Positions 1 through 64,000 of a stretch of DNA of 64,000 nucleotides are shown here, one piece after another. A program made the position numbers and the translations under genes. Position 1 is the first letter of the stretch; every line of letters starts with the position of its first letter. The notes below the pieces were generated by a model, which was not told where the DNA came from, did not search any database, and saw only the letters and a list, made by a program, of their open reading frames with translations. Origin of the DNA: Shinella zoogloeoides (GTDB lineage: Bacteria > Pseudomonadota > Alphaproteobacteria > Rhizobiales > Rhizobiaceae); NCBI RefSeq assembly GCF_003574625.1, contig NZ_QNUJ01000009.1, forward strand, positions 186,001-250,000, read 5' to 3'.

Positions 1-1095
1 ATCCTGTCGCTTTCCGCCCTCTGGCTGGCCGTGCCGGGCAGCAGCCTCGCTTTTGCCATGGCGTTGATCGTGCTCGCCACCGTCGCGGCGGAATTCTCCA
101 TCGTCTTCAACGATTCCATGATGCCGCGGCTCGTGCGCCCGGAAGACACCGGCCGCATCTCCAACATCGCCTGGGGCCTCGGCTATCTCGGCGGCATGAT
201 CGTGCTGATCGCCGTCGTGGCGCTGCTCGCCGCCAATCCCGAGACCGGGAAAACCGCCATCGGCATCGCGCCGCTCTTCGGCCTCGACCCGGCGGCAGGC
301 GAGGATGCGCGCATCACCGGCCCGATCTCGGCGCTGTGGTACTTCGTCTTCATCCTGCCGATGTTCTTCATCACGCCGGACCAGAGCCGCGGCCTGCCGA
401 TCGCCGCGGCCGTCCGCACCGGCTTTGCCGATCTTTCCACCGCGCTGCGTGATCTCAGGAAGAAGCCCGGCATCCTGCGCTTCCTTATCGCCCGCATGAT
501 CTACCAGGATGGCGTCAACGGCCTGCTTGCACTCGGCGGCACCTTCGCCGCCGGCATGTTCGCCTGGCAGACCTTCGAGCTCGGCATCTACGGCATCATC
601 CTCAATGTCGTGGCGATCGGCGGCTGCCTCTATGCCAGCCGCCTCGACAGGCGCCTCGGCTCCAAGGCCGTCGTCGTGATGAGCCTCCTCTGCCTCACCG
701 TCGCGACCGTCGGCATCGTCTCCACCGGCCCCGGCTTCACGCTCTTCGGCCTTATCCCGCTGCCGACGGCCGACAGCGGCGGCCTCTTCGGCACCGCGGC
801 GGAAAAGGCCTATATCCTCTACGGCCTGCTCGTCGGCCTGACCTTCGGCCCGGTACAGGCGTCGGCCCGCTCCTATCTCGCTCAAAGCGTCCATCCGGAC
901 GAGGCCGGCCGCTATTTCGGCCTCTATGCCCTCTCCGGCCGCGCGACGTCCTTCCTCGCGCCGCTCTCGGTGGGCATCCTCACCACCGCCACGGGCTCGG
1001 CGCGCCTCGGCATGATGGCGCTCATCGTCTTCCTCGTCGCCGGCTTCCTGCTCCTCCTGCGCACGCCCTATCCGGCCGCAAAGGTCGAGGGCTGA
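1..1095 (+). CDS. MFS transporter, UMF1 family (5' end outside window)
   Basis: This is the C-terminal part of a multi-pass membrane transporter. The reading frame is open from the first base, so the first in-frame GTG (base 31) is probably internal and the gene starts outside the window. The visible part is about 364 residues with roughly eight to ten hydrophobic segments. It contains the FNDSMMPRL, SNIAWGLGYLGG and FGPVQASARSYLAQ stretches that I associate with UMF1 (Atg22-like) permeases, which were named after yeast vacuolar amino-acid effluxers. The bacterial substrate is not known. The gene converges on purH, with a hairpin between them. The fold assignment is fairly sure; the substrate is not. 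Confidence 0.75.
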   Translation: MLSLSALWLAVPGSSLAFAMALIVLATVAAEFSIVFNDSMMPRLVRPEDTGRISNIAWGLGYLGGMIVLIAVVALLAANPETGKTAIGIAPLFGLDPAAGEDARITGPISALWYFVFILPMFFITPDQSRGLPIAAAVRTGFADLSTALRDLRKKPGILRFLIARMIYQDGVNGLLALGGTFAAGMFAWQTFELGIYGIILNVVAIGGCLYASRLDRRLGSKAVVVMSLLCLTVATVGIVSTGPGFTLFGLIPLPTADSGGLFGTAAEKAYILYGLLVGLTFGPVQASARSYLAQSVHPDEAGRYFGLYALSGRATSFLAPLSVGILTTATGSARLGMMALIVFLVAGFLLLLRTPYPAAKVEG

Positions 1096-1102
1096 AACGC
1101 AA

Positions 1103-1124
1103 GACGCCCCGCGAACGGGGCGTC
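1103..1124. terminator. Bidirectional hairpin between the UMF1 transporter and purH
   Basis: GACGCCCC and GGGGCGTC form a perfect 8-bp stem around the loop GCGAAC, between two convergent genes. The minus-strand side runs into a moderately T-rich stretch, so it probably serves purH best. Confidence 0.6.
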
Positions 1125-1154
1125 GATCTGCTTGGACCCGTCGATGAATCCGGC

Positions 1155-2765
1155 TCAGTGCCGGAAATGCCGCATGCCGGTGAAGACCATCGCGACGCCC
1201 GCCTCATCGGCAGCCGCGATGACCTCCGCATCGCGCATCGAGCCGCCCGGCTGGATCACCGCCGTCGCCCCGGCGGCGATGGCCGAGAGCAGGCCGTCGG
1301 CGAAGGGGAGGAACGCCTCGGAGGCGACCGCAGAACCACGCGTCAGCGGCTCGGCAAGGCCCATGGCCTTCGCGGCTTCCTCGGCCTTGAGGCCGGCAAT
1401 GCGGGCGGAATCGACGCGGCTCATCTGGCCGGCGCCGATGCCCGCCGTCTGGCCGTCCTTGGCATAGACCACGGCATTCGACTTCACATGCTTGGCGATC
1501 TTGAAGGCGAACTTCATGTCTTCCAGCTCCTGCGCGGTCGGCGCGCGCCTGGTGACGACCTTCAGCTCCAGATCCTCGACCATGCCGTTATCGCGGCTCT
1601 GGACGAGGAGGCCACCGGAAACGGTCTTGGCGGAAAGGCCCGGCACGCGCGGATCGGGCAGGGCGCCCGTCACCAGGAGGCGCAGGTTCGGCTTGCCGGC
1701 GATGATGGCGCGCGCGGTCTCGTCGGCGTCGGGCGCGATGATGACCTCGGTGAAGAGCTTGACGATCTCCTCCGCCGTCTCGCCATCGAGCGTCGAATTG
1801 AGCGCGATGATGCCGCCGAAGGCCGAGACCGGGTCGCAGGCGAGCGCCCGCGCATAGGCCTCCTTCAGCGTCCTGCCGGTGGCGACGCCGCAGGGATTGG
1901 CATGCTTGATGATCGCGCAGGCCGGGCCGTTCTCCGGCAGGAACTCGGCGACCAGCTCGAAGGCGGCGTCCGTGTCGTTGATATTGTTATAGGAAAGCTG
2001 CTTGCCCTGTAGCAGCGTCGCCGTCGCGACGCCGGGGCGGTTCTCGCCGGTGACGTAGAAGCCCGCCTTCTGGTGCGGGTTCTCGCCGTAGCGCATCTCT
2101 TCCTTCAGCACGCCGCCGAGGACGCGGTGGCGCGGCATGGAGATGTCGAGCGCCTCGGCGAACCAGTTGGAAATCGCCGCATCATAGGCGGCCGTGCGGG
2201 CATAGGCCTTGGCGGCCATCTTCTGGCGGAAGGCATAGGTGGTCGAACCGTCGGCAAGCTCTTCGAGCAGGGCGGAGTAGTCGGCAGGGTCCGTGACGAT
2301 GGTCACATAGGCGTGGTTCTTGGCCGAGGCGCGGATCATCGCCGGGCCACCGATATCGATGTTCTCGACCGTGGTCGGATAGTCGCCGCCCTTGGCGCGC
2401 ACGTCCTCGAACGGATAGAGATTGATGACGGCAAGGTCGATCGCGCCGATGCCATGCGCCTTCATCGCCTCGACATGCTCCGCATCGTCGCGAATGGCGA
2501 GCAGGCCGCCATGCACCGAAGGATGCAGCGTCTTGACGCGGCCGTCCATGATTTCCGGAAAGCCGGTGACCTCCGAGACATCCGTCACCGCAAGGCCGGC
2601 ATCGGACAGCGCCTTGTGCGTGCCACCGGTCGAAAGCAGCCGCACGCCCTTTCCGGCAAGCGCCCGGGCGAGCTCCACGATGCCGGTCTTGTCGGACACG
2701 GACAGCAGAGCCGTGCGGACGGCGACGCGATCAGGGGCGGGGATTTTCTTGGAAATGACGGCCAT
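1155..2765 (-). CDS. purH: Bifunctional AICAR formyltransferase / IMP cyclohydrolase PurH
   Basis: Catalyses the last two steps of de novo IMP synthesis in the cytosol: formylation of AICAR with 10-formyl-THF, then ring closure. The 536-residue product is close to the usual 530-540. The N-terminal MGS-like cyclohydrolase domain (about 15-160) carries the STGGTHK and GRVKTLHP signatures. The C-terminal transformylase domain carries YGENPHQ (226-232) and the catalytic Lys-His pair K287-H288 in IIKHANPCG. The frame stays open about 200 bases further upstream, but I place the start at the ATG encoding MAVISKK because a GGAG motif precedes it and family homology begins there. It lies downstream of the heparinase-like gene, as part of an htpX-rsmB-heparinase-purH run on one strand. 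Confidence 0.95.
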
Positions 2766-2892
2766 GGGACGCTCCGTTCTGACGGCCCGGGAGGAGGGCC
2801 GGATGGTCATGCGCCCCGTTAACACAGGCGCCGTCCCGAGAAAACCGCGAAAGGGCGGAAAACCGCCGATGCCGCAGCTTTCGAGGCCGGCG

Positions 2893-4575
2893 CTATCGCC
2901 GGCGGACGAGCGACCACTGAACCTCGGGCACCTCGGCAAGCGGCATGGTGAGGGTGAGCTGGCGGGACGCACGCACGCCGGAAGGATCGGCGAAGAAGAC
3001 GTCGTCCTCTTCCTCCACCGCGACGTCGAGGCAGGTCAGCGCCCAGGCCTCGCCGTCCGGCGCCACGAGCCGCGTCTCGTTTTCCGAGGCATTGTAGAGC
3101 TGGATGGACGGATGGATATGGAAGCGCACGACCGCCACGCCTCGCTCGACCGGCACGCCCGGATGGCCCGCCCTGAAGAAGCGCTCTCGCCCGCGGATCT
3201 CGTTGCCGGAGGCGGCGACGAAGATGTCGCGCTCGTAGAGAAGGCCGAAACGCTTGAGATAGCCGTCATGGCTCGCCGTGATGCCGTCGGCGCCCGACTC
3301 CCGCTCGCTGCGCGACACCTCGACCTTGCCCACGCCGCCGATGATGATCGGCCCCAGGAAGCGGGAGGAGGAGATGCGCGAGGAGGAGGTGTCGTTCAGC
3401 GTTGCCACGGAATGGGCGGCCGTCATCCGCGCCATCTGCCGCATGGCATCGCCGGCAAAGCGCGGCCGCCCGGAATTGACGATGAAGCGGTTCCGGCCGG
3501 ACGACATCTCGATGGAAAGCGTGCCGGCCGCCGCCGTCGCGGAAAGATCGACGGATTTCGGAACGCCGGTATCCATCAGCACCACCGTCTCCTTCACCGC
3601 CAGCCGATCGTAATTGATCGAGGGGAGGGCCTTGAAGGGCGCGCCGCCGGTCTCGTCGTAGCGCAGCACCGACATCAGCTCGTTCGCCAGCGTATAGGTC
3701 GCCCCGTTGAAGAGGGCGAGTTCGCCGCCCTGGTGGCGGAAGAAGCGCAGGGCCGGAAAGATGCGGTCGATGCAGGGAATGAGCTGCGAGGGCATGTCGT
3801 GACCGAGATTGACATAGGTCTGGCGCAGCGGCAGCAGGTCGAGCAGCAGGTCGAGCGCCGCCCGCGGATTGCGCGAGCAATGCCCGCCGTCCGGCAAGAT
3901 CTGCCGGTCCAGTTCCTCGTCGAGGTTGCGGGCGGCCTTACGCATCTTGGACGCGGAGGTCGGCATGGCGATGGAGGCCATGGCAAGGGCGATCCGCACG
4001 CGCAGCCGCGGCTCGCCATCCCGCGTCGTATCGGCGACATGGCGCAGGTAGCGCACCTGGAAGGCGAGGCTTTTCAGGAAGCGGCGGTAGAAGGGATAAT
4101 CGGCATCCTTCAGCACCACCGGGGAATGGGAAAGCCAGGCGATGATGCGCTGCGCCGTCACATCGGGCCGCCAGGCGAGCCCGCCGATGACCCGTCCATG
4201 GCTCTGAAGCCAGTCGCCGACGATGAAGCGCGTCGTCAGCGCCGCCTTTTCGGGATCGACCAGCCGCATGTGCCGGAGCCAGCCGAAGGAATGCAGCCGG
4301 TTGGCGAATTCCTCGGATGGAAGCTCCAGCGCGAAGGGCGATTCGCCGTCGCATTCGAGAACGCGGCCCGCGAGCGGGAAGCGCCCGGCGGTAATTTCTT
4401 CGCCGGCAAAGGAATCGGCCGGGTGGAGGTCCGTCGGCGCGACGATCAGCCGGTCCGGCGCGCTGCCGGAAAACCGCATGGCGCTGATCCGGCCAAGCGC
4501 GAGCCTCCGCGAGAAGCGGCGCCAACCCTCACGCATATACAGATAGGAAAGCCGCTGCCGGTCGGAAAGCTGCAT
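2893..4575 (-). CDS. Heparinase II/III family protein
   Basis: Encodes about 560 residues resembling heparinase II/III-like proteins: an alpha-helical toroid-like N-terminal half and a beta-rich C-terminal half, with the [15 protein letters not shown] and [11 protein letters not shown] stretches typical of this group. No signal peptide is visible; the N-terminus is [12 protein letters not shown] polysaccharide lyase role is implied by family only, and the substrate cannot be named. The start is uncertain. A GTG seven codons upstream is in frame, but the AGGAGG lies just after that GTG and 12 nt before the chosen ATG, which favours the ATG. It sits between rsmB and purH, an arrangement I recall as common in Rhizobiales. 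Confidence 0.8.
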
Positions 4576-4670
4576 GGTTAACGAATGCCTCCTCACCTAT
4601 AGGTAGGCCGAGGAGGAGAGCGGCGTCAATTCATCGACCGCTGATGGACTGTTGATGACGATGACGGGCC

Positions 4671-6077
4671 TCAATTGTTCCTGCGCAGGAGGACGGCGTA
4701 AAAGCCATCCACCCCGCCGGCATGGCTATCGGTCGCCGGCAGCATGGCCGGCGTGGTGCGGAACTCGCCGCGCGGTGAAACCGCGGATTCAAGGCCCGGC
4801 CAGTCGGCGGGCTCGACGGGTTCGATCCGCCAGTCGGGATTGTCGGCCAGCACGCGCGCCACCATGTCCTCGCCCTCACCCGGATCGAGCGAGCAATTGG
4901 AAAAGACCAGTTCGCCGCCGGGCCTGACCAGCGTCAGCGCGTGGCGCAGCAGACGCTCCTGCAGGCGGGCGAGCTTGTCGATATCCTCCGGTCCCTTGGT
5001 CCAGAGCACATCCGGATGGCGGCGGATCGTGCCGGTGGAGGAGCAGGGCGCATCGAGCAGGACGGCATCGAAAAGCTCGTCGGGCCGGTAGTCCGCCATG
5101 TTGGCCTCGACGGCCTCGACCGACAGGTCGAGCCGTTCGAGATTGCCGATGAGCCGCTTCAGGCGGTTGCCCGACTGGTCGAGCGCCGTCACCTTGGCCC
5201 CGGCAAGCGCAAGCTGCGCCGTCTTGCCGCCCGGGGCGGCGCACAGATCGGCGACGCGCTTGCCGGCAAGATCGCGGAAAAGTTTCGCAGGCAGGCTCGC
5301 CGCCGCATCCTGCACCCACCATTGCCCCGCCTCGAAGCCTTCAAGGGCCGGGATTGCGCCGGACGCGGCAGGAAGGCGCACGGAGCCGGTCGGCAGCACG
5401 CGGCCGCCGAGCTTCGCCGCCCAGCCTTCCGGATCGGATTTCACCGTCAGGTCTATGGCAGAAGGCTCCAGCAGCGCTTCGCCGATGCGCGCGGCGTGCT
5501 CCTTGCCGTAGACGGCGATAAGCCGCTCGTGGAACCAGGCGGGAATGACGGAAACCGCGCGGGTGGCCGTCAGATGCGAGGCCTTTTCGCGGGAAAGCCG
5601 GCGCAGCACCGCATTGGTGAGGCTGGCGAAGCGGCGGTTGCGCGGATCGAGCTGCGCCTGCTCGACGGCAAGGTCGACCGCGGAATGATCCGGCACGTCG
5701 AGATAGAGGATCTGCGCGGCGGCGACCGTCAGAACATGGTGCAGCGCCCGCGCGCCTTCCGGCAGGGGCGTGCCGACCAGCGTGTCGAGGATCGCCTCGA
5801 TGCGGGGAAGGTGGCGCAGCGCCGTGTTGAGGATGGCGCGCACCAGCGCCCGGTCGGCATCGCCGAGCTGGCGATAGGCGATATTGCCGTTCTCCAGATC
5901 GAGCATGCCGTCGAGCGGCGTGCGGCGATCGATGACGGCGGCAAGGATCTTGGCCGCGGCCTGCCGGGCGCGCAGGCCGGGCTTTTCCGGGGCGGCCGCG
6001 GCAGCATCGGCGGGCGTCCGCCCCTTGCCGCCATGTCGTTTCGGATGAGCTTTGTTTTTTCGTCTATCGTCGTTCAA
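4671..6077 (-). CDS. rsmB: 16S rRNA m5C methyltransferase, RsmB/NOP2 family
   Basis: A SAM-dependent RNA cytosine-C5 methyltransferase, expected to modify C967 of 16S rRNA. The 468-residue protein has a basic, Ala-rich N-terminus, then an all-helical NusB-like domain (about 35-170), then the Rossmann methyltransferase domain. The SAM loop [11 protein letters not shown] is at 276-286. The two conserved cysteines are C345 in DAPCSSTG and C395 in SNCS, the latter in the catalytic motif VI position. The start is a TTG that overlaps the htpX stop as TTGA, suggesting translational coupling; the next in-frame ATG is residue 58, too far into the fold. The assignment to RsmB rather than another NOP2 paralogue rests on the NusB-like domain. 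Confidence 0.9.
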
Positions 6078-7039
6078 GACCAGGGACCTTTGGGCGGTTC
6101 GGAACCACCGCGTCCCCAGCCAGTCGTCGGTACGGAGCGCGATTTGCGTACGGGATTATCAGCCCGGACCGGTTCCGTCGAGCGCGCCTGCATGCCGCGA
6201 GCCATTTCCTGAAGCGCCGCGATGCGGTTCTCGGTGTCGGGATGGGTCGAAAACAGGCTGTCCATGCGCTCGCCCGAGAGCGGATTGATGATGAACATAT
6301 GCGCGGTCGCCGGATTGTGCTCGGCCGCTTCGTTGGGAATGCGGCCGGCGGCAATCGCGATCTTCTTCAGCGCCGAGGCCAGCCAGAGCGGGTTGCCGCA
6401 GATCTCCGCGCCGCGCCTGTCGGCGGAATATTCGCGCGTGCGGCTGATCGCCATCTGCACCAGCATGGCGGCGAAGGGCGCGACGATCATGGCGATCAGC
6501 ACGCCGATGAAGCCGAGCGGATTGTTGTTCTCGCGATTGTGCCCGCCGCCGAAGAACATGGCGAAGTTGGCCAGCATGGAGATCGCGCCGGCAATCGTCG
6601 CCGTCAGCGTCATGGTCAGCGTGTCGCGGTTCTGCACATGGGCGAGTTCATGCGCCATCACGCCCGCCACCTCCTCGTAGCTCAGTGCATGGAGCAGGCC
6701 GGTCGAGGCGGCGACGGCGGCGTTCTGCGGGTTGCGCCCGGTGGCAAAGGCGTTCGGCTGGTCGCTGTTGATGACGAAGACGCGCGGCATGGGAAGGCCG
6801 GCGCGTTTGGCAAGATCCCGCACGATACCGTAATATTCCGGCGCCGAACGCTCGTCGACCTCCTTGGCGCCATACATGGACAGCACCATCCGGTCGGAAT
6901 TCCAGTAGGAGAAGAAGTTCATGGCGATCGCGACGACGAGCGCGATCATCATGCCGCTCTTGCCGCCGATCAACAGGCCCACGCCCATGAAAAGCGCCGT
7001 CATCACGGCGAGCAGCATGGCTGTGCGAACGAGGTTCAT
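6074..7039 (-). CDS. htpX: Membrane zinc metalloprotease HtpX
   Basis: An inner-membrane M48 peptidase that helps degrade misfolded membrane proteins. The 321-residue product has two N-terminal transmembrane helices (about 5-25 and 28-46), the zinc-binding HELAH motif at 130-134, a second hydrophobic pair near 150-200, and the conserved [14 protein letters not shown] segment carrying the third zinc ligand. The C-terminal tail of about 30 residues is low-complexity (Arg, Pro, Gly rich). An AAGGGAG stands upstream of the ATG. The gene leads the htpX-rsmB pair and is divergent from the DUF1674 gene, with a parS site between them. Confidence 0.95.
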
Positions 7040-7097
7040 GCGTTTCCGGCTCCCTTCGGGCTAGCGCCCGCGTTCGAGGCCCTTCCTGTCAAGGGCA

Positions 7098-7113
7098 TGT
7101 TTCACGTGAATCA
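7098..7113. other. parS: parS site (15/16, GANTC variant)
   Basis: TGTTTCACGTGAATCA differs from the canonical 16-mer TGTTTCACGTGAAACA by one base. It lies in the htpX/DUF1674 intergenic region, the leftmost of six such sites. The mismatch creates a GAATC (GANTC) motif. Confidence 0.85.
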
Positions 7114-7117
7114 GCGC

Positions 7118-7146
7118 TTTCCACAGCGCAGGCACGCTCCTATATG
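7118..7146 (+). promoter_or_regulatory. Possible promoter for the DUF1674 gene
   Basis: TTTCCA and TATATG hexamers are separated by 17 bp and lie about 50 bases upstream of the gene. The -10 overlaps CTATAT, a form common in rhizobial promoters. The -35 matches the consensus at only four positions. Confidence 0.3.
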
Positions 7147-7196
7147 ATGGTAAGCCAAAGGGAATTCTTCAATATCCGGGAAGGATGCCGCGTTTC

Positions 7197-7394
7197 ATGC
7201 AGAACGACAACGACAATCACACCGACGGCCGGAAGGTACTTCCTCCCGCGGCCCTCCGCGCCCTGAAGGAAGCCGAGGAACGGCGCAAGGCAACCCTGCC
7301 GGTCGAACGCGCGCCAGAGATCGGTGGACGCGGCGGCGAGGACCCCGCGCGCTTCGGCGACTGGGAGATCAAGGGCCGGGCAATTGATTTTTGA
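7197..7394 (+). CDS. DUF1674 (SDHAF4-like) small protein
   Basis: A 65-residue hydrophilic protein ending in the hallmark GGEDPARFGDWEIKGRAIDF of DUF1674. This family includes eukaryotic SDHAF4/Sdh8, which protects flavinated SdhA during succinate dehydrogenase assembly, so a role in SDH maturation is inferred by homology. Two in-frame ATGs exist 12 bases apart. GGGAAGG abuts the first with no spacing and lies about 12 nt before the second, so the second is chosen. It stands alone, divergent from htpX, far from any sdh gene in the window. Confidence 0.8.
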   Translation: MQNDNDNHTDGRKVLPPAALRALKEAEERRKATLPVERAPEIGGRGGEDPARFGDWEIKGRAIDF

Positions 7395-7445
7395 GCGCGG
7401 GAATCCGGCTCACGAACGAATGATTTTACTCCTGATCGACCCCTT

Positions 7446-7536
7446 CTCCCGTCGTGGTCGGGCTTGACCCGGCCATCTGTCGGGGCAGCGAGAATATGGA
7501 TTCTCACGTCGAGCCCGAGGATGACGGAGGAGGGGG
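7446..7536. repeat. Dispersed palindromic intergenic repeat, copy A
   Basis: A segment built from GTCGTGGTCGGGCTTGACCC on one side and GAGCCCGAGGATGACGG on the other, which pair imperfectly, with an inner inverted repeat GAGAAT/ATTCTC. Related copies occur near 37.1 kb and 51.15 kb. It fits the class of short palindromic intergenic repeats of rhizobial genomes. No coding potential is seen. Confidence 0.65.
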
Positions 7537-7570
7537 CGGAATCGGCTTCCTGCAACAACCCTCAAACGAA

Positions 7571-7593
7571 AACGGCGGCCATCGGCCGCCGTT
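7571..7593. terminator. Terminator of acs
   Basis: AACGGCGGCC and GGCCGCCGTT form a perfect 10-bp stem with an ATC loop just past the acs stop. On the minus strand it is followed by T-rich sequence. Confidence 0.75.
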
Positions 7594-7615
7594 TCGCTTG
7601 GTCTTACGGCCCGGA

Positions 7616-9571
<1,956 letters not shown>

Positions 9572-9695
9572 GGATTCCTCCCTAGACTGCGATGCGCGGG
9601 AAACCAGTCTCCTCCGGCCCCCGCCACTCCTTGAGCATACATAACAGGTCAACGCCTTCGGGCAATTAGACAAAAGGTCATTTGCGCTTGAAGAA

Positions 9696-9723
9696 TTGCA
9701 TTTCTGCGACAGTGGCGTTATAG
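9696..9723 (+). promoter_or_regulatory. Possible promoter for the TrcR-type gene
   Basis: TTGCAT and TTATAG are separated by 16 bp, about 80 bases upstream of the start, in the acs/trcR divergent region. Confidence 0.35.
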
Positions 9724-9801
9724 AGGGCCGAATTCCCGGAAAATAGTGGTTACACCCCACGGCCCGCGACACCGGCGCGGACGGACAGAAGGACTATATC
9801 C

Positions 9802-10503
9802 ATGGCTCAACAGCTGCTCATGCCGAAGGCGACCGCGGTCTGGCTGGTCGACAACACAGCGCTGTCGTTCGACCAGATCGCCACATTCTGCAAACTGCAT
9901 CCACTCGAAGTGAAGGCCATCGCCGACGGCGAATCGGCCCAGGGCATCAAGGGTCTCGACCCGATCTCGACCGGCCAGCTCTCCCGCGAGGAGATCGCCC
10001 GCGCGGAAGCCAATCCGAACCACAAGCTGAAGCTTTCCGAACCAAAGGTCCGCGTGCCGGAATCCAAGCGCAAGGGCCCGCGCTACACGCCGGTCTCCAA
10101 GCGCCAGGACCGCCCGAACGCCATTCTCTGGCTCGTGCGCAACCATCCCGAACTGAAGGATGCGCAGATCTCGCGTCTCGTCGGCACCACCAAGTCGACG
10201 ATCGAGCAGATCCGCGAACGCACCCACTGGAACTCCGCGAACCTGGCACCGATGGACCCGGTGACGCTCGGCCTCTGCTCGCAGATCGACCTCGACCTCG
10301 AAGTCGAGCGCGCCTCCAAGGGCCGCCCGCTGCCGACCGCCGCCGAACTCGGCGCGACGCTGGAATCGGCGCAGGAAACCGAAAAGCTGCCCTACAGCAC
10401 CGACCGCGAAGAGGAGAAGGAAATCGACGCCGATGCCGTCTTCGCCAAGCTCAAGTCGCTGAAGTCGTCCACGCCGGACGAGGACGAAGACGACAACTTC
10501 TGA
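9802..10503 (+). CDS. trcR: DUF1013 family cell-cycle regulator (TrcR-type)
   Basis: A 233-residue protein of the DUF1013 family, restricted to alphaproteobacteria, which databases now label as cell-cycle transcriptional regulator TrcR. It begins MAQQLLMPKATAVWLVDNT. There are two HTH-like stretches, one near 20-45 (LSFDQIATFCKLHPLEVKAI) and one near 120-145 (KDAQISRLVGTTKSTIEQIR). The tail is very acidic and ends DEDEDDNF. DNA binding is suggested by the HTH-like segments and basic middle region; the targets are unknown. It is a single-gene unit with its own terminator, convergent with prpE. Confidence 0.8.
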   Translation: MAQQLLMPKATAVWLVDNTALSFDQIATFCKLHPLEVKAIADGESAQGIKGLDPISTGQLSREEIARAEANPNHKLKLSEPKVRVPESKRKGPRYTPVSKRQDRPNAILWLVRNHPELKDAQISRLVGTTKSTIEQIRERTHWNSANLAPMDPVTLGLCSQIDLDLEVERASKGRPLPTAAELGATLESAQETEKLPYSTDREEEKEIDADAVFAKLKSLKSSTPDEDEDDNF

Positions 10504-10528
10504 GCAAGACCCGCCTTGGGATTATCGG

Positions 10529-10560
10529 AACCCGGCTGCTTAGCAGCCGGGTTTTTTGTT
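10529..10560 (+). terminator. Rho-independent terminator of the TrcR-type gene
   Basis: AACCCGGCTGC and GCAGCCGGGTT form a perfect 11-bp stem with a TTA loop, followed by a TTTTTGTT tract. This is the cleanest intrinsic terminator in the window. Confidence 0.9.
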
Positions 10561-10575
10561 GCCTCGATAGAACGA

Positions 10576-12480
10576 TCAGGCCGGGTTCGGGCTTCGGCCC
10601 GTCAGCGCTGCCGCTATCTCGTCGAGGATGGCCGGATCGTCGATCGTCGCCGGCATCTTCCATTCCTCGCCGTCGGCGATCTTCTGCATGGTGCCGCGCA
10701 GGATTTTGCCCGAGCGTGTCTTCGGCAGCCGCTTCACGCAGATCGCCGTCTTGAAGGCCGCGACCGGCCCGATGCGTTCGCGCACGAGCCGCATGACCTC
10801 CGCCTCGACCAGCGATGATTCACGTGAAACACCGCTCTTCAGGACGAGGAAGCCCGCCGGCACCTGGCCCTTCACCGCATCCGCGACGCCGATGACGGCG
10901 CATTCGGCGACGTCCGGATGGCTGGCGCAGACCTCCTCCATCGCCCCCGTCGACAGGCGATGGCCGGCGACATTGATGATATCGTCCGTGCGCGCCATCA
11001 CGAAGACATAGCCGTCGTCGTCGACATAGCCGGCATCCGCCGTCTTGTAGTAGCCGGGGAATTCCGAAAGACACGCCGCGCGAAAACGCTCGTCGGCCTT
11101 CCAGAAGGTCGGCAGGCAGCCCGGGGGGAGGGGAAGCCTGATGGCGATATTGCCGAGCGTGCCGGGCGGCACCGGATGGCCGGCATCGTCCAGCACATGC
11201 AGCTCGTAGCCCGGCATGGGCACGGTGGGCGAGCCGTGCTTCACGGGAAGCCGGCCGAGGCCGAGCGGATTGCCGACGATGGCCCAGCCCGTTTCCGTCT
11301 GCCACCAGTGATCGATGACGGGAACGCCCAGCACCTTTTCGGCCCATTGCACCGTATCCGGATCGGCCCGCTCGCCGGCAAGGAACAGCGCCCGCAGGCT
11401 GGAGAGATCATGGCGCTTCACGAGCGCGCCGTCCGGGTCCTCCTTGCGGATCGCCCGGAAGGCGGTCGGCGCGGTGAAAAGCACCGATACCCGATAGTCC
11501 TCGACGACACGCCAGAAGGCGCCGGCATCCGGCGTGCCGACCGGCTTGCCCTCATAGAGCACCGTCGTGCTGCCGTTGAGAAGCGGCGCATAGACGATGT
11601 AGGAATGCCCGACGACCCAGCCGATATCGGAAGCCGCCCAGTAGACCTCGCCGGGCTCGATCCCGTAGAGCGCGCGCATCGACCAGGCGAGGGCGACCAT
11701 GTGGCCGCCATTGTCACGGATGACACCCTTCGGCTGGCCGGTCGTGCCGGACGTATAGAGGATATAGAGCGGATCGGTCGCCTTGAGCGGAGCGCAGGGC
11801 ACCGTTTGCCCCTCGGTCGCCGCCAGCGCCGGGCCGAGGTCCACATCCCGGCCGTCCCTCAGTTCGGCCGCCAGCTCCGGCCGCTGCAGCACGAGGCAGC
11901 GCTCCGGCTTGTGCCGGGCAAGGTCGATGGCCGCGTCGAGCAGCGGCTTGTAGGCGACCACCCGGTTCGGCTCGATGCCGCAGCTTGCCGAAACGATGAG
12001 CTTCGCCGCGCAATCGTCGATGCGCGCGGCCAGCTCGCTCGCCGCGAAGCCGCCAAAGACCACCGAATGGATCGCCCCGATGCGCGCGCAGGCGAGCATG
12101 GCGAAAATCGCCTCCGGGATCATCGGCATATAGAGAATGACGCGGTCGCCCTTGACGACGCCCTGATCGGCGAGCACCGCCGCCATGGCATTCACATGGG
12201 TGAGCAGCTCGCCATAGCTGTAGCGCGCCTTCCGGCCGGTAACGGGGCTGTCATAGATCAGCGCCGGCTGGTCGCCGCGCCCGGCGGCCACGTGCCGGTC
12301 CACGCAATTGTGACAGGTATTGCCCACCGCATCGGGAAACCAGTGGCCGTAGACGCCCTGCGCGGCATCGAAGATTTCCGTCGGCTCGGTGAACCAGTCG
12401 ATGGCCCGGGCGAGCGCGGCCCAGTGGGCCTCGGGATCGTCCTGCCAGGCACGATAGATCTCGGCATAGGTCTTCTGCAT
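10576..12480 (-). CDS. prpE: Propionate-CoA ligase PrpE
   Basis: Makes propionyl-CoA from propionate and ATP. The 634-residue ANL-superfamily enzyme has TSGTTGQPKG at 243-252, WWQTETGW, and the PrpE-like start MQKTYAEIYRAW. Lys592 in KTRSGKILRG aligns with the acetylation-regulated lysine of Salmonella PrpE. The start ATG has a strong AAGGAGG at 5 nt spacing. It differs from acs in length and in the HNCVDRH segment near the N-terminus. No prpBCD genes are nearby, so it probably feeds a methylmalonyl-CoA route encoded elsewhere. A parS site is embedded in the 3' half, where it encodes VSRES. Confidence 0.9.
   Translation of the reverse strand: MQKTYAEIYRAWQDDPEAHWAALARAIDWFTEPTEIFDAAQGVYGHWFPDAVGNTCHNCVDRHVAAGRGDQPALIYDSPVTGRKARYSYGELLTHVNAMAAVLADQGVVKGDRVILYMPMIPEAIFAMLACARIGAIHSVVFGGFAASELAARIDDCAAKLIVSASCGIEPNRVVAYKPLLDAAIDLARHKPERCLVLQRPELAAELRDGRDVDLGPALAATEGQTVPCAPLKATDPLYILYTSGTTGQPKGVIRDNGGHMVALAWSMRALYGIEPGEVYWAASDIGWVVGHSYIVYAPLLNGSTTVLYEGKPVGTPDAGAFWRVVEDYRVSVLFTAPTAFRAIRKEDPDGALVKRHDLSSLRALFLAGERADPDTVQWAEKVLGVPVIDHWWQTETGWAIVGNPLGLGRLPVKHGSPTVPMPGYELHVLDDAGHPVPPGTLGNIAIRLPLPPGCLPTFWKADERFRAACLSEFPGYYKTADAGYVDDDGYVFVMARTDDIINVAGHRLSTGAMEEVCASHPDVAECAVIGVADAVKGQVPAGFLVLKSGVSRESSLVEAEVMRLVRERIGPVAAFKTAICVKRLPKTRSGKILRGTMQKIADGEEWKMPATIDDPAILDEIAAALTGRSPNPA
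10816..10831. other. parS: parS site inside prpE (15/16, GANTC variant)
   Basis: TGATTCACGTGAAACA has one mismatch to the canonical site and is the mirror form of the 7.1 kb variant. It lies within the prpE coding sequence. It contains GATTC. Confidence 0.8.
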
Positions 12481-12612
12481 CGCATCCTCCTTGCCGGCCG
12501 CCGGGCGGCCGGTTCCTCCGAAGGGAAGAATAGGAGAGGGCGACCTTTCCGCAAAGCCAGACGAAAGCCTGAGGCGGCAAACCCCGGCCTTGCCCTTCGT
12601 CAAAAGGAGGGA

Positions 12613-13272
12613 TCAGCGCGTGCCAAAAATCGCCGAGCCGACACGCACGCTGGTCGCACCGAAACCGATGGCGACCTCGTAGTCGCCGGACATGCCCATG
12701 GAAAGCTTGTCGAGATTGCACCGGCCGGCCAGCTTGGCGAGCAGGGCGAAATGCGGACCCGGATTCTCGTCGGCCGGCGGAATGCACATCAGGCCCTCGA
12801 CGGTGAGGTCGAGCTCCTCGCGGCAGAAGGTGACGAAAGCGACCGTATCGTCTGGCGCGATGCCGGCCTTCTGCGGTTCCAACCCTGTATTGACCTGGAC
12901 ATAGAGCCGCAGCGCCCGGCCCTGCCGCTTCATCTCCTCGGCGATCGCGCGGGCGATCTTCTCCCGGTCGACCGTCTCGATGACGTCGAAAAGTGCCACG
13001 GCCTCCGCCGTCTTGTTGGATTGCAGCGGGCCGATCAGGTGCAGCTCGATGCCGGCGGTCTCGGCGCGAAGTTCCGGCCACTTGCCCTGCGCTTCCTGCA
13101 CGCGGTTCTCGCCGAAGACGCGCTGACCCGCCGCGATGGCCGGGCGGATGGCCTCGGCATCGAAGGTCTTCGACACGGCCACCAGCGTCACCGCTTCCGG
13201 CTTGCGGCCCGCTTCGCTTGCGGCCTTGCCCATCCGGTTGCGAACATCTTCGAGACGATCCTGAAGGTCCAT
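12613..13272 (-). CDS. yggS: PLP homeostasis protein, YggS/PROSC family
   Basis: A 219-residue pyridoxal-phosphate-binding protein with an alanine-racemase-like TIM barrel but no racemase partner domain. It is thought to buffer PLP and affect amino-acid pools. The PLP lysine is K35 in VAVSKTF. Other family marks are FGENRVQEAQGKW, HLIGPLQSNK, LSMGMSGDYEVAIGFGATSVRVG and the end GSAIFGTR. The ATG is preceded by GGAGAG. The frame is open far upstream, but that stretch overlaps leuS on the other strand and is not coding. It is divergent from leuS and upstream of prpE. Confidence 0.93.
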   Translation of the reverse strand: MDLQDRLEDVRNRMGKAASEAGRKPEAVTLVAVSKTFDAEAIRPAIAAGQRVFGENRVQEAQGKWPELRAETAGIELHLIGPLQSNKTAEAVALFDVIETVDREKIARAIAEEMKRQGRALRLYVQVNTGLEPQKAGIAPDDTVAFVTFCREELDLTVEGLMCIPPADENPGPHFALLAKLAGRCNLDKLSMGMSGDYEVAIGFGATSVRVGSAIFGTR

Positions 13273-13446
13273 GGTCACTCTCCATCGGCTATGACGCCCC
13301 GGACCTAGCGAAATCGGCGCCGCTTGCCAAGCGCGGCCCGGAAAACTTGACGCTCCGGCGGTTTCATGATGAAGGTCTCGGCACCATATTCGCATGGGCG
13401 GATCGCCCGCCAAGACCTCCAAAAGACTCCCGGAAACATCAAAGAC

Positions 13447-16077
13447 ATGGCCACCGAACGTTACAATCCGCGCGATGCCGAGCCCCGCTGGCAGGCAAAA
13501 TGGAACGACGAGAACGTCTTCCTCACCAAGAACGACGACCCGCGCGAGAAGTACTACGTCCTCGAGATGTTCCCCTATCCCTCGGGCCGCATCCATATGG
13601 GCCATGTGCGCAACTACGCCATGGGCGACGTGGTCGCCCGCTACAAGCGCGCGCGCGGCTACAACGTGCTGCACCCGATGGGCTGGGACGCTTTCGGCAT
13701 GCCCGCCGAGAACGCCGCCATGCAGAACAAGGTCCACCCGAAGGGCTGGACCTACGAAAACATCGCGACGATGCGCAAGCAGCTCAAGTCCATGGGCCTG
13801 TCGCTCGACTGGTCGCGCGAATTCGCCACCTGCGACGTCGAATACTATCATCGCCAGCAGCACCTCTTCCTCGATTTCCTGGAAAAGGGCCTCGTCTACC
13901 GCAAGCAGTCGAAGGTGAACTGGGACCCGGTCGACCACACGGTTCTCGCCAACGAGCAGGTCATCGATGGCCGCGGCTGGCGCTCGGGCGCGCTTGTCGA
14001 GCAGCGCGAGCTGACGCAGTGGTTCTTCCGGATCACCGATTTCAGCCAGGACCTGCTCGATTCGCTGGAAACGCTCGACCAGTGGCCGGAGAAGGTCCGG
14101 CTGATGCAGAAGAACTGGATCGGCCGCTCGGAAGGCATGCTGGTGCGCTGGGAAGTCGCCGACGCCGCCGGCCTGACGACCGAAAAGGACGTCACCGTCT
14201 ATACGACGCGCCCCGACACGCTGTTCGGCGCCTCGTTCCTGGCGATCTCCGCCGATCACCCGCTGGCGAGGGAAGTCTCGGCGAAGAACCCCGAGATCAT
14301 GGCCTTCTGCGAGGAATGCCGTCGCGCCGGCACGTCGCTTGCCGCGCTCGAGACCGCCGAGAAGAAGGGCATGGACACGGGCATCCGCGTCCGCCATCCC
14401 TTCGATCCCGCCTGGGAGCTGCCGGTCTATATCGCGAACTTCGTACTGATGGACTACGGCACGGGCGCCATCTTCGGCTGCCCCTCCGGCGACCAGCGCG
14501 ACCTCGACTTCGCCCGCAAATACGACCTGCCCGTCGTACCCGTCGTCATGCCGAAGGAAGCGGATGCCGCCACTTTCGCGATTGCCGACGAAGCCTATGT
14601 CGGCGACGGCGTGATGATCAATTCGCGCTTCCTGGATGGCCTTGGCACCGAGGAAGCCTTCGAGGAGGTGGCAAAGCGCCTCATCACTGCAACGCTCGGC
14701 AATGCGCCGGTGGGCGAGCGCAAGGTGAACTTCCGCCTGCGCGACTGGGGCATTTCACGCCAGCGCTACTGGGGCTGCCCGATCCCGGTCATCCATTGCG
14801 ACGACTGCGGCGTGGTCCCGGTCCCCAAGGCCGACCTGCCGGTGAAGCTGCCCGACGACGTCACCTTCGACAAGCCGGGCAACCCGCTCGACCGGCATCC
14901 GACCTGGCGCCACGTCGCCTGCCCGCATTGCGGCAAGGACGCCCGCCGCGAGACGGATACGATGGACACCTTCGTCGATTCCTCCTGGTACTTTGCCCGC
15001 TTCACCGCACCGTGGGAAGACAACCCGACGGACCCCGCCGCCGCCAATGCCTGGCTGCCGGTCGACCAGTATATCGGCGGCATCGAGCATGCGATCCTGC
15101 ATCTGCTCTATTCGCGCTTCTTCACCCGCGCCATGCAGGTCGCCGGCCATCTCGACCTGAAGGAGCCCTTCAAGGGCCTCTTCACGCAGGGCATGGTGGT
15201 GCACGAGACCTATAGCCGCGCCATCGACGGCAAGCGCGAATGGGTGATGCCGGCGGAAATCCGCATCGATGAAGTCGACGGCAAGCGCCGCGCGACCCAT
15301 CTCGAATCCGGCGAAGAAATCGCCATCGGCTCCATCGAGAAGATGTCGAAGTCGAAGAAGAACGTCGTCGATCCCGACGATATCATCGCCTCCTACGGCG
15401 CCGATACCGCCCGCTTCTTCGTCCTCTCCGATTCCCCGCCGGACCGTGACGTCATCTGGTCGGAAGCCGGCGTCGAAGGCGCTCACCGCTTCGTCCAGCG
15501 CGTCTGGCGCCTTGTCGCCGAAGCCGCTCCCGCCCTCAAGGCAGCCGAAGCCCGTCCGGGCACGCAAGGCGAGACCCTCGCCGTCTCGCAGGCCGCGCAT
15601 AAGACGCTGAAGGCCGTGCAGGGCGACTATGACAAGCTCGCCTTCAACAAGGCCGTGGCGCGCATCTACGAATTCGTCAATGTGCTCGCCGCGCCGCTGA
15701 CGACCGCTGCCGCCGGGAAGGCATCACCTGAGCTTGCCGCCGCACTGCGCGAGGCCGTGGGCATCCTGATCCGCATCGTCGCCCCGATGACGCCGCATCT
15801 TTCGGAAGAATGCTGGCGCGAGATCGGTGGCGAAGGCCTCGTCGCAGACACCGCCTGGCCGGCCTATGACGACCGGCTGGTGGCGGAAAACGAAGTCACG
15901 CTGCCGGTGCAGATCAACGGCAAGAAGCGCGCGGATTTGACAATCGCCCGCGACGCAGACCAGAGTGCGGTCGAAGAGGCCGTGCTCGCGCTCGAGGCGG
16001 TCCAGGCCGCGCTCGGCGGCCAGCGCCCCAAGAAGATCATCGTCGTACCGCAGAGGATCGTGAATGTTGTTGTCTGA
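13447..16077 (+). CDS. leuS: Leucyl-tRNA synthetase
   Basis: Charges tRNA-Leu in the cytosol. The 876-residue class I synthetase has the HIGH-type motif HMGH at 50-53, KMSKS at 632-636, and an inserted CP1 editing domain between about 225 and 420. It also has a HCDDCG/CPHCG pair near 455-500. In-frame codons exist upstream of the chosen ATG, but family homology starts at MATERYNP. The leader has only a weak GGAAA, so the ribosome site is not decisive. It heads a leuS-lptE-holA unit; its end overlaps lptE by 14 bases. Confidence 0.97.
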
Positions 16078-16588
16078 CGGAACCGGTCTCTCGCGGCTCG
16101 CCAGGGTGCTCGCCGGCGTCGCCCTTGCCGGCGTGCTCGCTGGCTGCCAGGTGCGGCCGCTCTATTCCACCGCGGCGGGAACGGAAGGCAAGCTCGCCTC
16201 CGTCTCGATCTCCGAGGCGACCTCCCGCGTCGAGCAGCAGGTCCGCAACGACCTGATCTTCTTCTTCGGCGGTGGCGCGGGCGAAGCACAGAACCCGGTC
16301 TATCATCTCGAGATGGACGTCAGCATCCGCACCGTCGGCGTCCTGAACGACGCCACCCGCGACACGGCCCGCGCCGGGCGCGTGACCGTCTCGGCGGACT
16401 ATAACCTCACCAAGGCCGACACCGGGGAAACGCTCGCCTCCGGCAAGCGCTCCGCCGTCGCCATGGTCGATTTCCCGACCCAGGAATTCGCCAAGCTCCG
16501 TGCCATCCGCGATGCGGAAAATCGTGGTGCCCGGGAACTCGCCGAACTGATCCGAGCGGACGTCGCCTCGGCGCTCGCCCACCGCTGA
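16064..16588 (+). CDS. lptE: LPS-assembly lipoprotein LptE
   Basis: An outer-membrane lipoprotein partner of LptD in delivering LPS to the cell surface. The 174-residue product has a hydrophobic signal and the lipobox LAGC with the lipidated Cys at 28. The following QVRPLYS motif is typical of alphaproteobacterial LptE. The rest is a mixed alpha/beta domain of the right size. It starts within the end of leuS, with AGAGGA upstream, and is 7 bases from holA. This leuS-lptE-holA order is widely conserved and supports the call, since LptE sequences are otherwise divergent. Confidence 0.88.
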
Positions 16589-16595
16589 AACGCCG

Positions 16596-17630
16596 ATGGC
16601 TGAGGTCAAGTCGCACGAGTTCGACGCTTTCGTGAAACGCAAGCCTCTGCCCGTGCGGCTCTTTCTGGTTTACGGACCGGATCGCGGCCTCGTTTCCGAA
16701 CGGGCCGCGGCGCTCGCCGCCGCGAGCGGTGTCGATCTCGACGATGCCTTCTCCATCGTGAAGCTGGACGCCGGCGAAGTCGGCAACCAGCCGGGCCGTC
16801 TCGTCGACGAGATGAATGCCATCGGCCTTTTCGGCGGCGACCGGCTTGTCTGGATCCGCAATGCCGGCAGCGAAAAGGGCATTTCCGACGGGCTCGATAT
16901 CCTCGCCCGAATGCCCCCCGGCCCCTCCACGCTCATCATCGAGGCCGGTGACCTGAAGAAAGGCGCCGCGCTCCGCAAGGCCGCCGAATCCTCTTCACAA
17001 GCTGTCGCCATCGCCTGCTATGCCGATGACGGACGCGCCCTGCAGGCTTTGATCGATCAGGAGCTTGCCGCCGAGGGGCTGCGGATCTCGCCCGCGGCGC
17101 GCGAGCGCCTCGTCGAGACCATCGGCGGCGACCGGCTGGCTTCCCGCAACGAACTGCGCAAACTTGCCCTCTACTGCCGCGGCAAGGCTCTCGTCGAGGA
17201 GCAGGACGTGGAGGAAATCGTCGGCGATGCCAGTGCAATCTCCACGGACGATGCGGTCGACGCGGTTCTCAAGGGCGACCGCGACGGCTTCATGCATGCG
17301 ATCCAGAAGATCGTCTCGTCGAAGACCCCGGTCTTCCTCGTCCTGCAGGGATGCCTTCGCCAGTTCCAGCTTCTGGAACTGATGCGCGCCGAAATGGATG
17401 AAAAGCGCGCTCCCGCCGCCCAAGCCGTGGCGACGCTCGGCCGCCACCTGCATTTCCGCCGCAAGCCGATCGTGGAAAATGCCCTGAAAAGCTGGACGGG
17501 GCCGGCCATTCGCCGGGAAACCCAGCGGCTCCAGGCCGCCATCCTGCAAAGCCGCCAGCGCCCGGCGCTGGAAGATACGATCGCCATGCAGACCATGCTG
17601 GCAACCGTGCTGCAATCGGCGCGCCGATGA
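16596..17630 (+). CDS. holA: DNA polymerase III subunit delta
   Basis: The clamp-loader delta subunit, which opens the beta sliding clamp. The 344-residue product follows the HolA pattern: a degenerate AAA+ domain at 20-140 starting LFLVYGPDRGL, the segment GDRLASRNELRKLALY near 180-195 that belongs to the domain II region, and a C-terminal collar domain. There is no functional Walker A, as expected for delta. The RBS is weak, so translation is probably coupled to lptE. It converges on parB with only 15 bases between the stops and no hairpin. Confidence 0.92.
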   Translation: MAEVKSHEFDAFVKRKPLPVRLFLVYGPDRGLVSERAAALAAASGVDLDDAFSIVKLDAGEVGNQPGRLVDEMNAIGLFGGDRLVWIRNAGSEKGISDGLDILARMPPGPSTLIIEAGDLKKGAALRKAAESSSQAVAIACYADDGRALQALIDQELAAEGLRISPAARERLVETIGGDRLASRNELRKLALYCRGKALVEEQDVEEIVGDASAISTDDAVDAVLKGDRDGFMHAIQKIVSSKTPVFLVLQGCLRQFQLLELMRAEMDEKRAPAAQAVATLGRHLHFRRKPIVENALKSWTGPAIRRETQRLQAAILQSRQRPALEDTIAMQTMLATVLQSARR

Positions 17631-17645
17631 ATCCGGCTAAATAAA

Positions 17646-18536
17646 TCAGCGCCGTTCGAGAAGCCGGCAGATTTCCTCAAGCTGCTCCAGCGTCTTGTAA
17701 GCGATGCGCAGATGCCCGCCGTTGCCCTTGTGGTTCACGCTCACTTCAAGGCCCAGGACATCCGTCAGCGTGCGCTCCAGCGCAATCGTATCGGCGTCCT
17801 TCTCTTCCTTCCGCGGCGTCTGCCCATGGTTCGGATCGCCTTGCGACTTGATGTCGTTCTGGGCCAACCGCTCCGCATCACGAACGGACATGCCCTTGGC
17901 AACAACCGCCTTGGCAAGCGCAACCGGATCGGAAGTCGGAATCAACGCGCGCGCATGGCCGGCCGAAAGCGTGCCTGATGCCAGCATCTCACGCACCGGA
18001 TCCGGCAGCTTCAACAGGCGCAGGCTGTTTGCCACATGGCTGCGGCTCTTGCCGATGATCTCGCCAAGATCGTTCTGCGTATAGCCGTGATCGGCGATCA
18101 GCAGCTCGTAACCCATCGCTTCTTCAAGCGGATTGAGGTCCGAACGCTGCACGTTCTCCACGATGGCGATTTCCAGCGCCGTGCGGTCATCGACGTCACG
18201 AATGATCACCGGAATTTCGACCAACCCGGCGAGCTGCGCCGCGCGCCAGCGGCGCTCGCCGGCAATGATCTCATAGCGGCTGTCCGCCGTGGTGCGCACC
18301 ACGACCGGCTGCACGATGCCGTGCTGGCGGATCGACGAAGCGAGGTCCTGCAGCTCCGATTCGTCGAAATAGCGACGCGGATTGCGCGGGTTACGGCCGA
18401 CGAACTCGATAGGAACCAGCCGATCGGGATTGACCGCCGGCGCCGCGCCGATATCGGCGGCGGGAAGCTGGTCCATTTCACCGATCAGGGCTGCAAGGCC
18501 GCGGCCAAGGCGCCGCTTGGAGTTGTCTTCGTTCAT
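17646..18536 (-). CDS. parB: Chromosome-partitioning protein ParB
   Basis: The CTPase/DNA clamp that loads at parS and spreads to form the origin partition complex. The 296-residue protein starts MNEDNSKRRLGRGLAALIGE, the short N-terminal motif that contacts ParA. Box I, GERRWRA, is at 93-99, followed by ENVQRSDLNPLEEA, and the HTH that reads parS is near 151-176 (GYTQNDLGEIIGKSRSHVAN). The last 50 residues form the dimer domain. A GTG three codons upstream is an alternative start; the ATG fits family starts. It is 24 bases downstream of parA. All six parS-like sites in this window lie within about 11 kb of the gene. Confidence 0.97.
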   Translation of the reverse strand: MNEDNSKRRLGRGLAALIGEMDQLPAADIGAAPAVNPDRLVPIEFVGRNPRNPRRYFDESELQDLASSIRQHGIVQPVVVRTTADSRYEIIAGERRWRAAQLAGLVEIPVIIRDVDDRTALEIAIVENVQRSDLNPLEEAMGYELLIADHGYTQNDLGEIIGKSRSHVANSLRLLKLPDPVREMLASGTLSAGHARALIPTSDPVALAKAVVAKGMSVRDAERLAQNDIKSQGDPNHGQTPRKEEKDADTIALERTLTDVLGLEVSVNHKGNGGHLRIAYKTLEQLEEICRLLERR

Positions 18537-18560
18537 CGATTCCACTCACAGATACTGGTT

Positions 18561-19355
18561 TCAGGCAGCCTTGCGCTGCCTTTCCCGCTGGATCACCTCG
18601 GAGGCGAGCTGAAGATAGGCCTGGCTTCCGGCGCATTTGAGATCGTAGAGGATCGCCGGCTTGCCGTAGGAGGGCGCCTCGGAAACGCGGACATTGCGCG
18701 GAATGAGCGTGTGATAGACCTTCTCGCCGAGATGGGTACGGACGTCGTTGACCACCTGCTGCGCCAGATTGTTGCGCGAGTCGAACATGGTCAGAACGAT
18801 GCCCTGGATATCGAGGCGCGGATTGACCGTCCGGCGGACTTGGTCGACGGTCTCCAGCAACTGGCTGAGGCCTTCCAGCGCGAAGAACTCGCATTGCAGC
18901 GGCACGAGCACCGAATGGGCGGCCGCCAGGGCGTTCATCGTCAGGAGATTGAAGGACGGTGGGCAATCGACGAGCACGTAAGAGTAAGACAACGCATCGG
19001 CCGCCGCCAGCGCCCGCTTGAGCCGGAAGACCCGATCGTTGTGCTGGGCGATCTCCATTTCGATGCCGAGCAGGTCCATGGTCGAGGGAATGATCGAAAG
19101 GTTCGGCACTGCCGTTTGGAGAACGGTGTCAGCCACGCTGTGGCTGCCGATCAGCAGATCATAGGATGACAATTCGCGGCTGCGACGGTCGATTCCGAGC
19201 CCCGTGCTGGCATTTCCCTGCGGATCGAGATCGACGATGAGCACCCGCTCGCCGATTGCGGCAAGCGCGGTCGCCAGATTGATGGCAGTCGTCGTCTTGC
19301 CGACGCCGCCCTTCTGGTTCGCGATGGTAATGATCCGGTTCTTCTCGCCTATCAT
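18561..19355 (-). CDS. parA: Chromosome-partitioning ATPase ParA
   Basis: A deviant-Walker ATPase that segregates origins by a nucleoid-bound gradient stimulated by ParB. The 264-residue product has KGGVGKTT at 15-22, the Walker B region LVDCPPSF, and the switch segment VDLDPQGNAS near 41-50. The absence of an N-terminal HTH marks it as chromosomal ParA/Soj type rather than a RepA partition protein of repABC replicons. It starts 12 bases after rsmG and leads into parB, as in most bacteria. Confidence 0.97.
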   Translation of the reverse strand: MIGEKNRIITIANQKGGVGKTTTAINLATALAAIGERVLIVDLDPQGNASTGLGIDRRSRELSSYDLLIGSHSVADTVLQTAVPNLSIIPSTMDLLGIEMEIAQHNDRVFRLKRALAAADALSYSYVLVDCPPSFNLLTMNALAAAHSVLVPLQCEFFALEGLSQLLETVDQVRRTVNPRLDIQGIVLTMFDSRNNLAQQVVNDVRTHLGEKVYHTLIPRNVRVSEAPSYGKPAILYDLKCAGSQAYLQLASEVIQRERQRKAA

Positions 19356-19367
19356 GGACGCCGCCAG

Positions 19368-20003
19368 TCACTGAGGTTTGCGCGAAAGCTTGGAAAGTTC
19401 GAGCACGACCGAATCCGGCTCGACGATACTGGCGTGTTTTACCAGATCGAATCTCCACCGACCAAGCGCTTTATCGATCTCCCGCTGGTAATCCCGCCCT
19501 TTGTGCAGGAAGAACCGCAGATCCGGATTGCGCTCCGCCCAGGGAAAACCGAATTCCATCAGCAGATCGAGATCCGCCAGGGCACGGGCGGAGATGGCAT
19601 CGCAGCGTTCGATCGCCGCCGGTGCTTCCTCGATTCGAATCGCGTGGACGGACGCGCGCGCACCGGTTTCCAGAATGGCGGTCCTCAGAAAAGCAGCCTT
19701 CTTGTTGTTGCTCTCCACGAGATGAACCCATCCATCGCCTTCACCCGCCAGCAAAATACCCGTGACGATGCCCGGAAAGCCGCCACCGCTGCCGAGATCG
19801 ACCCACTGGCGCGGCCCGGGAGAGAGGGCGTAGATTTGTACACTGTCGATGATATGCCGGTTCCACGCCTCGGACAGGGTCGACGGCGCCACCAGATTGA
19901 TGGCCTTTGCCCATTTCTTGAAAAGCGCAACAAAGCTGTGCAGCCTGTCCACAGTTTCACGTGAAACATTCAGGCCACTCAATTCGCGAGGCAGGGTATT
20001 CAT
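19368..20003 (-). CDS. rsmG: 16S rRNA m7G527 methyltransferase RsmG (GidB)
   Basis: Methylates N7 of G527 in 16S rRNA with SAM; loss often gives low-level streptomycin resistance. The 211-residue enzyme has the SAM loop [11 protein letters not shown] at 68-78 and the family segment [12 protein letters not shown]. The ATG overlaps the mnmG stop as ATGA, which fixes the start despite a longer open frame. A parS site lies inside the coding sequence and encodes N12-V-S-R-E-T17, so this peptide is constrained at the DNA level too. Confidence 0.95.
19953..19968. other. parS: parS site inside rsmG (15/16)
   Basis: AGTTTCACGTGAAACA has one mismatch, at the outermost base. It is about 0.6 kb upstream of parA within the rsmG coding region. 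Unlike the other imperfect copies it does not create GANTC. Confidence 0.85.
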
Positions 20004-21889
20004 GCGTTTGCAGTCCGGTTCATTGCTTCGGCGGGAAGACGCTTGAGATAGGCAAGCAACAGCGTCAAAGCTGCCGGTGTCATGCCGTCGACCCGCGCCG
20101 CCTGTGCCAGATTCGCCGGACGTGCCGCGGTCAGCTTCTGCCGCAGCTCCATGGAAAGTCCGGGTAGGGCGCTGAAATCGAAGTGATCGGGAATCCGCCG
20201 CTCTTCCTCGCGCCGTGCCTCGGCAATATCCGTCTCCTGCCGGTTCATATAGACGGCATAGCCGGCCTCGATCTCGATAGCGTCCCGAACACGCGCAGAA
20301 AAAACATTCAGTTCCTCGGACCAAACAGCCGCAAGGCGCGCATAGTCTATATCGGGATAGGCCAGCAGATCATAGGCACTGCGGCGCACGCCGTCCTGGT
20401 TGATGCGGATGCCATGAGAAGCAGCTTCGTTGGGCGAAAGTCGGAGGTTACGGAGGCGATCTCGCGCCGCATCCATCTCGGCCGACCACGTAGCAAACCT
20501 TTCCTCACGTGCGGCCCGTACAAGACCGAGATCGATGCCAAGGGGTGTAAGACGAACATCCGCATTGTCCGCCCTGAGGGAAAGACGATATTCCGCGCGC
20601 GATGTGAACATCCGGTAAGGCTCGGTCACGCCCCGCGACGTGAGGTCATCGATCATCACGCCGATATAGCTGTCGGTTCGGCTGAAGATGTGGCCCTCGG
20701 CACCAGCAGCGCGGCGCGCCGCATTGAGGCCGGCAACGAGACCTTGCGCTGCGGCCTCCTCATAACCCGTCGTGCCGTTGATCTGGCCCGCCAGGAAAAG
20801 GCCCGGCTGCCGCTTCACTTCCAGGGTCGCCGACAATTCGCGAGGGTCGACATGGTCGTATTCGATCGCATATCCCGGCTGAAGAATGATCACGCGCTCA
20901 AGGCCGGGAATGGTCCGGATGAAGGCATCCTGCACATCCGCGGGAAGCGAGGTCGAAATGCCGTTGGGATAGACCGTATCGTCATCCAGCCCTTCCGGCT
21001 CCAGAAAGATCTGGTGCCCGTCACGCTCGCCGAACTTGACGATCTTGTCCTCGATCGACGGGCAGTAGCGGGGGCCGACACCCTCGATCTGCCCCGAATA
21101 CATGGCGGATTTACCGATATTCTCTTCAATGATCCGGTGCGTTGCCGGCGTCGTCCGCGTTACCCCGCAGTCGATCTGCGGGGTCGTGATACGATCCGTC
21201 ATGAAGGAAAAGGGAACGGGATCCTCATCCGCTGCCTGTCGCCCGATAGAATTCCAATCAATCGTGCGGCCGTCCAGACGAGCTGGCGTGCCGGTCTTCA
21301 GGCGCCCGAGCGCGAGGCCCAGCCGCTCGAAGGTGGCCGAAAGACCCAGGGAGGGATCTTCGCCAACACGACCTGCCGGAATCTTTTCGTTTCCGATATG
21401 AATGAGACCCCTGAGGAACGTACCGGTCGTAATAATGACCGAGCGGCACATCACGCGGCGCCCATCCTTCATGATCACAGCCGACACCTGACCATTCACC
21501 AAATCGAGATCGAAGGCATCGCCCTCGATGACATCGAGATTGGGGATAGCTGCGATCTCGGCCTGTATTGCCTCGCGATAGAGCTTTCGGTCGGCCTGCG
21601 TTCGCGGTCCGCGCACAGCCGGACCCTTTCGCCGGTTCAAGAGGCGAAACTGGATACCGGCGCGATCGGCAACGCGGCCCATGAGCCCGTCCAGCGCATC
21701 GACTTCGCGAACCAGATGACCTTTACCCAAGCCGCCGATTGCGGGATTGCAGGACATGACCCCAATGGTCGACGCCTTGTGCGTCACCAAGGCGGTTCTT
21801 GCTCCCAGACGAGCCGAGGCGGAAGCAGCCTCGACGCCGGCATGACCGCCACCGACAACGACGACGTCGTAATTGCTGGTCTCTTTCAT
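20000..21889 (-). CDS. mnmG: tRNA uridine-34 modification enzyme MnmG (GidA)
   Basis: The FAD-dependent partner of MnmE in forming carboxymethylaminomethyl-uridine at the wobble position. The 629-residue product has the dinucleotide fold [11 protein letters not shown] at 10-20, then [35 protein letters not shown] and the C-terminal helical MnmE-binding domain. The ATG of MKETSNYD is preceded by GGTGG and is preferred over an upstream in-frame codon, because the intervening bases are a perfect parS that encodes FVSRET only by chance. It sits between mnmE and rsmG. Confidence 0.96.
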
Positions 21890-21901
21890 ATACCACCTAC
21901 C

Positions 21902-21917
21902 TGTTTCACGTGAAACA
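21902..21917. other. parS: parS site (perfect 16/16)
   Basis: TGTTTCACGTGAAACA is the exact canonical palindromic ParB site. It lies in the short mnmE/mnmG gap, 26 bases from a second parS, making a tandem pair. Confidence 0.95.
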
Positions 21918-21943
21918 AACCACGCGACTCGCACACGTTGCAT

Positions 21944-21959
21944 TGTTTCACGTGAATCA
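21944..21959. other. parS: parS site at the end of mnmE (15/16, GANTC variant)
   Basis: TGTTTCACGTGAATCA has one mismatch. Read on the minus strand it begins TGA, which is the stop codon of mnmE. It pairs with the perfect site 26 bases away. Confidence 0.88.
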
Positions 21960-23282
21960 TTTGCCTATGCAGAATTCCGAGAAGATCACGTCAAGCAAAT
22001 CCTCGACATCAACTCGGCCTGTCACCCTTCCCAGCGCCTGGCCCGCCAATCGCAAGTGTTCGGCTTGAATATCCAGACCTGTATCCATCATCGAAAGCGC
22101 CGATGCAATCTCGGCGCAAGCCGCCTGCAAATTCTCCAGATGTCGCCGGCGGGTCGGAAGCGCCAAGGAAGATCCCGCTTCGAGATCGGGGAGATATCGG
22201 CTGATCGCATCCAGCAATTCTGACATGCCCACGCCGGTCTGAACAGAGATCGTAGCATCCACAGCGCCATCGGGCCAAGTCGCTGTTGTCTTGTCCGCCT
22301 TCGTGTGAACGCGAATGACCGGGCCGCGATAGGTACCAAGCCAGCTCGCCCAATCGCTCGTCGGCATATCCGACAGCAGGAGGACGAGATGCGCCTCTTC
22401 CATGGAAAGACGTGTCCGTCGGATTCCTTCCCGCTCGACGATATCCTCGGTCTCGCGCAGGCCGGCCGTATCATAAAGCCGAACGGCAAAGCCGGAAAGA
22501 TCGAGATCGATATGCAGAATGTCACGGGTCGTACCGGGAATATCCGTAACGATAGCGACGTCGCGCTTGGCCAGATGGTTCAGCAGGCTCGATTTGCCGG
22601 CATTCGGCGGACCGGCAATGACCACCTTGAGGCCGTCGCGCACGATTTCGCCGGCGCGGGCCGAACCCAGATGGTTAATAATCTCTTTCTCCAAAATCCG
22701 CATATCCGCCCAGATCGACGATGCGACAGAGCCCGGTACATCCTCCTCATCGGCAAAATCGAGCTCCGCTTCGATCATCGCCCGCGCATGCGTCAACCGT
22801 TTCGCCCACGAATCGTAAAGCCGGGAGAGACCGCCGGATGCATGTTCGGCGGCCAGACGGCGCTGCATCTCGGTCTCGGCTGCGATCAGGTCGGCCAATC
22901 CCTCCACCTCGACCAGATCCATCCGCCCATTCTCGAAAGCCCGTCTGGAAAACTCGCCCGCCTCCGCGCCGCGCAATCCCTGAAGTTCGCCCAGAGAGTT
23001 CAGCACGGCTTTTACAGTGGCATGGCCGCCATGAATCTGCAGCTCGGCGCAGTCTTCACCGGTGAAAGAATTCGGACCGGGAAAAAAGAGAATGATTCCG
23101 TCATCCAGTTTCTCACCGTTGCGATCCCGAATCGAAAGCAGGGAGGCGCGGCGAGGGGATGGAACGTGACCGCACAGGCTCGTGACAGCGTTGCGCGCTT
23201 CCGGGCCGCTTATACGGATGATCGCGACGCCGGAAGGCAATCCGCCGCTGGAAAGCGCAAAGATCGTATCTGCAACGCGCAT
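21957..23282 (-). CDS. mnmE: tRNA modification GTPase MnmE (TrmE)
   Basis: A potassium-activated GTPase that works with MnmG on tRNA wobble uridine. The 441-residue protein has an N-terminal tetrahydrofolate-binding domain starting DTIFALSSG, a helical domain, the inserted G domain with G1 GPPNAGKSS at 224-232, TDIPGTTRD (switch), DTAGLRET (G3), and the C-terminal FCIGK with the conserved cysteine. The G4 motif is TKAD. The start is the ATG of MRVADTIF, with a weak GGAA upstream. It is 126 bases downstream of rho. Its stop codon is part of a parS site. Confidence 0.96.
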
Positions 23283-23355
23283 GGCATGAACATTCCGGAT
23301 GCGAATCGAAGAGGTTCGTTACGGATAAGAATCGATTCTGGGTCTTCAAACGAAA

Positions 23356-23381
23356 ATGGCCCCGTCTTGCGACGGGACCAT
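23356..23381 (-). terminator. Terminator of rho
   Basis: ATGGTCCCGTC and GACGGGGCCAT (minus strand) pair over 11 bases with one wobble and a 4-base loop, followed by TTTCGTTT. It lies just past the rho stop. Confidence 0.75.
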
Positions 23382-23408
23382 GGCTGTCTTTGCCAAGGCG
23401 AGCCTCGA

Positions 23409-24674
23409 TCAGGTGTTCATCGAGTCGAAGAAATCGCCGTTGTTCTTGGTCTGCTTCAGCTTGTCGATCAGGAACTCGATCGCATCGGTCGTTCCCATCG
23501 GGGCTAGGATACGGCGCAGGACGAAGATCTTCTGCAGGTCCTGGCGCGGCACAAGGAGGTCCTCCTTGCGCGTGCCGGACTTGAGGATGTCCATCGCCGG
23601 GAAGATGCGCTTGTCGGCGACCTTGCGGTCGAGCACGATTTCCGAGTTGCCGGTGCCCTTGAACTCTTCGAAGATCACTTCGTCCATGCGGCTGCCGGTA
23701 TCGATGAGCGCGGTCGCGATGATCGTCAGCGAGCCGCCTTCCTCGATGTTGCGGGCGGCGCCGAAGAAGCGCTTCGGGCGCTGCAACGCGTTGGCGTCGA
23801 CACCGCCGGTCAGGACCTTGCCCGAAGACGGAACGACCGTGTTGTAGGCGCGGCCGAGGCGGGTGATGGAATCGAGCAGGATGACCACGTCGCGGCCATG
23901 CTCGACGAGGCGCTTGGCCTTCTCGATGACCATTTCGGCGACCTGGACGTGGCGCGTCGCCGGCTCGTCGAAGGTCGAGGAAACCACTTCGCCCTTCACC
24001 GAGCGCTGCATGTCCGTCACTTCTTCCGGACGCTCGTCGATCAGCAGGACGATGAGATAACATTCCGGATGGTTCGCGGTGATCGAATGGGCGATGTTCT
24101 GCAGGAGAACCGTCTTACCCGTGCGCGGCGGCGCGACGATCAGGGCGCGCTGGCCCTTGCCGAGCGGCGCCACCAGGTCGATGACGCGGGGCGAAAGGTC
24201 CTTCGAGGTCGGGATTTCGAGTTCCATCTTGAAGCGCTCGTTGGGATAGAGCGGCGTCAGGTTGTCGAAATGGACCTTGTGGCGGATCTTTTCCGGATCG
24301 TCGAAATTGATCGTGTTGACCTTGAGGAGGGCGAAATAGCGCTCGCCTTCCTTGGGGCCGCGGATCGGGCCTTCGACGGTATCGCCGGTCTTCAGCGAGA
24401 AGCGGCGGATCTGCGAGGGCGAGATGTAGATATCGTCCGGGCCGGGCAGGTAGTTGGCGTTCGCCGAGCGCAGGAAGCCGAAGCCGTCCTGCAGCACTTC
24501 CACGACGCCTTCGCCGATGATCTCGACGTCCTGCGAGGCCAGCATCTTGAGGATGGCAAACATGAGCTCCTGCTTGCGCATCGTGCTCGCGTTCTCGACC
24601 TCGAGTGATTCGGCAAAGGCGAGGAGGTCGGTCGGAGTCTTGTTCTTGAGGTCTTGTAGCTTCATTTCGGCCAT
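23409..24674 (-). CDS. rho: Transcription termination factor Rho
   Basis: The hexameric RNA helicase that ends transcription at C-rich unstructured RNA. The 421-residue product has the N-terminal helical region ([19 protein letters not shown]), a cold-shock-like RNA-binding domain with DGFGFLRS (63-70) and [18 protein letters not shown], Walker A APPRTGKT at 181-188, and Walker [11 protein letters not shown]. The start is the ATG of MAEMKLQ, though the ATG three codons later is nearly as good; no clear ribosome site is seen. A 186-base leader separates it from hemJ. Confidence 0.97.
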
Positions 24675-24860
24675 GAATGGTCCATGCTGCAGGTCATCGG
24701 GATGGGAAAAGGCGTGCGGGTCAGGGACGAACTGCGCGGGGTCTGGTGCAGCTCACTGAACGAATACACATGCCACGAAAGATGAGATGCGCGGAAAATA
24801 GCGGTTCCGGTGCCGGCCCGCAAGGGGGCGATTCAATTTCGTCCGATTTGTCGCGGCCGA

Positions 24861-25400
24861 TCAGAACGGCTTGACCACGACCATGATGACGATGAGGACC
24901 ATCAGGAGGGCCGGCGCCTCGTTCCAGACGCGCCATTGCCGCCCGGTTTTCACGTTGCGATCTTCCGCGAAAGCCTTCACCGCGCGGCCGTAATATTCGT
25001 GCACGCCGGTGAGAAGAACGACGAAGGCGAGCTTGGCATGCAGCCAGCCGCCCTGGAAACCGTAGACCGACCAGGCAAGGTAGAGGCCGAGCAGCCAGGA
25101 AAGGCCCATGGCAGGCTGCATGATGGTCCGGTAGAGCCGTCCTTCCATCACCTTGAAGGTCTCCGACTGGGCGGAACCCACCGGCGCATCGGTGTGATAG
25201 ACGAAGAGCCGCGGCAGATAAAGCAGTCCCGCCATCCAGGACATCACGGCGACGATGTGCAGCGCCTTGATCCAGAGATAGAGATCCTCCGGCGGATGGA
25301 GGACGAGGAGGAGCGCCACCAGCGCGAAGACGGCGAGTGCCACCGCGGCCCGCAAACGGGCGCGGCGTCCGGCGCTCTCGCTGGTCTGCCGCTCGCTCAT
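24861..25400 (-). CDS. hemJ: Protoporphyrinogen oxidase HemJ
   Basis: An inner-membrane enzyme that oxidises protoporphyrinogen IX late in haem synthesis, used by most alphaproteobacteria in place of HemG/HemY. The 179-residue product has about four to five transmembrane helices, with the conserved [20 protein letters not shown] and LPRLFVYH stretches holding the histidines thought to bind haem b, and HAKL plus HEYYGR further on. The ATG overlaps the hemE stop as ATGA, which fixes the start and indicates coupled translation. Confidence 0.92.
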
Positions 25401-26452
25401 CGCGCTTGCCCGCGCACGCGTGCCACGAGCCGCGTGACGTTTTCGGGATCGGCCTGCGGCGTGATGCCGTGGCCGAGATTGAAGATCAGCGGGCCATTGC
25501 CGAGCGCCTGCAGGATGGCGTCGACCCCTTCGTCGAGCGCAGCGCCGCCGGCGACCACGCGCATCGGATCGAGATTGCCCTGCACCGGCCCGTCCTTCTG
25601 CAGTTCGGCCGCGAAGGACAGCGGCACCGACCAGTCGAGGCCGATCGCATCCGCCCGCGTCTCCTGCCGGTAGGTCATGAGCTGAAGGCCGGCCCCCTTG
25701 GCGAAGGCGATGATCTTCGCCTGGGGCCTGCGCGAGCGCACCGCATCGACGATGCGCCGCATCGGACGAACGGCGTAATCGGCAAATTCCTTCTCGCCGA
25801 GCACGCCCGCCCAAGAATCGAAGATCTGCACCGCATCTGCGCCCGCATCGATCTGCGCCACGAGATAATCGGCCGAAAGATCGGCCAGGAGGTCAAGGAG
25901 ACGGGCGAAGGCCTTCGGCTCCCGGTAGGCGAAAAGCCGAGCCGGCGCCTGGTCGGGCGTTCCATGGCCGGCAATCATGTAGGTCGCAACCGTCCAGGGC
26001 GCTCCACAGAAGCCGAGCAGGGCCGTTTCCTCGGGGAGGGCCTGCCGGATGCGGCCAACCGCTTCCAGGACGGGCCTGAGGTGATCCTGAACGCCTTCTT
26101 CCTTCAGAGCGAAGATGGCATCGGCGTCGATCGGGTCCATGCGCGGCCCATGGCCTTCCTCGAAGCGGACATTGCGCTTCAGGGCATCGGGGATGACGAG
26201 GATGTCGGAAAACAGGATCGCCGCATCGAAGGCATAGCGGCGGATCGGCTGGAGCGTGACTTCCGTCGCCAGATCCGGCGAATAACAGAGATCGAGGAAA
26301 CTTCCCGCCTCCGCGCGCGTTGCCCGGTATTCCGGCAGGTAACGGCCTGCCTGGCGCATCAGCCAGAGAGGAGGAGGGGAGACCGTCTTCCCGTTCAGGA
26401 CTTCGACGATCTTCCGGCTTTTCGCAGACACCGCTGGGGTTCTCCCAATCAT
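25397..26452 (-). CDS. hemE: Uroporphyrinogen decarboxylase
   Basis: Decarboxylates uroporphyrinogen III to coproporphyrinogen III. The 351-residue TIM-barrel enzyme has the substrate-binding RQAGRYLP at 33-40, the signature [13 protein letters not shown], and the aspartate in CYSPDLA. AGAGA lies upstream of the ATG. The gene forms a two-gene unit with hemJ and borders the candidate origin, reading away from it. The hemE-origin link is classical for alphaproteobacteria such as Caulobacter and Rickettsia. Confidence 0.97.
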
Positions 26453-26664
26453 GAAATAATCTCTTTTGAAAAGGTTTCTATTTCTTAGAGTCGGTGACTA
26501 TCAAGGATTAAATCCTGTCCACAAAATCCCCGTCCCGACGCTGAACGGTTGGAAAACACAAAGTTCGCGAAAGCTTTTACGGCGCAAATCCGGCAAATCC
26601 GGATTCGCGCTTTTGAATCAAAGGGATTCGAGAGGCGCCTGAAAGTCCCTTCCTGTGGGCAGCT

Positions 26665-26673
26665 TGTGGACAA
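26665..26673 (-). promoter_or_regulatory. DnaA-box-like site
   Basis: TTGTCCACA on the minus strand is one mismatch from the TTATCCACA consensus, within the candidate oriC. Confidence 0.6.
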
Positions 26674-26701
26674 GCGCGACACTATGACGTGGCCATGAGT
26701 C

Positions 26702-26710
26702 TTGTCCACA
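26702..26710 (+). promoter_or_regulatory. DnaA-box-like site
   Basis: TTGTCCACA is one mismatch from the consensus and is in opposite orientation to the box 28 bases to its left. Confidence 0.6.
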
Positions 26711-26744
26711 GCATCGGGGAATCCGTTTCCCGCTGTTCGCCGAT

Positions 26745-26753
26745 TGTGGAAAA
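26745..26753 (-). promoter_or_regulatory. DnaA-box-like site
   Basis: TTTTCCACA on the minus strand fits the relaxed TTWTNCACA form of the DnaA box. Confidence 0.55.
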
Positions 26754-26838
26754 ACCGGCACTTATCCTCTTGCCTCCGTGCCCCTCCCGTTTTTAGCTCA
26801 CGCTTGTCCCGGTTCATCAACAGGGGCCGGAGGATATT

Positions 26839-27660
26839 GTGGAAAGCACCAAAAACTACTTTCATCTGCACCTCATTTCGGACTCGACGGGCGAGACTCT
26901 CATTGCTGCCGGGCGGGCTGCCGCGGCACAGTTCCAGTCTTCCCAGGCGCTGGAGCACGTCTATCCCCTGGTGCGCAATCGCAAGCAGCTGATGCCGGTG
27001 CTCGATGCCATCGATGGGGCGCCGGGCATCGTGCTCTATACAGTCGTCGACCGGGAATTGTCGGAGATCATCGACCAGCGCTGCCGGGAAATGGGGGTGC
27101 CCTGCGTTTCCGTGCTGGAGCCGGTGATCGAAATCTTCCAGTCCTATCTCGGCGCGCCCTCGCGTCGGCGGGTGGGGGCGCAGCATGTGATGAACGCGGA
27201 ATATTTCGCGCGCATCGAGGCGCTGAATTTCACCATGGACCATGATGACGGCCAGTTGCCGGCCGATCTCGACGAGGCGGATGTCATCCTTATCGGCATC
27301 AGCCGCACCTCGAAGACGCCGACCAGCATCTATCTCGCCAATCGCGGCATCAAGACCGCCAATGTGCCCATCGTCCTCGGCGTGCCGCTGCCGGAACGGC
27401 TGTCGGCGGCGACGAAGCCGCTGATCGTCGGCCTCATCGCCACGACCGACCGCATCGCCCAGGTCAGGCAGAACCGGATATTGGGCCAGACACAGGAGTT
27501 TCGCGGCGACGACTATATCGATAGGGCGCAGATTTCCGAGGAGCTGAAATATGCCCGCGCCATCTGCGCGCGTAACAACTGGCCGGTGATCGACGTCACC
27601 CGCCGCTCGATCGAGGAAACGGCCGCCGCCATCGTTGCTCTTCGCCCCAAGCTCCGTTAA
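26839..27660 (+). CDS. ppsR: PEP synthase/PPDK regulatory kinase-phosphorylase (DUF299)
   Basis: A bifunctional ADP-dependent kinase and Pi-dependent phosphorylase family that switches pyruvate phosphate dikinase or PEP synthase off and on. The 273-residue product has the P-loop-like [11 protein letters not shown] at 153-163 and the starting motif [13 protein letters not shown]. Whether the partner is PpdK or PpsA cannot be told, and no such gene is in the window. The start is GTG with CCGGAGGATATT before it; the GTG overlaps a weak DnaA-box-like sequence. This is the gene called RP001 in Rickettsia, the classical right-hand neighbour of the alphaproteobacterial origin. Confidence 0.9.
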
Positions 27661-27684
27661 CCCGGAAGGCAACAGGAGATTTTC

Positions 27685-28284
27685 ATGACGCCGCCGCTGA
27701 TCCTTGCCTCGCAAAGCCCCTTCCGCCGCATGCTGATGGAAAATGCCGGTCTTGCCTTCGAAGCGCGCGCGGCGGAGATCGACGAGCGCGCGGCCGAAGC
27801 GGCGCTCGCCGCGCGCAATCCCACCCCGCCGGACGTTGCTGAGGCGTTGGCGATCGAGAAGGCGAAGGACGTGGCAGGCCGCAATCCGGGCGCACTCGTC
27901 ATCGGTTCGGACCAGACCCTCTCGCTCGAGGGCCGGGTCTTCCACAAGCCCGCCGACATGGCGGAAGCGAAATCCCACCTCATGGCGATGTCGGGCCGCA
28001 CCCATGCCCTGAACTGCGGCATCGCGCTGGTGCGCGACGGTGAAACCCTCTGGACCCACGTCTCCATCGCGCGGCTGACGATGCGGCCGCTTTCGGAAGG
28101 GTTCATCGACCGGCATCTTGCCCGCGTCGGCACGCGCGTTCTCGCCAGCGTCGGCGCCTATCAGTTGGAGGGGGAGGGCGTGCAGCTCTTCGAGCGGATA
28201 GACGGCGACTATTTCACCATTCTCGGCCTGCCGCTTCTTCCGCTGCTGGCTAAACTTCGCGATCTCGGTGCCATCGATGGATGA
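27685..28284 (+). CDS. maf: Maf family nucleoside triphosphate pyrophosphatase
   Basis: A house-cleaning pyrophosphatase that hydrolyses non-canonical or modified NTPs. The 199-residue protein has the family start [14 protein letters not shown] with the SxSxxR loop, the catalytic aspartate D76 in IGSDQTL, and [20 protein letters not shown] near the end. The exact substrate subfamily (dTTP/UTP versus m7GTP) is not settled by eye. AGGAGA precedes the ATG. It runs 24 bases after ppsR. Its TGA stop is the first three bases of a parS site. Confidence 0.9.
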
Positions 28285-29134
28285 TTCACGTGAAACATCC
28301 GCCCGCCATGCCTTCGTCACCGGCTATCCGGTCAAGCATTCGCGTTCGCCACTGATCCATGGCCACTGGCTGGAAAAGCTGGGGCTTGCGGGATCCTATA
28401 CGCGGCAGGAGGTTTCCCCCGAAGATTTCGCCGGCTTCATTTCCCGCCTGAAGAGCGGTGAATCCGGCTTCGTCGGCGGCAATGTCACCATCCCCCACAA
28501 GGAAACGGCCTACGGGCTGGCCGACCGGCCGGATGCGCTCAGCGAGGAGCTCGGCGCGTCGAACACCCTCTGGCTGGAAGATGGTCGGCTTTGCGCCACC
28601 AATACCGACGGCTACGGCTTCCTCGCCAATCTCGATGCGGCGGCGCCCGGCTGGAACCGGACGGATCGCGCCGTGATCCTCGGGGCGGGGGGCGCGAGCC
28701 GCGCGATCATCCAGGCCGTGCGCGACCGCGGCGTCGGCGAGATCCATGTGGTGAACCGCACCGTCGCCCGCGCGCAGGAACTGGCCGACCGCTTCGGGCC
28801 GAAGGTGCATGCCCATGGCATGGAAGCCCTTGCCGAAGTCAAAAAGGGGGCCGGCCTCTTCGTCAACACCACCTCGCTCGGTATGGACGGCGAGGCGGCG
28901 CCGGACTTCGATTTCTCGCCGCTCGCAAGCGATGCGGTGGTTACGGATATCGTCTATGTGCCGCTGGTGACGCCGATCCTTCGCCAGGCGTCCGCGCAGG
29001 GCTTTGCCACGGTCGATGGCCTCGGCATGCTCCTGCATCAGGCAGTGCCCGGTTTCGAAAAATGGTTCGGCGTCCGGCCCACGGTCGATGCCGCGCTACG
29101 TAACCTCATCCTCGCGGACATGGAGACACATTGA
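28277..29134 (+). CDS. aroE: Shikimate dehydrogenase
   Basis: Reduces 3-dehydroshikimate with NADPH in aromatic amino-acid synthesis. The 285-residue enzyme has the shikimate-binding SRSP at 22-25, catalytic K75 in VTIPHKE, the NADP loop GAGGAS at 136-141, and VNRT for phosphate contact. I use the ATG of MDDSRET; a GTG three codons upstream is possible. The start overlaps the maf end by 8 bases. A parS site spans the junction and encodes DDSRET at the very N-terminus. Confidence 0.93.
28282..28297. other. parS: parS site at the maf/aroE junction (15/16, GANTC variant)
   Basis: TGATTCACGTGAAACA, one mismatch. Its first three bases are the maf stop codon and the rest encodes the AroE N-terminus. 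It is the only parS found to the right of the candidate oriC in this window. Confidence 0.85.
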
Positions 29135-29724
29135 TGATCGTTCTCGGCCTCACCGGATCGATCGGGACCGGCAAGTCGACGACGGCCGCGATGTTCCGCG
29201 ATCTCGGCGTGCCGGTGCACGATGCCGATGCGACGGTGCACGATCTCTACCGCGCCGAGGCGGTGGCGCCGGTGGCGGCGCTCTTTCCGGACGCGCTGGA
29301 GAACGGCATCATCGACCGCAAGGCGCTTTCCGCCGTTCTCGCGCGTTCCCCGGAACGGTTCGGCGAACTGGAGGCAGTCATCCATCCGCTTGTCCGGGCA
29401 CGGGAAACGGCCTTTCTCGATGCCGAGCGCCGGAATGGCGCGCCGCTCGTGCTACTCGATATCCCGCTCCTCTACGAAACGGGCGGTGAAAAGCGGGTGG
29501 ACAAGGTCGTCGTCGTCACCTGCGATCCGCAGGTGCAGCGGCAGCGCGTCCTTGCGCGGCCGGGCATGACGGAGGAGAAATTCCAGCTCATCCTCTCGCG
29601 CCAGATGTCGGATGCGGAAAAGCGGCGGCGGGCCGATTTCATCATCGATACGGGCCGGGGGCTTGAAGCGGCGCGCGAACAGGTGGAAGAGATAATCGCA
29701 AGACTGACGGAACGGCGGAACTGA
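29134..29724 (+). CDS. coaE: Dephospho-CoA kinase
   Basis: Phosphorylates the 3'-hydroxyl of dephospho-CoA, the last step of CoA synthesis. The 196-residue P-loop kinase has GSIGTGKST at 8-16, the substrate-lid segment with DADATVHDLY near 29-38, and LLDIPLLYETG. The ATG shares one base with the aroE stop, so the genes are tightly coupled. The next gene, dnaQ, overlaps it by one base; this aroE-coaE-dnaQ order is common in alphaproteobacteria. Confidence 0.93.
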   Translation: MIVLGLTGSIGTGKSTTAAMFRDLGVPVHDADATVHDLYRAEAVAPVAALFPDALENGIIDRKALSAVLARSPERFGELEAVIHPLVRARETAFLDAERRNGAPLVLLDIPLLYETGGEKRVDKVVVVTCDPQVQRQRVLARPGMTEEKFQLILSRQMSDAEKRRRADFIIDTGRGLEAAREQVEEIIARLTERRN

Positions 29725-30428
29725 TGCGCGAGATCATCTTCGATACGGAAACGACCGGCCTCGACAACAAGCTCGACCGTGTCATCGAAATCGGCGGTAT
29801 AGAGCTGGAGAACCATTTCCCGACCGGCCGCACGCTGCACATCTTCATCAATCCCGGCGACCGCAAGGTCCATCCGGACGCGCTTGCCGTCCACGGCATC
29901 ACCGACGAGTTCCTGCAGGACAAGCGCCCCTTTGCCGAGGTCGCGCAGGAGATCGTCGATTTCTTCGGCGATGCCCGCTGGGTGGCGCACAATGCCAATT
30001 TCGACATGGGCTTCATCAATGCCGAGTTCGACCGGATCGGCCTGCCGCCCGTCGCCTCCGACCGGGTGACGGACACGCTGGCGCTCGCCCGCCGCAAGCA
30101 TCCGATGGGTCCGAACTCGCTCGACGCGCTGTGCCGGCGCTACGGCATCGACAATTCGCACCGCACCAAGCACGGCGCGCTTCTCGACTCCGAGCTGCTG
30201 GCCGAAGTCTATATCGAGATGATCGGCGGCCGGCAGGCGGCGCTCGGTCTCGGCTCGGCGGAAATGGGCCGCCAGACGCTTGTCGATGCGGAAGACGAGG
30301 TCGTCCTTCCGCTCGGCGTCCGCCCGCGCCCGCTTCCGCCGCGCATTTCGGAAGAAGAGCGCGCGGCCCATGCGGCCATGGTGGAGAAGATGGGCGCCAA
30401 GGCGATCTGGGTGAAATACAGCGCCTAA
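29724..30428 (+). CDS. dnaQ: DNA polymerase III epsilon subunit (3'-5' proofreading exonuclease)
   Basis: Proofreads the replicative polymerase. The 234-residue DEDDh exonuclease has Exo I DTET with D7 and E9, Exo II HNANFD with D94, and Exo III with H150 and D155 in KHGALLDSE. The C-terminal tail (about 175-234) would hold the alpha-subunit and clamp contacts. Its start overlaps the coaE stop by one base (TGATG). It is followed by a strong hairpin shared with the convergent secB. Confidence 0.94.
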   Translation: MREIIFDTETTGLDNKLDRVIEIGGIELENHFPTGRTLHIFINPGDRKVHPDALAVHGITDEFLQDKRPFAEVAQEIVDFFGDARWVAHNANFDMGFINAEFDRIGLPPVASDRVTDTLALARRKHPMGPNSLDALCRRYGIDNSHRTKHGALLDSELLAEVYIEMIGGRQAALGLGSAEMGRQTLVDAEDEVVLPLGVRPRPLPPRISEEERAAHAAMVEKMGAKAIWVKYSA

Positions 30429-30455
30429 ATCCGGCTCACGATCTCCAGAAACAAA

Positions 30456-30484
30456 AACGCCCGGCTGCGATGCGGCCGGGCGTT
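30456..30484. terminator. Bidirectional terminator between dnaQ and secB
   Basis: AACGCCCGGCTGC and GCGGCCGGGCGTT pair over 13 bases with one G-T wobble and a 3-base loop. The minus-strand side runs into TTTTTGTTT, so it is strongest for secB. Confidence 0.8.
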
Positions 30485-30505
30485 TCGTTTAGGGGAATGG
30501 CGGCC

Positions 30506-30982
30506 TTAGTTGGCCTGGACCTTCGCCTTGACCTGTTCTTCGGCCATGCGCTGGGCGAACATCTGTGCGAAATCGATCGGATCGATCATCAGCGGCGGGA
30601 AGCCGCCATTGCGCGTGGCGTCGGCGATGATCTGGCGGGCGAAGGGGAAGAGCAGGCGCGGGCACTCGATGAAGAGGACCGGCAGCATGTGCTCCTGTGG
30701 GAAGCCCGTGATGCGGAAGACGCCGCCATAGGCGAGTTCGGCATTGAACAGCACCTTGTCGCCGTCCTTGGCTTCCGCGTTCAGCGAAAGGATGACGTCG
30801 AAGTCCGATTCGGCGAGCGGGTTGGCATTGACGTTGACGCTGATATTGATCGCCGGCGCCTTGTCACGGGCCTGCAGCGAACGCGGAGCACCCGGGTTCT
30901 CGAAGGAGAAGTCCTTCACATACTGCGCCAGAATGTTGAGCGAGGGGCTCGCGGCGTTGTTGTCGGTGGCTGCGTCGGTCAT
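30506..30982 (-). CDS. secB: Protein-export chaperone SecB
   Basis: A tetrameric cytosolic chaperone that keeps preproteins unfolded and hands them to SecA. The 158-residue product has the [24 protein letters not shown] and [27 protein letters not shown] segments spread along the fold, and the C-terminal helix ends [18 protein letters not shown] lies 7 bases before the ATG. The open frame extends about 40 bases upstream without support. It is on the minus strand, downstream of and parallel to fxsA. Confidence 0.95.
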
Positions 30983-31051
30983 GGGAGTATCCTCGGGACT
31001 CTGGAAAGTCAGGCCATCTAGCATTTCGGCAAAAGGCTTACAACCCTGGGC

Positions 31052-31510
31052 TCAGCGCGGTTCGTCGCGATGGAAGTCGCCTTCGTCGAGGTCGATCGTG
31101 CGGCGCGGCCCCGTCTCGGGGCGTGGGCTTGGACCCGTTCCGCCGATATCGACCACAACGACATTGCGGATCAGCCGGTTCCAGAGAAAATTGCGCACCG
31201 GCGGCAGGAAGAGCGCAAGGCCGAGAATGTCGGTGAGGAAGCCCGGAATGAAGAGCAGGATCCCGGCGATCATGATCATCGCCGCATCGAGCATCTCCTT
31301 GCCGGGCGCGCGGCCTTCCTGGCCGGATTGCCGGAGCCGGGCGATGACGGCGAAGCCCTGCACCCGCATCAGCACGATGCCGGCGACGGCCGAGAGCACG
31401 ACCAGCGACAGGGTCGGGAAGAGACCGATCCGCCGCCCGACGAGGATGAAACAGGCGATTTCCGCCAGCGGCAGCAGAAGAAGGATAAGGGGAATGAGAC
31501 GTCGCGACAT
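31052..31510 (-). CDS. fxsA: FxsA family membrane protein
   Basis: A 152-residue membrane protein of the FxsA family; E. coli FxsA overproduction relieves phage T7 exclusion by F plasmids, but the native role is unclear. There are about three hydrophobic segments (near 8-24, 30-47 and 75-105). The GRRIGLFPTL and FIPGFLTDILGLALFLPPVR stretches are typical. The tail is soluble and Arg/Asp rich. I use the ATG of MSRRLIP; a TTG three codons upstream is an alternative. It is divergent from the tim44-like gene. Confidence 0.85.
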   Translation of the reverse strand: MSRRLIPLILLLLPLAEIACFILVGRRIGLFPTLSLVVLSAVAGIVLMRVQGFAVIARLRQSGQEGRAPGKEMLDAAMIMIAGILLFIPGFLTDILGLALFLPPVRNFLWNRLIRNVVVVDIGGTGPSPRPETGPRRTIDLDEGDFHRDEPR

Positions 31511-31595
31511 GGTGTCCAATCTCGCACAGATTTTCCCGGGCCGATACCGTGGCCTGCATATCCGCGCGTCTTCGCCGCATTCACGTCATAGCCAT

Positions 31596-31624
31596 TTGAA
31601 TGATCCGTCTTTGCGGACTATATG
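31596..31624 (+). promoter_or_regulatory. Probable promoter of the tim44-like gene
   Basis: TTGAAT and TATATG are separated by exactly 17 bp, ending about 40 bases before the gene, in the fxsA/tim44 divergent region. Confidence 0.45.
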
Positions 31625-31663
31625 GAAAAGGAATAAAAAATAGGAACCGGCAGCGGATCGATA

Positions 31664-32365
31664 ATGGGCTCATTCGACTTTGTAACGATTTTCTTCCTCG
31701 TGGCTGCGGTGGTCATCTTCCTGCAATTGCGCAGCGTGCTTGGCCGCCGCACCGGCAGCGAGCGTCCGCCCTTCGATCCTTATTCGAAGCGCGAGACCGT
31801 GGGCGAGACTGATTCGCCCGACCGCGGCAAGGTCGTCACGCTGCCGCGCCGCGATGTCGACGAGGAGGAAAATCCCTACGCCGCCGTCGACAGCTTCGCC
31901 GCGCCGGGAACGCCGCTCAACGATCAGTTGCGCGCTCTCGTCAAGACGGACCCCGCCTTCAACCCGAAGGAATTCGTCGCCGGCGCCCGCATGGCCTACG
32001 AGATGATCGTCGTCGCCTTTGCCGACGGCGACCGCAAGACGCTGAAGAACCTCCTGTCACGCGAGGTCTTCGAGGGCTTCGACGCCGCCATCTCCGAGCG
32101 CGAGGCCAAGGGCGAGGTCGTGCGCTCCAGCTTCGTCGGCATCGAGAAGGCCGACATCGTCTCCGCCGAGGTCAAGGACAGCGAGGCCAACATCACGCTG
32201 CGCATCGTCAGCCAGCTGATTTCCGCCACCTATGACAAGGCCGGCGCGCTGGTCGAGGGCGATGCGGAAACGGTGGCCGAGGTCAACGACCTGTGGACCT
32301 TCGCCCGCGACATCCGCTCGCGCGACCCGAACTGGAAGCTGATCGCAACCGAGTCGGAAGGCTGA
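31664..32365 (+). CDS. Tim44/TimA family membrane-anchored protein
   Basis: A 233-residue protein with one N-terminal transmembrane helix (about 5-22), a charged linker, and a C-terminal Tim44-like domain (about 85-230) starting DQLRALVKTDPAFNPKEFV and ending WTFARDIRSRDPNWKL. The family is homologous to the mitochondrial import motor anchor Tim44; in alphaproteobacteria the function is not settled. It precedes the mltA-like and smr genes on the same strand with an 11-base gap, suggesting an operon and possibly an envelope role. Confidence 0.85.
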   Translation: MGSFDFVTIFFLVAAVVIFLQLRSVLGRRTGSERPPFDPYSKRETVGETDSPDRGKVVTLPRRDVDEEENPYAAVDSFAAPGTPLNDQLRALVKTDPAFNPKEFVAGARMAYEMIVVAFADGDRKTLKNLLSREVFEGFDAAISEREAKGEVVRSSFVGIEKADIVSAEVKDSEANITLRIVSQLISATYDKAGALVEGDAETVAEVNDLWTFARDIRSRDPNWKLIATESEG

Positions 32366-32376
32366 GCGAGGCTCCA

Positions 32377-33492
32377 ATGGATTACCGTCTGGTCCCGGCC
32401 CGGTTTTCGGCGCTTCCCGGCTGGGACGAGGACGATCCGACCCCCTTGCTTGCGGCCATGGGCCGCTGCCGCGATCATATCCGCACTGTAAAGCCCTACA
32501 AGACAGGCTCGCTTGGCATCACCGCCGGCGAGCTTCTGGCGCTTCTGGATGCCGCCGCGGATGAAAAGCCCGAGGGCGCCGCCGCCGTGCGCGCCTTCTT
32601 CGAAACCCATTGCGTGCCCTTCCGCATCGAGAAGGCGGATGGCACTGCCGGCTTCGTCACCGCCTTTTACGAGCCCGAGGTCGCCGTGAAGGCCGAGCCG
32701 GATGCCGACTATCGCTATCCCTTCTACCGCCGGCCCGATGATCTGGTCGACATCGACGACGCTAATCGCCCAGCCGGCCTCCCGGCGGGCTACGCCTTCG
32801 GCCTTGCTAAGGACGGCGTCGTCGTCGAGCATCCGGACCGCGGCGAGATCGAGCGCGGCTGTCTGAAGGGCCGCGGGCTGGAAATCGCCTATGCACGCTC
32901 GAAGGTGGATGTGTTCTTCGCCCATGTTCAGGGCGCCGCGCGGCTCGTCTATCCCGACGGAGCGATGAAGCGCATCACCTATGCGGCCAAGTCCGGCCAC
33001 CCGTTCTCGGCTATCGGCAAGCTCCTGATCGACCGCGGCGAGATCGATGCAGCAACCGTCTCAATGGCGTCGATCCGCGACTGGCTGGCACGGCACGAGG
33101 ACCAGGTGGACGCAGTGCTCTGGCACAATCGTTCCTTCATCTTCTTCAAGGAAGCGGCGGTGGACGATGCCGCGCTCGGCCCCATCGCCGCCGCCAAGGT
33201 ACCGCTGGTCGCCGGCCGCTCGCTCGCGGTCGACCGGCTGATCCACACCTTCGGCCTGCCCTTCTTCATTACGAGCGACAGCCTCACCCATATGGACGGC
33301 GGGAAACCCTTCCGGCGGCTGATGCTGGCGCTCGACACGGGAACGGCCATCGTCGGCCCGGCGCGCGGCGATATCTTCACCGGCTCGGGCGATACGGCCG
33401 GTGCGCTCGCCGGCCATGTGCGCAATGCCGCGACCTTCCACATCCTCATCCCCAGGGCGGCGGCGGAGCGCTACCTCCATGCCGAAGGATAA
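32377..33492 (+). CDS. mltA: MltA-like lytic transglycosylase (3D domain) without visible export signal
   Basis: A 371-residue protein with an MltA domain (VTAFYEPEVAV, YPFYRRPDDL) and a C-terminal 3D domain with conserved aspartates in LDTGTAIVGPARGDIFTGSG. Family members cleave peptidoglycan to 1,6-anhydro-MurNAc. The chosen start, MDYRLVPARF, has GCGAGG just before it. Neither this start nor the longer open frame shows a signal peptide or lipobox, unlike E. coli MltA, so how it reaches the periplasm is unclear. It overlaps smr by 14 bases. Confidence 0.85.
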   Translation: MDYRLVPARFSALPGWDEDDPTPLLAAMGRCRDHIRTVKPYKTGSLGITAGELLALLDAAADEKPEGAAAVRAFFETHCVPFRIEKADGTAGFVTAFYEPEVAVKAEPDADYRYPFYRRPDDLVDIDDANRPAGLPAGYAFGLAKDGVVVEHPDRGEIERGCLKGRGLEIAYARSKVDVFFAHVQGAARLVYPDGAMKRITYAAKSGHPFSAIGKLLIDRGEIDAATVSMASIRDWLARHEDQVDAVLWHNRSFIFFKEAAVDDAALGPIAAAKVPLVAGRSLAVDRLIHTFGLPFFITSDSLTHMDGGKPFRRLMLALDTGTAIVGPARGDIFTGSGDTAGALAGHVRNAATFHILIPRAAAERYLHAEG

Positions 33493-34045
33493 GGCGCTTT
33501 CCGGCGAGGACCGCATTCTCTGGGGCAAGGTGGCGCGCAGCACGCGCGCCCTGCCGGGAAAGCTCGATGCCCTGACGGAATTCGAAGAGGCCTTCGCCGA
33601 GAAGGTGGTGGAGCAGGAACCGGAACCCGCCCCGAAGGCGGCAAAGGCCGAAAAGCCGGTGGAAGGCATCGCGCTCACCATCGGCCGCGGCAGGGATACC
33701 CGCCATCACCCGCTGGAGCGCCCCGTCAAGCGCAAGATCGCCAAGGGCCGCCTCGCTCTCGAGGCGCGCATCGACCTGCACGGCATGATCCAGAGCGAGG
33801 CGCACGGCTTCCTGCTCGGCTTCCTCATCAAGGCGCATGAGCGAGGGCTGCGCCATGTCCTCGTCATCACCGGCAAGGGCACCTCGCTCGGCAGCGACGG
33901 CGCGCTGAAGCGGGCGGTGCCGCTGTGGTTCTCGCTGCCGGAGTTCCGGCCGCTGATCTCCTCCTACGAGCCGGCCGCCCGCAACCATGGCGGCGAGGGC
34001 GCGCTCTATGTCCGCCTCGCCCGCCTGCCGGGGGAAAAGCGATGA
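33479..34045 (+). CDS. Smr domain protein
   Basis: A 188-residue protein with a C-terminal Smr domain, a small DNA/RNA endonuclease-like fold. The hallmark LDLHG-type motif appears as IDLHG near residue 100, followed by VLVITGKG, and the domain ends YVRLAR. The first 80 residues are charged and low in complexity. The ATG lies inside the end of the mltA-like gene. Its stop overlaps the XRE gene as ATGA. Stand-alone Smr proteins in proteobacteria have no firm role; nuclease activity is inferred from the family only. Confidence 0.85.
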   Translation: MPKDKALSGEDRILWGKVARSTRALPGKLDALTEFEEAFAEKVVEQEPEPAPKAAKAEKPVEGIALTIGRGRDTRHHPLERPVKRKIAKGRLALEARIDLHGMIQSEAHGFLLGFLIKAHERGLRHVLVITGKGTSLGSDGALKRAVPLWFSLPEFRPLISSYEPAARNHGGEGALYVRLARLPGEKR

Positions 34046-34422
34046 CGACGCCCTTCGGCAAGGCCGTGCGGCACCTGCGTGACCGCAAGGGCGTCTCGCA
34101 GAAGGAGATGGCGCTGGCGCTCGGCGTCAGCCCCGCCTATCTCTCGGCGCTGGAGCACGGCAAGCGCGGCATGCCGAGCTTCGATTTCCTCCAGCGCGTC
34201 GCCGGCTACTTCAACGTCATCTGGGACGAGGCCGAGGAACTCTTCCGTATCGCCGAGATTTCAGACCCCCGCGTGGTGGTCGACACGGCCGGTCTTCCGC
34301 CGGAATACACGGCCTTCGCCAACCGGCTCGCGGCCGAAATCGCCGGCCTGCCGCCCGAGACCGTGCGCCGCCTTGCCGGCATTCTCGAAAAAGCATGCAA
34401 TTCACGGGTAAAACCGGGGTGA
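34042..34422 (+). CDS. XRE family transcriptional regulator
   Basis: A 126-residue cytosolic DNA-binding protein. The HTH spans about 8-62 with the recognition pattern KGVSQKEMALALGVSPAYLSALEHGKR. The C-terminal half is short and helical, with no sensor domain. The ATG overlaps the smr stop as ATGA, so it is the last gene of the tim44-mltA-smr-xre run. It stands directly upstream of gyrB, which has its own promoter. Targets are unknown. Confidence 0.85.
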   Translation: MTTPFGKAVRHLRDRKGVSQKEMALALGVSPAYLSALEHGKRGMPSFDFLQRVAGYFNVIWDEAEELFRIAEISDPRVVVDTAGLPPEYTAFANRLAAEIAGLPPETVRRLAGILEKACNSRVKPG

Positions 34423-34458
34423 TCCCCTGATTTCTGCCGTGTTTGGCCGCTCTCTGGT

Positions 34459-34487
34459 TTGGAACTTGGGGTCAAAATCCCTATATT
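34459..34487 (+). promoter_or_regulatory. Probable gyrB promoter
   Basis: TTGGAA and TATATT are spaced 17 bp apart, about 80 bases upstream of gyrB. This is the best sigma-70-like pair seen in the window. Confidence 0.5.
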
Positions 34488-34569
34488 CCATGACTTGGAA
34501 AGCGGTGATTCGCCGCGCTCCCGCCGACCCGCGAAACCTTTGGCGCGAAACCTCTGGAAAGACGCTTGA

Positions 34570-37002
<2,433 letters not shown>

Positions 37003-37006
37003 TCAG

Positions 37007-37030
37007 GAAAGCCGCCGAAAGGCGGCTTTC
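37007..37030 (+). terminator. Terminator of gyrB
   Basis: GAAAGCCGCC and GGCGGCTTTC form a perfect 10-bp stem with a GAAA loop five bases after the stop, followed by TTCT. Confidence 0.8.
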
Positions 37031-37084
37031 TTCTGCCTGCGCCGGTCTGAACCGACCCTCGCCTCCACCTTCACTTCGCACCGC

Positions 37085-37170
37085 CCTCTCCGCCGTCATG
37101 GTCGGGCCCGACCCGACCATCCACGTCCGGGGGGTGATCCTCGGGCAAGCCCGAGGATGGCGTGGTGGGC
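37085..37170. repeat. Dispersed palindromic intergenic repeat, copy B
   Basis: Two hairpins: ATGGTCGGG/CCCGACCAT around a CCCGA-type loop, then ATCCTCGGGC/GCCCGAGGAT with an AA loop. This is the clearest copy of the repeat also found near 7.45 and 51.15 kb. It lies between gyrB and the nitroreductase gene. Confidence 0.75.
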
Positions 37171-37203
37171 CTGCCGCAGTAAAGGCGGGAAGACGCCCGT
37201 CAC

Positions 37204-37797
37204 TCAGGCCGTGAACCGACCTTCCGAGACGAATTCCGCCACCGGCTTGCGCGTGCTCGGCACCTCGCGCTTCATCAGGTCTTCCGGCAGCGTCTCCTTC
37301 GGCGCGATCCTGCCGATGGCGACCGCCGCCTCGACGCGGAAGCCCTCGGGGATGCCAAGAACCTCCATCGCCTCCGCGCGGTCGATGCCGCCCATGCCGT
37401 GGGCATGGTAGCCGGCATGGGTCGCCTGCAGGGCGAGATAGGCCCAGGCCGCGCCGGTGTCGAAGGCGTGGGTATAGGCCGGGCGCATCTCGCCGTCGGC
37501 GCCCTTGCGGTGGGTCTGCGAGACGATGACCACAAGCACCGAGGCCTTGTCCGCCCAGCGCCGGTTGCCCTCGTCCAGCGTGCTGTAGATCGCGTCGAAG
37601 GCCGCGCTGCCGCGGTGGCCGTAGATGAAGCGCCAGGGCTGGCCGTTGGCGGCCGACGGTGCCCAGCGCGCCGCCTCGAACAGCGAAAGCAGCGTCTCGT
37701 GCGGCATGGCCTCGCCGGTGAAGGCGCGGGGCGACCAGCGGTCGAGGAAGACGGGGTCGATGGCGTGGTCCGCGGTGCGGCCGGTGGGATGGGTCAT
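37204..37797 (-). CDS. Nitroreductase family flavoprotein
   Basis: A 197-residue FMN-dependent NAD(P)H oxidoreductase of the nitroreductase superfamily. The FMN-binding start RWSPRAFTGEAM and the ARWAPSAANGQPWRFIY stretch are typical, as is the late AVAIGRI. The physiological substrate is unknown; relatives reduce nitroaromatics, quinones or flavins. I use the ATG of MTHPTGRT, preceded by GAGGC; the frame opens seven codons further upstream. It stands alone, divergent from the gabD-like gene. Confidence 0.88.
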   Translation of the reverse strand: MTHPTGRTADHAIDPVFLDRWSPRAFTGEAMPHETLLSLFEAARWAPSAANGQPWRFIYGHRGSAAFDAIYSTLDEGNRRWADKASVLVVIVSQTHRKGADGEMRPAYTHAFDTGAAWAYLALQATHAGYHAHGMGGIDRAEAMEVLGIPEGFRVEAAVAIGRIAPKETLPEDLMKREVPSTRKPVAEFVSEGRFTA

Positions 37798-37948
37798 TGC
37801 AAAGCCTCGAATGTTCAAATCAGCGGCCTGAACCTAAAGCAGTCCGGCCCGTTGCGCAGCGTTTTTGCGACGGCAAGCATATGAAATAAGCCGGCGGATT
37901 GGAAACGTGCCGATGGCCGGCCGAAGGTGAAAATCCCGTCCCGTCGCA

Positions 37949-37978
37949 TTGTCGAAACCGGGTGGGACGCAATATAAC
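37949..37978 (+). promoter_or_regulatory. Possible promoter of the gabD-like gene
   Basis: TTGTCG and TATAAC are spaced 18 bp apart, about 43 bases upstream of the start, in the divergent nitroreductase/gabD region. Confidence 0.35.
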
Positions 37979-38021
37979 CGTTGCGACACGTCAGACGGCA
38001 TCGCGAAATGGGAGATATCCG

Positions 38022-39473
38022 ATGAGCCTCAAAGACCCGAGCCTGCTTCGCCAGGCAGCCCTTGTCGGCACGCGCTGGATCGAAGCGGATGCGAGCGGCA
38101 TTGCGGTGAAGAACCCGGCGACGGGCGAGCTCGTCGGCCATGTGCCGAAGCTCGGCGCGAAGGAAACGAAGGAAGCGATCGACGCGGCGGCAGAGGCCCA
38201 GAAGGCCTGGGCCGCCCGTACCGCCAAGGAACGCTCGGCCGTGCTGCGCAAGTGGTTCGACCTGATGATCGAGAACAAGGACGATCTCGGCCGCATCCTG
38301 ACGATGGAACAGGGCAAGCCGCTCGCCGAAGCCACCGGCGAGATCGTCTATGGCGCCAGCTTCGTCGAATGGTTCGCCGAGGAGGCCCGCCGCGTCTATG
38401 GCGACATCATGCCCGGCCACCAGAAGGACAAGCGCATCCTCGTGATGAAGCAGCCGATCGGCGTCGTCGCGGCGATCACGCCCTGGAACTTCCCGAATGC
38501 CATGATCACCCGCAAGGCCGGCCCCGCCTTCGCCGCCGGCTGCGCCATGGTGCTGAAGCCCGCCTCGCAGACGCCCTTCTCGGCGATCGCCCTTGCGATC
38601 CTTGCCGAGCGCGCGGGCCTTCCCGCCGGCCTCTTCTCCGTCATCACCGGCTCGGCGCGCGAGATCGGCGCCGAGATGACCGCCAACCCGACCGTCCGCA
38701 AGCTCACCTTCACCGGCTCGACGGAAATCGGCGCCGAGCTCTACAAGCAGTGCGCGCCGACCATCAAGAAGCTCGGCCTGGAGCTCGGCGGCAACGCGCC
38801 TTTCATCGTCTTCGACGACGCCGATCTCGATGCGGCGGTCGAAGGCGCGCTGATCGCCAAGTTCCGCAACAACGGCCAGACCTGCGTGTGCGCCAACCGG
38901 CTCTATGTGCAGGACGCCGTCTATGATGCCTTCTCCGAAAAGCTCGCCGCCGCCGTCGGCAGGCTGAAGACCGGCAACGGCTTCGACGAGGGCGTGGTGC
39001 TCGGTCCGCTGATCGACAATGCCGCGCTGGAAAAGGTGGAAGAGCATGTCGCCGACGCCGTGAAGAAGGGCGGCCGGGTCGTGCAGGGCGGCAAGCGCCA
39101 TGCGCTCGGCGGCACCTTCTACGAGGCGACCGTCCTTGCCGACGTGACGCCGGACATGGCGGTTGCGCGCGAAGAGACCTTCGGCCCCGTCGCCCCGCTC
39201 TTCCGCTTCACGGACGAGGACGATGTCATCGCGCAGGCCAACGACACGGAATTTGGCCTCGCCTCTTATTTCTACGCCAAGGACCTGTCGCGCGTCTTCC
39301 GCGTTGCCGAGGCGCTGGAATACGGCATGGTCGGCGTCAATACCGGCCTCATCTCGACGGCGGAGGCGCCGTTCGGCGGCGTCAAGCTCTCCGGCCTCGG
39401 CCGCGAGGGCTCGAAATACGGCATCGAGGAGTTCACCGAGATGAAATATGTCTGCCTCGGCGGCATCGGCTGA
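38022..39473 (+). CDS. gabD: NAD(P)-dependent succinate-semialdehyde dehydrogenase family protein
   Basis: A 483-residue aldehyde dehydrogenase closest in look to GabD, which oxidises succinate semialdehyde to succinate. The general base is E254 in LELGGNAPF, the catalytic cysteine is C288 in NNGQTCVCANR, and PWNFPNAMITRKAGPA and FGGVKLSGLGREGSKYG are the usual GabD segments. GGGAGA precedes the ATG. No gabT is nearby; the next genes are an HpaI-type aldolase and deoxysugar enzymes. Oxidation of an aldehyde from that pathway, such as lactaldehyde, is therefore an alternative role that sequence alone cannot decide. Confidence 0.88.
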   Translation: MSLKDPSLLRQAALVGTRWIEADASGIAVKNPATGELVGHVPKLGAKETKEAIDAAAEAQKAWAARTAKERSAVLRKWFDLMIENKDDLGRILTMEQGKPLAEATGEIVYGASFVEWFAEEARRVYGDIMPGHQKDKRILVMKQPIGVVAAITPWNFPNAMITRKAGPAFAAGCAMVLKPASQTPFSAIALAILAERAGLPAGLFSVITGSAREIGAEMTANPTVRKLTFTGSTEIGAELYKQCAPTIKKLGLELGGNAPFIVFDDADLDAAVEGALIAKFRNNGQTCVCANRLYVQDAVYDAFSEKLAAAVGRLKTGNGFDEGVVLGPLIDNAALEKVEEHVADAVKKGGRVVQGGKRHALGGTFYEATVLADVTPDMAVAREETFGPVAPLFRFTDEDDVIAQANDTEFGLASYFYAKDLSRVFRVAEALEYGMVGVNTGLISTAEAPFGGVKLSGLGREGSKYGIEEFTEMKYVCLGGIG

Positions 39474-39494
39474 AAATAGCCTTCATCCTGTTTT

Positions 39495-39525
39495 CCGGCC
39501 GGCATCGTCCGGCCGGTTTGGTTTT
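39495..39525 (+). terminator. Terminator-like hairpin between gabD and the aldolase gene
   Basis: CCGGCCGG repeated in inverted form with a 6-base loop, then TTTGGTTTTT. The T-tract runs directly into the ribosome-binding site of the next gene. Confidence 0.7.
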
Positions 39526-39541
39526 TGAAGAGGAATATATC

Positions 39542-40342
39542 GTGGCAGCACCGAAAAACGCCTTCAAGGCCGCGCTTCGCGAAGGCCGGTTCCAGCTTGG
39601 CCTGTGGGCGGCGGTCGGCAGTCCCTATGCGGCGGAGATCCTTTCCACCAGCGGCTACGACTGGCTGCTGATCGACGGCGAGCACGGCCCGAATGACATG
39701 CCGATGATCAGCGCGCAGATCGGCGCGCTGCGCCATTCGCCGACTCATGCCATGGTGCGCCCGCCGATGGGCGAGGCCTGGCTGCTCAAGCAGCTCCTCG
39801 ACCAGGGCGCCCAGACCTTCCTCATCCCCATGGTCGAATCGGCCGAGCAGGCGAAGGCGCTGGTGCGCGCGCTGCGCTATCCGCCGCACGGCATCCGCGG
39901 CGTCGGCGCCGGCCTCGGCCGCGCCAGCGATTTCAACCGCACGCCCGATTATCTGGCGACGGCCAATGACGAGGTCTGCCTGATCGTGCAGGTGGAAAGC
40001 CGGGCGGGCTTTGCCGCCATCGACGATATCGCCGCGGTCGAAGGGGTCGATGGCGTCTTCATCGGTCCTTCCGACCTTGCCGCGGATATGGGCCTCCTCG
40101 GCGATCCCGGCGCGCCGGAAGTGCTGGCGACGATCGGCAAGATCTTCGAGCGCACCAAGGCCCATGGCAAGGCGCGCGGCATCATGACGGTCTCGTTGCA
40201 GCAGGCGGAGGTCTACCGGGATCTCGGCGCGGACTTCATGGCGATCGGCACCGACGTCAATTGCCTCGTCTCGGCCGTCGAGACCCTGCGCCGCACCTTC
40301 CTCGGCGAGACCGTGACGGAAAAGCGCGGCGGCGGTTACTGA
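39542..40342 (+). CDS. HpcH/HpaI family class II aldolase
   Basis: A 266-residue metal-dependent aldolase that splits 2-keto-3-deoxy acids to pyruvate plus an aldehyde. Family residues are H48 in IDGEHGP, R73 in MVRPP, and the metal ligands E152 in VQVES and D178 in GPSDLAADMG. The start is GTG with AGAGGA 7 bases before. Relatives include HpaI (4-hydroxy-2-oxoheptanedioate) and YfaU (2-keto-3-deoxy-L-rhamnonate). The fucose-type neighbours point to a deoxysugar acid as substrate, giving pyruvate and lactaldehyde, but this is inference from context. Confidence 0.85.
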   Translation: MAAPKNAFKAALREGRFQLGLWAAVGSPYAAEILSTSGYDWLLIDGEHGPNDMPMISAQIGALRHSPTHAMVRPPMGEAWLLKQLLDQGAQTFLIPMVESAEQAKALVRALRYPPHGIRGVGAGLGRASDFNRTPDYLATANDEVCLIVQVESRAGFAAIDDIAAVEGVDGVFIGPSDLAADMGLLGDPGAPEVLATIGKIFERTKAHGKARGIMTVSLQQAEVYRDLGADFMAIGTDVNCLVSAVETLRRTFLGETVTEKRGGGY

Positions 40343-40434
40343 AACCGGGCTCCGGAGGCGGCGATTGACGGCAATCCGTCCATTGTCGATAAAGACGAAA
40401 CAAGCTGGCGGGAGGACGCCGGCCGGGAGGCATC

Positions 40435-41454
40435 ATGCAGACGCGGACCATCGGCAGGACGGATCTTGCCGTGACCGAATTCGGCTTCGGTACGGCGCCG
40501 CTCGGCGGGCTCTACCGGGCCTGCCCGCGCGACGTCGCGATGGCGACGCTGGAAACCGCCTGGCAGGAGGGCCTGCGCTACTACGACACCGCCCCCTGGT
40601 ACGGCTTCGGCCTTGCGGAGCGCTATGTCGGCGATTTCCTGCGCGACAAGCCGAAGGGAAGCTATGTGCTGTCGACGAAGGTCGGCCGCGTCATGCAGCC
40701 GGCCGAGGGCGATACGGTGCCGAATTATGGCTTCGTCGATCCGCTGCCCTTCGGTGCGCGCTACGACTACAGCTATGACGGCATCATGCGCTGCCTCGAG
40801 CTGAGCTATACCCGGCTCGGCCTCAACCGGATCGATATCCTCTATGTGCACGATATCGGCGTCTATACGCATGGCGCGGAGCGCAATGCGGTCTATCTGC
40901 GCCAGCTCCTCGATTCCGGCCTCAAGGCGCTCTCCGAGCTGAAATCCTCCGGCACCATCAAGGCTTTCGGCCTCGGCGTGAACGAGGTGCCCGTCTGCCT
41001 CGATATCCTGCGCGAGGCCGATCTCGACTGCATTCTGCTTGCCGGCCGCTACACGCTGCTCGACCGCTCCGCCGTGGAGGAACTGCTGCCGCTCTGCGGG
41101 AGGAAGGGGACCTCGCTGGTGGTCGGTGGCGTCTTCAATTCAGGCATCCTGGCGACGGGTCCGGTCGAGGGCGCGCATTTCGACTATATGCCGGCAACGC
41201 CGGAGGTCGCGGAAAAGGTCGGCGCGATGATGGGGATCGCCGCGGAACGCGGCGTGCCGCTCGCGGCAGCAGCCCTGCAGTTTCCGCTGCGCCGCCCCGC
41301 TGTCACCTCGGTCCTGCTCGGCACCGCGAAGCCGGAAAGCCTGCGCCGCAACATGGCGCTGGCGCGCATGGACCTGCCGAAGGATATTTACCCGGCTTTC
41401 GAGCCTCATACGCTGGTGGCGCCCGAGCTGGGGCTCGAGCCCGTCCGCGAATAA
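40435..41454 (+). CDS. Aldo/keto reductase, L-fucose / D-threo-aldose 1-dehydrogenase type
   Basis: A 339-residue AKR-fold enzyme with the catalytic tetrad D51, Y56, K82 and H139 (YYDTAPWYG, LSTKVG, ILYVHD). The long insert with YGFVDPLPFGARYDYSYDGIMRCLE matches D-threo-aldose 1-dehydrogenase/L-fucose dehydrogenase and pyridoxal 4-dehydrogenase relatives. The next gene is an L-fucose mutarotase, so oxidation of L-fucose or a related sugar to its lactone is the best guess. It starts at ATG about 90 bases after the aldolase gene. Confidence 0.82.
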   Translation: MQTRTIGRTDLAVTEFGFGTAPLGGLYRACPRDVAMATLETAWQEGLRYYDTAPWYGFGLAERYVGDFLRDKPKGSYVLSTKVGRVMQPAEGDTVPNYGFVDPLPFGARYDYSYDGIMRCLELSYTRLGLNRIDILYVHDIGVYTHGAERNAVYLRQLLDSGLKALSELKSSGTIKAFGLGVNEVPVCLDILREADLDCILLAGRYTLLDRSAVEELLPLCGRKGTSLVVGGVFNSGILATGPVEGAHFDYMPATPEVAEKVGAMMGIAAERGVPLAAAALQFPLRRPAVTSVLLGTAKPESLRRNMALARMDLPKDIYPAFEPHTLVAPELGLEPVRE

Positions 41455-41480
41455 CATTCGATCGAGGAGGATCGAAATCC

Positions 41481-41927
41481 ATGTTGAAAGGCATTCACCC
41501 GCTGCTCGGTCCCGATCTCCTGCATGCCATCCGCACGATGGGGCATGGAGACGACATCGTCATCGCGGACGCCAATTTCCCCTCCAGCTTCCTCGGTCCG
41601 AAGGTCATCCGGGCCGACGGCGTCGATGCGGTGGCGATCACGGAGGCCATTCTGGCGCATATGCCGCTCGACACCTTCGTTCCCGAGGCCGCCTGGCGCA
41701 TGGAGGTGGTGGGCGATCCGGCCGCGGTGCCGGAGGTCTGCGCGACCTTCCAGAGCCTCGTGAACCGCCTCGCCGGCGATTTCACGGTACACGCCGTCGA
41801 GCGCTTCGCCTTCTACGAGATGGCGAAGAAGGCGGCCTATATCGTCGCCACCACGGAATTCCGCCTTTACGGCAATATCATCCTGAAGAAGGGCGTCGTG
41901 CATCCGCATGAGGTCTACCGGGTCTAG
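41481..41927 (+). CDS. fucU: L-fucose mutarotase, RbsD/FucU family
   Basis: A 148-residue enzyme that interconverts alpha and beta anomers of L-fucose. It follows E. coli FucU along its length: start MLKGIHPLLGPDLLHA, the MGHGD motif with catalytic His22, GPKVIRADG, RFAFYE and YGNIILKKGVV near the end. GAGGAGG precedes the ATG. It is 26 bases after the aldo/keto reductase gene, which supports joint action on the same sugar. Confidence 0.9.
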   Translation: MLKGIHPLLGPDLLHAIRTMGHGDDIVIADANFPSSFLGPKVIRADGVDAVAITEAILAHMPLDTFVPEAAWRMEVVGDPAAVPEVCATFQSLVNRLAGDFTVHAVERFAFYEMAKKAAYIVATTEFRLYGNIILKKGVVHPHEVYRV

Positions 41928-42086
41928 CAGAACCCTTTCGACCATATTGGCAGTCGCAATGCGCCCGGAGCCGATTTCGAGCATCCGTGACGGCCGCTTC
42001 CCTCTTGACCTTGCCTGCGGGCGACGGAAAAATCCAGCCGCATCAAGGCCATCGTGCGCGCTGCCGCATAGGAAGGAATGGAATCC

Positions 42087-42818
42087 ATGAGCAATCTTCA
42101 GGGCAGGACCGTGCTGGTGACGGCGGCGGGGCAGGGCATCGGGCGTGCGTCGGCGCTGGCCTTCCAGCGCGCGGGCGCGACGGTGATCGCCACGGACGTC
42201 AACCCGGAAACGCTCTCCAGCCTTGCGGATGAGAGCGGCATGGCAACGCGCCTCCTCAACGTTCTCGACGATGCTGCCGTTTCCGCCGTTGTCGCCGATA
42301 TCGGCCGCATCGACGTGCTCTTCAATTGCGCCGGCGTGGTGCATGGCGGCACGATCCTGGAGATGAAGGAGGACGACCTCGCCTTCGCCTGGAACCTCAA
42401 CGTGCTCGCCATGGTGCGCACCATCCGTGCCGTGTTGCCGGGCATGCTGGAACGCGGCGACGGCGCCATCGTCAACATGGCCTCGGTCGCTTCCAGCGTG
42501 AAGGGTGTGCCGAACCGCTTCGCCTATGGCGTCACCAAGGCCGCCGTCATCGGCCTTACCAAGGCGGTCGCCGCCGATTATGTCGGCAAGGGCATCCGCT
42601 GCAACGCCATCTGCCCCGGCACGGTGGAAAGCCCCTCCCTGCAGGACCGGATGCGCGCCGGGGGAGACTATGACGCCGCCCGCGCCGCCTTCATCGCCCG
42701 CCAGCCGATGGGGCGGATCGGCACGCCCGAGGAGATCGCCGATCTTGCGGTGCACCTTGCCGGCGCCACCTACACGACCGGCCAGGCCTATGTCATCGAC
42801 GGCGGCTGGACCGGCTGA
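42087..42818 (+). CDS. SDR family oxidoreductase, probable 2-keto-3-deoxy-L-fuconate dehydrogenase
   Basis: A 243-residue short-chain dehydrogenase with the NAD motif TAAGQGIGR at 12-20, NCAG at 80-83, and the catalytic S133, Y147, K151. The C-terminal GGWTG and overall pattern resemble BDH2 and the 2-keto-3-deoxy-L-fuconate dehydrogenase of Xanthomonas. Two ATGs are in frame; the second (MSNLQGRT) has the better AAGGA spacing. The neighbouring fucU and sugar dehydrogenase support the fuconate role. It is about 160 bases downstream of fucU. No lactonase, dehydratase or sugar transporter is seen in the window. Confidence 0.8.
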   Translation: MSNLQGRTVLVTAAGQGIGRASALAFQRAGATVIATDVNPETLSSLADESGMATRLLNVLDDAAVSAVVADIGRIDVLFNCAGVVHGGTILEMKEDDLAFAWNLNVLAMVRTIRAVLPGMLERGDGAIVNMASVASSVKGVPNRFAYGVTKAAVIGLTKAVAADYVGKGIRCNAICPGTVESPSLQDRMRAGGDYDAARAAFIARQPMGRIGTPEEIADLAVHLAGATYTTGQAYVIDGGWTG

Positions 42819-42882
42819 ATCCCGTTCATTCTGGCGAAAGGTTCGCGGGCGTAGGATGCTCCCCGTGGAATGTTGCCACGCA

Positions 42883-42906
42883 GCGAAAACCTGTTAGTGT
42901 TTTCGC
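42883..42906. promoter_or_regulatory. Inverted repeat upstream of the PHB depolymerase gene
   Basis: GCGAAAAC and GTTTTCGC are a perfect 8-bp inverted repeat with an 8-base spacer, about 65 bases before the gene, directly followed by the palindrome CGCAATTGCG. No T-tract follows, so an operator is as likely as a terminator. Confidence 0.35.
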
Positions 42907-42970
42907 AATTGCGGAAACCGGGTGAGACGGCGGGGCATGAGTCCCCGCCGGGAAATGGGATAACGCGCAG

Positions 42971-44260
42971 ATGTACTACCAGCTCTACGAACTCAATCAT
43001 GCGATGATGGCGCCCTGGCGCGCCGCGGCGGACCAGATGCGCATTGCCTTCCGCAATCCGCTCAACCCGCTCTCCCACACCTATTTCGGCCGCACCATGG
43101 CCGCCGGCTTCGAGGTGCTCGAGCGTACCACCCGGCGCTACGGCAAGCCGGCTTTCGGCCTCGATACCACGGTCATCGAGGGCAAGCCCGTCTCCGTGCA
43201 TGAAAAGGTCGTCTGGCAGCGCCCCTTCTGCAACCTCATCCATTTCGAGCGCTGTCTGCCCGCCGGCCATCGCAAGGATCCGAAGATCCTGATCGTCGCG
43301 CCGATGTCGGGCCACTATGCAACGCTGCTGCGCGGTACCGTCGAGGCGATGCTGCCCCATGCGGAAGTGCACATCACCGACTGGATCGACGCGCGCATGG
43401 TGCCGCTCTCCGAGGGCACCTTCGATCTCGACGACTATATCGATTACGTCATCCAGATGTTGCATGCGCTGGGGCCGGATACCCATGTCATCGCCGTCTG
43501 CCAGCCGGCCGTGCCGGTTCTGGCGGCCGTGGCCGTGATGGAGGCCGAGGACGATCCGCTCTCGCCCGCCACCATGACGCTGATGGGCGGGCCGATCGAC
43601 ACGCGCATCAACCCGACCGCCGTGAACAAGCTCGCCGAGGAAAAGCCGATCGAGTGGTTCCGCGACAATGTCGTCATGCCGGTGCCGTGGCCGCAGCCGG
43701 GCTTCATGCGCATGGTCTATCCGGGTTTCCTGCAGCTTTCCGGCTTCATGTCGATGAACCTCGACCGCCATGTCATCGCGCACAAGGAATTTTTCGCCCA
43801 TCTCGTGAAGAACGATGGCGATGCCGCGGAAAAGCACCGCGACTTCTACGATGAATATCTCGCCGTCATGGACCTGACGGCCGAATTCTATCTGCAGACG
43901 GTGGAAACGGTCTTCATGAAGCACGCCCTGCCGAAGGGCGAGATGATGCACCGGACGCGGCCCGTCGACACGACGGCGATCCGCAAGGTGGCGCTGCTCA
44001 CCGTCGAGGGCGAGAACGACGATATTTCCGGCGTCGGCCAGACCGAGGCGGCGCAGACCATCTGCACCAATATCCCGGATCATATGCGGATGCATTATGT
44101 CCAGCCGGATGTCGGTCACTACGGCGTCTTCAACGGCTCGCGCTTCCGCAGGGAGATCGCGCCGCGCATCCTCTCCTTCATCGCCGCGCATGGCCGGGGC
44201 GAAAAGGCAAAGACGGTGCCGCGCGTCATCAAGGGCGGGAAATCCGGCGACGCCGCCTGA
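42971..44260 (+). CDS. phaZ: Intracellular polyhydroxybutyrate depolymerase
   Basis: A 429-residue intracellular PHB depolymerase that mobilises storage granules to 3-hydroxybutyrate oligomers. It starts MYYQLYELNHAMMAPWRA, as the family does. The nucleophile is C177 in the AVCQPAVP box, a Cys in place of the usual Ser, with the late VGHYGVFNGSRFR carrying the catalytic His and GENDDISG an acidic residue. No signal peptide is seen, in keeping with an intracellular enzyme. No PHB synthase gene is in the window. Confidence 0.92.
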   Translation: MYYQLYELNHAMMAPWRAAADQMRIAFRNPLNPLSHTYFGRTMAAGFEVLERTTRRYGKPAFGLDTTVIEGKPVSVHEKVVWQRPFCNLIHFERCLPAGHRKDPKILIVAPMSGHYATLLRGTVEAMLPHAEVHITDWIDARMVPLSEGTFDLDDYIDYVIQMLHALGPDTHVIAVCQPAVPVLAAVAVMEAEDDPLSPATMTLMGGPIDTRINPTAVNKLAEEKPIEWFRDNVVMPVPWPQPGFMRMVYPGFLQLSGFMSMNLDRHVIAHKEFFAHLVKNDGDAAEKHRDFYDEYLAVMDLTAEFYLQTVETVFMKHALPKGEMMHRTRPVDTTAIRKVALLTVEGENDDISGVGQTEAAQTICTNIPDHMRMHYVQPDVGHYGVFNGSRFRREIAPRILSFIAAHGRGEKAKTVPRVIKGGKSGDAA

Positions 44261-44388
44261 TTTTCCGGGCTCGTTTCAGGCACTTGCCCGAATCTCCCGG
44301 GCATTGCCTTGAACGCCCGGGCCGGTCTGCCCACATCGGAATCACCGGAAGCCGGAGTGGTTTCCGCCGATCGTGAGGAAGATTGCAC

Positions 44389-44829
44389 ATGAACCAGTCA
44401 GCACTGATTCGTCCGGACTGGACGCCTGCGACCATCGCCCTGATGGTGCTCGGCTTCGTGGTGTTCTGGCCGCTCGGCCTTGCCATGCTTGCCTACATCA
44501 TCTTCGGCGACCGCCTGAAAAACTTCAAGAAAGACGCCAACGACACCGTGGACGGCATGTTCGCCTCCTGCCGCGGCAAGTTCCGCGGTGGCCGCAACCG
44601 TGGCCATGCCTTCCGCAGCGCCACCGGCAATGCCGCCTTCGACGACTGGCGTGACGCCGAGCTCGCCCGCCTCGACGAGGAGCGCCGCAAGCTCGACGAG
44701 ATGCGCGAGGAGTTCGACGCCTACAGCCGCGAACTGCGCCGCGCCAAGGACCAGGAGGAGTTCGACCGCTTCATGCGCGAACGCCGCGCCAGGGGCCAGA
44801 GCGACGTCCCGGGTTTTCCGGCCACGTAA
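44389..44829 (+). CDS. DUF2852 membrane protein
   Basis: A 146-residue protein of unknown function. Residues about 12-40 form one or two hydrophobic segments (IALMVLGFVVFWPLGLAMLA), followed by a basic Gly/Arg region (RGKFRGGRNRGHAFRS) and a strongly charged probable coiled coil (about 85-135, rich in Glu, Arg and Leu). GAGGAAG lies 7 bases before the ATG. It has its own terminator and no clear partner. Confidence 0.8.
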   Translation: MNQSALIRPDWTPATIALMVLGFVVFWPLGLAMLAYIIFGDRLKNFKKDANDTVDGMFASCRGKFRGGRNRGHAFRSATGNAAFDDWRDAELARLDEERRKLDEMREEFDAYSRELRRAKDQEEFDRFMRERRARGQSDVPGFPAT

Positions 44830-44923
44830 GGACGCCTGGGCAGTCCGTTCCCGTCCTCCCGTCCTCCTCGAGCCAGACTCGAACTGAGGATGGAGAGGAA
44901 AAGTGACCCACCGTTGAAAATCG

Positions 44924-44948
44924 ACCGGCGCCGCGTGCGCCGGTTTTT
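44924..44948 (+). terminator. Terminator-like hairpin after the DUF2852 gene
   Basis: ACCGGCGC and GCGCCGGT form a perfect 8-bp stem with a 5-base loop, then TTTT, about 95 bases past the stop. Confidence 0.7.
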
Positions 44949-44981
44949 CGTCGAGGCGTTTCAGCCGCCACCGAATCGGCT

Positions 44982-45755
44982 ATGAAAGGCAGCATGTTTC
45001 CCTTGGCTCGCAAGCCCCGCAAGGCCCTGAAGGCCCCGCCTCCGCCGGAACGGCGCGAGATCGACGTCAATGGCCGGGCCCTGCCGCTCACCATCAAACG
45101 CGACCTGCGCGCCACGCGACTGACGCTGCGCATCGAGCCCGGCGGGCGCGCCCTGCGCATGACGGTGCCGAACGGCATCGCCGAGCGCGACATCCGCGAG
45201 TTCCTCGCCCGCCATCAGGGCTGGCTGATGACGAAGCTGGCTAAATTCCGCTCCAGTAACGAGCTCGAAGACGGTGGCTATGTCATGATCCGCGGCATCG
45301 CCCACCGCATCGAGGCGACGGGCAGGTTGCGCGGGCTGACGGAGGCCGTCATCGTCGATGACGAGGCCGTGCTGCGCGTCGGCGGCATGGAGGAGAGCAT
45401 TCCCCGCCGGATCAGCGATTTCCTGAAGAAGGAGGCGCGTCTGGAGCTGGACAGGCTGGTCGCCGTCCATGCCGGGCGCATCGGCAAGCGCGTGAAGTCA
45501 TTGACGCTGCGCGATACCCGCAGCCGCTGGGGCTCCTGCTCGGCCGACGGCGCGCTCAGCTTCTCCTGGCGCATCGCCATGGCCCCGCCGCATGTCATCG
45601 ATTATCTCGCCGCCCATGAGGTGGCCCATCTTCGCGAGATGAACCACAGCCCCGCCTTCTGGTCGCTCTGCGCGCAGCTCTGCCCCGCGACGGAGGAGGC
45701 CAAGCGCTGGCTCAAGCGCAACGGCAGTCTGCTGCACGCGGTGGATTTCGGCTAG
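44982..45755 (+). CDS. YgjP-like M48-type metallopeptidase domain protein (DUF45)
   Basis: A 257-residue cytosolic protein with the zinc motif HEVAH at 212-216 followed by REMNHSPAFW, which supplies the third ligand. The preceding DTRSRWGSCSADGALSFSWR is the family hallmark. Members are predicted zinc peptidases; the E. coli YgjP substrate is not established. The start is the ATG of MKGSMFP, with no strong ribosome site; an ATG four codons later is possible. It converges on yqaE with three bases between stops. Confidence 0.88.
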   Translation: MKGSMFPLARKPRKALKAPPPPERREIDVNGRALPLTIKRDLRATRLTLRIEPGGRALRMTVPNGIAERDIREFLARHQGWLMTKLAKFRSSNELEDGGYVMIRGIAHRIEATGRLRGLTEAVIVDDEAVLRVGGMEESIPRRISDFLKKEARLELDRLVAVHAGRIGKRVKSLTLRDTRSRWGSCSADGALSFSWRIAMAPPHVIDYLAAHEVAHLREMNHSPAFWSLCAQLCPATEEAKRWLKRNGSLLHAVDFG

Positions 45756-45758
45756 GTT

Positions 45759-45953
45759 TCAGCGACGATCGGCCAGCGCCTCGCGGATTTTCCTGTCCGT
45801 ATTGTACTGCCCCAGCGCATAGACCGCCCAGATCGCGGCCGGCAGCCAGCCGATCAGCGTCACCTGCAGGATGAGGCAGATGATGCCGGCAATCGGCCGC
45901 CCGATGGTGAAGAACACCAGAAAGGGCAGGAGGATGGCGATGATGAGCCGCAT
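45759..45953 (-). CDS. yqaE: YqaE/Pmp3 family small membrane protein
   Basis: A 64-residue hydrophobic protein with two transmembrane helices (about 3-20 and 27-48) separated by a short loop holding GRPIAGIICLILQVTLIGW, the Pmp3/UPF0057 pattern. Yeast and plant relatives affect membrane potential and salt stress; the bacterial role is unclear. GGAGA precedes the ATG. Confidence 0.85.
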   Translation of the reverse strand: MRLIIAILLPFLVFFTIGRPIAGIICLILQVTLIGWLPAAIWAVYALGQYNTDRKIREALADRR

Positions 45954-46082
45954 GGTCGTCTCCGGTCTTGGTCTCTTCTCAATATGGGCGCGCTGGCCGC
46001 CCATGCAAGGGCGCCGGTCCCGGCCCTTTTGCCGCCGTCTTTCGGCTCGACTCTTCTGGTGATTCGTGCGACTCCCTCGACC

Positions 46083-46753
46083 ATGACACTCGACATCAAA
46101 ATCTGCGGGCTGAAGACCGAAGAGGCCGTCGACAGGGCGGTTGCGCTCGGCGCCAGCCATATCGGCTTCATCTTCTTCCCCAAGAGCCCGCGCAACATCG
46201 AGCCCGCCGATGCCGGCCGGCTGGCGGAGCGGGCGCGCGGGCGCGCGAAGATCGTCGCCGTCACCGTCAATGCCGACAGCGACACGCTGGACGAGATCGT
46301 CGACCAGCTTTCGCCTGATATTCTACAGCTCCACGGTAATGAAAGCCCGGAGCGGGTGCTGACCGTCAAGGCGGTCTATGGCCTGCCGGTGATGAAGGCC
46401 TTTTCCGTGCGCGAGGCGGACGATCTCAAGAAGATCGACCCCTATATCGGCATCGCCGACCGCTTCCTCTTCGATGCCAAACCGCCGGCGGGCTCCGAGC
46501 TTCCGGGCGGCAACGGCGTCTCCTTCGACTGGAACCTCATGCATCTGCTTGACGGCGGCGTCGATTACATGCTTTCGGGTGGGCTGAACAAGGATAACCT
46601 CGCCGAGGCCATCCGGATGACCGGCGCGCCCGGCATCGACGCAAGTTCCGGCGTCGAGAGCGCGCCCGGCGTCAAGGACCTCGGCCTGATGGAAGCGTTT
46701 TTTGAAGCGGCACGACAGGCGGAACGCGAAACCGCCGCCGCAGGGAGAGGCAA

Positions 46754-46757
<4 letters not shown>
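46083..46757 (+). CDS. trpF: Phosphoribosylanthranilate isomerase
   Basis: Catalyses the Amadori rearrangement of PRA to CdRP in tryptophan synthesis. The 224-residue TIM barrel has the catalytic cysteine C8 in [13 protein letters not shown], and the late LSGGLN and ASSGVES phosphate-binding segments with the catalytic Asp in DASSGVE. The frame is open about 100 bases upstream, but homology begins near MTLDIKICG; no clear ribosome site is seen there. It overlaps trpB as GTGA. Confidence 0.94.
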
Positions 46758-47974
<1,217 letters not shown>

Positions 47975-47975
47975 G

Positions 47976-48815
47976 ATGACCGCACGCATGGACAAACGCT
48001 TCGCGGATCTCGCGGCGGAAGGCCGCCCGGCCCTCGTCACCTATTTCATGGGCGGCGATCCGGATTATGCGAGCTCGCTGGAGATCATGAAGGCGCTGCC
48101 GAAGGCCGGCTCCGACGTCATCGAGCTCGGCATGCCCTTCTCCGATCCGATGGCCGACGGCCCGGCGATCCAGCTCGCCGGCCAGCGCGCGCTGAAGGGC
48201 GGCCAGACGCTCGCCAAGACGCTGCAGATGGCCCGTGACTTCCGCAAGGAGGACGACGCGACGCCGATCGTGCTGATGGGCTACTACAACCCGATCTATA
48301 TCTACGGCGTCGAGCGTTTCCTGAACGACGCGCTGGAAGCCGGCATTGACGGCCTCATCGTCGTCGATCTGCCGCCGGAAATGGATGACGAGCTCTGCAC
48401 CCCGGCGCTCGCCAGGGGCATCAACTTCATCCGCCTCGCGACCCCGACCACGGACGAGAAGCGCCTGCCGGCCGTCCTGAAGAACACGTCGGGCTTTGTC
48501 TACTATGTCTCGATGAACGGCATCACCGGCTCGGCCCTGCCCGATCCCTCTCTCATCGGCGGCGCGGTCGGTCGCATCAAGGCGCATACGAAGCTGCCGG
48601 TCTGCGTCGGCTTCGGCGTCAAGACGGCCGAGCACGCCCGCGCCATCGGCGCGTCGGCGGACGGCGTCGTCGTCGGCACCGCCATCGTCAACCAGATCGC
48701 CTCCAGCCTCACGGCGGAAGGCACGGCAAGCGCCGCCACCGTCGCCGGTGTCGAGACGCTGGTCATGAGCCTCGCATCGGGCGTGCGCGCATCGCGCCTT
48801 GCGGCGGCGGAGTAA
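47976..48815 (+). CDS. trpA: Tryptophan synthase alpha chain
   Basis: Cleaves indole-3-glycerol phosphate to indole, which is channelled to TrpB. The 279-residue TIM barrel has the catalytic E50 and D61 in [15 protein letters not shown], the loop with MGYYNPIY, and the phosphate-binding VGFGVK and GADGVVVG-like [14 protein letters not shown]. It is the last trp gene here; trpE, trpD and trpC are not in the window. accD follows after 38 bases. Confidence 0.97.
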
Positions 48816-48853
48816 AGTTCCCACATGGGAACCATTGTAACGGGAGCTAGACC

Positions 48854-49756
48854 GTGAACTGGATCACGAATTACGTTCGGCCGAAGATCAACTCGATGCT
48901 TGGCCGCCCTGACCGGGATGTACCGGAAAATCTCTGGATCAAGTGCCCGGAAACCGGCGAGATGGTGTTCCACCGCGATCTCGAGGAGAACAAGTGGGTC
49001 ATCCCGGCATCGGGCTACCACATGAAGATGCCGGCCAAGGCCCGCCTGAAGGACCTCTTCGACGAGGGCGTCTACGAGTCCCTGCAGCAGCCGAAGGTCG
49101 CGCAGGACCCGCTGAAGTTCCGCGATTCCAAGAAATACACCGACCGCCTGAAGGACAGCCGCGCCAAGACCGAGTTGGAAGACACGATCCTTGCCGGCGT
49201 CGGCAAGGTGCGCGGCGTCAAGCTCGTCGCCGTCGTGCACGAATTCGCCTTCATGGGCGGCTCGCTCGGCATTGCCGCCGGTGAGGCGATCATCAAGGCC
49301 TTCGAGCGCGCCATCGCGGAAAAGTGCCCGCTCGTCATGTTCCCTGCCTCCGGCGGCGCGCGCATGCAGGAAGGCATCCTCTCGCTGATGCAGCTTCCCC
49401 GCACCACGGTCGCCGTGGAGATGCTGAAGGAAGCGGGCCTGCCCTATATCGTCGTGCTCACCAACCCGACGACGGGCGGCGTGACGGCTTCCTACGCCAT
49501 GCTGGGCGATATTCATCTTGCCGAGCCGGGCGCGGAAATCTGCTTCGCCGGCAAGCGTGTCATCGAGCAGACCATCCGCGAGAAGCTGCCGGAAGGCTTC
49601 CAGACCTCGGAATACCTGCTCGACCACGGCATGGTCGACATGGTCGTCAAGCGTCATGACATTCCCGATACGCTCGCCCGCCTTCTGAAAATCCTGATGA
49701 AGAAGCCGGCTGCATCCTCGGCAGCGAACGGCGCCCTCGCCATCGCGGCCCAGTGA
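48854..49756 (+). CDS. accD: Acetyl-CoA carboxylase carboxyltransferase beta subunit
   Basis: Transfers the carboxyl from biotin carboxyl carrier protein to acetyl-CoA, with AccA. The 300-residue product has the carboxyltransferase core ([42 protein letters not shown]). The N-terminal zinc ribbon of E. coli AccD (CxxC-15-CxxC) is degenerate: only C31 remains, and positions 34, 50 and 53 are Thr, Ile and Ser. I recall other alphaproteobacterial AccD proteins sharing this. The start is GTG with GGGAGC upstream. It is one base from folC. Confidence 0.95.
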
Positions 49757-49757
49757 C

Positions 49758-51101
49758 ATGACCGGCGTGGTGGCCAGCGAGGCGGCAGTGGAGATCGAGA
49801 AGCTTCTCGGTCTCCATCCCAAGGGGTTCGATCTTTCGCTGGACCGCATCACGCGGCTGCTCGCCGCGCTCGGTAATCCGCACCTGAAACTGCCGCCGGT
49901 CATCCATGTGGCCGGCACCAACGGCAAGGGCTCGGTCACGGCCTTCTGCCGTTCGATCCTGGAGGCCGAGGGCCTTTCCGTCCACGTCCACACCTCGCCC
50001 CATCTCGTCAACTGGCACGAGCGCTATCGCCTCGGCGTCAAGGGCGGGCGTGGCCGCTTCGTCGAAGACGCCGTCCTTGCCGATGCGGTGCGCCGCGTCG
50101 CAGAGGCCAATGGCGGCGAGAAGATCACCGTCTTCGAAATCCTGACGGCCGTCACCTTCCTGCTGTTTTCCGAGCACCCGGCGGACGTCGCGATCATCGA
50201 GGTCGGCCTCGGCGGCCGCTTCGACGCGACCAATGTCATTCAGCATCCCGCCGTCTCGGTCATCATGCCGATCTCGCTCGATCACCAGGCCTATCTCGGC
50301 GATCGCGTCGAGCTGATCGCGGCCGAAAAGGCTGGCATCATGAAGCGCGGGGCGCCCGTCGTCATCGGCTTCCAGAGCGAAGAGGCGGCCCGCGACGTGC
50401 TGATCGAGACCGCCGAGCGGCTCGGCTGCCCCTATGCCGTCTACGGCCAGGATTTCATGGCGCATGAGGAATATGGCCGCCTCGTCTACCAGGACGAGTT
50501 CGGCCTTGCCGACCTGCCGTTGCCGCGCCTGCCGGGCCGCCACCAATATGCCAATGCCGCCGCCGCCATCCGCGCCGTCAAGGCGGCGGGCCTTGCGGTT
50601 TCGGAACATGCCATGGAAATCGGCCTTGCCCGCGTCGAATGGCCGGGCCGGCTGCAGCGGCTGCCGGATGGCGCGCTGCTTCGGCTTGCCCCGCGTGGCA
50701 GCGAGATCTGGGTCGACGGCGGCCACAATCCGGGCGCCGGCCAGGTGATTTCCGAGACCATGGCGAATTTCGAGGAGCGCGAGGCGCGCCCGCTCTTCCT
50801 CGTCACCGGCATGATCAACACCAAGGACCCGGTCGGTTATTTCGAACCCTTCGGCGGCCTTGCCGAGCGTGTCTTCACGGTGCCGATTCGCGGCTCCGAT
50901 GCCGGTCTCGACCCGGTCTCGCTCGCCGATGACGCCGCCCGCGCCGGCCTCGACGCTGCGCCGCTCTCGACGGTCGCAGAGGCGCTCGCCGAAATCGCCC
51001 GCATCACCGCTGAGGACTCCGTCCCCCCGCGCATCCTCATCGGCGGCTCGCTCTATCTCGTCGGCGATGTCCTCGCCGACAACGGCACGCCGCCGGCCTG
51101 A
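49758..51101 (+). CDS. folC: Bifunctional folylpolyglutamate synthase / dihydrofolate synthase
   Basis: Adds glutamate to dihydropteroate and to folates. The 447-residue Mur-ligase-like enzyme has the ATP loop GTNGKGS at 53-59, the family HVHTSPHLVNWHERYR, EVGLGGRFDATN, and ISLDHQAYLGD with the metal-binding His. The C-terminal domain has VDGGHNPGAG. It is the last gene of trpF-trpB-trpA-accD-folC, an order common in alphaproteobacteria. Confidence 0.94.
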   Translation: MTGVVASEAAVEIEKLLGLHPKGFDLSLDRITRLLAALGNPHLKLPPVIHVAGTNGKGSVTAFCRSILEAEGLSVHVHTSPHLVNWHERYRLGVKGGRGRFVEDAVLADAVRRVAEANGGEKITVFEILTAVTFLLFSEHPADVAIIEVGLGGRFDATNVIQHPAVSVIMPISLDHQAYLGDRVELIAAEKAGIMKRGAPVVIGFQSEEAARDVLIETAERLGCPYAVYGQDFMAHEEYGRLVYQDEFGLADLPLPRLPGRHQYANAAAAIRAVKAAGLAVSEHAMEIGLARVEWPGRLQRLPDGALLRLAPRGSEIWVDGGHNPGAGQVISETMANFEEREARPLFLVTGMINTKDPVGYFEPFGGLAERVFTVPIRGSDAGLDPVSLADDAARAGLDAAPLSTVAEALAEIARITAEDSVPPRILIGGSLYLVGDVLADNGTPPA

Positions 51102-51124
51102 ACACGGAAAGCCCATTTCTGCTC

Positions 51125-51216
51125 GTTATCCTCGGCCTCATGCTGAGAATCTGCCAACGCATCGGAAAATCGAGACGTCGCAGATGCTCGGGACAGGCCC
51201 GAGCATGGCGGAGGAG
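51125..51216. repeat. Dispersed palindromic intergenic repeat, copy C (degenerate)
   Basis: Contains the hairpin ATGCTCGGG/CCCGAGCAT with a short loop, followed by GGCGGAGG, the same design as the copies near 7.45 and 37.1 kb. The left half (TTATCCTCGG...) is decayed. It lies between convergent folC and trxA. Confidence 0.6.
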
Positions 51217-51217
51217 A

Positions 51218-51230
51218 GGGGGGGGGGGGG
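51218..51230. repeat. Poly-G tract (13 G)
   Basis: Thirteen consecutive G bases, immediately after the repeat copy, in the folC/trxA intergenic space. No other homopolymer of this length is seen in the window. Confidence 0.9.
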
Positions 51231-51252
51231 CGGATTTGTTGAACGCCGCAAA

Positions 51253-51277
51253 AAAGCCCGGCACGAAGGCCGGGCTT
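51253..51277 (-). terminator. Terminator of trxA
   Basis: AAGCCCGGC and GCCGGGCTT form a perfect 9-bp stem with a 6-base loop; on the minus strand it is followed by TTTTT. It lies just past the trxA stop. Confidence 0.85.
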
Positions 51278-51300
51278 GATCTTGTCCAATCGCGGTCCGT

Positions 51301-51621
51301 TCAGGCGGCGCTGGAAATCCACGAGGAGAGGGCCGTCTTCGGCGCGGCGCCGACCTTGATGTCGGCGACTTCACCGCCCTTGAACAGGGCGAGCGTCGGA
51401 ATGGAGCGCACGCCGTACTGGGCGGCGAGTTCCGGGTTCTCGTCGATGTTCAGCTTGGCGACCTTCACCTTGCCGGCCAGCTCCGAGGAGATTTCCTCGA
51501 GCGCGGGCGCGATCATCTTGCAGGGGCCGCACCATTCGGCCCAGAAATCGACGACGACCGGCTCTGCGGAATTGAGGACTTCGGCCTGGAAATTGGACTG
51601 GTCGACTTTGACGGTAGCCAT
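51301..51621 (-). CDS. trxA: Thioredoxin 1
   Basis: The small cytosolic dithiol reductase. The 106-residue product has the active site WCGPC with C31 and C34, the buried DFWAEW aspartate, and cis-proline in SIPTL. AAGGAGA lies 5 bases before the ATG, a strong site. It is 96 bases downstream of addA on the same strand, so it may be read both from its own promoter and from the add operon. Confidence 0.96.
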
Positions 51622-51717
51622 GAGGCTCTCCTTGAATGGTGATCGTTGCATAAGATGTGATGCTGCCTGCCGCCGGTTTCAAGGCCGGCCGGGCGGCGGA
51701 TCGTCCTTTCCGGTATC

Positions 51718-54700
51718 TCACTTCGAGGCAAGTTCGGCAAGGCTCGCCTCCATGCGGGCGGCATCCAGCCAATAGGTTTTTGCCGCTTCCGTATAGATCA
51801 GCCCGCAGCGGATTTCCCGTCCGGGATAGAGCGGGGCAAGGATCGCGCGGTAGATCGCAAGCTGCGCCCGGTGCTCGAACGGAACCTCGTCCGCCGAGCC
51901 CGGCGGCACGCGGTTCGTCTTGAAATCGACGATCTCGACCGCGCTTTCCGTCACCGCCATGCGGTCGATGCGCCCCGAAACGGCATAGTCCCGGCCGCCG
52001 AGCGCCAGCGTGCCCATGATCGACACTTCCGCCCGCGCTGCGGGCGAAAAGATCGCGGCAAGGCTTTCGTCATCGATGACGGCCAGCGCCGCCGCGATGA
52101 GCGAGGCCCGCGCGCTTTCCGGCCAGTTTGCCGCCGCCCGTTCCAGATAGCGCCGCGCCGCCGCCGCGCGCTCCATAGGTTCGAAGGCGGGCAGGACTTG
52201 CAGGAAGCGGTGCAGGATGCGCCCGCGCTCCAGCGCGAGCCCGGCCCCCTGAGCGCCGCCCTTCCGGCCGAACAGCGCCGAGGGCACCAGAAGGTCCGCC
52301 TTGTCCGTCTCGATCACCGCCGCCGCGCCGGAAGGGCTGAGCGGCCGCGGCAGGGATTTCTGCGGCGGCAGGGGACGTCCCAGCGCCTCCGGCAACGCTG
52401 CCTGCGGCTTCTGCTCGGCCGCCGCCGCGATGACCTCGCCGACCGCCGCCGCCCCGGCTTCTCGCCAGGCGAGGCCCTGCCAGCTTTCGCTCGCGGTCGC
52501 GAAGTTGGTCTCCACGCAGCGCGCGTCATCGGCGGAAAGCGCGGCCGCGATCATCGGGTGCCAGGTATCCTTGTTCTCCTGCCGGCCGCGATAGCCGCAG
52601 ACGACGAGCCGGTCGGCCGCGCGCGTCATCGCGACGTAGAGAAGCCGGCGATATTCCTCCTCCGCCCCCGCCTTGATCCGCTCGGCATCCGCCTCGGTCA
52701 TGGCGTTGCCGAGGTCCTTCAGCGGCAGCCAGGCCGGCAGGCCGCCGGCAAGGCTTGGTGCTGCAAGGAAGCGTAGCTGCGGCATGTGGCTGTGGCTGAA
52801 GGCCTTCGCCCCGCCGTCGACGAGGAAGACGACCGGCGCCTCCAGCCCCTTGGCCGCATGCACGGTCATGATACGGATCTCGCCGCGCGCCTTGTCCTGC
52901 TCGCGTTTGACGGTCGGCGCCTCCAGCTCCAGCGTCGAGACGAAGGCCTGCAGGCCCGGCAGGCCGTTATCCTCCTGCTCCAGCGCGAAGGTCAGGAATT
53001 CGTCGATGATCTCGCCCGCCTCCGCCCCGAGTCGGGCGAGGAAGGCCCGTCGCCCGCCGCCTGCGCCGAGGATGCGGGCATAGAAATCGTGCACGGACTG
53101 GCCGCGCGCATCGCGGATGGTGCCCTCAAGCCGGCGAACGAGCGCCGCCAGCCTCTCATCCGTCTCCGCCACGTCGCGAAGCCGCGCCCAGAGCGTCTGC
53201 TTCCCGCCGCGCCGGGCGGCAAGCTCGAACAGGGTCTCCTCGTCGAGCCCGAACAGCGGGCTCTTCAAGAGCGCCGCCAGCGAAAGATCGTCCTCCGGCA
53301 GCACGGCGAAGCGGCCGAGCGCCATCAGGTCCTGCACGGCGATATGCTTCGTCAGCACCAGCCGGTCCGCGCCGGCGACAGGCAGGTTGTGCCGCTGCTT
53401 GAGCGTGCGCGTCAGCGCGTTGACGAAGGCGTCGCGCTTGCGCACCAGCACGATCACGTCGCCGGCCTCCATCGGCCGCACCTTGCCCTTTTCCGTCACC
53501 GTCTCGCGGCCGATCCAACCGGCCAGCGTATCGGCGATGCGCCGGGCGAGCACGTTGATCGGCGCTTCCTCGGCGACGGCGTCGAAGGGCGCCGTCCAGT
53601 CCTCCTCGTCGAGCCCCGGCGGCGCGGCGATCACCTCCCAGATATCGACCGCCCCCGGCTCGCGCCCACGATTGGAGGCATGCACGATCTCGCCGCCGTC
53701 CGGCGTCAGCCCGCGCGCATTGGCGGGGTCGAGAAACACCCGGTCGACGGCCGAAAGCACGTCCCGCGTCGAGCGGAAGGAAAGCAGCAGCCGGATCGGG
53801 CTGAACGCCGCCTCCGCAACCTGCGTGCGGCGGGAGACCTCGCGCCCCTCCTCGGCGAACCGTTCCGGCCGCGCCCCCTGGAAGGAATAGATCGACTGCT
53901 TCTCGTCCCCCACGGCGAAGATCGTGCGCCCGGCGATCCGCGCCGTTTCGCCGGCGAAGAAATCGTCCGTCAGCGCCTTCACGATCAGCCATTGCCGCGG
54001 GCTGGTATCCTGCGCCTCGTCGACGAGGATATGGTCGATGCCCTGGTCGAGCTTGTAATGCACCCAGGCGCTCACCCGCTCGCGCGTCAGAAGCGCTGCG
54101 GTGCGGTCGATCAGGTCGTCGAAATCGAGCAGGCTGCGTGCGCGCTTCAGGTCCTCGTAGTCGCCGATCAGCCGCTCGGCGATGACGAGCGCGGCAAGCG
54201 TCGCCTCGTACATGCGCAAACGCCGCAGCCGGTCGTCGCAGACGATCACATGGGCCTGCGCGGCCTGCAGCGCCGCTTCGAGATGCGGCGCGCTGTCCTT
54301 TACCTTCTTGGAGAAGAACGAGCGCTCCAGGCTGCGCGGCGTGCCGGTGCCGGTGAAGAAGAGGTCGTGCAGCGTTGAGCGCCGCGCCTCGGCATCCGTC
54401 AGCCGTGCGACGCCGCGCAGCCCGGCGGCGGTTGCCTTCACCGTCTCACTGCCGAGCGCTTCGGCAGCGGCGAGATAGCTCTCCAGCGTCGCGCCCTGCA
54501 AGCCGTCGAGCGGCCAGAAGGCGGCAAGGATGTCCTCCGCTGTCTCGTCCGGCGCCAGCCCGATTTCCCGGCGAAGCGCCACCTCCGCACCGCCCGCCTT
54601 CTCGGCGGCTTCGAGGAATTCGCGGATCGGCCCACGGCTTGCGACGATGTCGGAGATCAGCTTTTCCAGCCCCGTATCGTCGGCGATGTCGAGCACGGTG

Positions 54701-55275
54701 GCGAAGGCGGCGGCGAGCGCCCGGTCGTCCTCGCTCGCCGTCGCGGTCAGCAGCGTGCGCCGGGCATCCGCCAGGAGCACGGCCGCCGCCCGGTCGTCGA
54801 GCACGGAAAAATGTCCGGCGACATTGGCTTCCAGCGGGAACTGGTGCAGCAGCGCCTCGCAGAAGGCGTGGATGGTCTGGATCTTCAACCCGCCCGGCGT
54901 TTCGAGCGCGCGGGCGAAGAGCCGCCGCGCCTCGGCGAGCTTGAAGAGGTCCGGCCGCTCGCCCTCGATGGCCGCCACCCGGTCGGAGAGCGCCTCGTCG
55001 GAAAGCGTCGCCCATTCCGCCAGCCGCTCGAAGACGCGGTTCGACATTTCCGAGGCCGCAGCCTTGGTATAGGTCAGGCAAAGAATGGCCGATGGCCGGC
55101 AGCCGGCGAGCAGCAGGCGGATGACGCGCTGCGTCAGCACATGCGTCTTGCCGGAGCCGGCATTGGCCGAGACCCAGGCCGAGCGGCGCGGATCAGAGGC
55201 GATCGCCTGTTTCCGCGTCGTCCAGTCCAGCCAGGCGGCGGGTTCGGTGGAGACGGGCCGGTCTTCCTCAAGCAT
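51718..55275 (-). CDS. addA: Double-strand break repair helicase-nuclease AddA
   Basis: The UvrD-like helicase and nuclease subunit of AddAB, which resects broken ends for RecA. The 1185-residue protein has Walker A NAGSGKT at 38-44, Walker B ILVDEAQDTSPRQW, TVHAAKGLEAPVV (motif V), YVAMTRAADRL (motif VI) and a C-terminal RecB-type nuclease with VEIVDFKTNR. The start is set at the ATG of MLEEDRPV, preceded by GGGGAGG; the longer open frame overlaps addB. It overlaps the addB end by 8 bases. Confidence 0.95.
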   Translation of the reverse strand: MLEEDRPVSTEPAAWLDWTTRKQAIASDPRRSAWVSANAGSGKTHVLTQRVIRLLLAGCRPSAILCLTYTKAAASEMSNRVFERLAEWATLSDEALSDRVAAIEGERPDLFKLAEARRLFARALETPGGLKIQTIHAFCEALLHQFPLEANVAGHFSVLDDRAAAVLLADARRTLLTATASEDDRALAAAFATVLDIADDTGLEKLISDIVASRGPIREFLEAAEKAGGAEVALRREIGLAPDETAEDILAAFWPLDGLQGATLESYLAAAEALGSETVKATAAGLRGVARLTDAEARRSTLHDLFFTGTGTPRSLERSFFSKKVKDSAPHLEAALQAAQAHVIVCDDRLRRLRMYEATLAALVIAERLIGDYEDLKRARSLLDFDDLIDRTAALLTRERVSAWVHYKLDQGIDHILVDEAQDTSPRQWLIVKALTDDFFAGETARIAGRTIFAVGDEKQSIYSFQGARPERFAEEGREVSRRTQVAEAAFSPIRLLLSFRSTRDVLSAVDRVFLDPANARGLTPDGGEIVHASNRGREPGAVDIWEVIAAPPGLDEEDWTAPFDAVAEEAPINVLARRIADTLAGWIGRETVTEKGKVRPMEAGDVIVLVRKRDAFVNALTRTLKQRHNLPVAGADRLVLTKHIAVQDLMALGRFAVLPEDDLSLAALLKSPLFGLDEETLFELAARRGGKQTLWARLRDVAETDERLAALVRRLEGTIRDARGQSVHDFYARILGAGGGRRAFLARLGAEAGEIIDEFLTFALEQEDNGLPGLQAFVSTLELEAPTVKREQDKARGEIRIMTVHAAKGLEAPVVFLVDGGAKAFSHSHMPQLRFLAAPSLAGGLPAWLPLKDLGNAMTEADAERIKAGAEEEYRRLLYVAMTRAADRLVVCGYRGRQENKDTWHPMIAAALSADDARCVETNFATASESWQGLAWREAGAAAVGEVIAAAAEQKPQAALPEALGRPLPPQKSLPRPLSPSGAAAVIETDKADLLVPSALFGRKGGAQGAGLALERGRILHRFLQVLPAFEPMERAAAARRYLERAAANWPESARASLIAAALAVIDDESLAAIFSPAARAEVSIMGTLALGGRDYAVSGRIDRMAVTESAVEIVDFKTNRVPPGSADEVPFEHRAQLAIYRAILAPLYPGREIRCGLIYTEAAKTYWLDAARMEASLAELASK

Positions 55276-58200
55276 CCTCGCCCTCCCCGCTGTTTTCGGC
55301 GGACGACCATTCGGCGACGCGCGCCAGATGGTCGTATTCCCCGCCATAGTCCCGTTCCTGCTCGGGGATCAGCCGCGAGGCGAAGCCGTAGCGCCCCGCG
55401 ATCAGCCCCGTCAGCAGCTTCTCCAGCTCCGTCAGCGCTTCCTCGGCAAGGTCGGCCGCCGATTTCGGCGTCGCATTGGCGGATTTCGCATGCTCGTTGT
55501 TGACCTGCTCTTCCTTGAACCGTTCGCCGGGTTTGAGGCGGACATAAAGAAGGTTCGCCGGCTCGCGGATGCCGGGGCCACGAAACGCCCCGCGCTTGAT
55601 CGCCGCCGCCTCAAGCGCGAGCTGCGGGTCGAGCAGCGCGCGCGCCACCTTCAGGGAAGGCGTGCTGCCGGTCTTGTAGTCGAGAAGATCGGCGCTGCCG
55701 TCCGGCAGGATATCGATGCGGTCGGCAATGCCGGTGAGCCGGACGCCGCTCAGCGCGAGGTCGAGCGAGGCCGGCACTTCCGTCAGGCTTTCCCGCACGC
55801 TGTCTGCCCGCTTCAAGTGCCAGTCCACGAAGGCGCGGGCGACGGCGGCAAAGCGCGGTCGCCAGACGGCGTCGATATGCGGCGGCAGGGCGACCGCGTC
55901 GAACTCCTCCTTGAGAATCCGGCTTATCAGTGAAAGCGGCTCGCCGGTCGTCTCCTCCCGCACGAAACGGTCGACGATGCGGTGATAGAGCGAGCCGCGT
56001 TCGGCCGGACCGGGATCGAGATTGAAGGGCGCGATGGGATCGAGCCGGAGGATATGCTGGGCATAGATCGCGTATGGGTCGCGCCGCAGCCGGCCGATCT
56101 GGCTGAAGGAATATTTCTTCGGCTGCAACTCCGCCGGCGGCCGTGGCGCCGGGCGCGGGGCATTCGGCACCGGCGCGCTCCTGTCCACCGCATTCGCCCA
56201 GTCGATGAAGCTTCTGCCGCGCGCGCGCAGGTCGCCGGCCAGGGCGGGGCCGCCGACGGCGAGCAGCCGTTGCAGCCAGCGCGAGGCGACGGTGGGGGCG
56301 GTGCCGTTGCGCAGCGCCCGCGTCAGGATGAGTTTCGGTGCGCCGGCGGCCATTTGCAGGTCGTGGCCGAGCTGGCCGATGCGCCGCTCCGGCGGCTCCA
56401 GTCCGATCTCCACCTTCATGATGCGGGAGAGGAAGGCGTCGTTCGCCGCCTGTCCCGGCCAGGTGCCCTCGTTGAGCCCGCCGATCACCACGGTATCGAC
56501 GCTTTGCAGGCGCGATTCGAGCGCACCGAAGATGAACACGCGCGGATGGCGCATGGAGCGCGGCTTGACGCTCTCGCTCGTCGCCAGCGCCTCGATGATA
56601 TCGCACCATTGCGGCCCGTCGGCCTCGATCTGCCCGTCCGTCTCGATGACGCTTTTCAGGAGGTTCGCAAGGCTGTCGCCGGCCTCGCCGGACCAGAGCG
56701 CGGCAAGGTCGCCGCGCGCGTCCGCCACCACCGCCTCCAGCGCCCGCCCGGTCCGCTCCGCCCAGTCGGAGAGCGGCAGCTTCGAAGAGAAGCGCCGCCC
56801 GGTCCGGCTTTGCTGTACGAGGAGGCCGGTCAGCGGCTCGGCGGCTTCGGCGATCCGGCGCGCGAGGTCACGAGCCAGCGGAAGGGCTTCCGCCGGCAGC
56901 GCCGTGCGCCAGAAGGGTGGGTGCCGATCCTCCGCCTGCTGCTTCATCGCGGCTTCCAGCAGCGGCTCCAGCGTGGAAATGTCGATCTCCGCCGTGCCGC
57001 CGCGCAGCGCCGTCAGCTCCAGCGCGGTCACGGCCGCGCGCATCTCGGTCTCGGCAAGGCCGAAGCGGGCGAGGGGATGTTTCAGCAGGGCGACGAGCGG
57101 CACCGGATCGCCGGGCCTTAGCGCCGCCTCCGTGAGGAGGCGCAGCAGCGTTCCCTGCGGCGTGGAGAGCAGCGGCGTGCCGGCCGAATCGTCCGCCTCG
57201 ATGCCGAAGCGGGCGAGTTCCGCAGCGACGCGCCGGCCGAGCTTGCGGTCCGGCGTGATCAGCGCCGCCTGCGCGTCCTCGCTATCCTCCAGCGCGAGCC
57301 GCAGCGCGATGGCGATGGCCAGCGCCTCCTCGCGTTCGTTCGCAGCTTCCACGAGCGACACGTCGCGGAACGCTTGCGCCATCCGGCCGGCATCGAGCGT
57401 GCCGCGGGCCTCGCCCCAGCCGGCCGTCGCCTGCGTCGGCAGGAAGGCGCTGGAGAGGATCTTCGTGCGGTATTCCAGCGTCTCGGGCGGTGCGCCCAGC
57501 GTTTCCACATCGGCGCGCGTGCAGCCCATGCGGGCGAGCAGCCGGTGGAGGCCGTATTGCGGATGGCTGCGGGAGGCGGCATCCGGCTTCTGCGCGCCGT
57601 CCTGCCGGCCGACCAGCATCCATTCCGTCTCCGACATGAAGCGGTCGAGCCCCGGCAGGATGACGACGCCGTTCGGCAGCTCTGCGACGGCGGCGATCAG
57701 CCCGGCCGTTGCCGGAATGGAGCCCGTCGAACCGGCGATGATGACGGGGCCACTGGGCGGCGAATGGCGATAGCGCTCCGTCTCGGCGTGGAGCGTCGCA
57801 TTGCGCCGCAGGGAGGGCGAGGAGCGGTTCAGCTCCGTCAGCCGCGCCGGCCAGAAATCGCTGGCGATCTTCAGGAATTCGGCGGTGAGCTGCCACCAGA
57901 GCGCATGGTTGGAAGTGTCGAGATTCTCCAGCGCCGACCAGTCGAGCTCCTCCGTCTCCATCGCGTCGATGATCTCGGCGAGGTTGCGGGCAAGCCACAC
58001 GGCATCCGCCGGGCTTGCGGGGGCGACGAGCGGGCTGTCGGCATGGACGGACGTGACGGCGGCCGGCAGCCGGTTGCGCCAGGCGAGGACGAGGCGGGCG
58101 AGTTCGAGAAGCCGCGTCGGGCCGGAAAGCGGCTCGGCCATGTCGAGAAGGGCGGGGGCCACCTCGTCGAAGAAGCCGCTGTCGTCGTCCGTCTCGCCGA

Positions 58201-58444
58201 GCGCCCGGATGGTGGGCAGGATGGCCGAGCGTCCGCCGAAGAGATCGACGAATTCCGAGCGGATGACGCGGGCAGAGCGCCGGGTCGGCACATAGATGGT
58301 GACGTCGGCCAGCGCCAGCGGATCGGCGGGATCGTAGGTGAAGCCGGGAACGAGCCGCCCGTCGACGAGGCTTTGCGCGACCGTCTTCAGGAAGGGCAGG
58401 CTCGCCGGAATCGAATAGATGCGGCCGCCACCGCGCGTCGTCAT
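55268..58444 (-). CDS. addB: Double-strand break repair protein AddB (alphaproteobacterial type)
   Basis: The second helicase/nuclease-fold subunit of AddAB. The 1058-residue product starts MTTRGGGRIYSIPAS and has a C-terminal nuclease domain with LLDYKTGSTP. I see only two cysteines in the whole protein and none near the nuclease motif, so the iron-sulphur cluster of Bacillus AddB is absent. GGAGG stands 5 bases before the ATG. The order addB-addA is normal. Sequence similarity within this family is low, so the call leans on the nuclease motif and on addA next door. Confidence 0.93.
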   Translation of the reverse strand: MTTRGGGRIYSIPASLPFLKTVAQSLVDGRLVPGFTYDPADPLALADVTIYVPTRRSARVIRSEFVDLFGGRSAILPTIRALGETDDDSGFFDEVAPALLDMAEPLSGPTRLLELARLVLAWRNRLPAAVTSVHADSPLVAPASPADAVWLARNLAEIIDAMETEELDWSALENLDTSNHALWWQLTAEFLKIASDFWPARLTELNRSSPSLRRNATLHAETERYRHSPPSGPVIIAGSTGSIPATAGLIAAVAELPNGVVILPGLDRFMSETEWMLVGRQDGAQKPDAASRSHPQYGLHRLLARMGCTRADVETLGAPPETLEYRTKILSSAFLPTQATAGWGEARGTLDAGRMAQAFRDVSLVEAANEREEALAIAIALRLALEDSEDAQAALITPDRKLGRRVAAELARFGIEADDSAGTPLLSTPQGTLLRLLTEAALRPGDPVPLVALLKHPLARFGLAETEMRAAVTALELTALRGGTAEIDISTLEPLLEAAMKQQAEDRHPPFWRTALPAEALPLARDLARRIAEAAEPLTGLLVQQSRTGRRFSSKLPLSDWAERTGRALEAVVADARGDLAALWSGEAGDSLANLLKSVIETDGQIEADGPQWCDIIEALATSESVKPRSMRHPRVFIFGALESRLQSVDTVVIGGLNEGTWPGQAANDAFLSRIMKVEIGLEPPERRIGQLGHDLQMAAGAPKLILTRALRNGTAPTVASRWLQRLLAVGGPALAGDLRARGRSFIDWANAVDRSAPVPNAPRPAPRPPAELQPKKYSFSQIGRLRRDPYAIYAQHILRLDPIAPFNLDPGPAERGSLYHRIVDRFVREETTGEPLSLISRILKEEFDAVALPPHIDAVWRPRFAAVARAFVDWHLKRADSVRESLTEVPASLDLALSGVRLTGIADRIDILPDGSADLLDYKTGSTPSLKVARALLDPQLALEAAAIKRGAFRGPGIREPANLLYVRLKPGERFKEEQVNNEHAKSANATPKSAADLAEEALTELEKLLTGLIAGRYGFASRLIPEQERDYGGEYDHLARVAEWSSAENSGEGEDA

Positions 58445-58481
58445 GATTGCCTCCGGTTAGGAAGACCTGTGGCTGTGGCCC

Positions 58482-59216
58482 TCACGCCGCCGCCTCGCGA
58501 AAGGCGCCGATCACGGCCTCCGCCGCGCCGATGGCCTCGGGCGTGCCGACGGTGATCCAGTGGCCTTCCAGCATGATGCCGCGCAGCCGGCCCGTCTCGA
58601 TGGCGCGGTCGAAATAGATGTTGAGGTTGAAGGCGTCGTCCGGCGCATCGTCGAGCAGCGCCGGCATCAGCGCGAGCGCGCCGGCATAGACGACGGGTGT
58701 GTCGCTGCCTTCCCGGTAGCGGGTGAGGCGGCCTTCCGTATCGAGCGAAAAGTCCTTCTTGCCGTTGTGCCCGGTCGTATCCTCCAGCTTCACGCAGAGC
58801 ATGAGGATGTCCATGGTCTCGGGATCGAAGCTTTCCGCCAACCGCTGGAGATTGGTCTTCTGGCCGGGTTTTTCGCCGATCCAGAAGAGATCGGCGTTCA
58901 TGACGAGCACGGGTTCGCGGCCGAGCAGCTTCAGACCCTTCGCAAGCCCGCCGCCGGAATTCATCAGCCGGTCCGTTTCGTCGGAAAGGACGATCTCCGG
59001 CACCGTCCGACTGGCGAGATGCGCCGTCATCTGTTCGGCGAAATGATGCACGTTGACAACCGCGCGCTTCACGCCCGCTTCGGCCAGCGCATCCAGCCCG
59101 TAGTCGATCATCGGCTTGCCGGCGATCGGCACCAGCGGTTTCGGCATGGTATCGGTGATGGGGCGCAGGCGCGTTCCAAGGCCGGCGGCCAGCACCATGG
59201 CGTCTTCGATCTTCAT
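58482..59216 (-). CDS. murU: Sugar-1-phosphate nucleotidyltransferase, MurU-like
   Basis: A 244-residue NTP-transferase with the signature LAAGLGTRLRPITDTMPKPL from about residue 9 and the metal-binding MNADLFWIG. The length and the GHWITVGTPEAIGAAE end resemble MurU, which makes UDP-MurNAc from MurNAc-1-P in the fosfomycin-bypassing cell-wall recycling route. The gene just upstream encodes an AmgK-like kinase, the enzyme that makes MurNAc-1-P, which strengthens the call. Other hexose-1-phosphate substrates cannot be excluded. It is 13 bases from that gene. Confidence 0.82.
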   Translation of the reverse strand: MKIEDAMVLAAGLGTRLRPITDTMPKPLVPIAGKPMIDYGLDALAEAGVKRAVVNVHHFAEQMTAHLASRTVPEIVLSDETDRLMNSGGGLAKGLKLLGREPVLVMNADLFWIGEKPGQKTNLQRLAESFDPETMDILMLCVKLEDTTGHNGKKDFSLDTEGRLTRYREGSDTPVVYAGALALMPALLDDAPDDAFNLNIYFDRAIETGRLRGIMLEGHWITVGTPEAIGAAEAVIGAFREAAA

Positions 59217-59229
59217 CGGGGCACTCGCG

Positions 59230-60726
59230 CTATGATTCGGTCGCGAGGATTCCAGCCTTTTCGCACCAGACGCGCAAGGGGGCGAGGTCGGGATGGGAAA
59301 GCGCCTGCGTCAGATAGCGGAAGGTACGCGGCATATGGCGCATATAGGCGGGCTTGCCGTCGCGCTGCATCAGCCGCACCCAGATGCCGACCAGCTTGCA
59401 ATTGCGCTGCGCCGCCATGACGTGCCAGTCGCGTGAGAAGCGCTGCCGGTCGAAGCCGCTCTGTTCCTCGCGCAGCGAGAGGTAGCGGGCAAGCATGCCG
59501 TCCGCCAAGTCATCGGGAATATCGACGCGGGCATCCTGCACCAGCGAGGCGACGTCATAGGCCGACGGGCCGATCATCGCGTCCTGGAAATCGATGATGC
59601 AGACCCGGTCGATGCCTGCCGCTTCCGGCCGCCAGATGATGTTCGGCGAATGGAAATCGCGCAGCAGGAGATTGTGCTCGGCGGCCGAAAGGCTGGCGAT
59701 CAGCCCGTCCCAGATGGCGATGTACTCTTGGCGCTCATCCTCGCTCGCCGGCGTGCCCCGTTTCCAGGGCAGGTACCAGTCGGTGAGGAGGCTCACCTCG
59801 ATCTGCATGGCGTCCCGGTCGAAATCCGGCACGGTATGGACGATGCCATCCGCTACCGGAAGATCGCGTGCAAAAGCTTGCCCGTGCATATGCGCGAGGC
59901 AGGCGGCGCTCTCCAGATAGCGCTCCGCGATCGGTGCGCCCCCCGCATCGAGAACGCCCTCGCTGCCGAGATCCTCGATCAGGAGGATGCCCTGTTCTAT
60001 ATCCGTCTCGTAGATGGCGGGTGCGCGAAGGCCGCGGGAAACGAGGTGCCGGCCGATTGCGACGAACGGCTTCACGTCCTCGGCGATATGGGCGATCTGC
60101 TGGTAATATTTGCCATGGGCGAGGATCGGGCCGGGCGTGTGGCGCGGCGCGTCCATCAGCACATAGCGCATGCCGCCGGACGTGACATGCTCATAGGCGC
60201 GCACGGACGCATCGCCCGTCAGGTGCCGGCGCCTCGCATCCCGGTAGCCGGCTTCGTCGAGGAAGGCGCGGATGGCGAGGGACCGCTCGATGCGGGCAAG
60301 CGCCGGTGCCGGGCCATCGATGATGACGCGCCGGCCCTCGCCTTCATGCGTGAAGGTCAGGGTGATGCCGTCGGCGGGCAGGGCGCCTTCGCCCTTTTCC
60401 GGCCATTCGACGAGGCAGATGCCGTCGGCAAGCGCCTCGTCGAAGCCGAGTTCGTCGATCTCGGCGGCATCCGCGATGCGATAGAGGTCGAAATGGGCGA
60501 CGGGAAGCCTGAGATCGTAGCTCTGCACCAGCGTGAAGGTCGGGCTCGGTACCTCCAGAAAGGCATCGTCCGCGATGGCGCGGATCACCGCGCGCGAAAA
60601 GGTCGACTTGCCGGCGCCGAGATCGCCGGAGAGCGCGACATAGTCGCCGCGCTTCAGGGCGATGGCCATGTCCTCGCCGAAGCGGATGGTCGCGGCTTCG
60701 TCGGCAAGGACGATGTCGAGCGCCAT
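59230..60726 (-). CDS. Fusion: TsaE ATPase domain + AmgK-like aminoglycoside-phosphotransferase-fold kinase
   Basis: One open frame of 498 residues joins two enzymes. Residues about 1-140 are TsaE, the ATPase for t6A37 tRNA modification, with P-loop GDLGAGKS at 34-41, PSPTFTLVQSY, HFDLYRI and VEWPEKGE. Residues about 145-498 are an APH-fold kinase with the catalytic loop LLRDFHSPNIIW (D357) and metal-binding IIDFQDAMIGP (D379), matching AmgK, a MurNAc/GlcNAc anomeric kinase. No stop or frameshift separates the halves. The MurU-like gene follows directly. It is four bases downstream of the divL-like gene. Confidence 0.88.
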   Translation of the reverse strand: MALDIVLADEAATIRFGEDMAIALKRGDYVALSGDLGAGKSTFSRAVIRAIADDAFLEVPSPTFTLVQSYDLRLPVAHFDLYRIADAAEIDELGFDEALADGICLVEWPEKGEGALPADGITLTFTHEGEGRRVIIDGPAPALARIERSLAIRAFLDEAGYRDARRRHLTGDASVRAYEHVTSGGMRYVLMDAPRHTPGPILAHGKYYQQIAHIAEDVKPFVAIGRHLVSRGLRAPAIYETDIEQGILLIEDLGSEGVLDAGGAPIAERYLESAACLAHMHGQAFARDLPVADGIVHTVPDFDRDAMQIEVSLLTDWYLPWKRGTPASEDERQEYIAIWDGLIASLSAAEHNLLLRDFHSPNIIWRPEAAGIDRVCIIDFQDAMIGPSAYDVASLVQDARVDIPDDLADGMLARYLSLREEQSGFDRQRFSRDWHVMAAQRNCKLVGIWVRLMQRDGKPAYMRHMPRTFRYLTQALSHPDLAPLRVWCEKAGILATES

Positions 60727-60730
60727 GCGC

Positions 60731-63271
60731 CTATTCCGCTGCCGCGAACGAGGTCATCGTCGCCGAGGGAATGCGCACGGTGACGTCCGTGCCGCGGCCC
60801 TCGTGGCTGTCGATCTTGACGGTGCCGTGGTGCAGGCTGACGAAGCTCTCCACGATGGAAAGGCCGAGGCCCGCGCCGCCGTGGCGGCCGTGGCTTTCGA
60901 AGCGGTTGAACACGGTCTTCAGCACGTCCTGCGGAATGCCCGGTCCCCGGTCGGAGACCATGAAGACGAGGTCGCTGCCCTCGCGCCAGCAGCGGAAGCC
61001 GATGGCGCTGCCGGCCGGCGCGAAATTCGCGGCATTGCCGAGCAGCTTGATGAGGATCTGCTTGAGGCGCTGCTGGTCCGCGACGATGGTGCCGAGATTG
61101 TCGGGCGCGATAATCTCCAGCGTCACCTGCGCGTCGTGCAGCCGGTCGGCGAACTGCATCGACACGTCGTCGATGAGGTCCGTCAGGTTGATCTCGGTAT
61201 AGTCGAGTTCCATGATGCCGGCATCGACGGTCGCAAGGTCGAGGATGTCGTTGACGATGGTCAGCAGCACCGCCGAGGAGGTCGCGATATGGTCGACATA
61301 TTCGGCCTGCCGGTCGTTGAGATCGCCCATGGTCGGCGTCTTCAGGAGGTCGGCGAAGCCGATGATGTTGGTCAGCGGCGAGCGCAGCTCGTAGGAGACG
61401 TGCTGCACGAAATCGTTCTTCAGCGCGTCCGCCTTGCGCAACGCCTCGTTCTTCTCTGTCAGCGCCCGGCTGACGCGCACGCTGTCGGTGACGTTGACGA
61501 AGGTCAGCATCGTCTGGGCGTTGGAGAGCGGAATGACCGCGAAGTCGAGGATGAGCCCGGTGCGCAGCTCCAGCACGCCCTGGCAGGAGGGGCGCTCGTC
61601 GTCGAAGCTGGTGATGATGTGCGCGAAGCGCTTCCAGCCGTCAGGCTTGTCGTAGGAGGGCGCGCAGGCCTGCTCGATGGCGCGGATATGCGTGCCGGAC
61701 TTCGCCTCGGCCTCGCTGATGCCCCATAGCGCCCGGAAGGCCGGGTTGGAGAGGCGGATGCGCCCGTCCGGGCTGAACACCGCGACGCCTTCGGCGAGGT
61801 GATCGATCGTCTCGTCCTGCACCTGCACCAGCGTGTTGTAGCGCGTCTCGAGATCGACCTTTTCCGTCAGGTTCTCGAAGACCCAGGTGGCGCCGCCCTG
61901 CGGACGGGCGGTGGCGAAGACGCGCAGCGTCTGGCCGTTCGGCAGATGCCAGAGATCGGTCTGCGTATCGATGGCGCGATAGACGGAAAGCGCGGTTTCC
62001 TTCCACTGTTTCCAGTTGAGCTGTTCCGGCAGCTTGCCTGCGGCGCGCAGGCGATCGAGCAGCTCGCCGTTGCCGGGCTTGCCTTCGAGGAAGGCCGTGT
62101 CGACCTCCCACATGGTCTGGAAGGCCTGGTTGTAGAATTGCAGGCGCTGGTCGCCGTCGAAGATCGCGACGGGCGTCGCGAGATGATCGAGCGTTTCGGC
62201 GTGGCTCTTCAGCGTGCGCGCCAGTTCCTCGCGCACCGCCTCGACATCGGAGACGTTGACGGCGATGCCGGCGGAGCCCGTCGCGCTGCGGGCGTCCACC
62301 ACGTCGAAGAAGCTGCGGTTGCCGTGGACGACGGTCGAGACCTTGTCGCGGAACGGCGTGTCGTAGGTGGCGGTCGAGCGGATCTTTTCACGCGCGATGG
62401 TCGGTAGAAGCTCGCGGCCTTCGGTGACGGCGCCGGCAGCGTCCCTCGCCTCGACGGCCTCGGCATAGGCTTCGTTCACCCAGGCGAGCGAACCGTCCGC
62501 GGCGCGCTGCCAGACGGGCAGGTCGATCTGGTCGAGCAGGCCCTGCAGCGTCGTCAGCGCCGCGACCAGCCGGTCGCGCTCCAGCTTCAGTTCGGCGGCT
62601 TCCGCGCGCAGATTGTTGAGCGCTACGAAGCGTACGAAGGCCTGTCCGCCGGACACACGGCCCTGCGCTTCCAGCACTTCCTCGCGGGTCGTTTCCACGA
62701 CGAGGTCGAAGCTCTGGGCTTGCGAGCGCAGTTTTTCGACGGCGCGCTCGATCTCGCCGGCGGAGGCCGGCTTCAGCCAGCGGCCGAAGGCGAGGAAATC
62801 GCGGTCGGCCTGCGGCGCGCCGGTTTCCGGCGGCAACTGGCCCAGGAATTCCGGCTTGCCGGAAAGGCCGTCCCACATGACGATGCGGCGGTTCTTGTCG
62901 CCGATCAGCGCCTGCAGGCGGGAAACGGTGTGGCGTGCGTCGGAAAGATGCGCGCGCAGCTCGCGGTGCTCGGCCTCCATGCGGCCGCGCTGGCGGATCA
63001 TCCAGAGCGCCGAGATCATCGCCGCCGACAGGACGCCGAGCATCATGGATCCGGTAACGATTTCCGTGGTGGCGAGATGGCCGGCGGCATGCGCCGGGCT
63101 GGCAAGGGCAAGCGACGCCAGCGCCGAGCCTGCCGCAAGGATGCGCCTGCCGCGGCCCGTCAACCAGCCGTTAACCATATTCGCATTTTGCGGCGCAAGC
63201 CTATGCGCCATATCCCGCCCCGGCAGGCTGAAAGCCTGCCCGGAACGGCCTCGTGTCTGTTCCGCCATCAT
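60731..63271 (-). CDS. divL: DivL-like PAS sensor kinase with tyrosine in the H box
   Basis: About 846 residues. N-terminus: a possible membrane region (GSALASLALASPAHAA and SMMLGVLSAAMISALWMI); then a helical region; three PAS-like domains (around LLDQIDLPVWQ, LDHLATPVAIF and IDHLAEGVAVF); then HisKA and HATPase. In the H box HVSYELRSPLTN the phospho-acceptor position is Tyr (codon TAC, minus strand, 61391-61393) instead of His, the mark of Caulobacter DivL, which controls CtrA through CckA and reads DivK. The ATPase motifs DRGPGIP and GGAGLGLSIVES are intact. The start is uncertain; MMAEQ is chosen, but ATGs 60-95 bases downstream and a TTG upstream are possible. Confidence 0.85.
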   Translation of the reverse strand: MMAEQTRGRSGQAFSLPGRDMAHRLAPQNANMVNGWLTGRGRRILAAGSALASLALASPAHAAGHLATTEIVTGSMMLGVLSAAMISALWMIRQRGRMEAEHRELRAHLSDARHTVSRLQALIGDKNRRIVMWDGLSGKPEFLGQLPPETGAPQADRDFLAFGRWLKPASAGEIERAVEKLRSQAQSFDLVVETTREEVLEAQGRVSGGQAFVRFVALNNLRAEAAELKLERDRLVAALTTLQGLLDQIDLPVWQRAADGSLAWVNEAYAEAVEARDAAGAVTEGRELLPTIAREKIRSTATYDTPFRDKVSTVVHGNRSFFDVVDARSATGSAGIAVNVSDVEAVREELARTLKSHAETLDHLATPVAIFDGDQRLQFYNQAFQTMWEVDTAFLEGKPGNGELLDRLRAAGKLPEQLNWKQWKETALSVYRAIDTQTDLWHLPNGQTLRVFATARPQGGATWVFENLTEKVDLETRYNTLVQVQDETIDHLAEGVAVFSPDGRIRLSNPAFRALWGISEAEAKSGTHIRAIEQACAPSYDKPDGWKRFAHIITSFDDERPSCQGVLELRTGLILDFAVIPLSNAQTMLTFVNVTDSVRVSRALTEKNEALRKADALKNDFVQHVSYELRSPLTNIIGFADLLKTPTMGDLNDRQAEYVDHIATSSAVLLTIVNDILDLATVDAGIMELDYTEINLTDLIDDVSMQFADRLHDAQVTLEIIAPDNLGTIVADQQRLKQILIKLLGNAANFAPAGSAIGFRCWREGSDLVFMVSDRGPGIPQDVLKTVFNRFESHGRHGGAGLGLSIVESFVSLHHGTVKIDSHEGRGTDVTVRIPSATMTSFAAAE

Positions 63272-63404
63272 CCCCGGTATGTCTCCGTCCGTTTGCCGCC
63301 TGATCGACAAGACATCCCAATCCGGCGCGCAAGGTCCGCATCTCCACGCCGAATCAACGCTTTAACGATACTTGTTTCACGAATCGTCGGGAAGGGACGG
63401 GGGT

Positions 63405-63442
63405 AAAAAAGAGGCGGCGCGCCTTGTCAAGCGCGCCGCCTC
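63405..63442 (-). terminator. Terminator of ahcY
   Basis: GAGGCGGCGCGC and GCGCGCCGCCTC form a perfect 12-bp stem with an 8-base loop, followed on the minus strand by TTTTTT. Confidence 0.9.
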
Positions 63443-63470
63443 TAGATGTTGTGGATAATCCGGGTAAGGA

Positions 63471-64000
63471 TCAGTACCTGTAGTGCTCGGCCTTGAACGG
63501 ACCCTGCGGCGTCACGCCGATATAGCCGGCCTGCTCCTCGGAGAGTTCCGTGAGGCGAGCGCCGAGCTTGGCGAGATGCAGGCGCGCGACCTTCTCGTCG
63601 AGCTGCTTGGGCAGGATGTAGACTTCGTTCTGGTAGTTCTCGCCCTTGGTGTAGAGCTCGATCTGGGCCAGCACCTGGTTCGAGAACGAGGCGGACATGA
63701 CGAAGGACGGGTGGCCGGTCGCGTTGCCGAGGTTGAGCAGGCGGCCTTCCGAGAGCAGGATCATGCGGTTGCCCTTCGGGAACTCGATCATGTCGACCTG
63801 CGGCTTGATGTTCGTCCACTTGAAATTGCGAAGCGCGGCGACCTGGATCTCGTTGTCGAAGTGGCCGATATTGCCGACGATCGCCATGTCCTTCATCTCG
63901 CGCATGTGCTCGATGCGGATGACGTCCTTGTTGCCGGTCGTGGTGATGAAGATGTCGGCGGAGGACACGACGTCCTCGAGCTGCACGACTTCAAAACCGT
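63471..64000 (-). CDS. ahcY: S-adenosylhomocysteine hydrolase (3' part; gene runs past the window end)
   Basis: The C-terminal 170-odd residues of AhcY, which hydrolyses SAH to adenosine and homocysteine and keeps methylation going. It shows [21 protein letters not shown] (NAD-binding region), [20 protein letters not shown], and the conserved C-terminus ending KAEHYRY, which completes the neighbouring NAD site in the tetramer. The frame is open to the last base, so the start lies beyond the window. It is followed by a strong terminator and stands upstream of the divL-like gene. Confidence 0.96.

What the first reader, a model, noticed from the sequence alone, without database searches (positions are those of the whole stretch)
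7098..28297. Six parS sites spread over 21 kb around parAB and oriC
Sites at 7098, 10816, 19953, 21902, 21944 and 28282 match the 16-mer TGTTTCACGTGAAACA at 16/16 (21902) or 15/16 (the rest). Five lie left of the candidate origin, one to the right, and two form a tandem pair 26 bases apart. Such a cluster defines an origin-proximal centromere for ParB loading.
Basis: partly seen in the sequence, partly recalled or inferred. Interest (0 to 1): 0.75.

Follow-up and report, generated by a model that had tools for sequence, protein, structure and literature searches.

The report
Bacterial centromere with built-in methylase motifs
These six short sequences are very probably the chromosome-segregation (centromere) sites of a Shinella bacterium, and four of them share a change, common in this order of bacteria, that puts a target motif of the cell-cycle DNA methylase into one half of the site.

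Summary
The six sites are real, exactly placed and far beyond chance: at one mismatch or fewer they are the only such 16-mers in the 5.375 Mb genome. They surround parAB and a hemE-side oriC candidate in a Shinella (named by relatives). The parS reading is supported; ParB binding is untested. A seventh, two-mismatch site lies outside the window (70,808) and is kept in 20 of 21 Shinella genomes.

The form is unusual. Four of the five one-mismatch sites, and the seventh, share one change (T3 to A) that puts GANTC, the CcrM methylase motif, into one arm. In 151 Rhizobiaceae genomes this arm occurs 327 times, against 24 with C or G there; both arms carry it once. An order sample gives 129 against 16; 149 genomes outside the class give 7 against 3. 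At two sites the TGA is also the stop codon of mnmE or maf, but 77 of 90 such arms sampled in the order are not at a stop. The library searches showed no description of this. New variant of a known kind; a methylation role is inference.

The parts
7098..7113 (-). parS, asymmetric form (TGATTCACGTGAAACA on -); GANTC at 7108-7112; no gene identified over it
   Evidence: same 16-mer in 6 of 8 Shinella loci chosen, end base changed but GANTC arm kept in the other 2
10816..10831 (+). parS, asymmetric form; GANTC at 10817-10821; inside an acetyl-CoA-synthetase-like gene (10576-12603, -)
   Evidence: the 16-mer is present in 13 of 13 named Shinella loci
19953..19968 (.). parS with one end base changed, no GANTC; in the 5' part of the rsmG reading frame
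   Evidence: 15 of 16 bases invariant in 13 Shinella loci
21902..21917 (.). parS, perfect palindrome; probably 5' leader of mnmG
   Evidence: 15 of 16 bases invariant, the last base differs from the window in 13 of 13 loci
21944..21959 (-). parS, asymmetric form; GANTC at 21954-21958; its TGA is the mnmE stop codon
   Evidence: 16 of 16 bases invariant in 13 Shinella loci
28282..28297 (+). parS, asymmetric form; GANTC at 28283-28287; its TGA is the maf stop codon and it lies in the start of the aroE-like frame
   Evidence: 16 of 16 bases invariant in 13 Shinella loci
17646..18545 (-). parB
   Evidence: Pfam ParB_N, HTH_ParB, ParB_C; PDB match 6t1f
18561..19355 (-). parA
   Evidence: Pfam AAA_31 E 1.2e-61
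19368..20324 (-). rsmG (gidB), start codon uncertain
20000..21943 (-). mnmG (gidA); real start probably 21889 (inference from the sequence)
21957..23282 (-). mnmE; stop codon shared with parS 21944
26453..26838 (.). candidate oriC between hemE and the Kinase-PPPase gene; TTGTCCACA (2) and TTTTCCACA (1), and 6 GANTC
27685..28284 (+). maf; stop codon shared with parS 28282

Best explanation
This is the chromosomal parS array (centromere) of a Shinella species. ParB dimers with CTP would load at the sites, close into clamps, slide into the flanking DNA and be moved by ParA (established for ParB families; inferred here). The array is mixed: symmetric parS sites stand beside one-arm GANTC sites (mostly TGA[T/C]TCACGTGAAACA in this family). 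I think ParB tolerates the changed arm, perhaps helped by the residue K184, and that the change is kept because it places one CcrM target inside the site, so that parS would change from fully to hemi-methylated when replicated early and back late in the cycle. Shown: the sites, their form, clustering, conservation, order-specific abundance, and a CcrM-like gene. Inferred: ParB loading, methylation, and any effect of methylation on ParB. My probability for the parS array with an order-specific asymmetric form is 0.9 (the figure given below); for selection through CcrM specifically about 0.4.
For: Six of six genome matches with at most 1 mismatch fall in 21 kb around parAB and the oriC candidate. 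Among the Shinella loci read that hold the asymmetric sites, the GANTC arm does not vary, while end bases of other sites drift. GATTC arm: 327 sites in 125 of 151 Rhizobiaceae genomes (summed) against 24 sites in 19 of 151 for C or G at that base. Order sample of 130 genomes: 129 against 16 (hand count). Of 90 such arms read in 43 order genomes, 77 are not at a stop codon by a 100-open-codon criterion, and 39 of these do not begin TGA but keep GATTC. In the same 151 genomes the two-change arm GACTC (keeps GANTC) occurs 60 times, the one-change arm GTCTC (no GANTC) 17 times (hand count). GATTC in both arms: 1 of 151 genomes; GA[C/T]TC in both arms: 0 in the 244 records on hand; so the change seems to cost ParB something yet is kept. 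One PF01555 methylase in the genome, 376 aa, near full-length CcrM match E 1.8e-190, with N6_N4_Mtase and RAMA domains. In A. tumefaciens GANTC near ori1 gave a lower methylation signal than near a terminus, as expected if they stay hemi-methylated for long (passage of PMC11514494).
Against: No ChIP or methylome data on these sites. The CcrM candidate scores 632 bits, below NCBIfam's curated cut-off of 830. CcrM is said to be conserved in most Alphaproteobacteria (PMC3973325 and PMC11514494, passages), yet other orders seem to lack this arm: 0 of 24 genomes, and one genome (G291) in the cut listing. Where the TGA is a stop codon, the stop alone would hold the A. Outside the class A (7) also outnumbers C/G (3), in few sites. 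One Shinella genome (G005) lacks the distal site and shows no 7098 counterpart in its complete listing. For 10816 and 21902 other 16-mers in the 316-bp stretch are as conserved (12 and 13 of 301 besides the site). Counts are not corrected for phylogeny. In A. tumefaciens, CcrM depletion or overexpression affected ori2 but not ori1 duplication or partitioning noticeably (passages of PMC11514494).
Confidence: 0.9

Rival explanations
1. ParB of this order simply prefers or tolerates A (and then C at the next base) in one arm; the GANTC is a by-product without methylation function.
For: Residue 184 is K or R in 77 of the 79 ParB motifs found among 130 records; K/R there is called permissive, and the matching Noc lysine touches the backbone at thymine 2, which is base 3 in the numbering used here (PMC7383237 passages). 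A also exceeds C/G in the few sites outside the class, 7 to 3.
Against: A symmetric dimer that preferred A should give two-arm sites; there is 1 in 151 genomes (GATTC/GATTC only) and 0 in 244 records. T to A is a transversion yet outnumbers T to C 327 to 17 in the family. GACTC exceeds GTCTC, though the number of symmetric sites in those genomes was not counted. L199 and L200 have T184 and still carry the arm; L123 has K184 and none.
Confidence: 0.45
2. The A is kept because TGA serves as the stop codon of the gene that ends in the parS site.
For: mnmE stop = first three bases of a parS-like site in 49 of 81 loci; maf stop = the same in 65 of 65 loci holding that site, of 80 examined.
Against: 7098, 10816 and 70808 are at no recognised gene's stop. 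In the order sample 13 of 90 arms are at a stop. L088, L099, L116 and L120 keep TGA[C/T]TC although the mnmE stop lies 5, 6, 5 and 12 bases upstream.
Confidence: 0.1
3. The sites are chance or coding coincidences, not parS.
For: Site 10816 is in a gene, 19953 in a reading frame, and two overlap gene ends.
Against: Expected 0.06 in the genome, observed 6; conserved above the mean of their flanks. In L057 (S. daejeonensis) a TGTTTCACGTGAATCA stands at +6124 outside the only synthetase-like stretch found there.
Confidence: 0.01

Closest known systems
Chromosomal parS arrays of Alphaproteobacteria (Caulobacter crescentus, seven putative sites; PMC5815017, passages read)
   Same: 16-bp palindrome, origin-proximal cluster, sites within genes that are essential or costly to lose, second half (GTGAAA) more conserved than the first
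   Different: The five strongest Caulobacter sites lie within 5 kb; here six in 21 kb plus one 42.5 kb further; GANTC does not occur in the main text of that paper
Agrobacterium tumefaciens ParB1/parS1 (PMC9239152, passages read)
   Same: Same family; consensus said to equal that of B. subtilis parS
   Different: The passages read do not give the individual sites; the named Agrobacterium loci read here share the mnmE- and maf-end one-arm GANTC sites
GANTC/CcrM at repABC replicons (PMC11514494, PMC9040568, passages read)
   Same: GANTC motifs close to partition loci and origins in the same class; a methylation role in repABC function is argued in PMC11514494
   Different: There the GANTC lie in promoters, between repB and repC, in repC, or about 500 bp from parS; here inside the chromosomal parS 16-mer
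GANTC at the Caulobacter parS locus (PMC5172544, passages and the whole of section 7 read)
   Same: GANTC and parS at one locus; methylation measured there
   Different: The text read does not say that the GANTC is inside the ParB site; its methylation state did not change with constitutive methylases

Membership tests
chromosomal parS (ParB1 class) | 16-bp palindrome close to TGTTTCACGTGAAACA | tested here: met
   0 or 1 mismatch at six places
chromosomal parS (ParB1 class) | Clustered near oriC and rare elsewhere | tested here: met
   All matches with at most 1 mismatch in the assembly lie in 21 kb; oriC candidate in the same stretch
chromosomal parS (ParB1 class) | Cognate ParA and parS-type ParB encoded | tested here: met
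   Q162, G170, K171, S172, R173, N178, G201, R204 (Caulobacter numbering, mapped by me) kept
chromosomal parS (ParB1 class) | Conserved in relatives above the flanking DNA | tested here: met
   Core mean identity 0.94-1.00 against flank means 0.69-0.84 for 10816, 19953, 21902, 21944, 28282 and 70808; for 10816 and 21902 some flank 16-mers do as well. 7098 seen in 8 of 8 loci chosen, not in G005
chromosomal parS (ParB1 class) | Bound by ParB in vivo and needed for segregation | not testable with these tools
   needs ChIP-seq and genetics
CcrM-methylated site | GANTC motif | tested here: met
   inside 4 of 6 sites and in 70808
CcrM-methylated site | CcrM methylase in the genome | tested here: met
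   near full-length match to NF050803, E 1.8e-190, but under its curated cut-off; N6_N4_Mtase and RAMA domains over theirs
CcrM-methylated site | Adenine methylated in the cell, cell-cycle dependent | not testable with these tools
   needs SMRT or HinfI data

The most novel reading that the evidence does not exclude
In Hyphomicrobiales the centromere is epigenetically timed: a CcrM site in one arm of many parS sites makes ParB loading depend on replication-linked hemi-methylation, or makes ParB shield the site from CcrM, so that newly replicated centromeres are marked for most of S phase.
Probability: 0.2. Interest if true: 0.85.

Novelty: new variant of a known kind. Interest (0 to 1): 0.55.

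Why it matters
ParABS and CcrM both tie replication to segregation and the cell cycle in these bacteria; in the papers seen here they were not joined inside the chromosomal parS site. If CcrM targets are built into the centromere itself, a direct link becomes testable with oligonucleotide binding and existing methylomes. Even if the GANTC proves a by-product, an order-wide one-arm parS variant is a sharp test of how a symmetric ParB clamp reads an asymmetric site, and scans for parS in rhizobia should include it.

Tried and rejected
Rejected: chance. Rejected as a general cause: stop-codon overlap. Dropped: helical phasing of the tandem pair, because the spacing varies between relatives (42, 44, 45, 40, 51 and other values). 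Dropped: a fixed orientation of the GANTC arm towards oriC; in the Shinella window four of five face oriC but 10816 does not, and other loci are mixed (read off). Rfam (gathering threshold) and tRNA scans of the window found nothing. K184 as the sole cause of tolerance fails on L199/L200 and L123. My first idea that Agrobacterium loci carry a decayed copy of the 10816 site in the synthetase-like gene failed: no such gene was found in the four loci tried that hold TGTTTCACGTGGGACA (L102, L103, L108, L114). Not tested for lack of searches (12 of 12 used): whether genomes without CcrM lack the arm, and the number of symmetric sites in the same 151 genomes.

Caveats on counts: the 80 named loci are close ParB relatives (best 80 of 91), so their counts are not independent. 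In them (286 parS-like sites, ends free, at most 2 core mismatches, central ACGT) the second arm base run was GTTTC 410, GATTC 135, GTCCC 12, GACTC 8 and a few others; the 12 GTCCC arms also have C at base 4 and count against a freer base 4 in A arms only. The regions were chosen because they held a match (100 of the 145 order sites, mostly one genome per genus, plus 10 sites outside the class and one in another order), so the 45 to 13 ratio of A-arm to symmetric sites is biased. The 60/17/1/1 split, the 129/14/2 split and the 7/3 and 0/2 splits were counted by hand from the listings. The listings are cut; their per-genome counts are whole. 'Outside the class' means the kinship label 'same phylum'; class, order and family names are inferred from the named relatives.
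Full report
Observation. The window holds no further match at up to three mismatches. The genome (5,375,062 bases, 27 contigs) holds only these six at up to one mismatch and one more at two; the control has one at two. A uniform expectation for up to one mismatch is 0.06.

Setting. The 13 loci named Shinella have ParB 87-94% identical to this one. The genes around the sites include leuS, lptE, holA, parB, parA, rsmG, mnmG, mnmE, rho, hemJ-like, hemE, Kinase-PPPase, maf, aroE, coaE and dnaQ-like (several short names are recalled for the Pfam families). The gap 26453-26838 has DnaA-box-like sequences and six GANTC motifs in 386 bp, against 103 in the 64 kb window. I take it as oriC by analogy with the hemE side of Caulobacter oriC (recalled).

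Site contexts. 21944 begins, on its own strand, with the TGA stop codon of mnmE (ending FCIGK); 28282 begins with the stop codon of maf; 10816 is inside an acetyl-CoA-synthetase-like gene; 19953 is in the rsmG frame; 21902 is probably in the mnmG leader; no gene was identified over 7098. The mnmE stop is part of a parS-like site in 49 of 81 loci and the maf stop in 65 of 65 loci that hold that site, of 80 examined.

A seventh site. At window coordinate 70808 (fetched as L039) TGATTCACGTGAAACC follows a gene for a phosphoenolpyruvate-carboxykinase-like protein (named by me from its sequence, not by a search) and overlaps a terminator-like hairpin. The surrounding 616 bp match in all 21 genomes of the genus searched. 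The 16-mer is identical in 20 (own included); in the 21st, G005, the best 16-mer of the stretch fetched has 7 mismatches. It extends the array to about 64 kb.

Conservation. Of 20 Shinella genomes (own included) 16 have six sites at up to one mismatch, two have five (G005, G015) and two four (G002, G004). G005 has no counterpart of 7098 in its listing; in G002 and G004 that site is present with an end base changed. In 13 named Shinella loci the site means exceed the flank means: 21944 and 28282 are invariant in 16 of 16 bases, 19953 and 21902 in 15, the odd one being an end base. For 10816, 12 of 13 aligned rows match; all 13 loci hold the 16-mer, one (L057) at +6124 instead of about +7750 and outside the only synthetase-like stretch found there. 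For 10816 and 21902 a dozen other 16-mers in the 316-bp stretch are as conserved. For 7098, 8 of 8 chosen loci keep the GANTC arm. So end bases drift, but the A of the asymmetric arm did not in the loci read.

The asymmetric form. Four of the five one-mismatch sites, and 70808, carry TGATTCACGTGAAAC, hence GATTC, a GANTC motif. In 151 Rhizobiaceae genomes the core GATTCACGTGAAAC occurs 327 times in 125 genomes (sum), the core with C or G at that base 24 times (17 C, 7 G) in 19 genomes, and the core with GATTC in both arms in one genome. GACTC, two changes but GANTC kept, occurs 60 times, GTCTC 17, GAGTC 1, GTGTC 1 (79 matches, 46 of 151 genomes). In 130 genomes drawn from the order there are 129 A and 16 C/G (reversed control 3). 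In a phylum sample of 200, the 149 genomes outside the class have 7 A and 3 C/G (control 1), and the 24 genomes of other orders in the class 0 A and 2 C. The form is thus typical of this order.

Stop codon or GANTC? I fetched 100 of the 145 order sites (43 genomes). Of 90 A arms, 13 sit at a TGA after at least 100 open codons, 38 begin TGA without that, and 39 begin with another base and still hold GATTC; 10 sites have C or G. At genome level 32 of 43 have a non-stop A arm and 10 have a C/G site. Stop codons cannot be the general cause.

ParB or CcrM? The DNA-contact residues named for Caulobacter ParB are kept; residue 184 is K or R in 77 of 79 motifs found, a permissive residue in PMC7383237 (passages). 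This can explain tolerance. It does not readily explain why one arm and not two, or why a transversion beats the transition. A CcrM site in one arm would explain both, and would leave the fourth base free, as the 60 to 17 count hints. GANTC is otherwise scarce in the window (103 against 205 expected from base composition; under-representation in the class is a section heading of PMC3973325). Against it: other orders with CcrM do not seem to share the form, and CcrM depletion in A. tumefaciens did not noticeably affect ori1 partitioning. I leave the two near equal.

Literature. No paper in the library prints TGATTCACGTGAAACA or TGTTTCACGTGAATCA as an unbroken string. Searches on GANTC, parS, CcrM, ParB (20 of 31 listed), on methylation and centromere (15 of 51 listed) and on Rhizobiales parS and methyltransferases (15 of 30 listed) showed no title or abstract start describing GANTC inside chromosomal parS. 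Of these I read passages of seven (PMC11514494, PMC5172544 with one whole section, PMC3973325, PMC9040568, PMC6090056, PMC8116508, PMC9239152), and passages of PMC5815017 and PMC7383237. Livny 2007 was not looked up and the PNAS 2022 Agrobacterium paper is not held; both could list such sites. No supplementary file was seen.

Verdict. Very probably an ordinary centromere in function, carrying an order-wide variant for which I found no description in the library searched. Interest 0.55.

Noticed in passing
window 26453-26838: Six GANTC motifs in the 386-bp oriC candidate, about ten times the window's mean density.
   Followed up: partly
window 21926-21930: A further GANTC (GACTC) lies between the tandem parS sites, and a GCGAGTC-like block recurs there in many Shinella and Pararhizobium-type loci; possible CcrM-linked promoter of the mnmG-rsmG-parAB operon.
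   Followed up: no
G000:C27:17777, C4:8628, C12:525697, C4:95819 (L042-L045): Four further ParB_N matches in the genome, one on the same contig as parB.
   Followed up: no
G272 and G124: Two small genomes of the class have 136 and 36 parS-like sites (at most 1 mismatch); most of the 289 have fewer than 8.
   Followed up: no
L059, 17787 (and similar in related loci): Pararhizobium-type loci have TGTTTCCCGTGAAACA inside the synthetase-like gene, where Shinella has the 10816 site (for L059): possible gain or loss of a parS site within a coding region.
   Followed up: partly
L102, L103, L105-L114, about +7230 from parB: These loci carry TGTTTCACGTGGGACA; in the four tried it is not in a synthetase-like gene. 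Nature unknown.
   Followed up: partly
window 9802-10503: A gene for the cell-cycle regulator TrcR (Pfam PF06242) lies inside the parS array.
   Followed up: no
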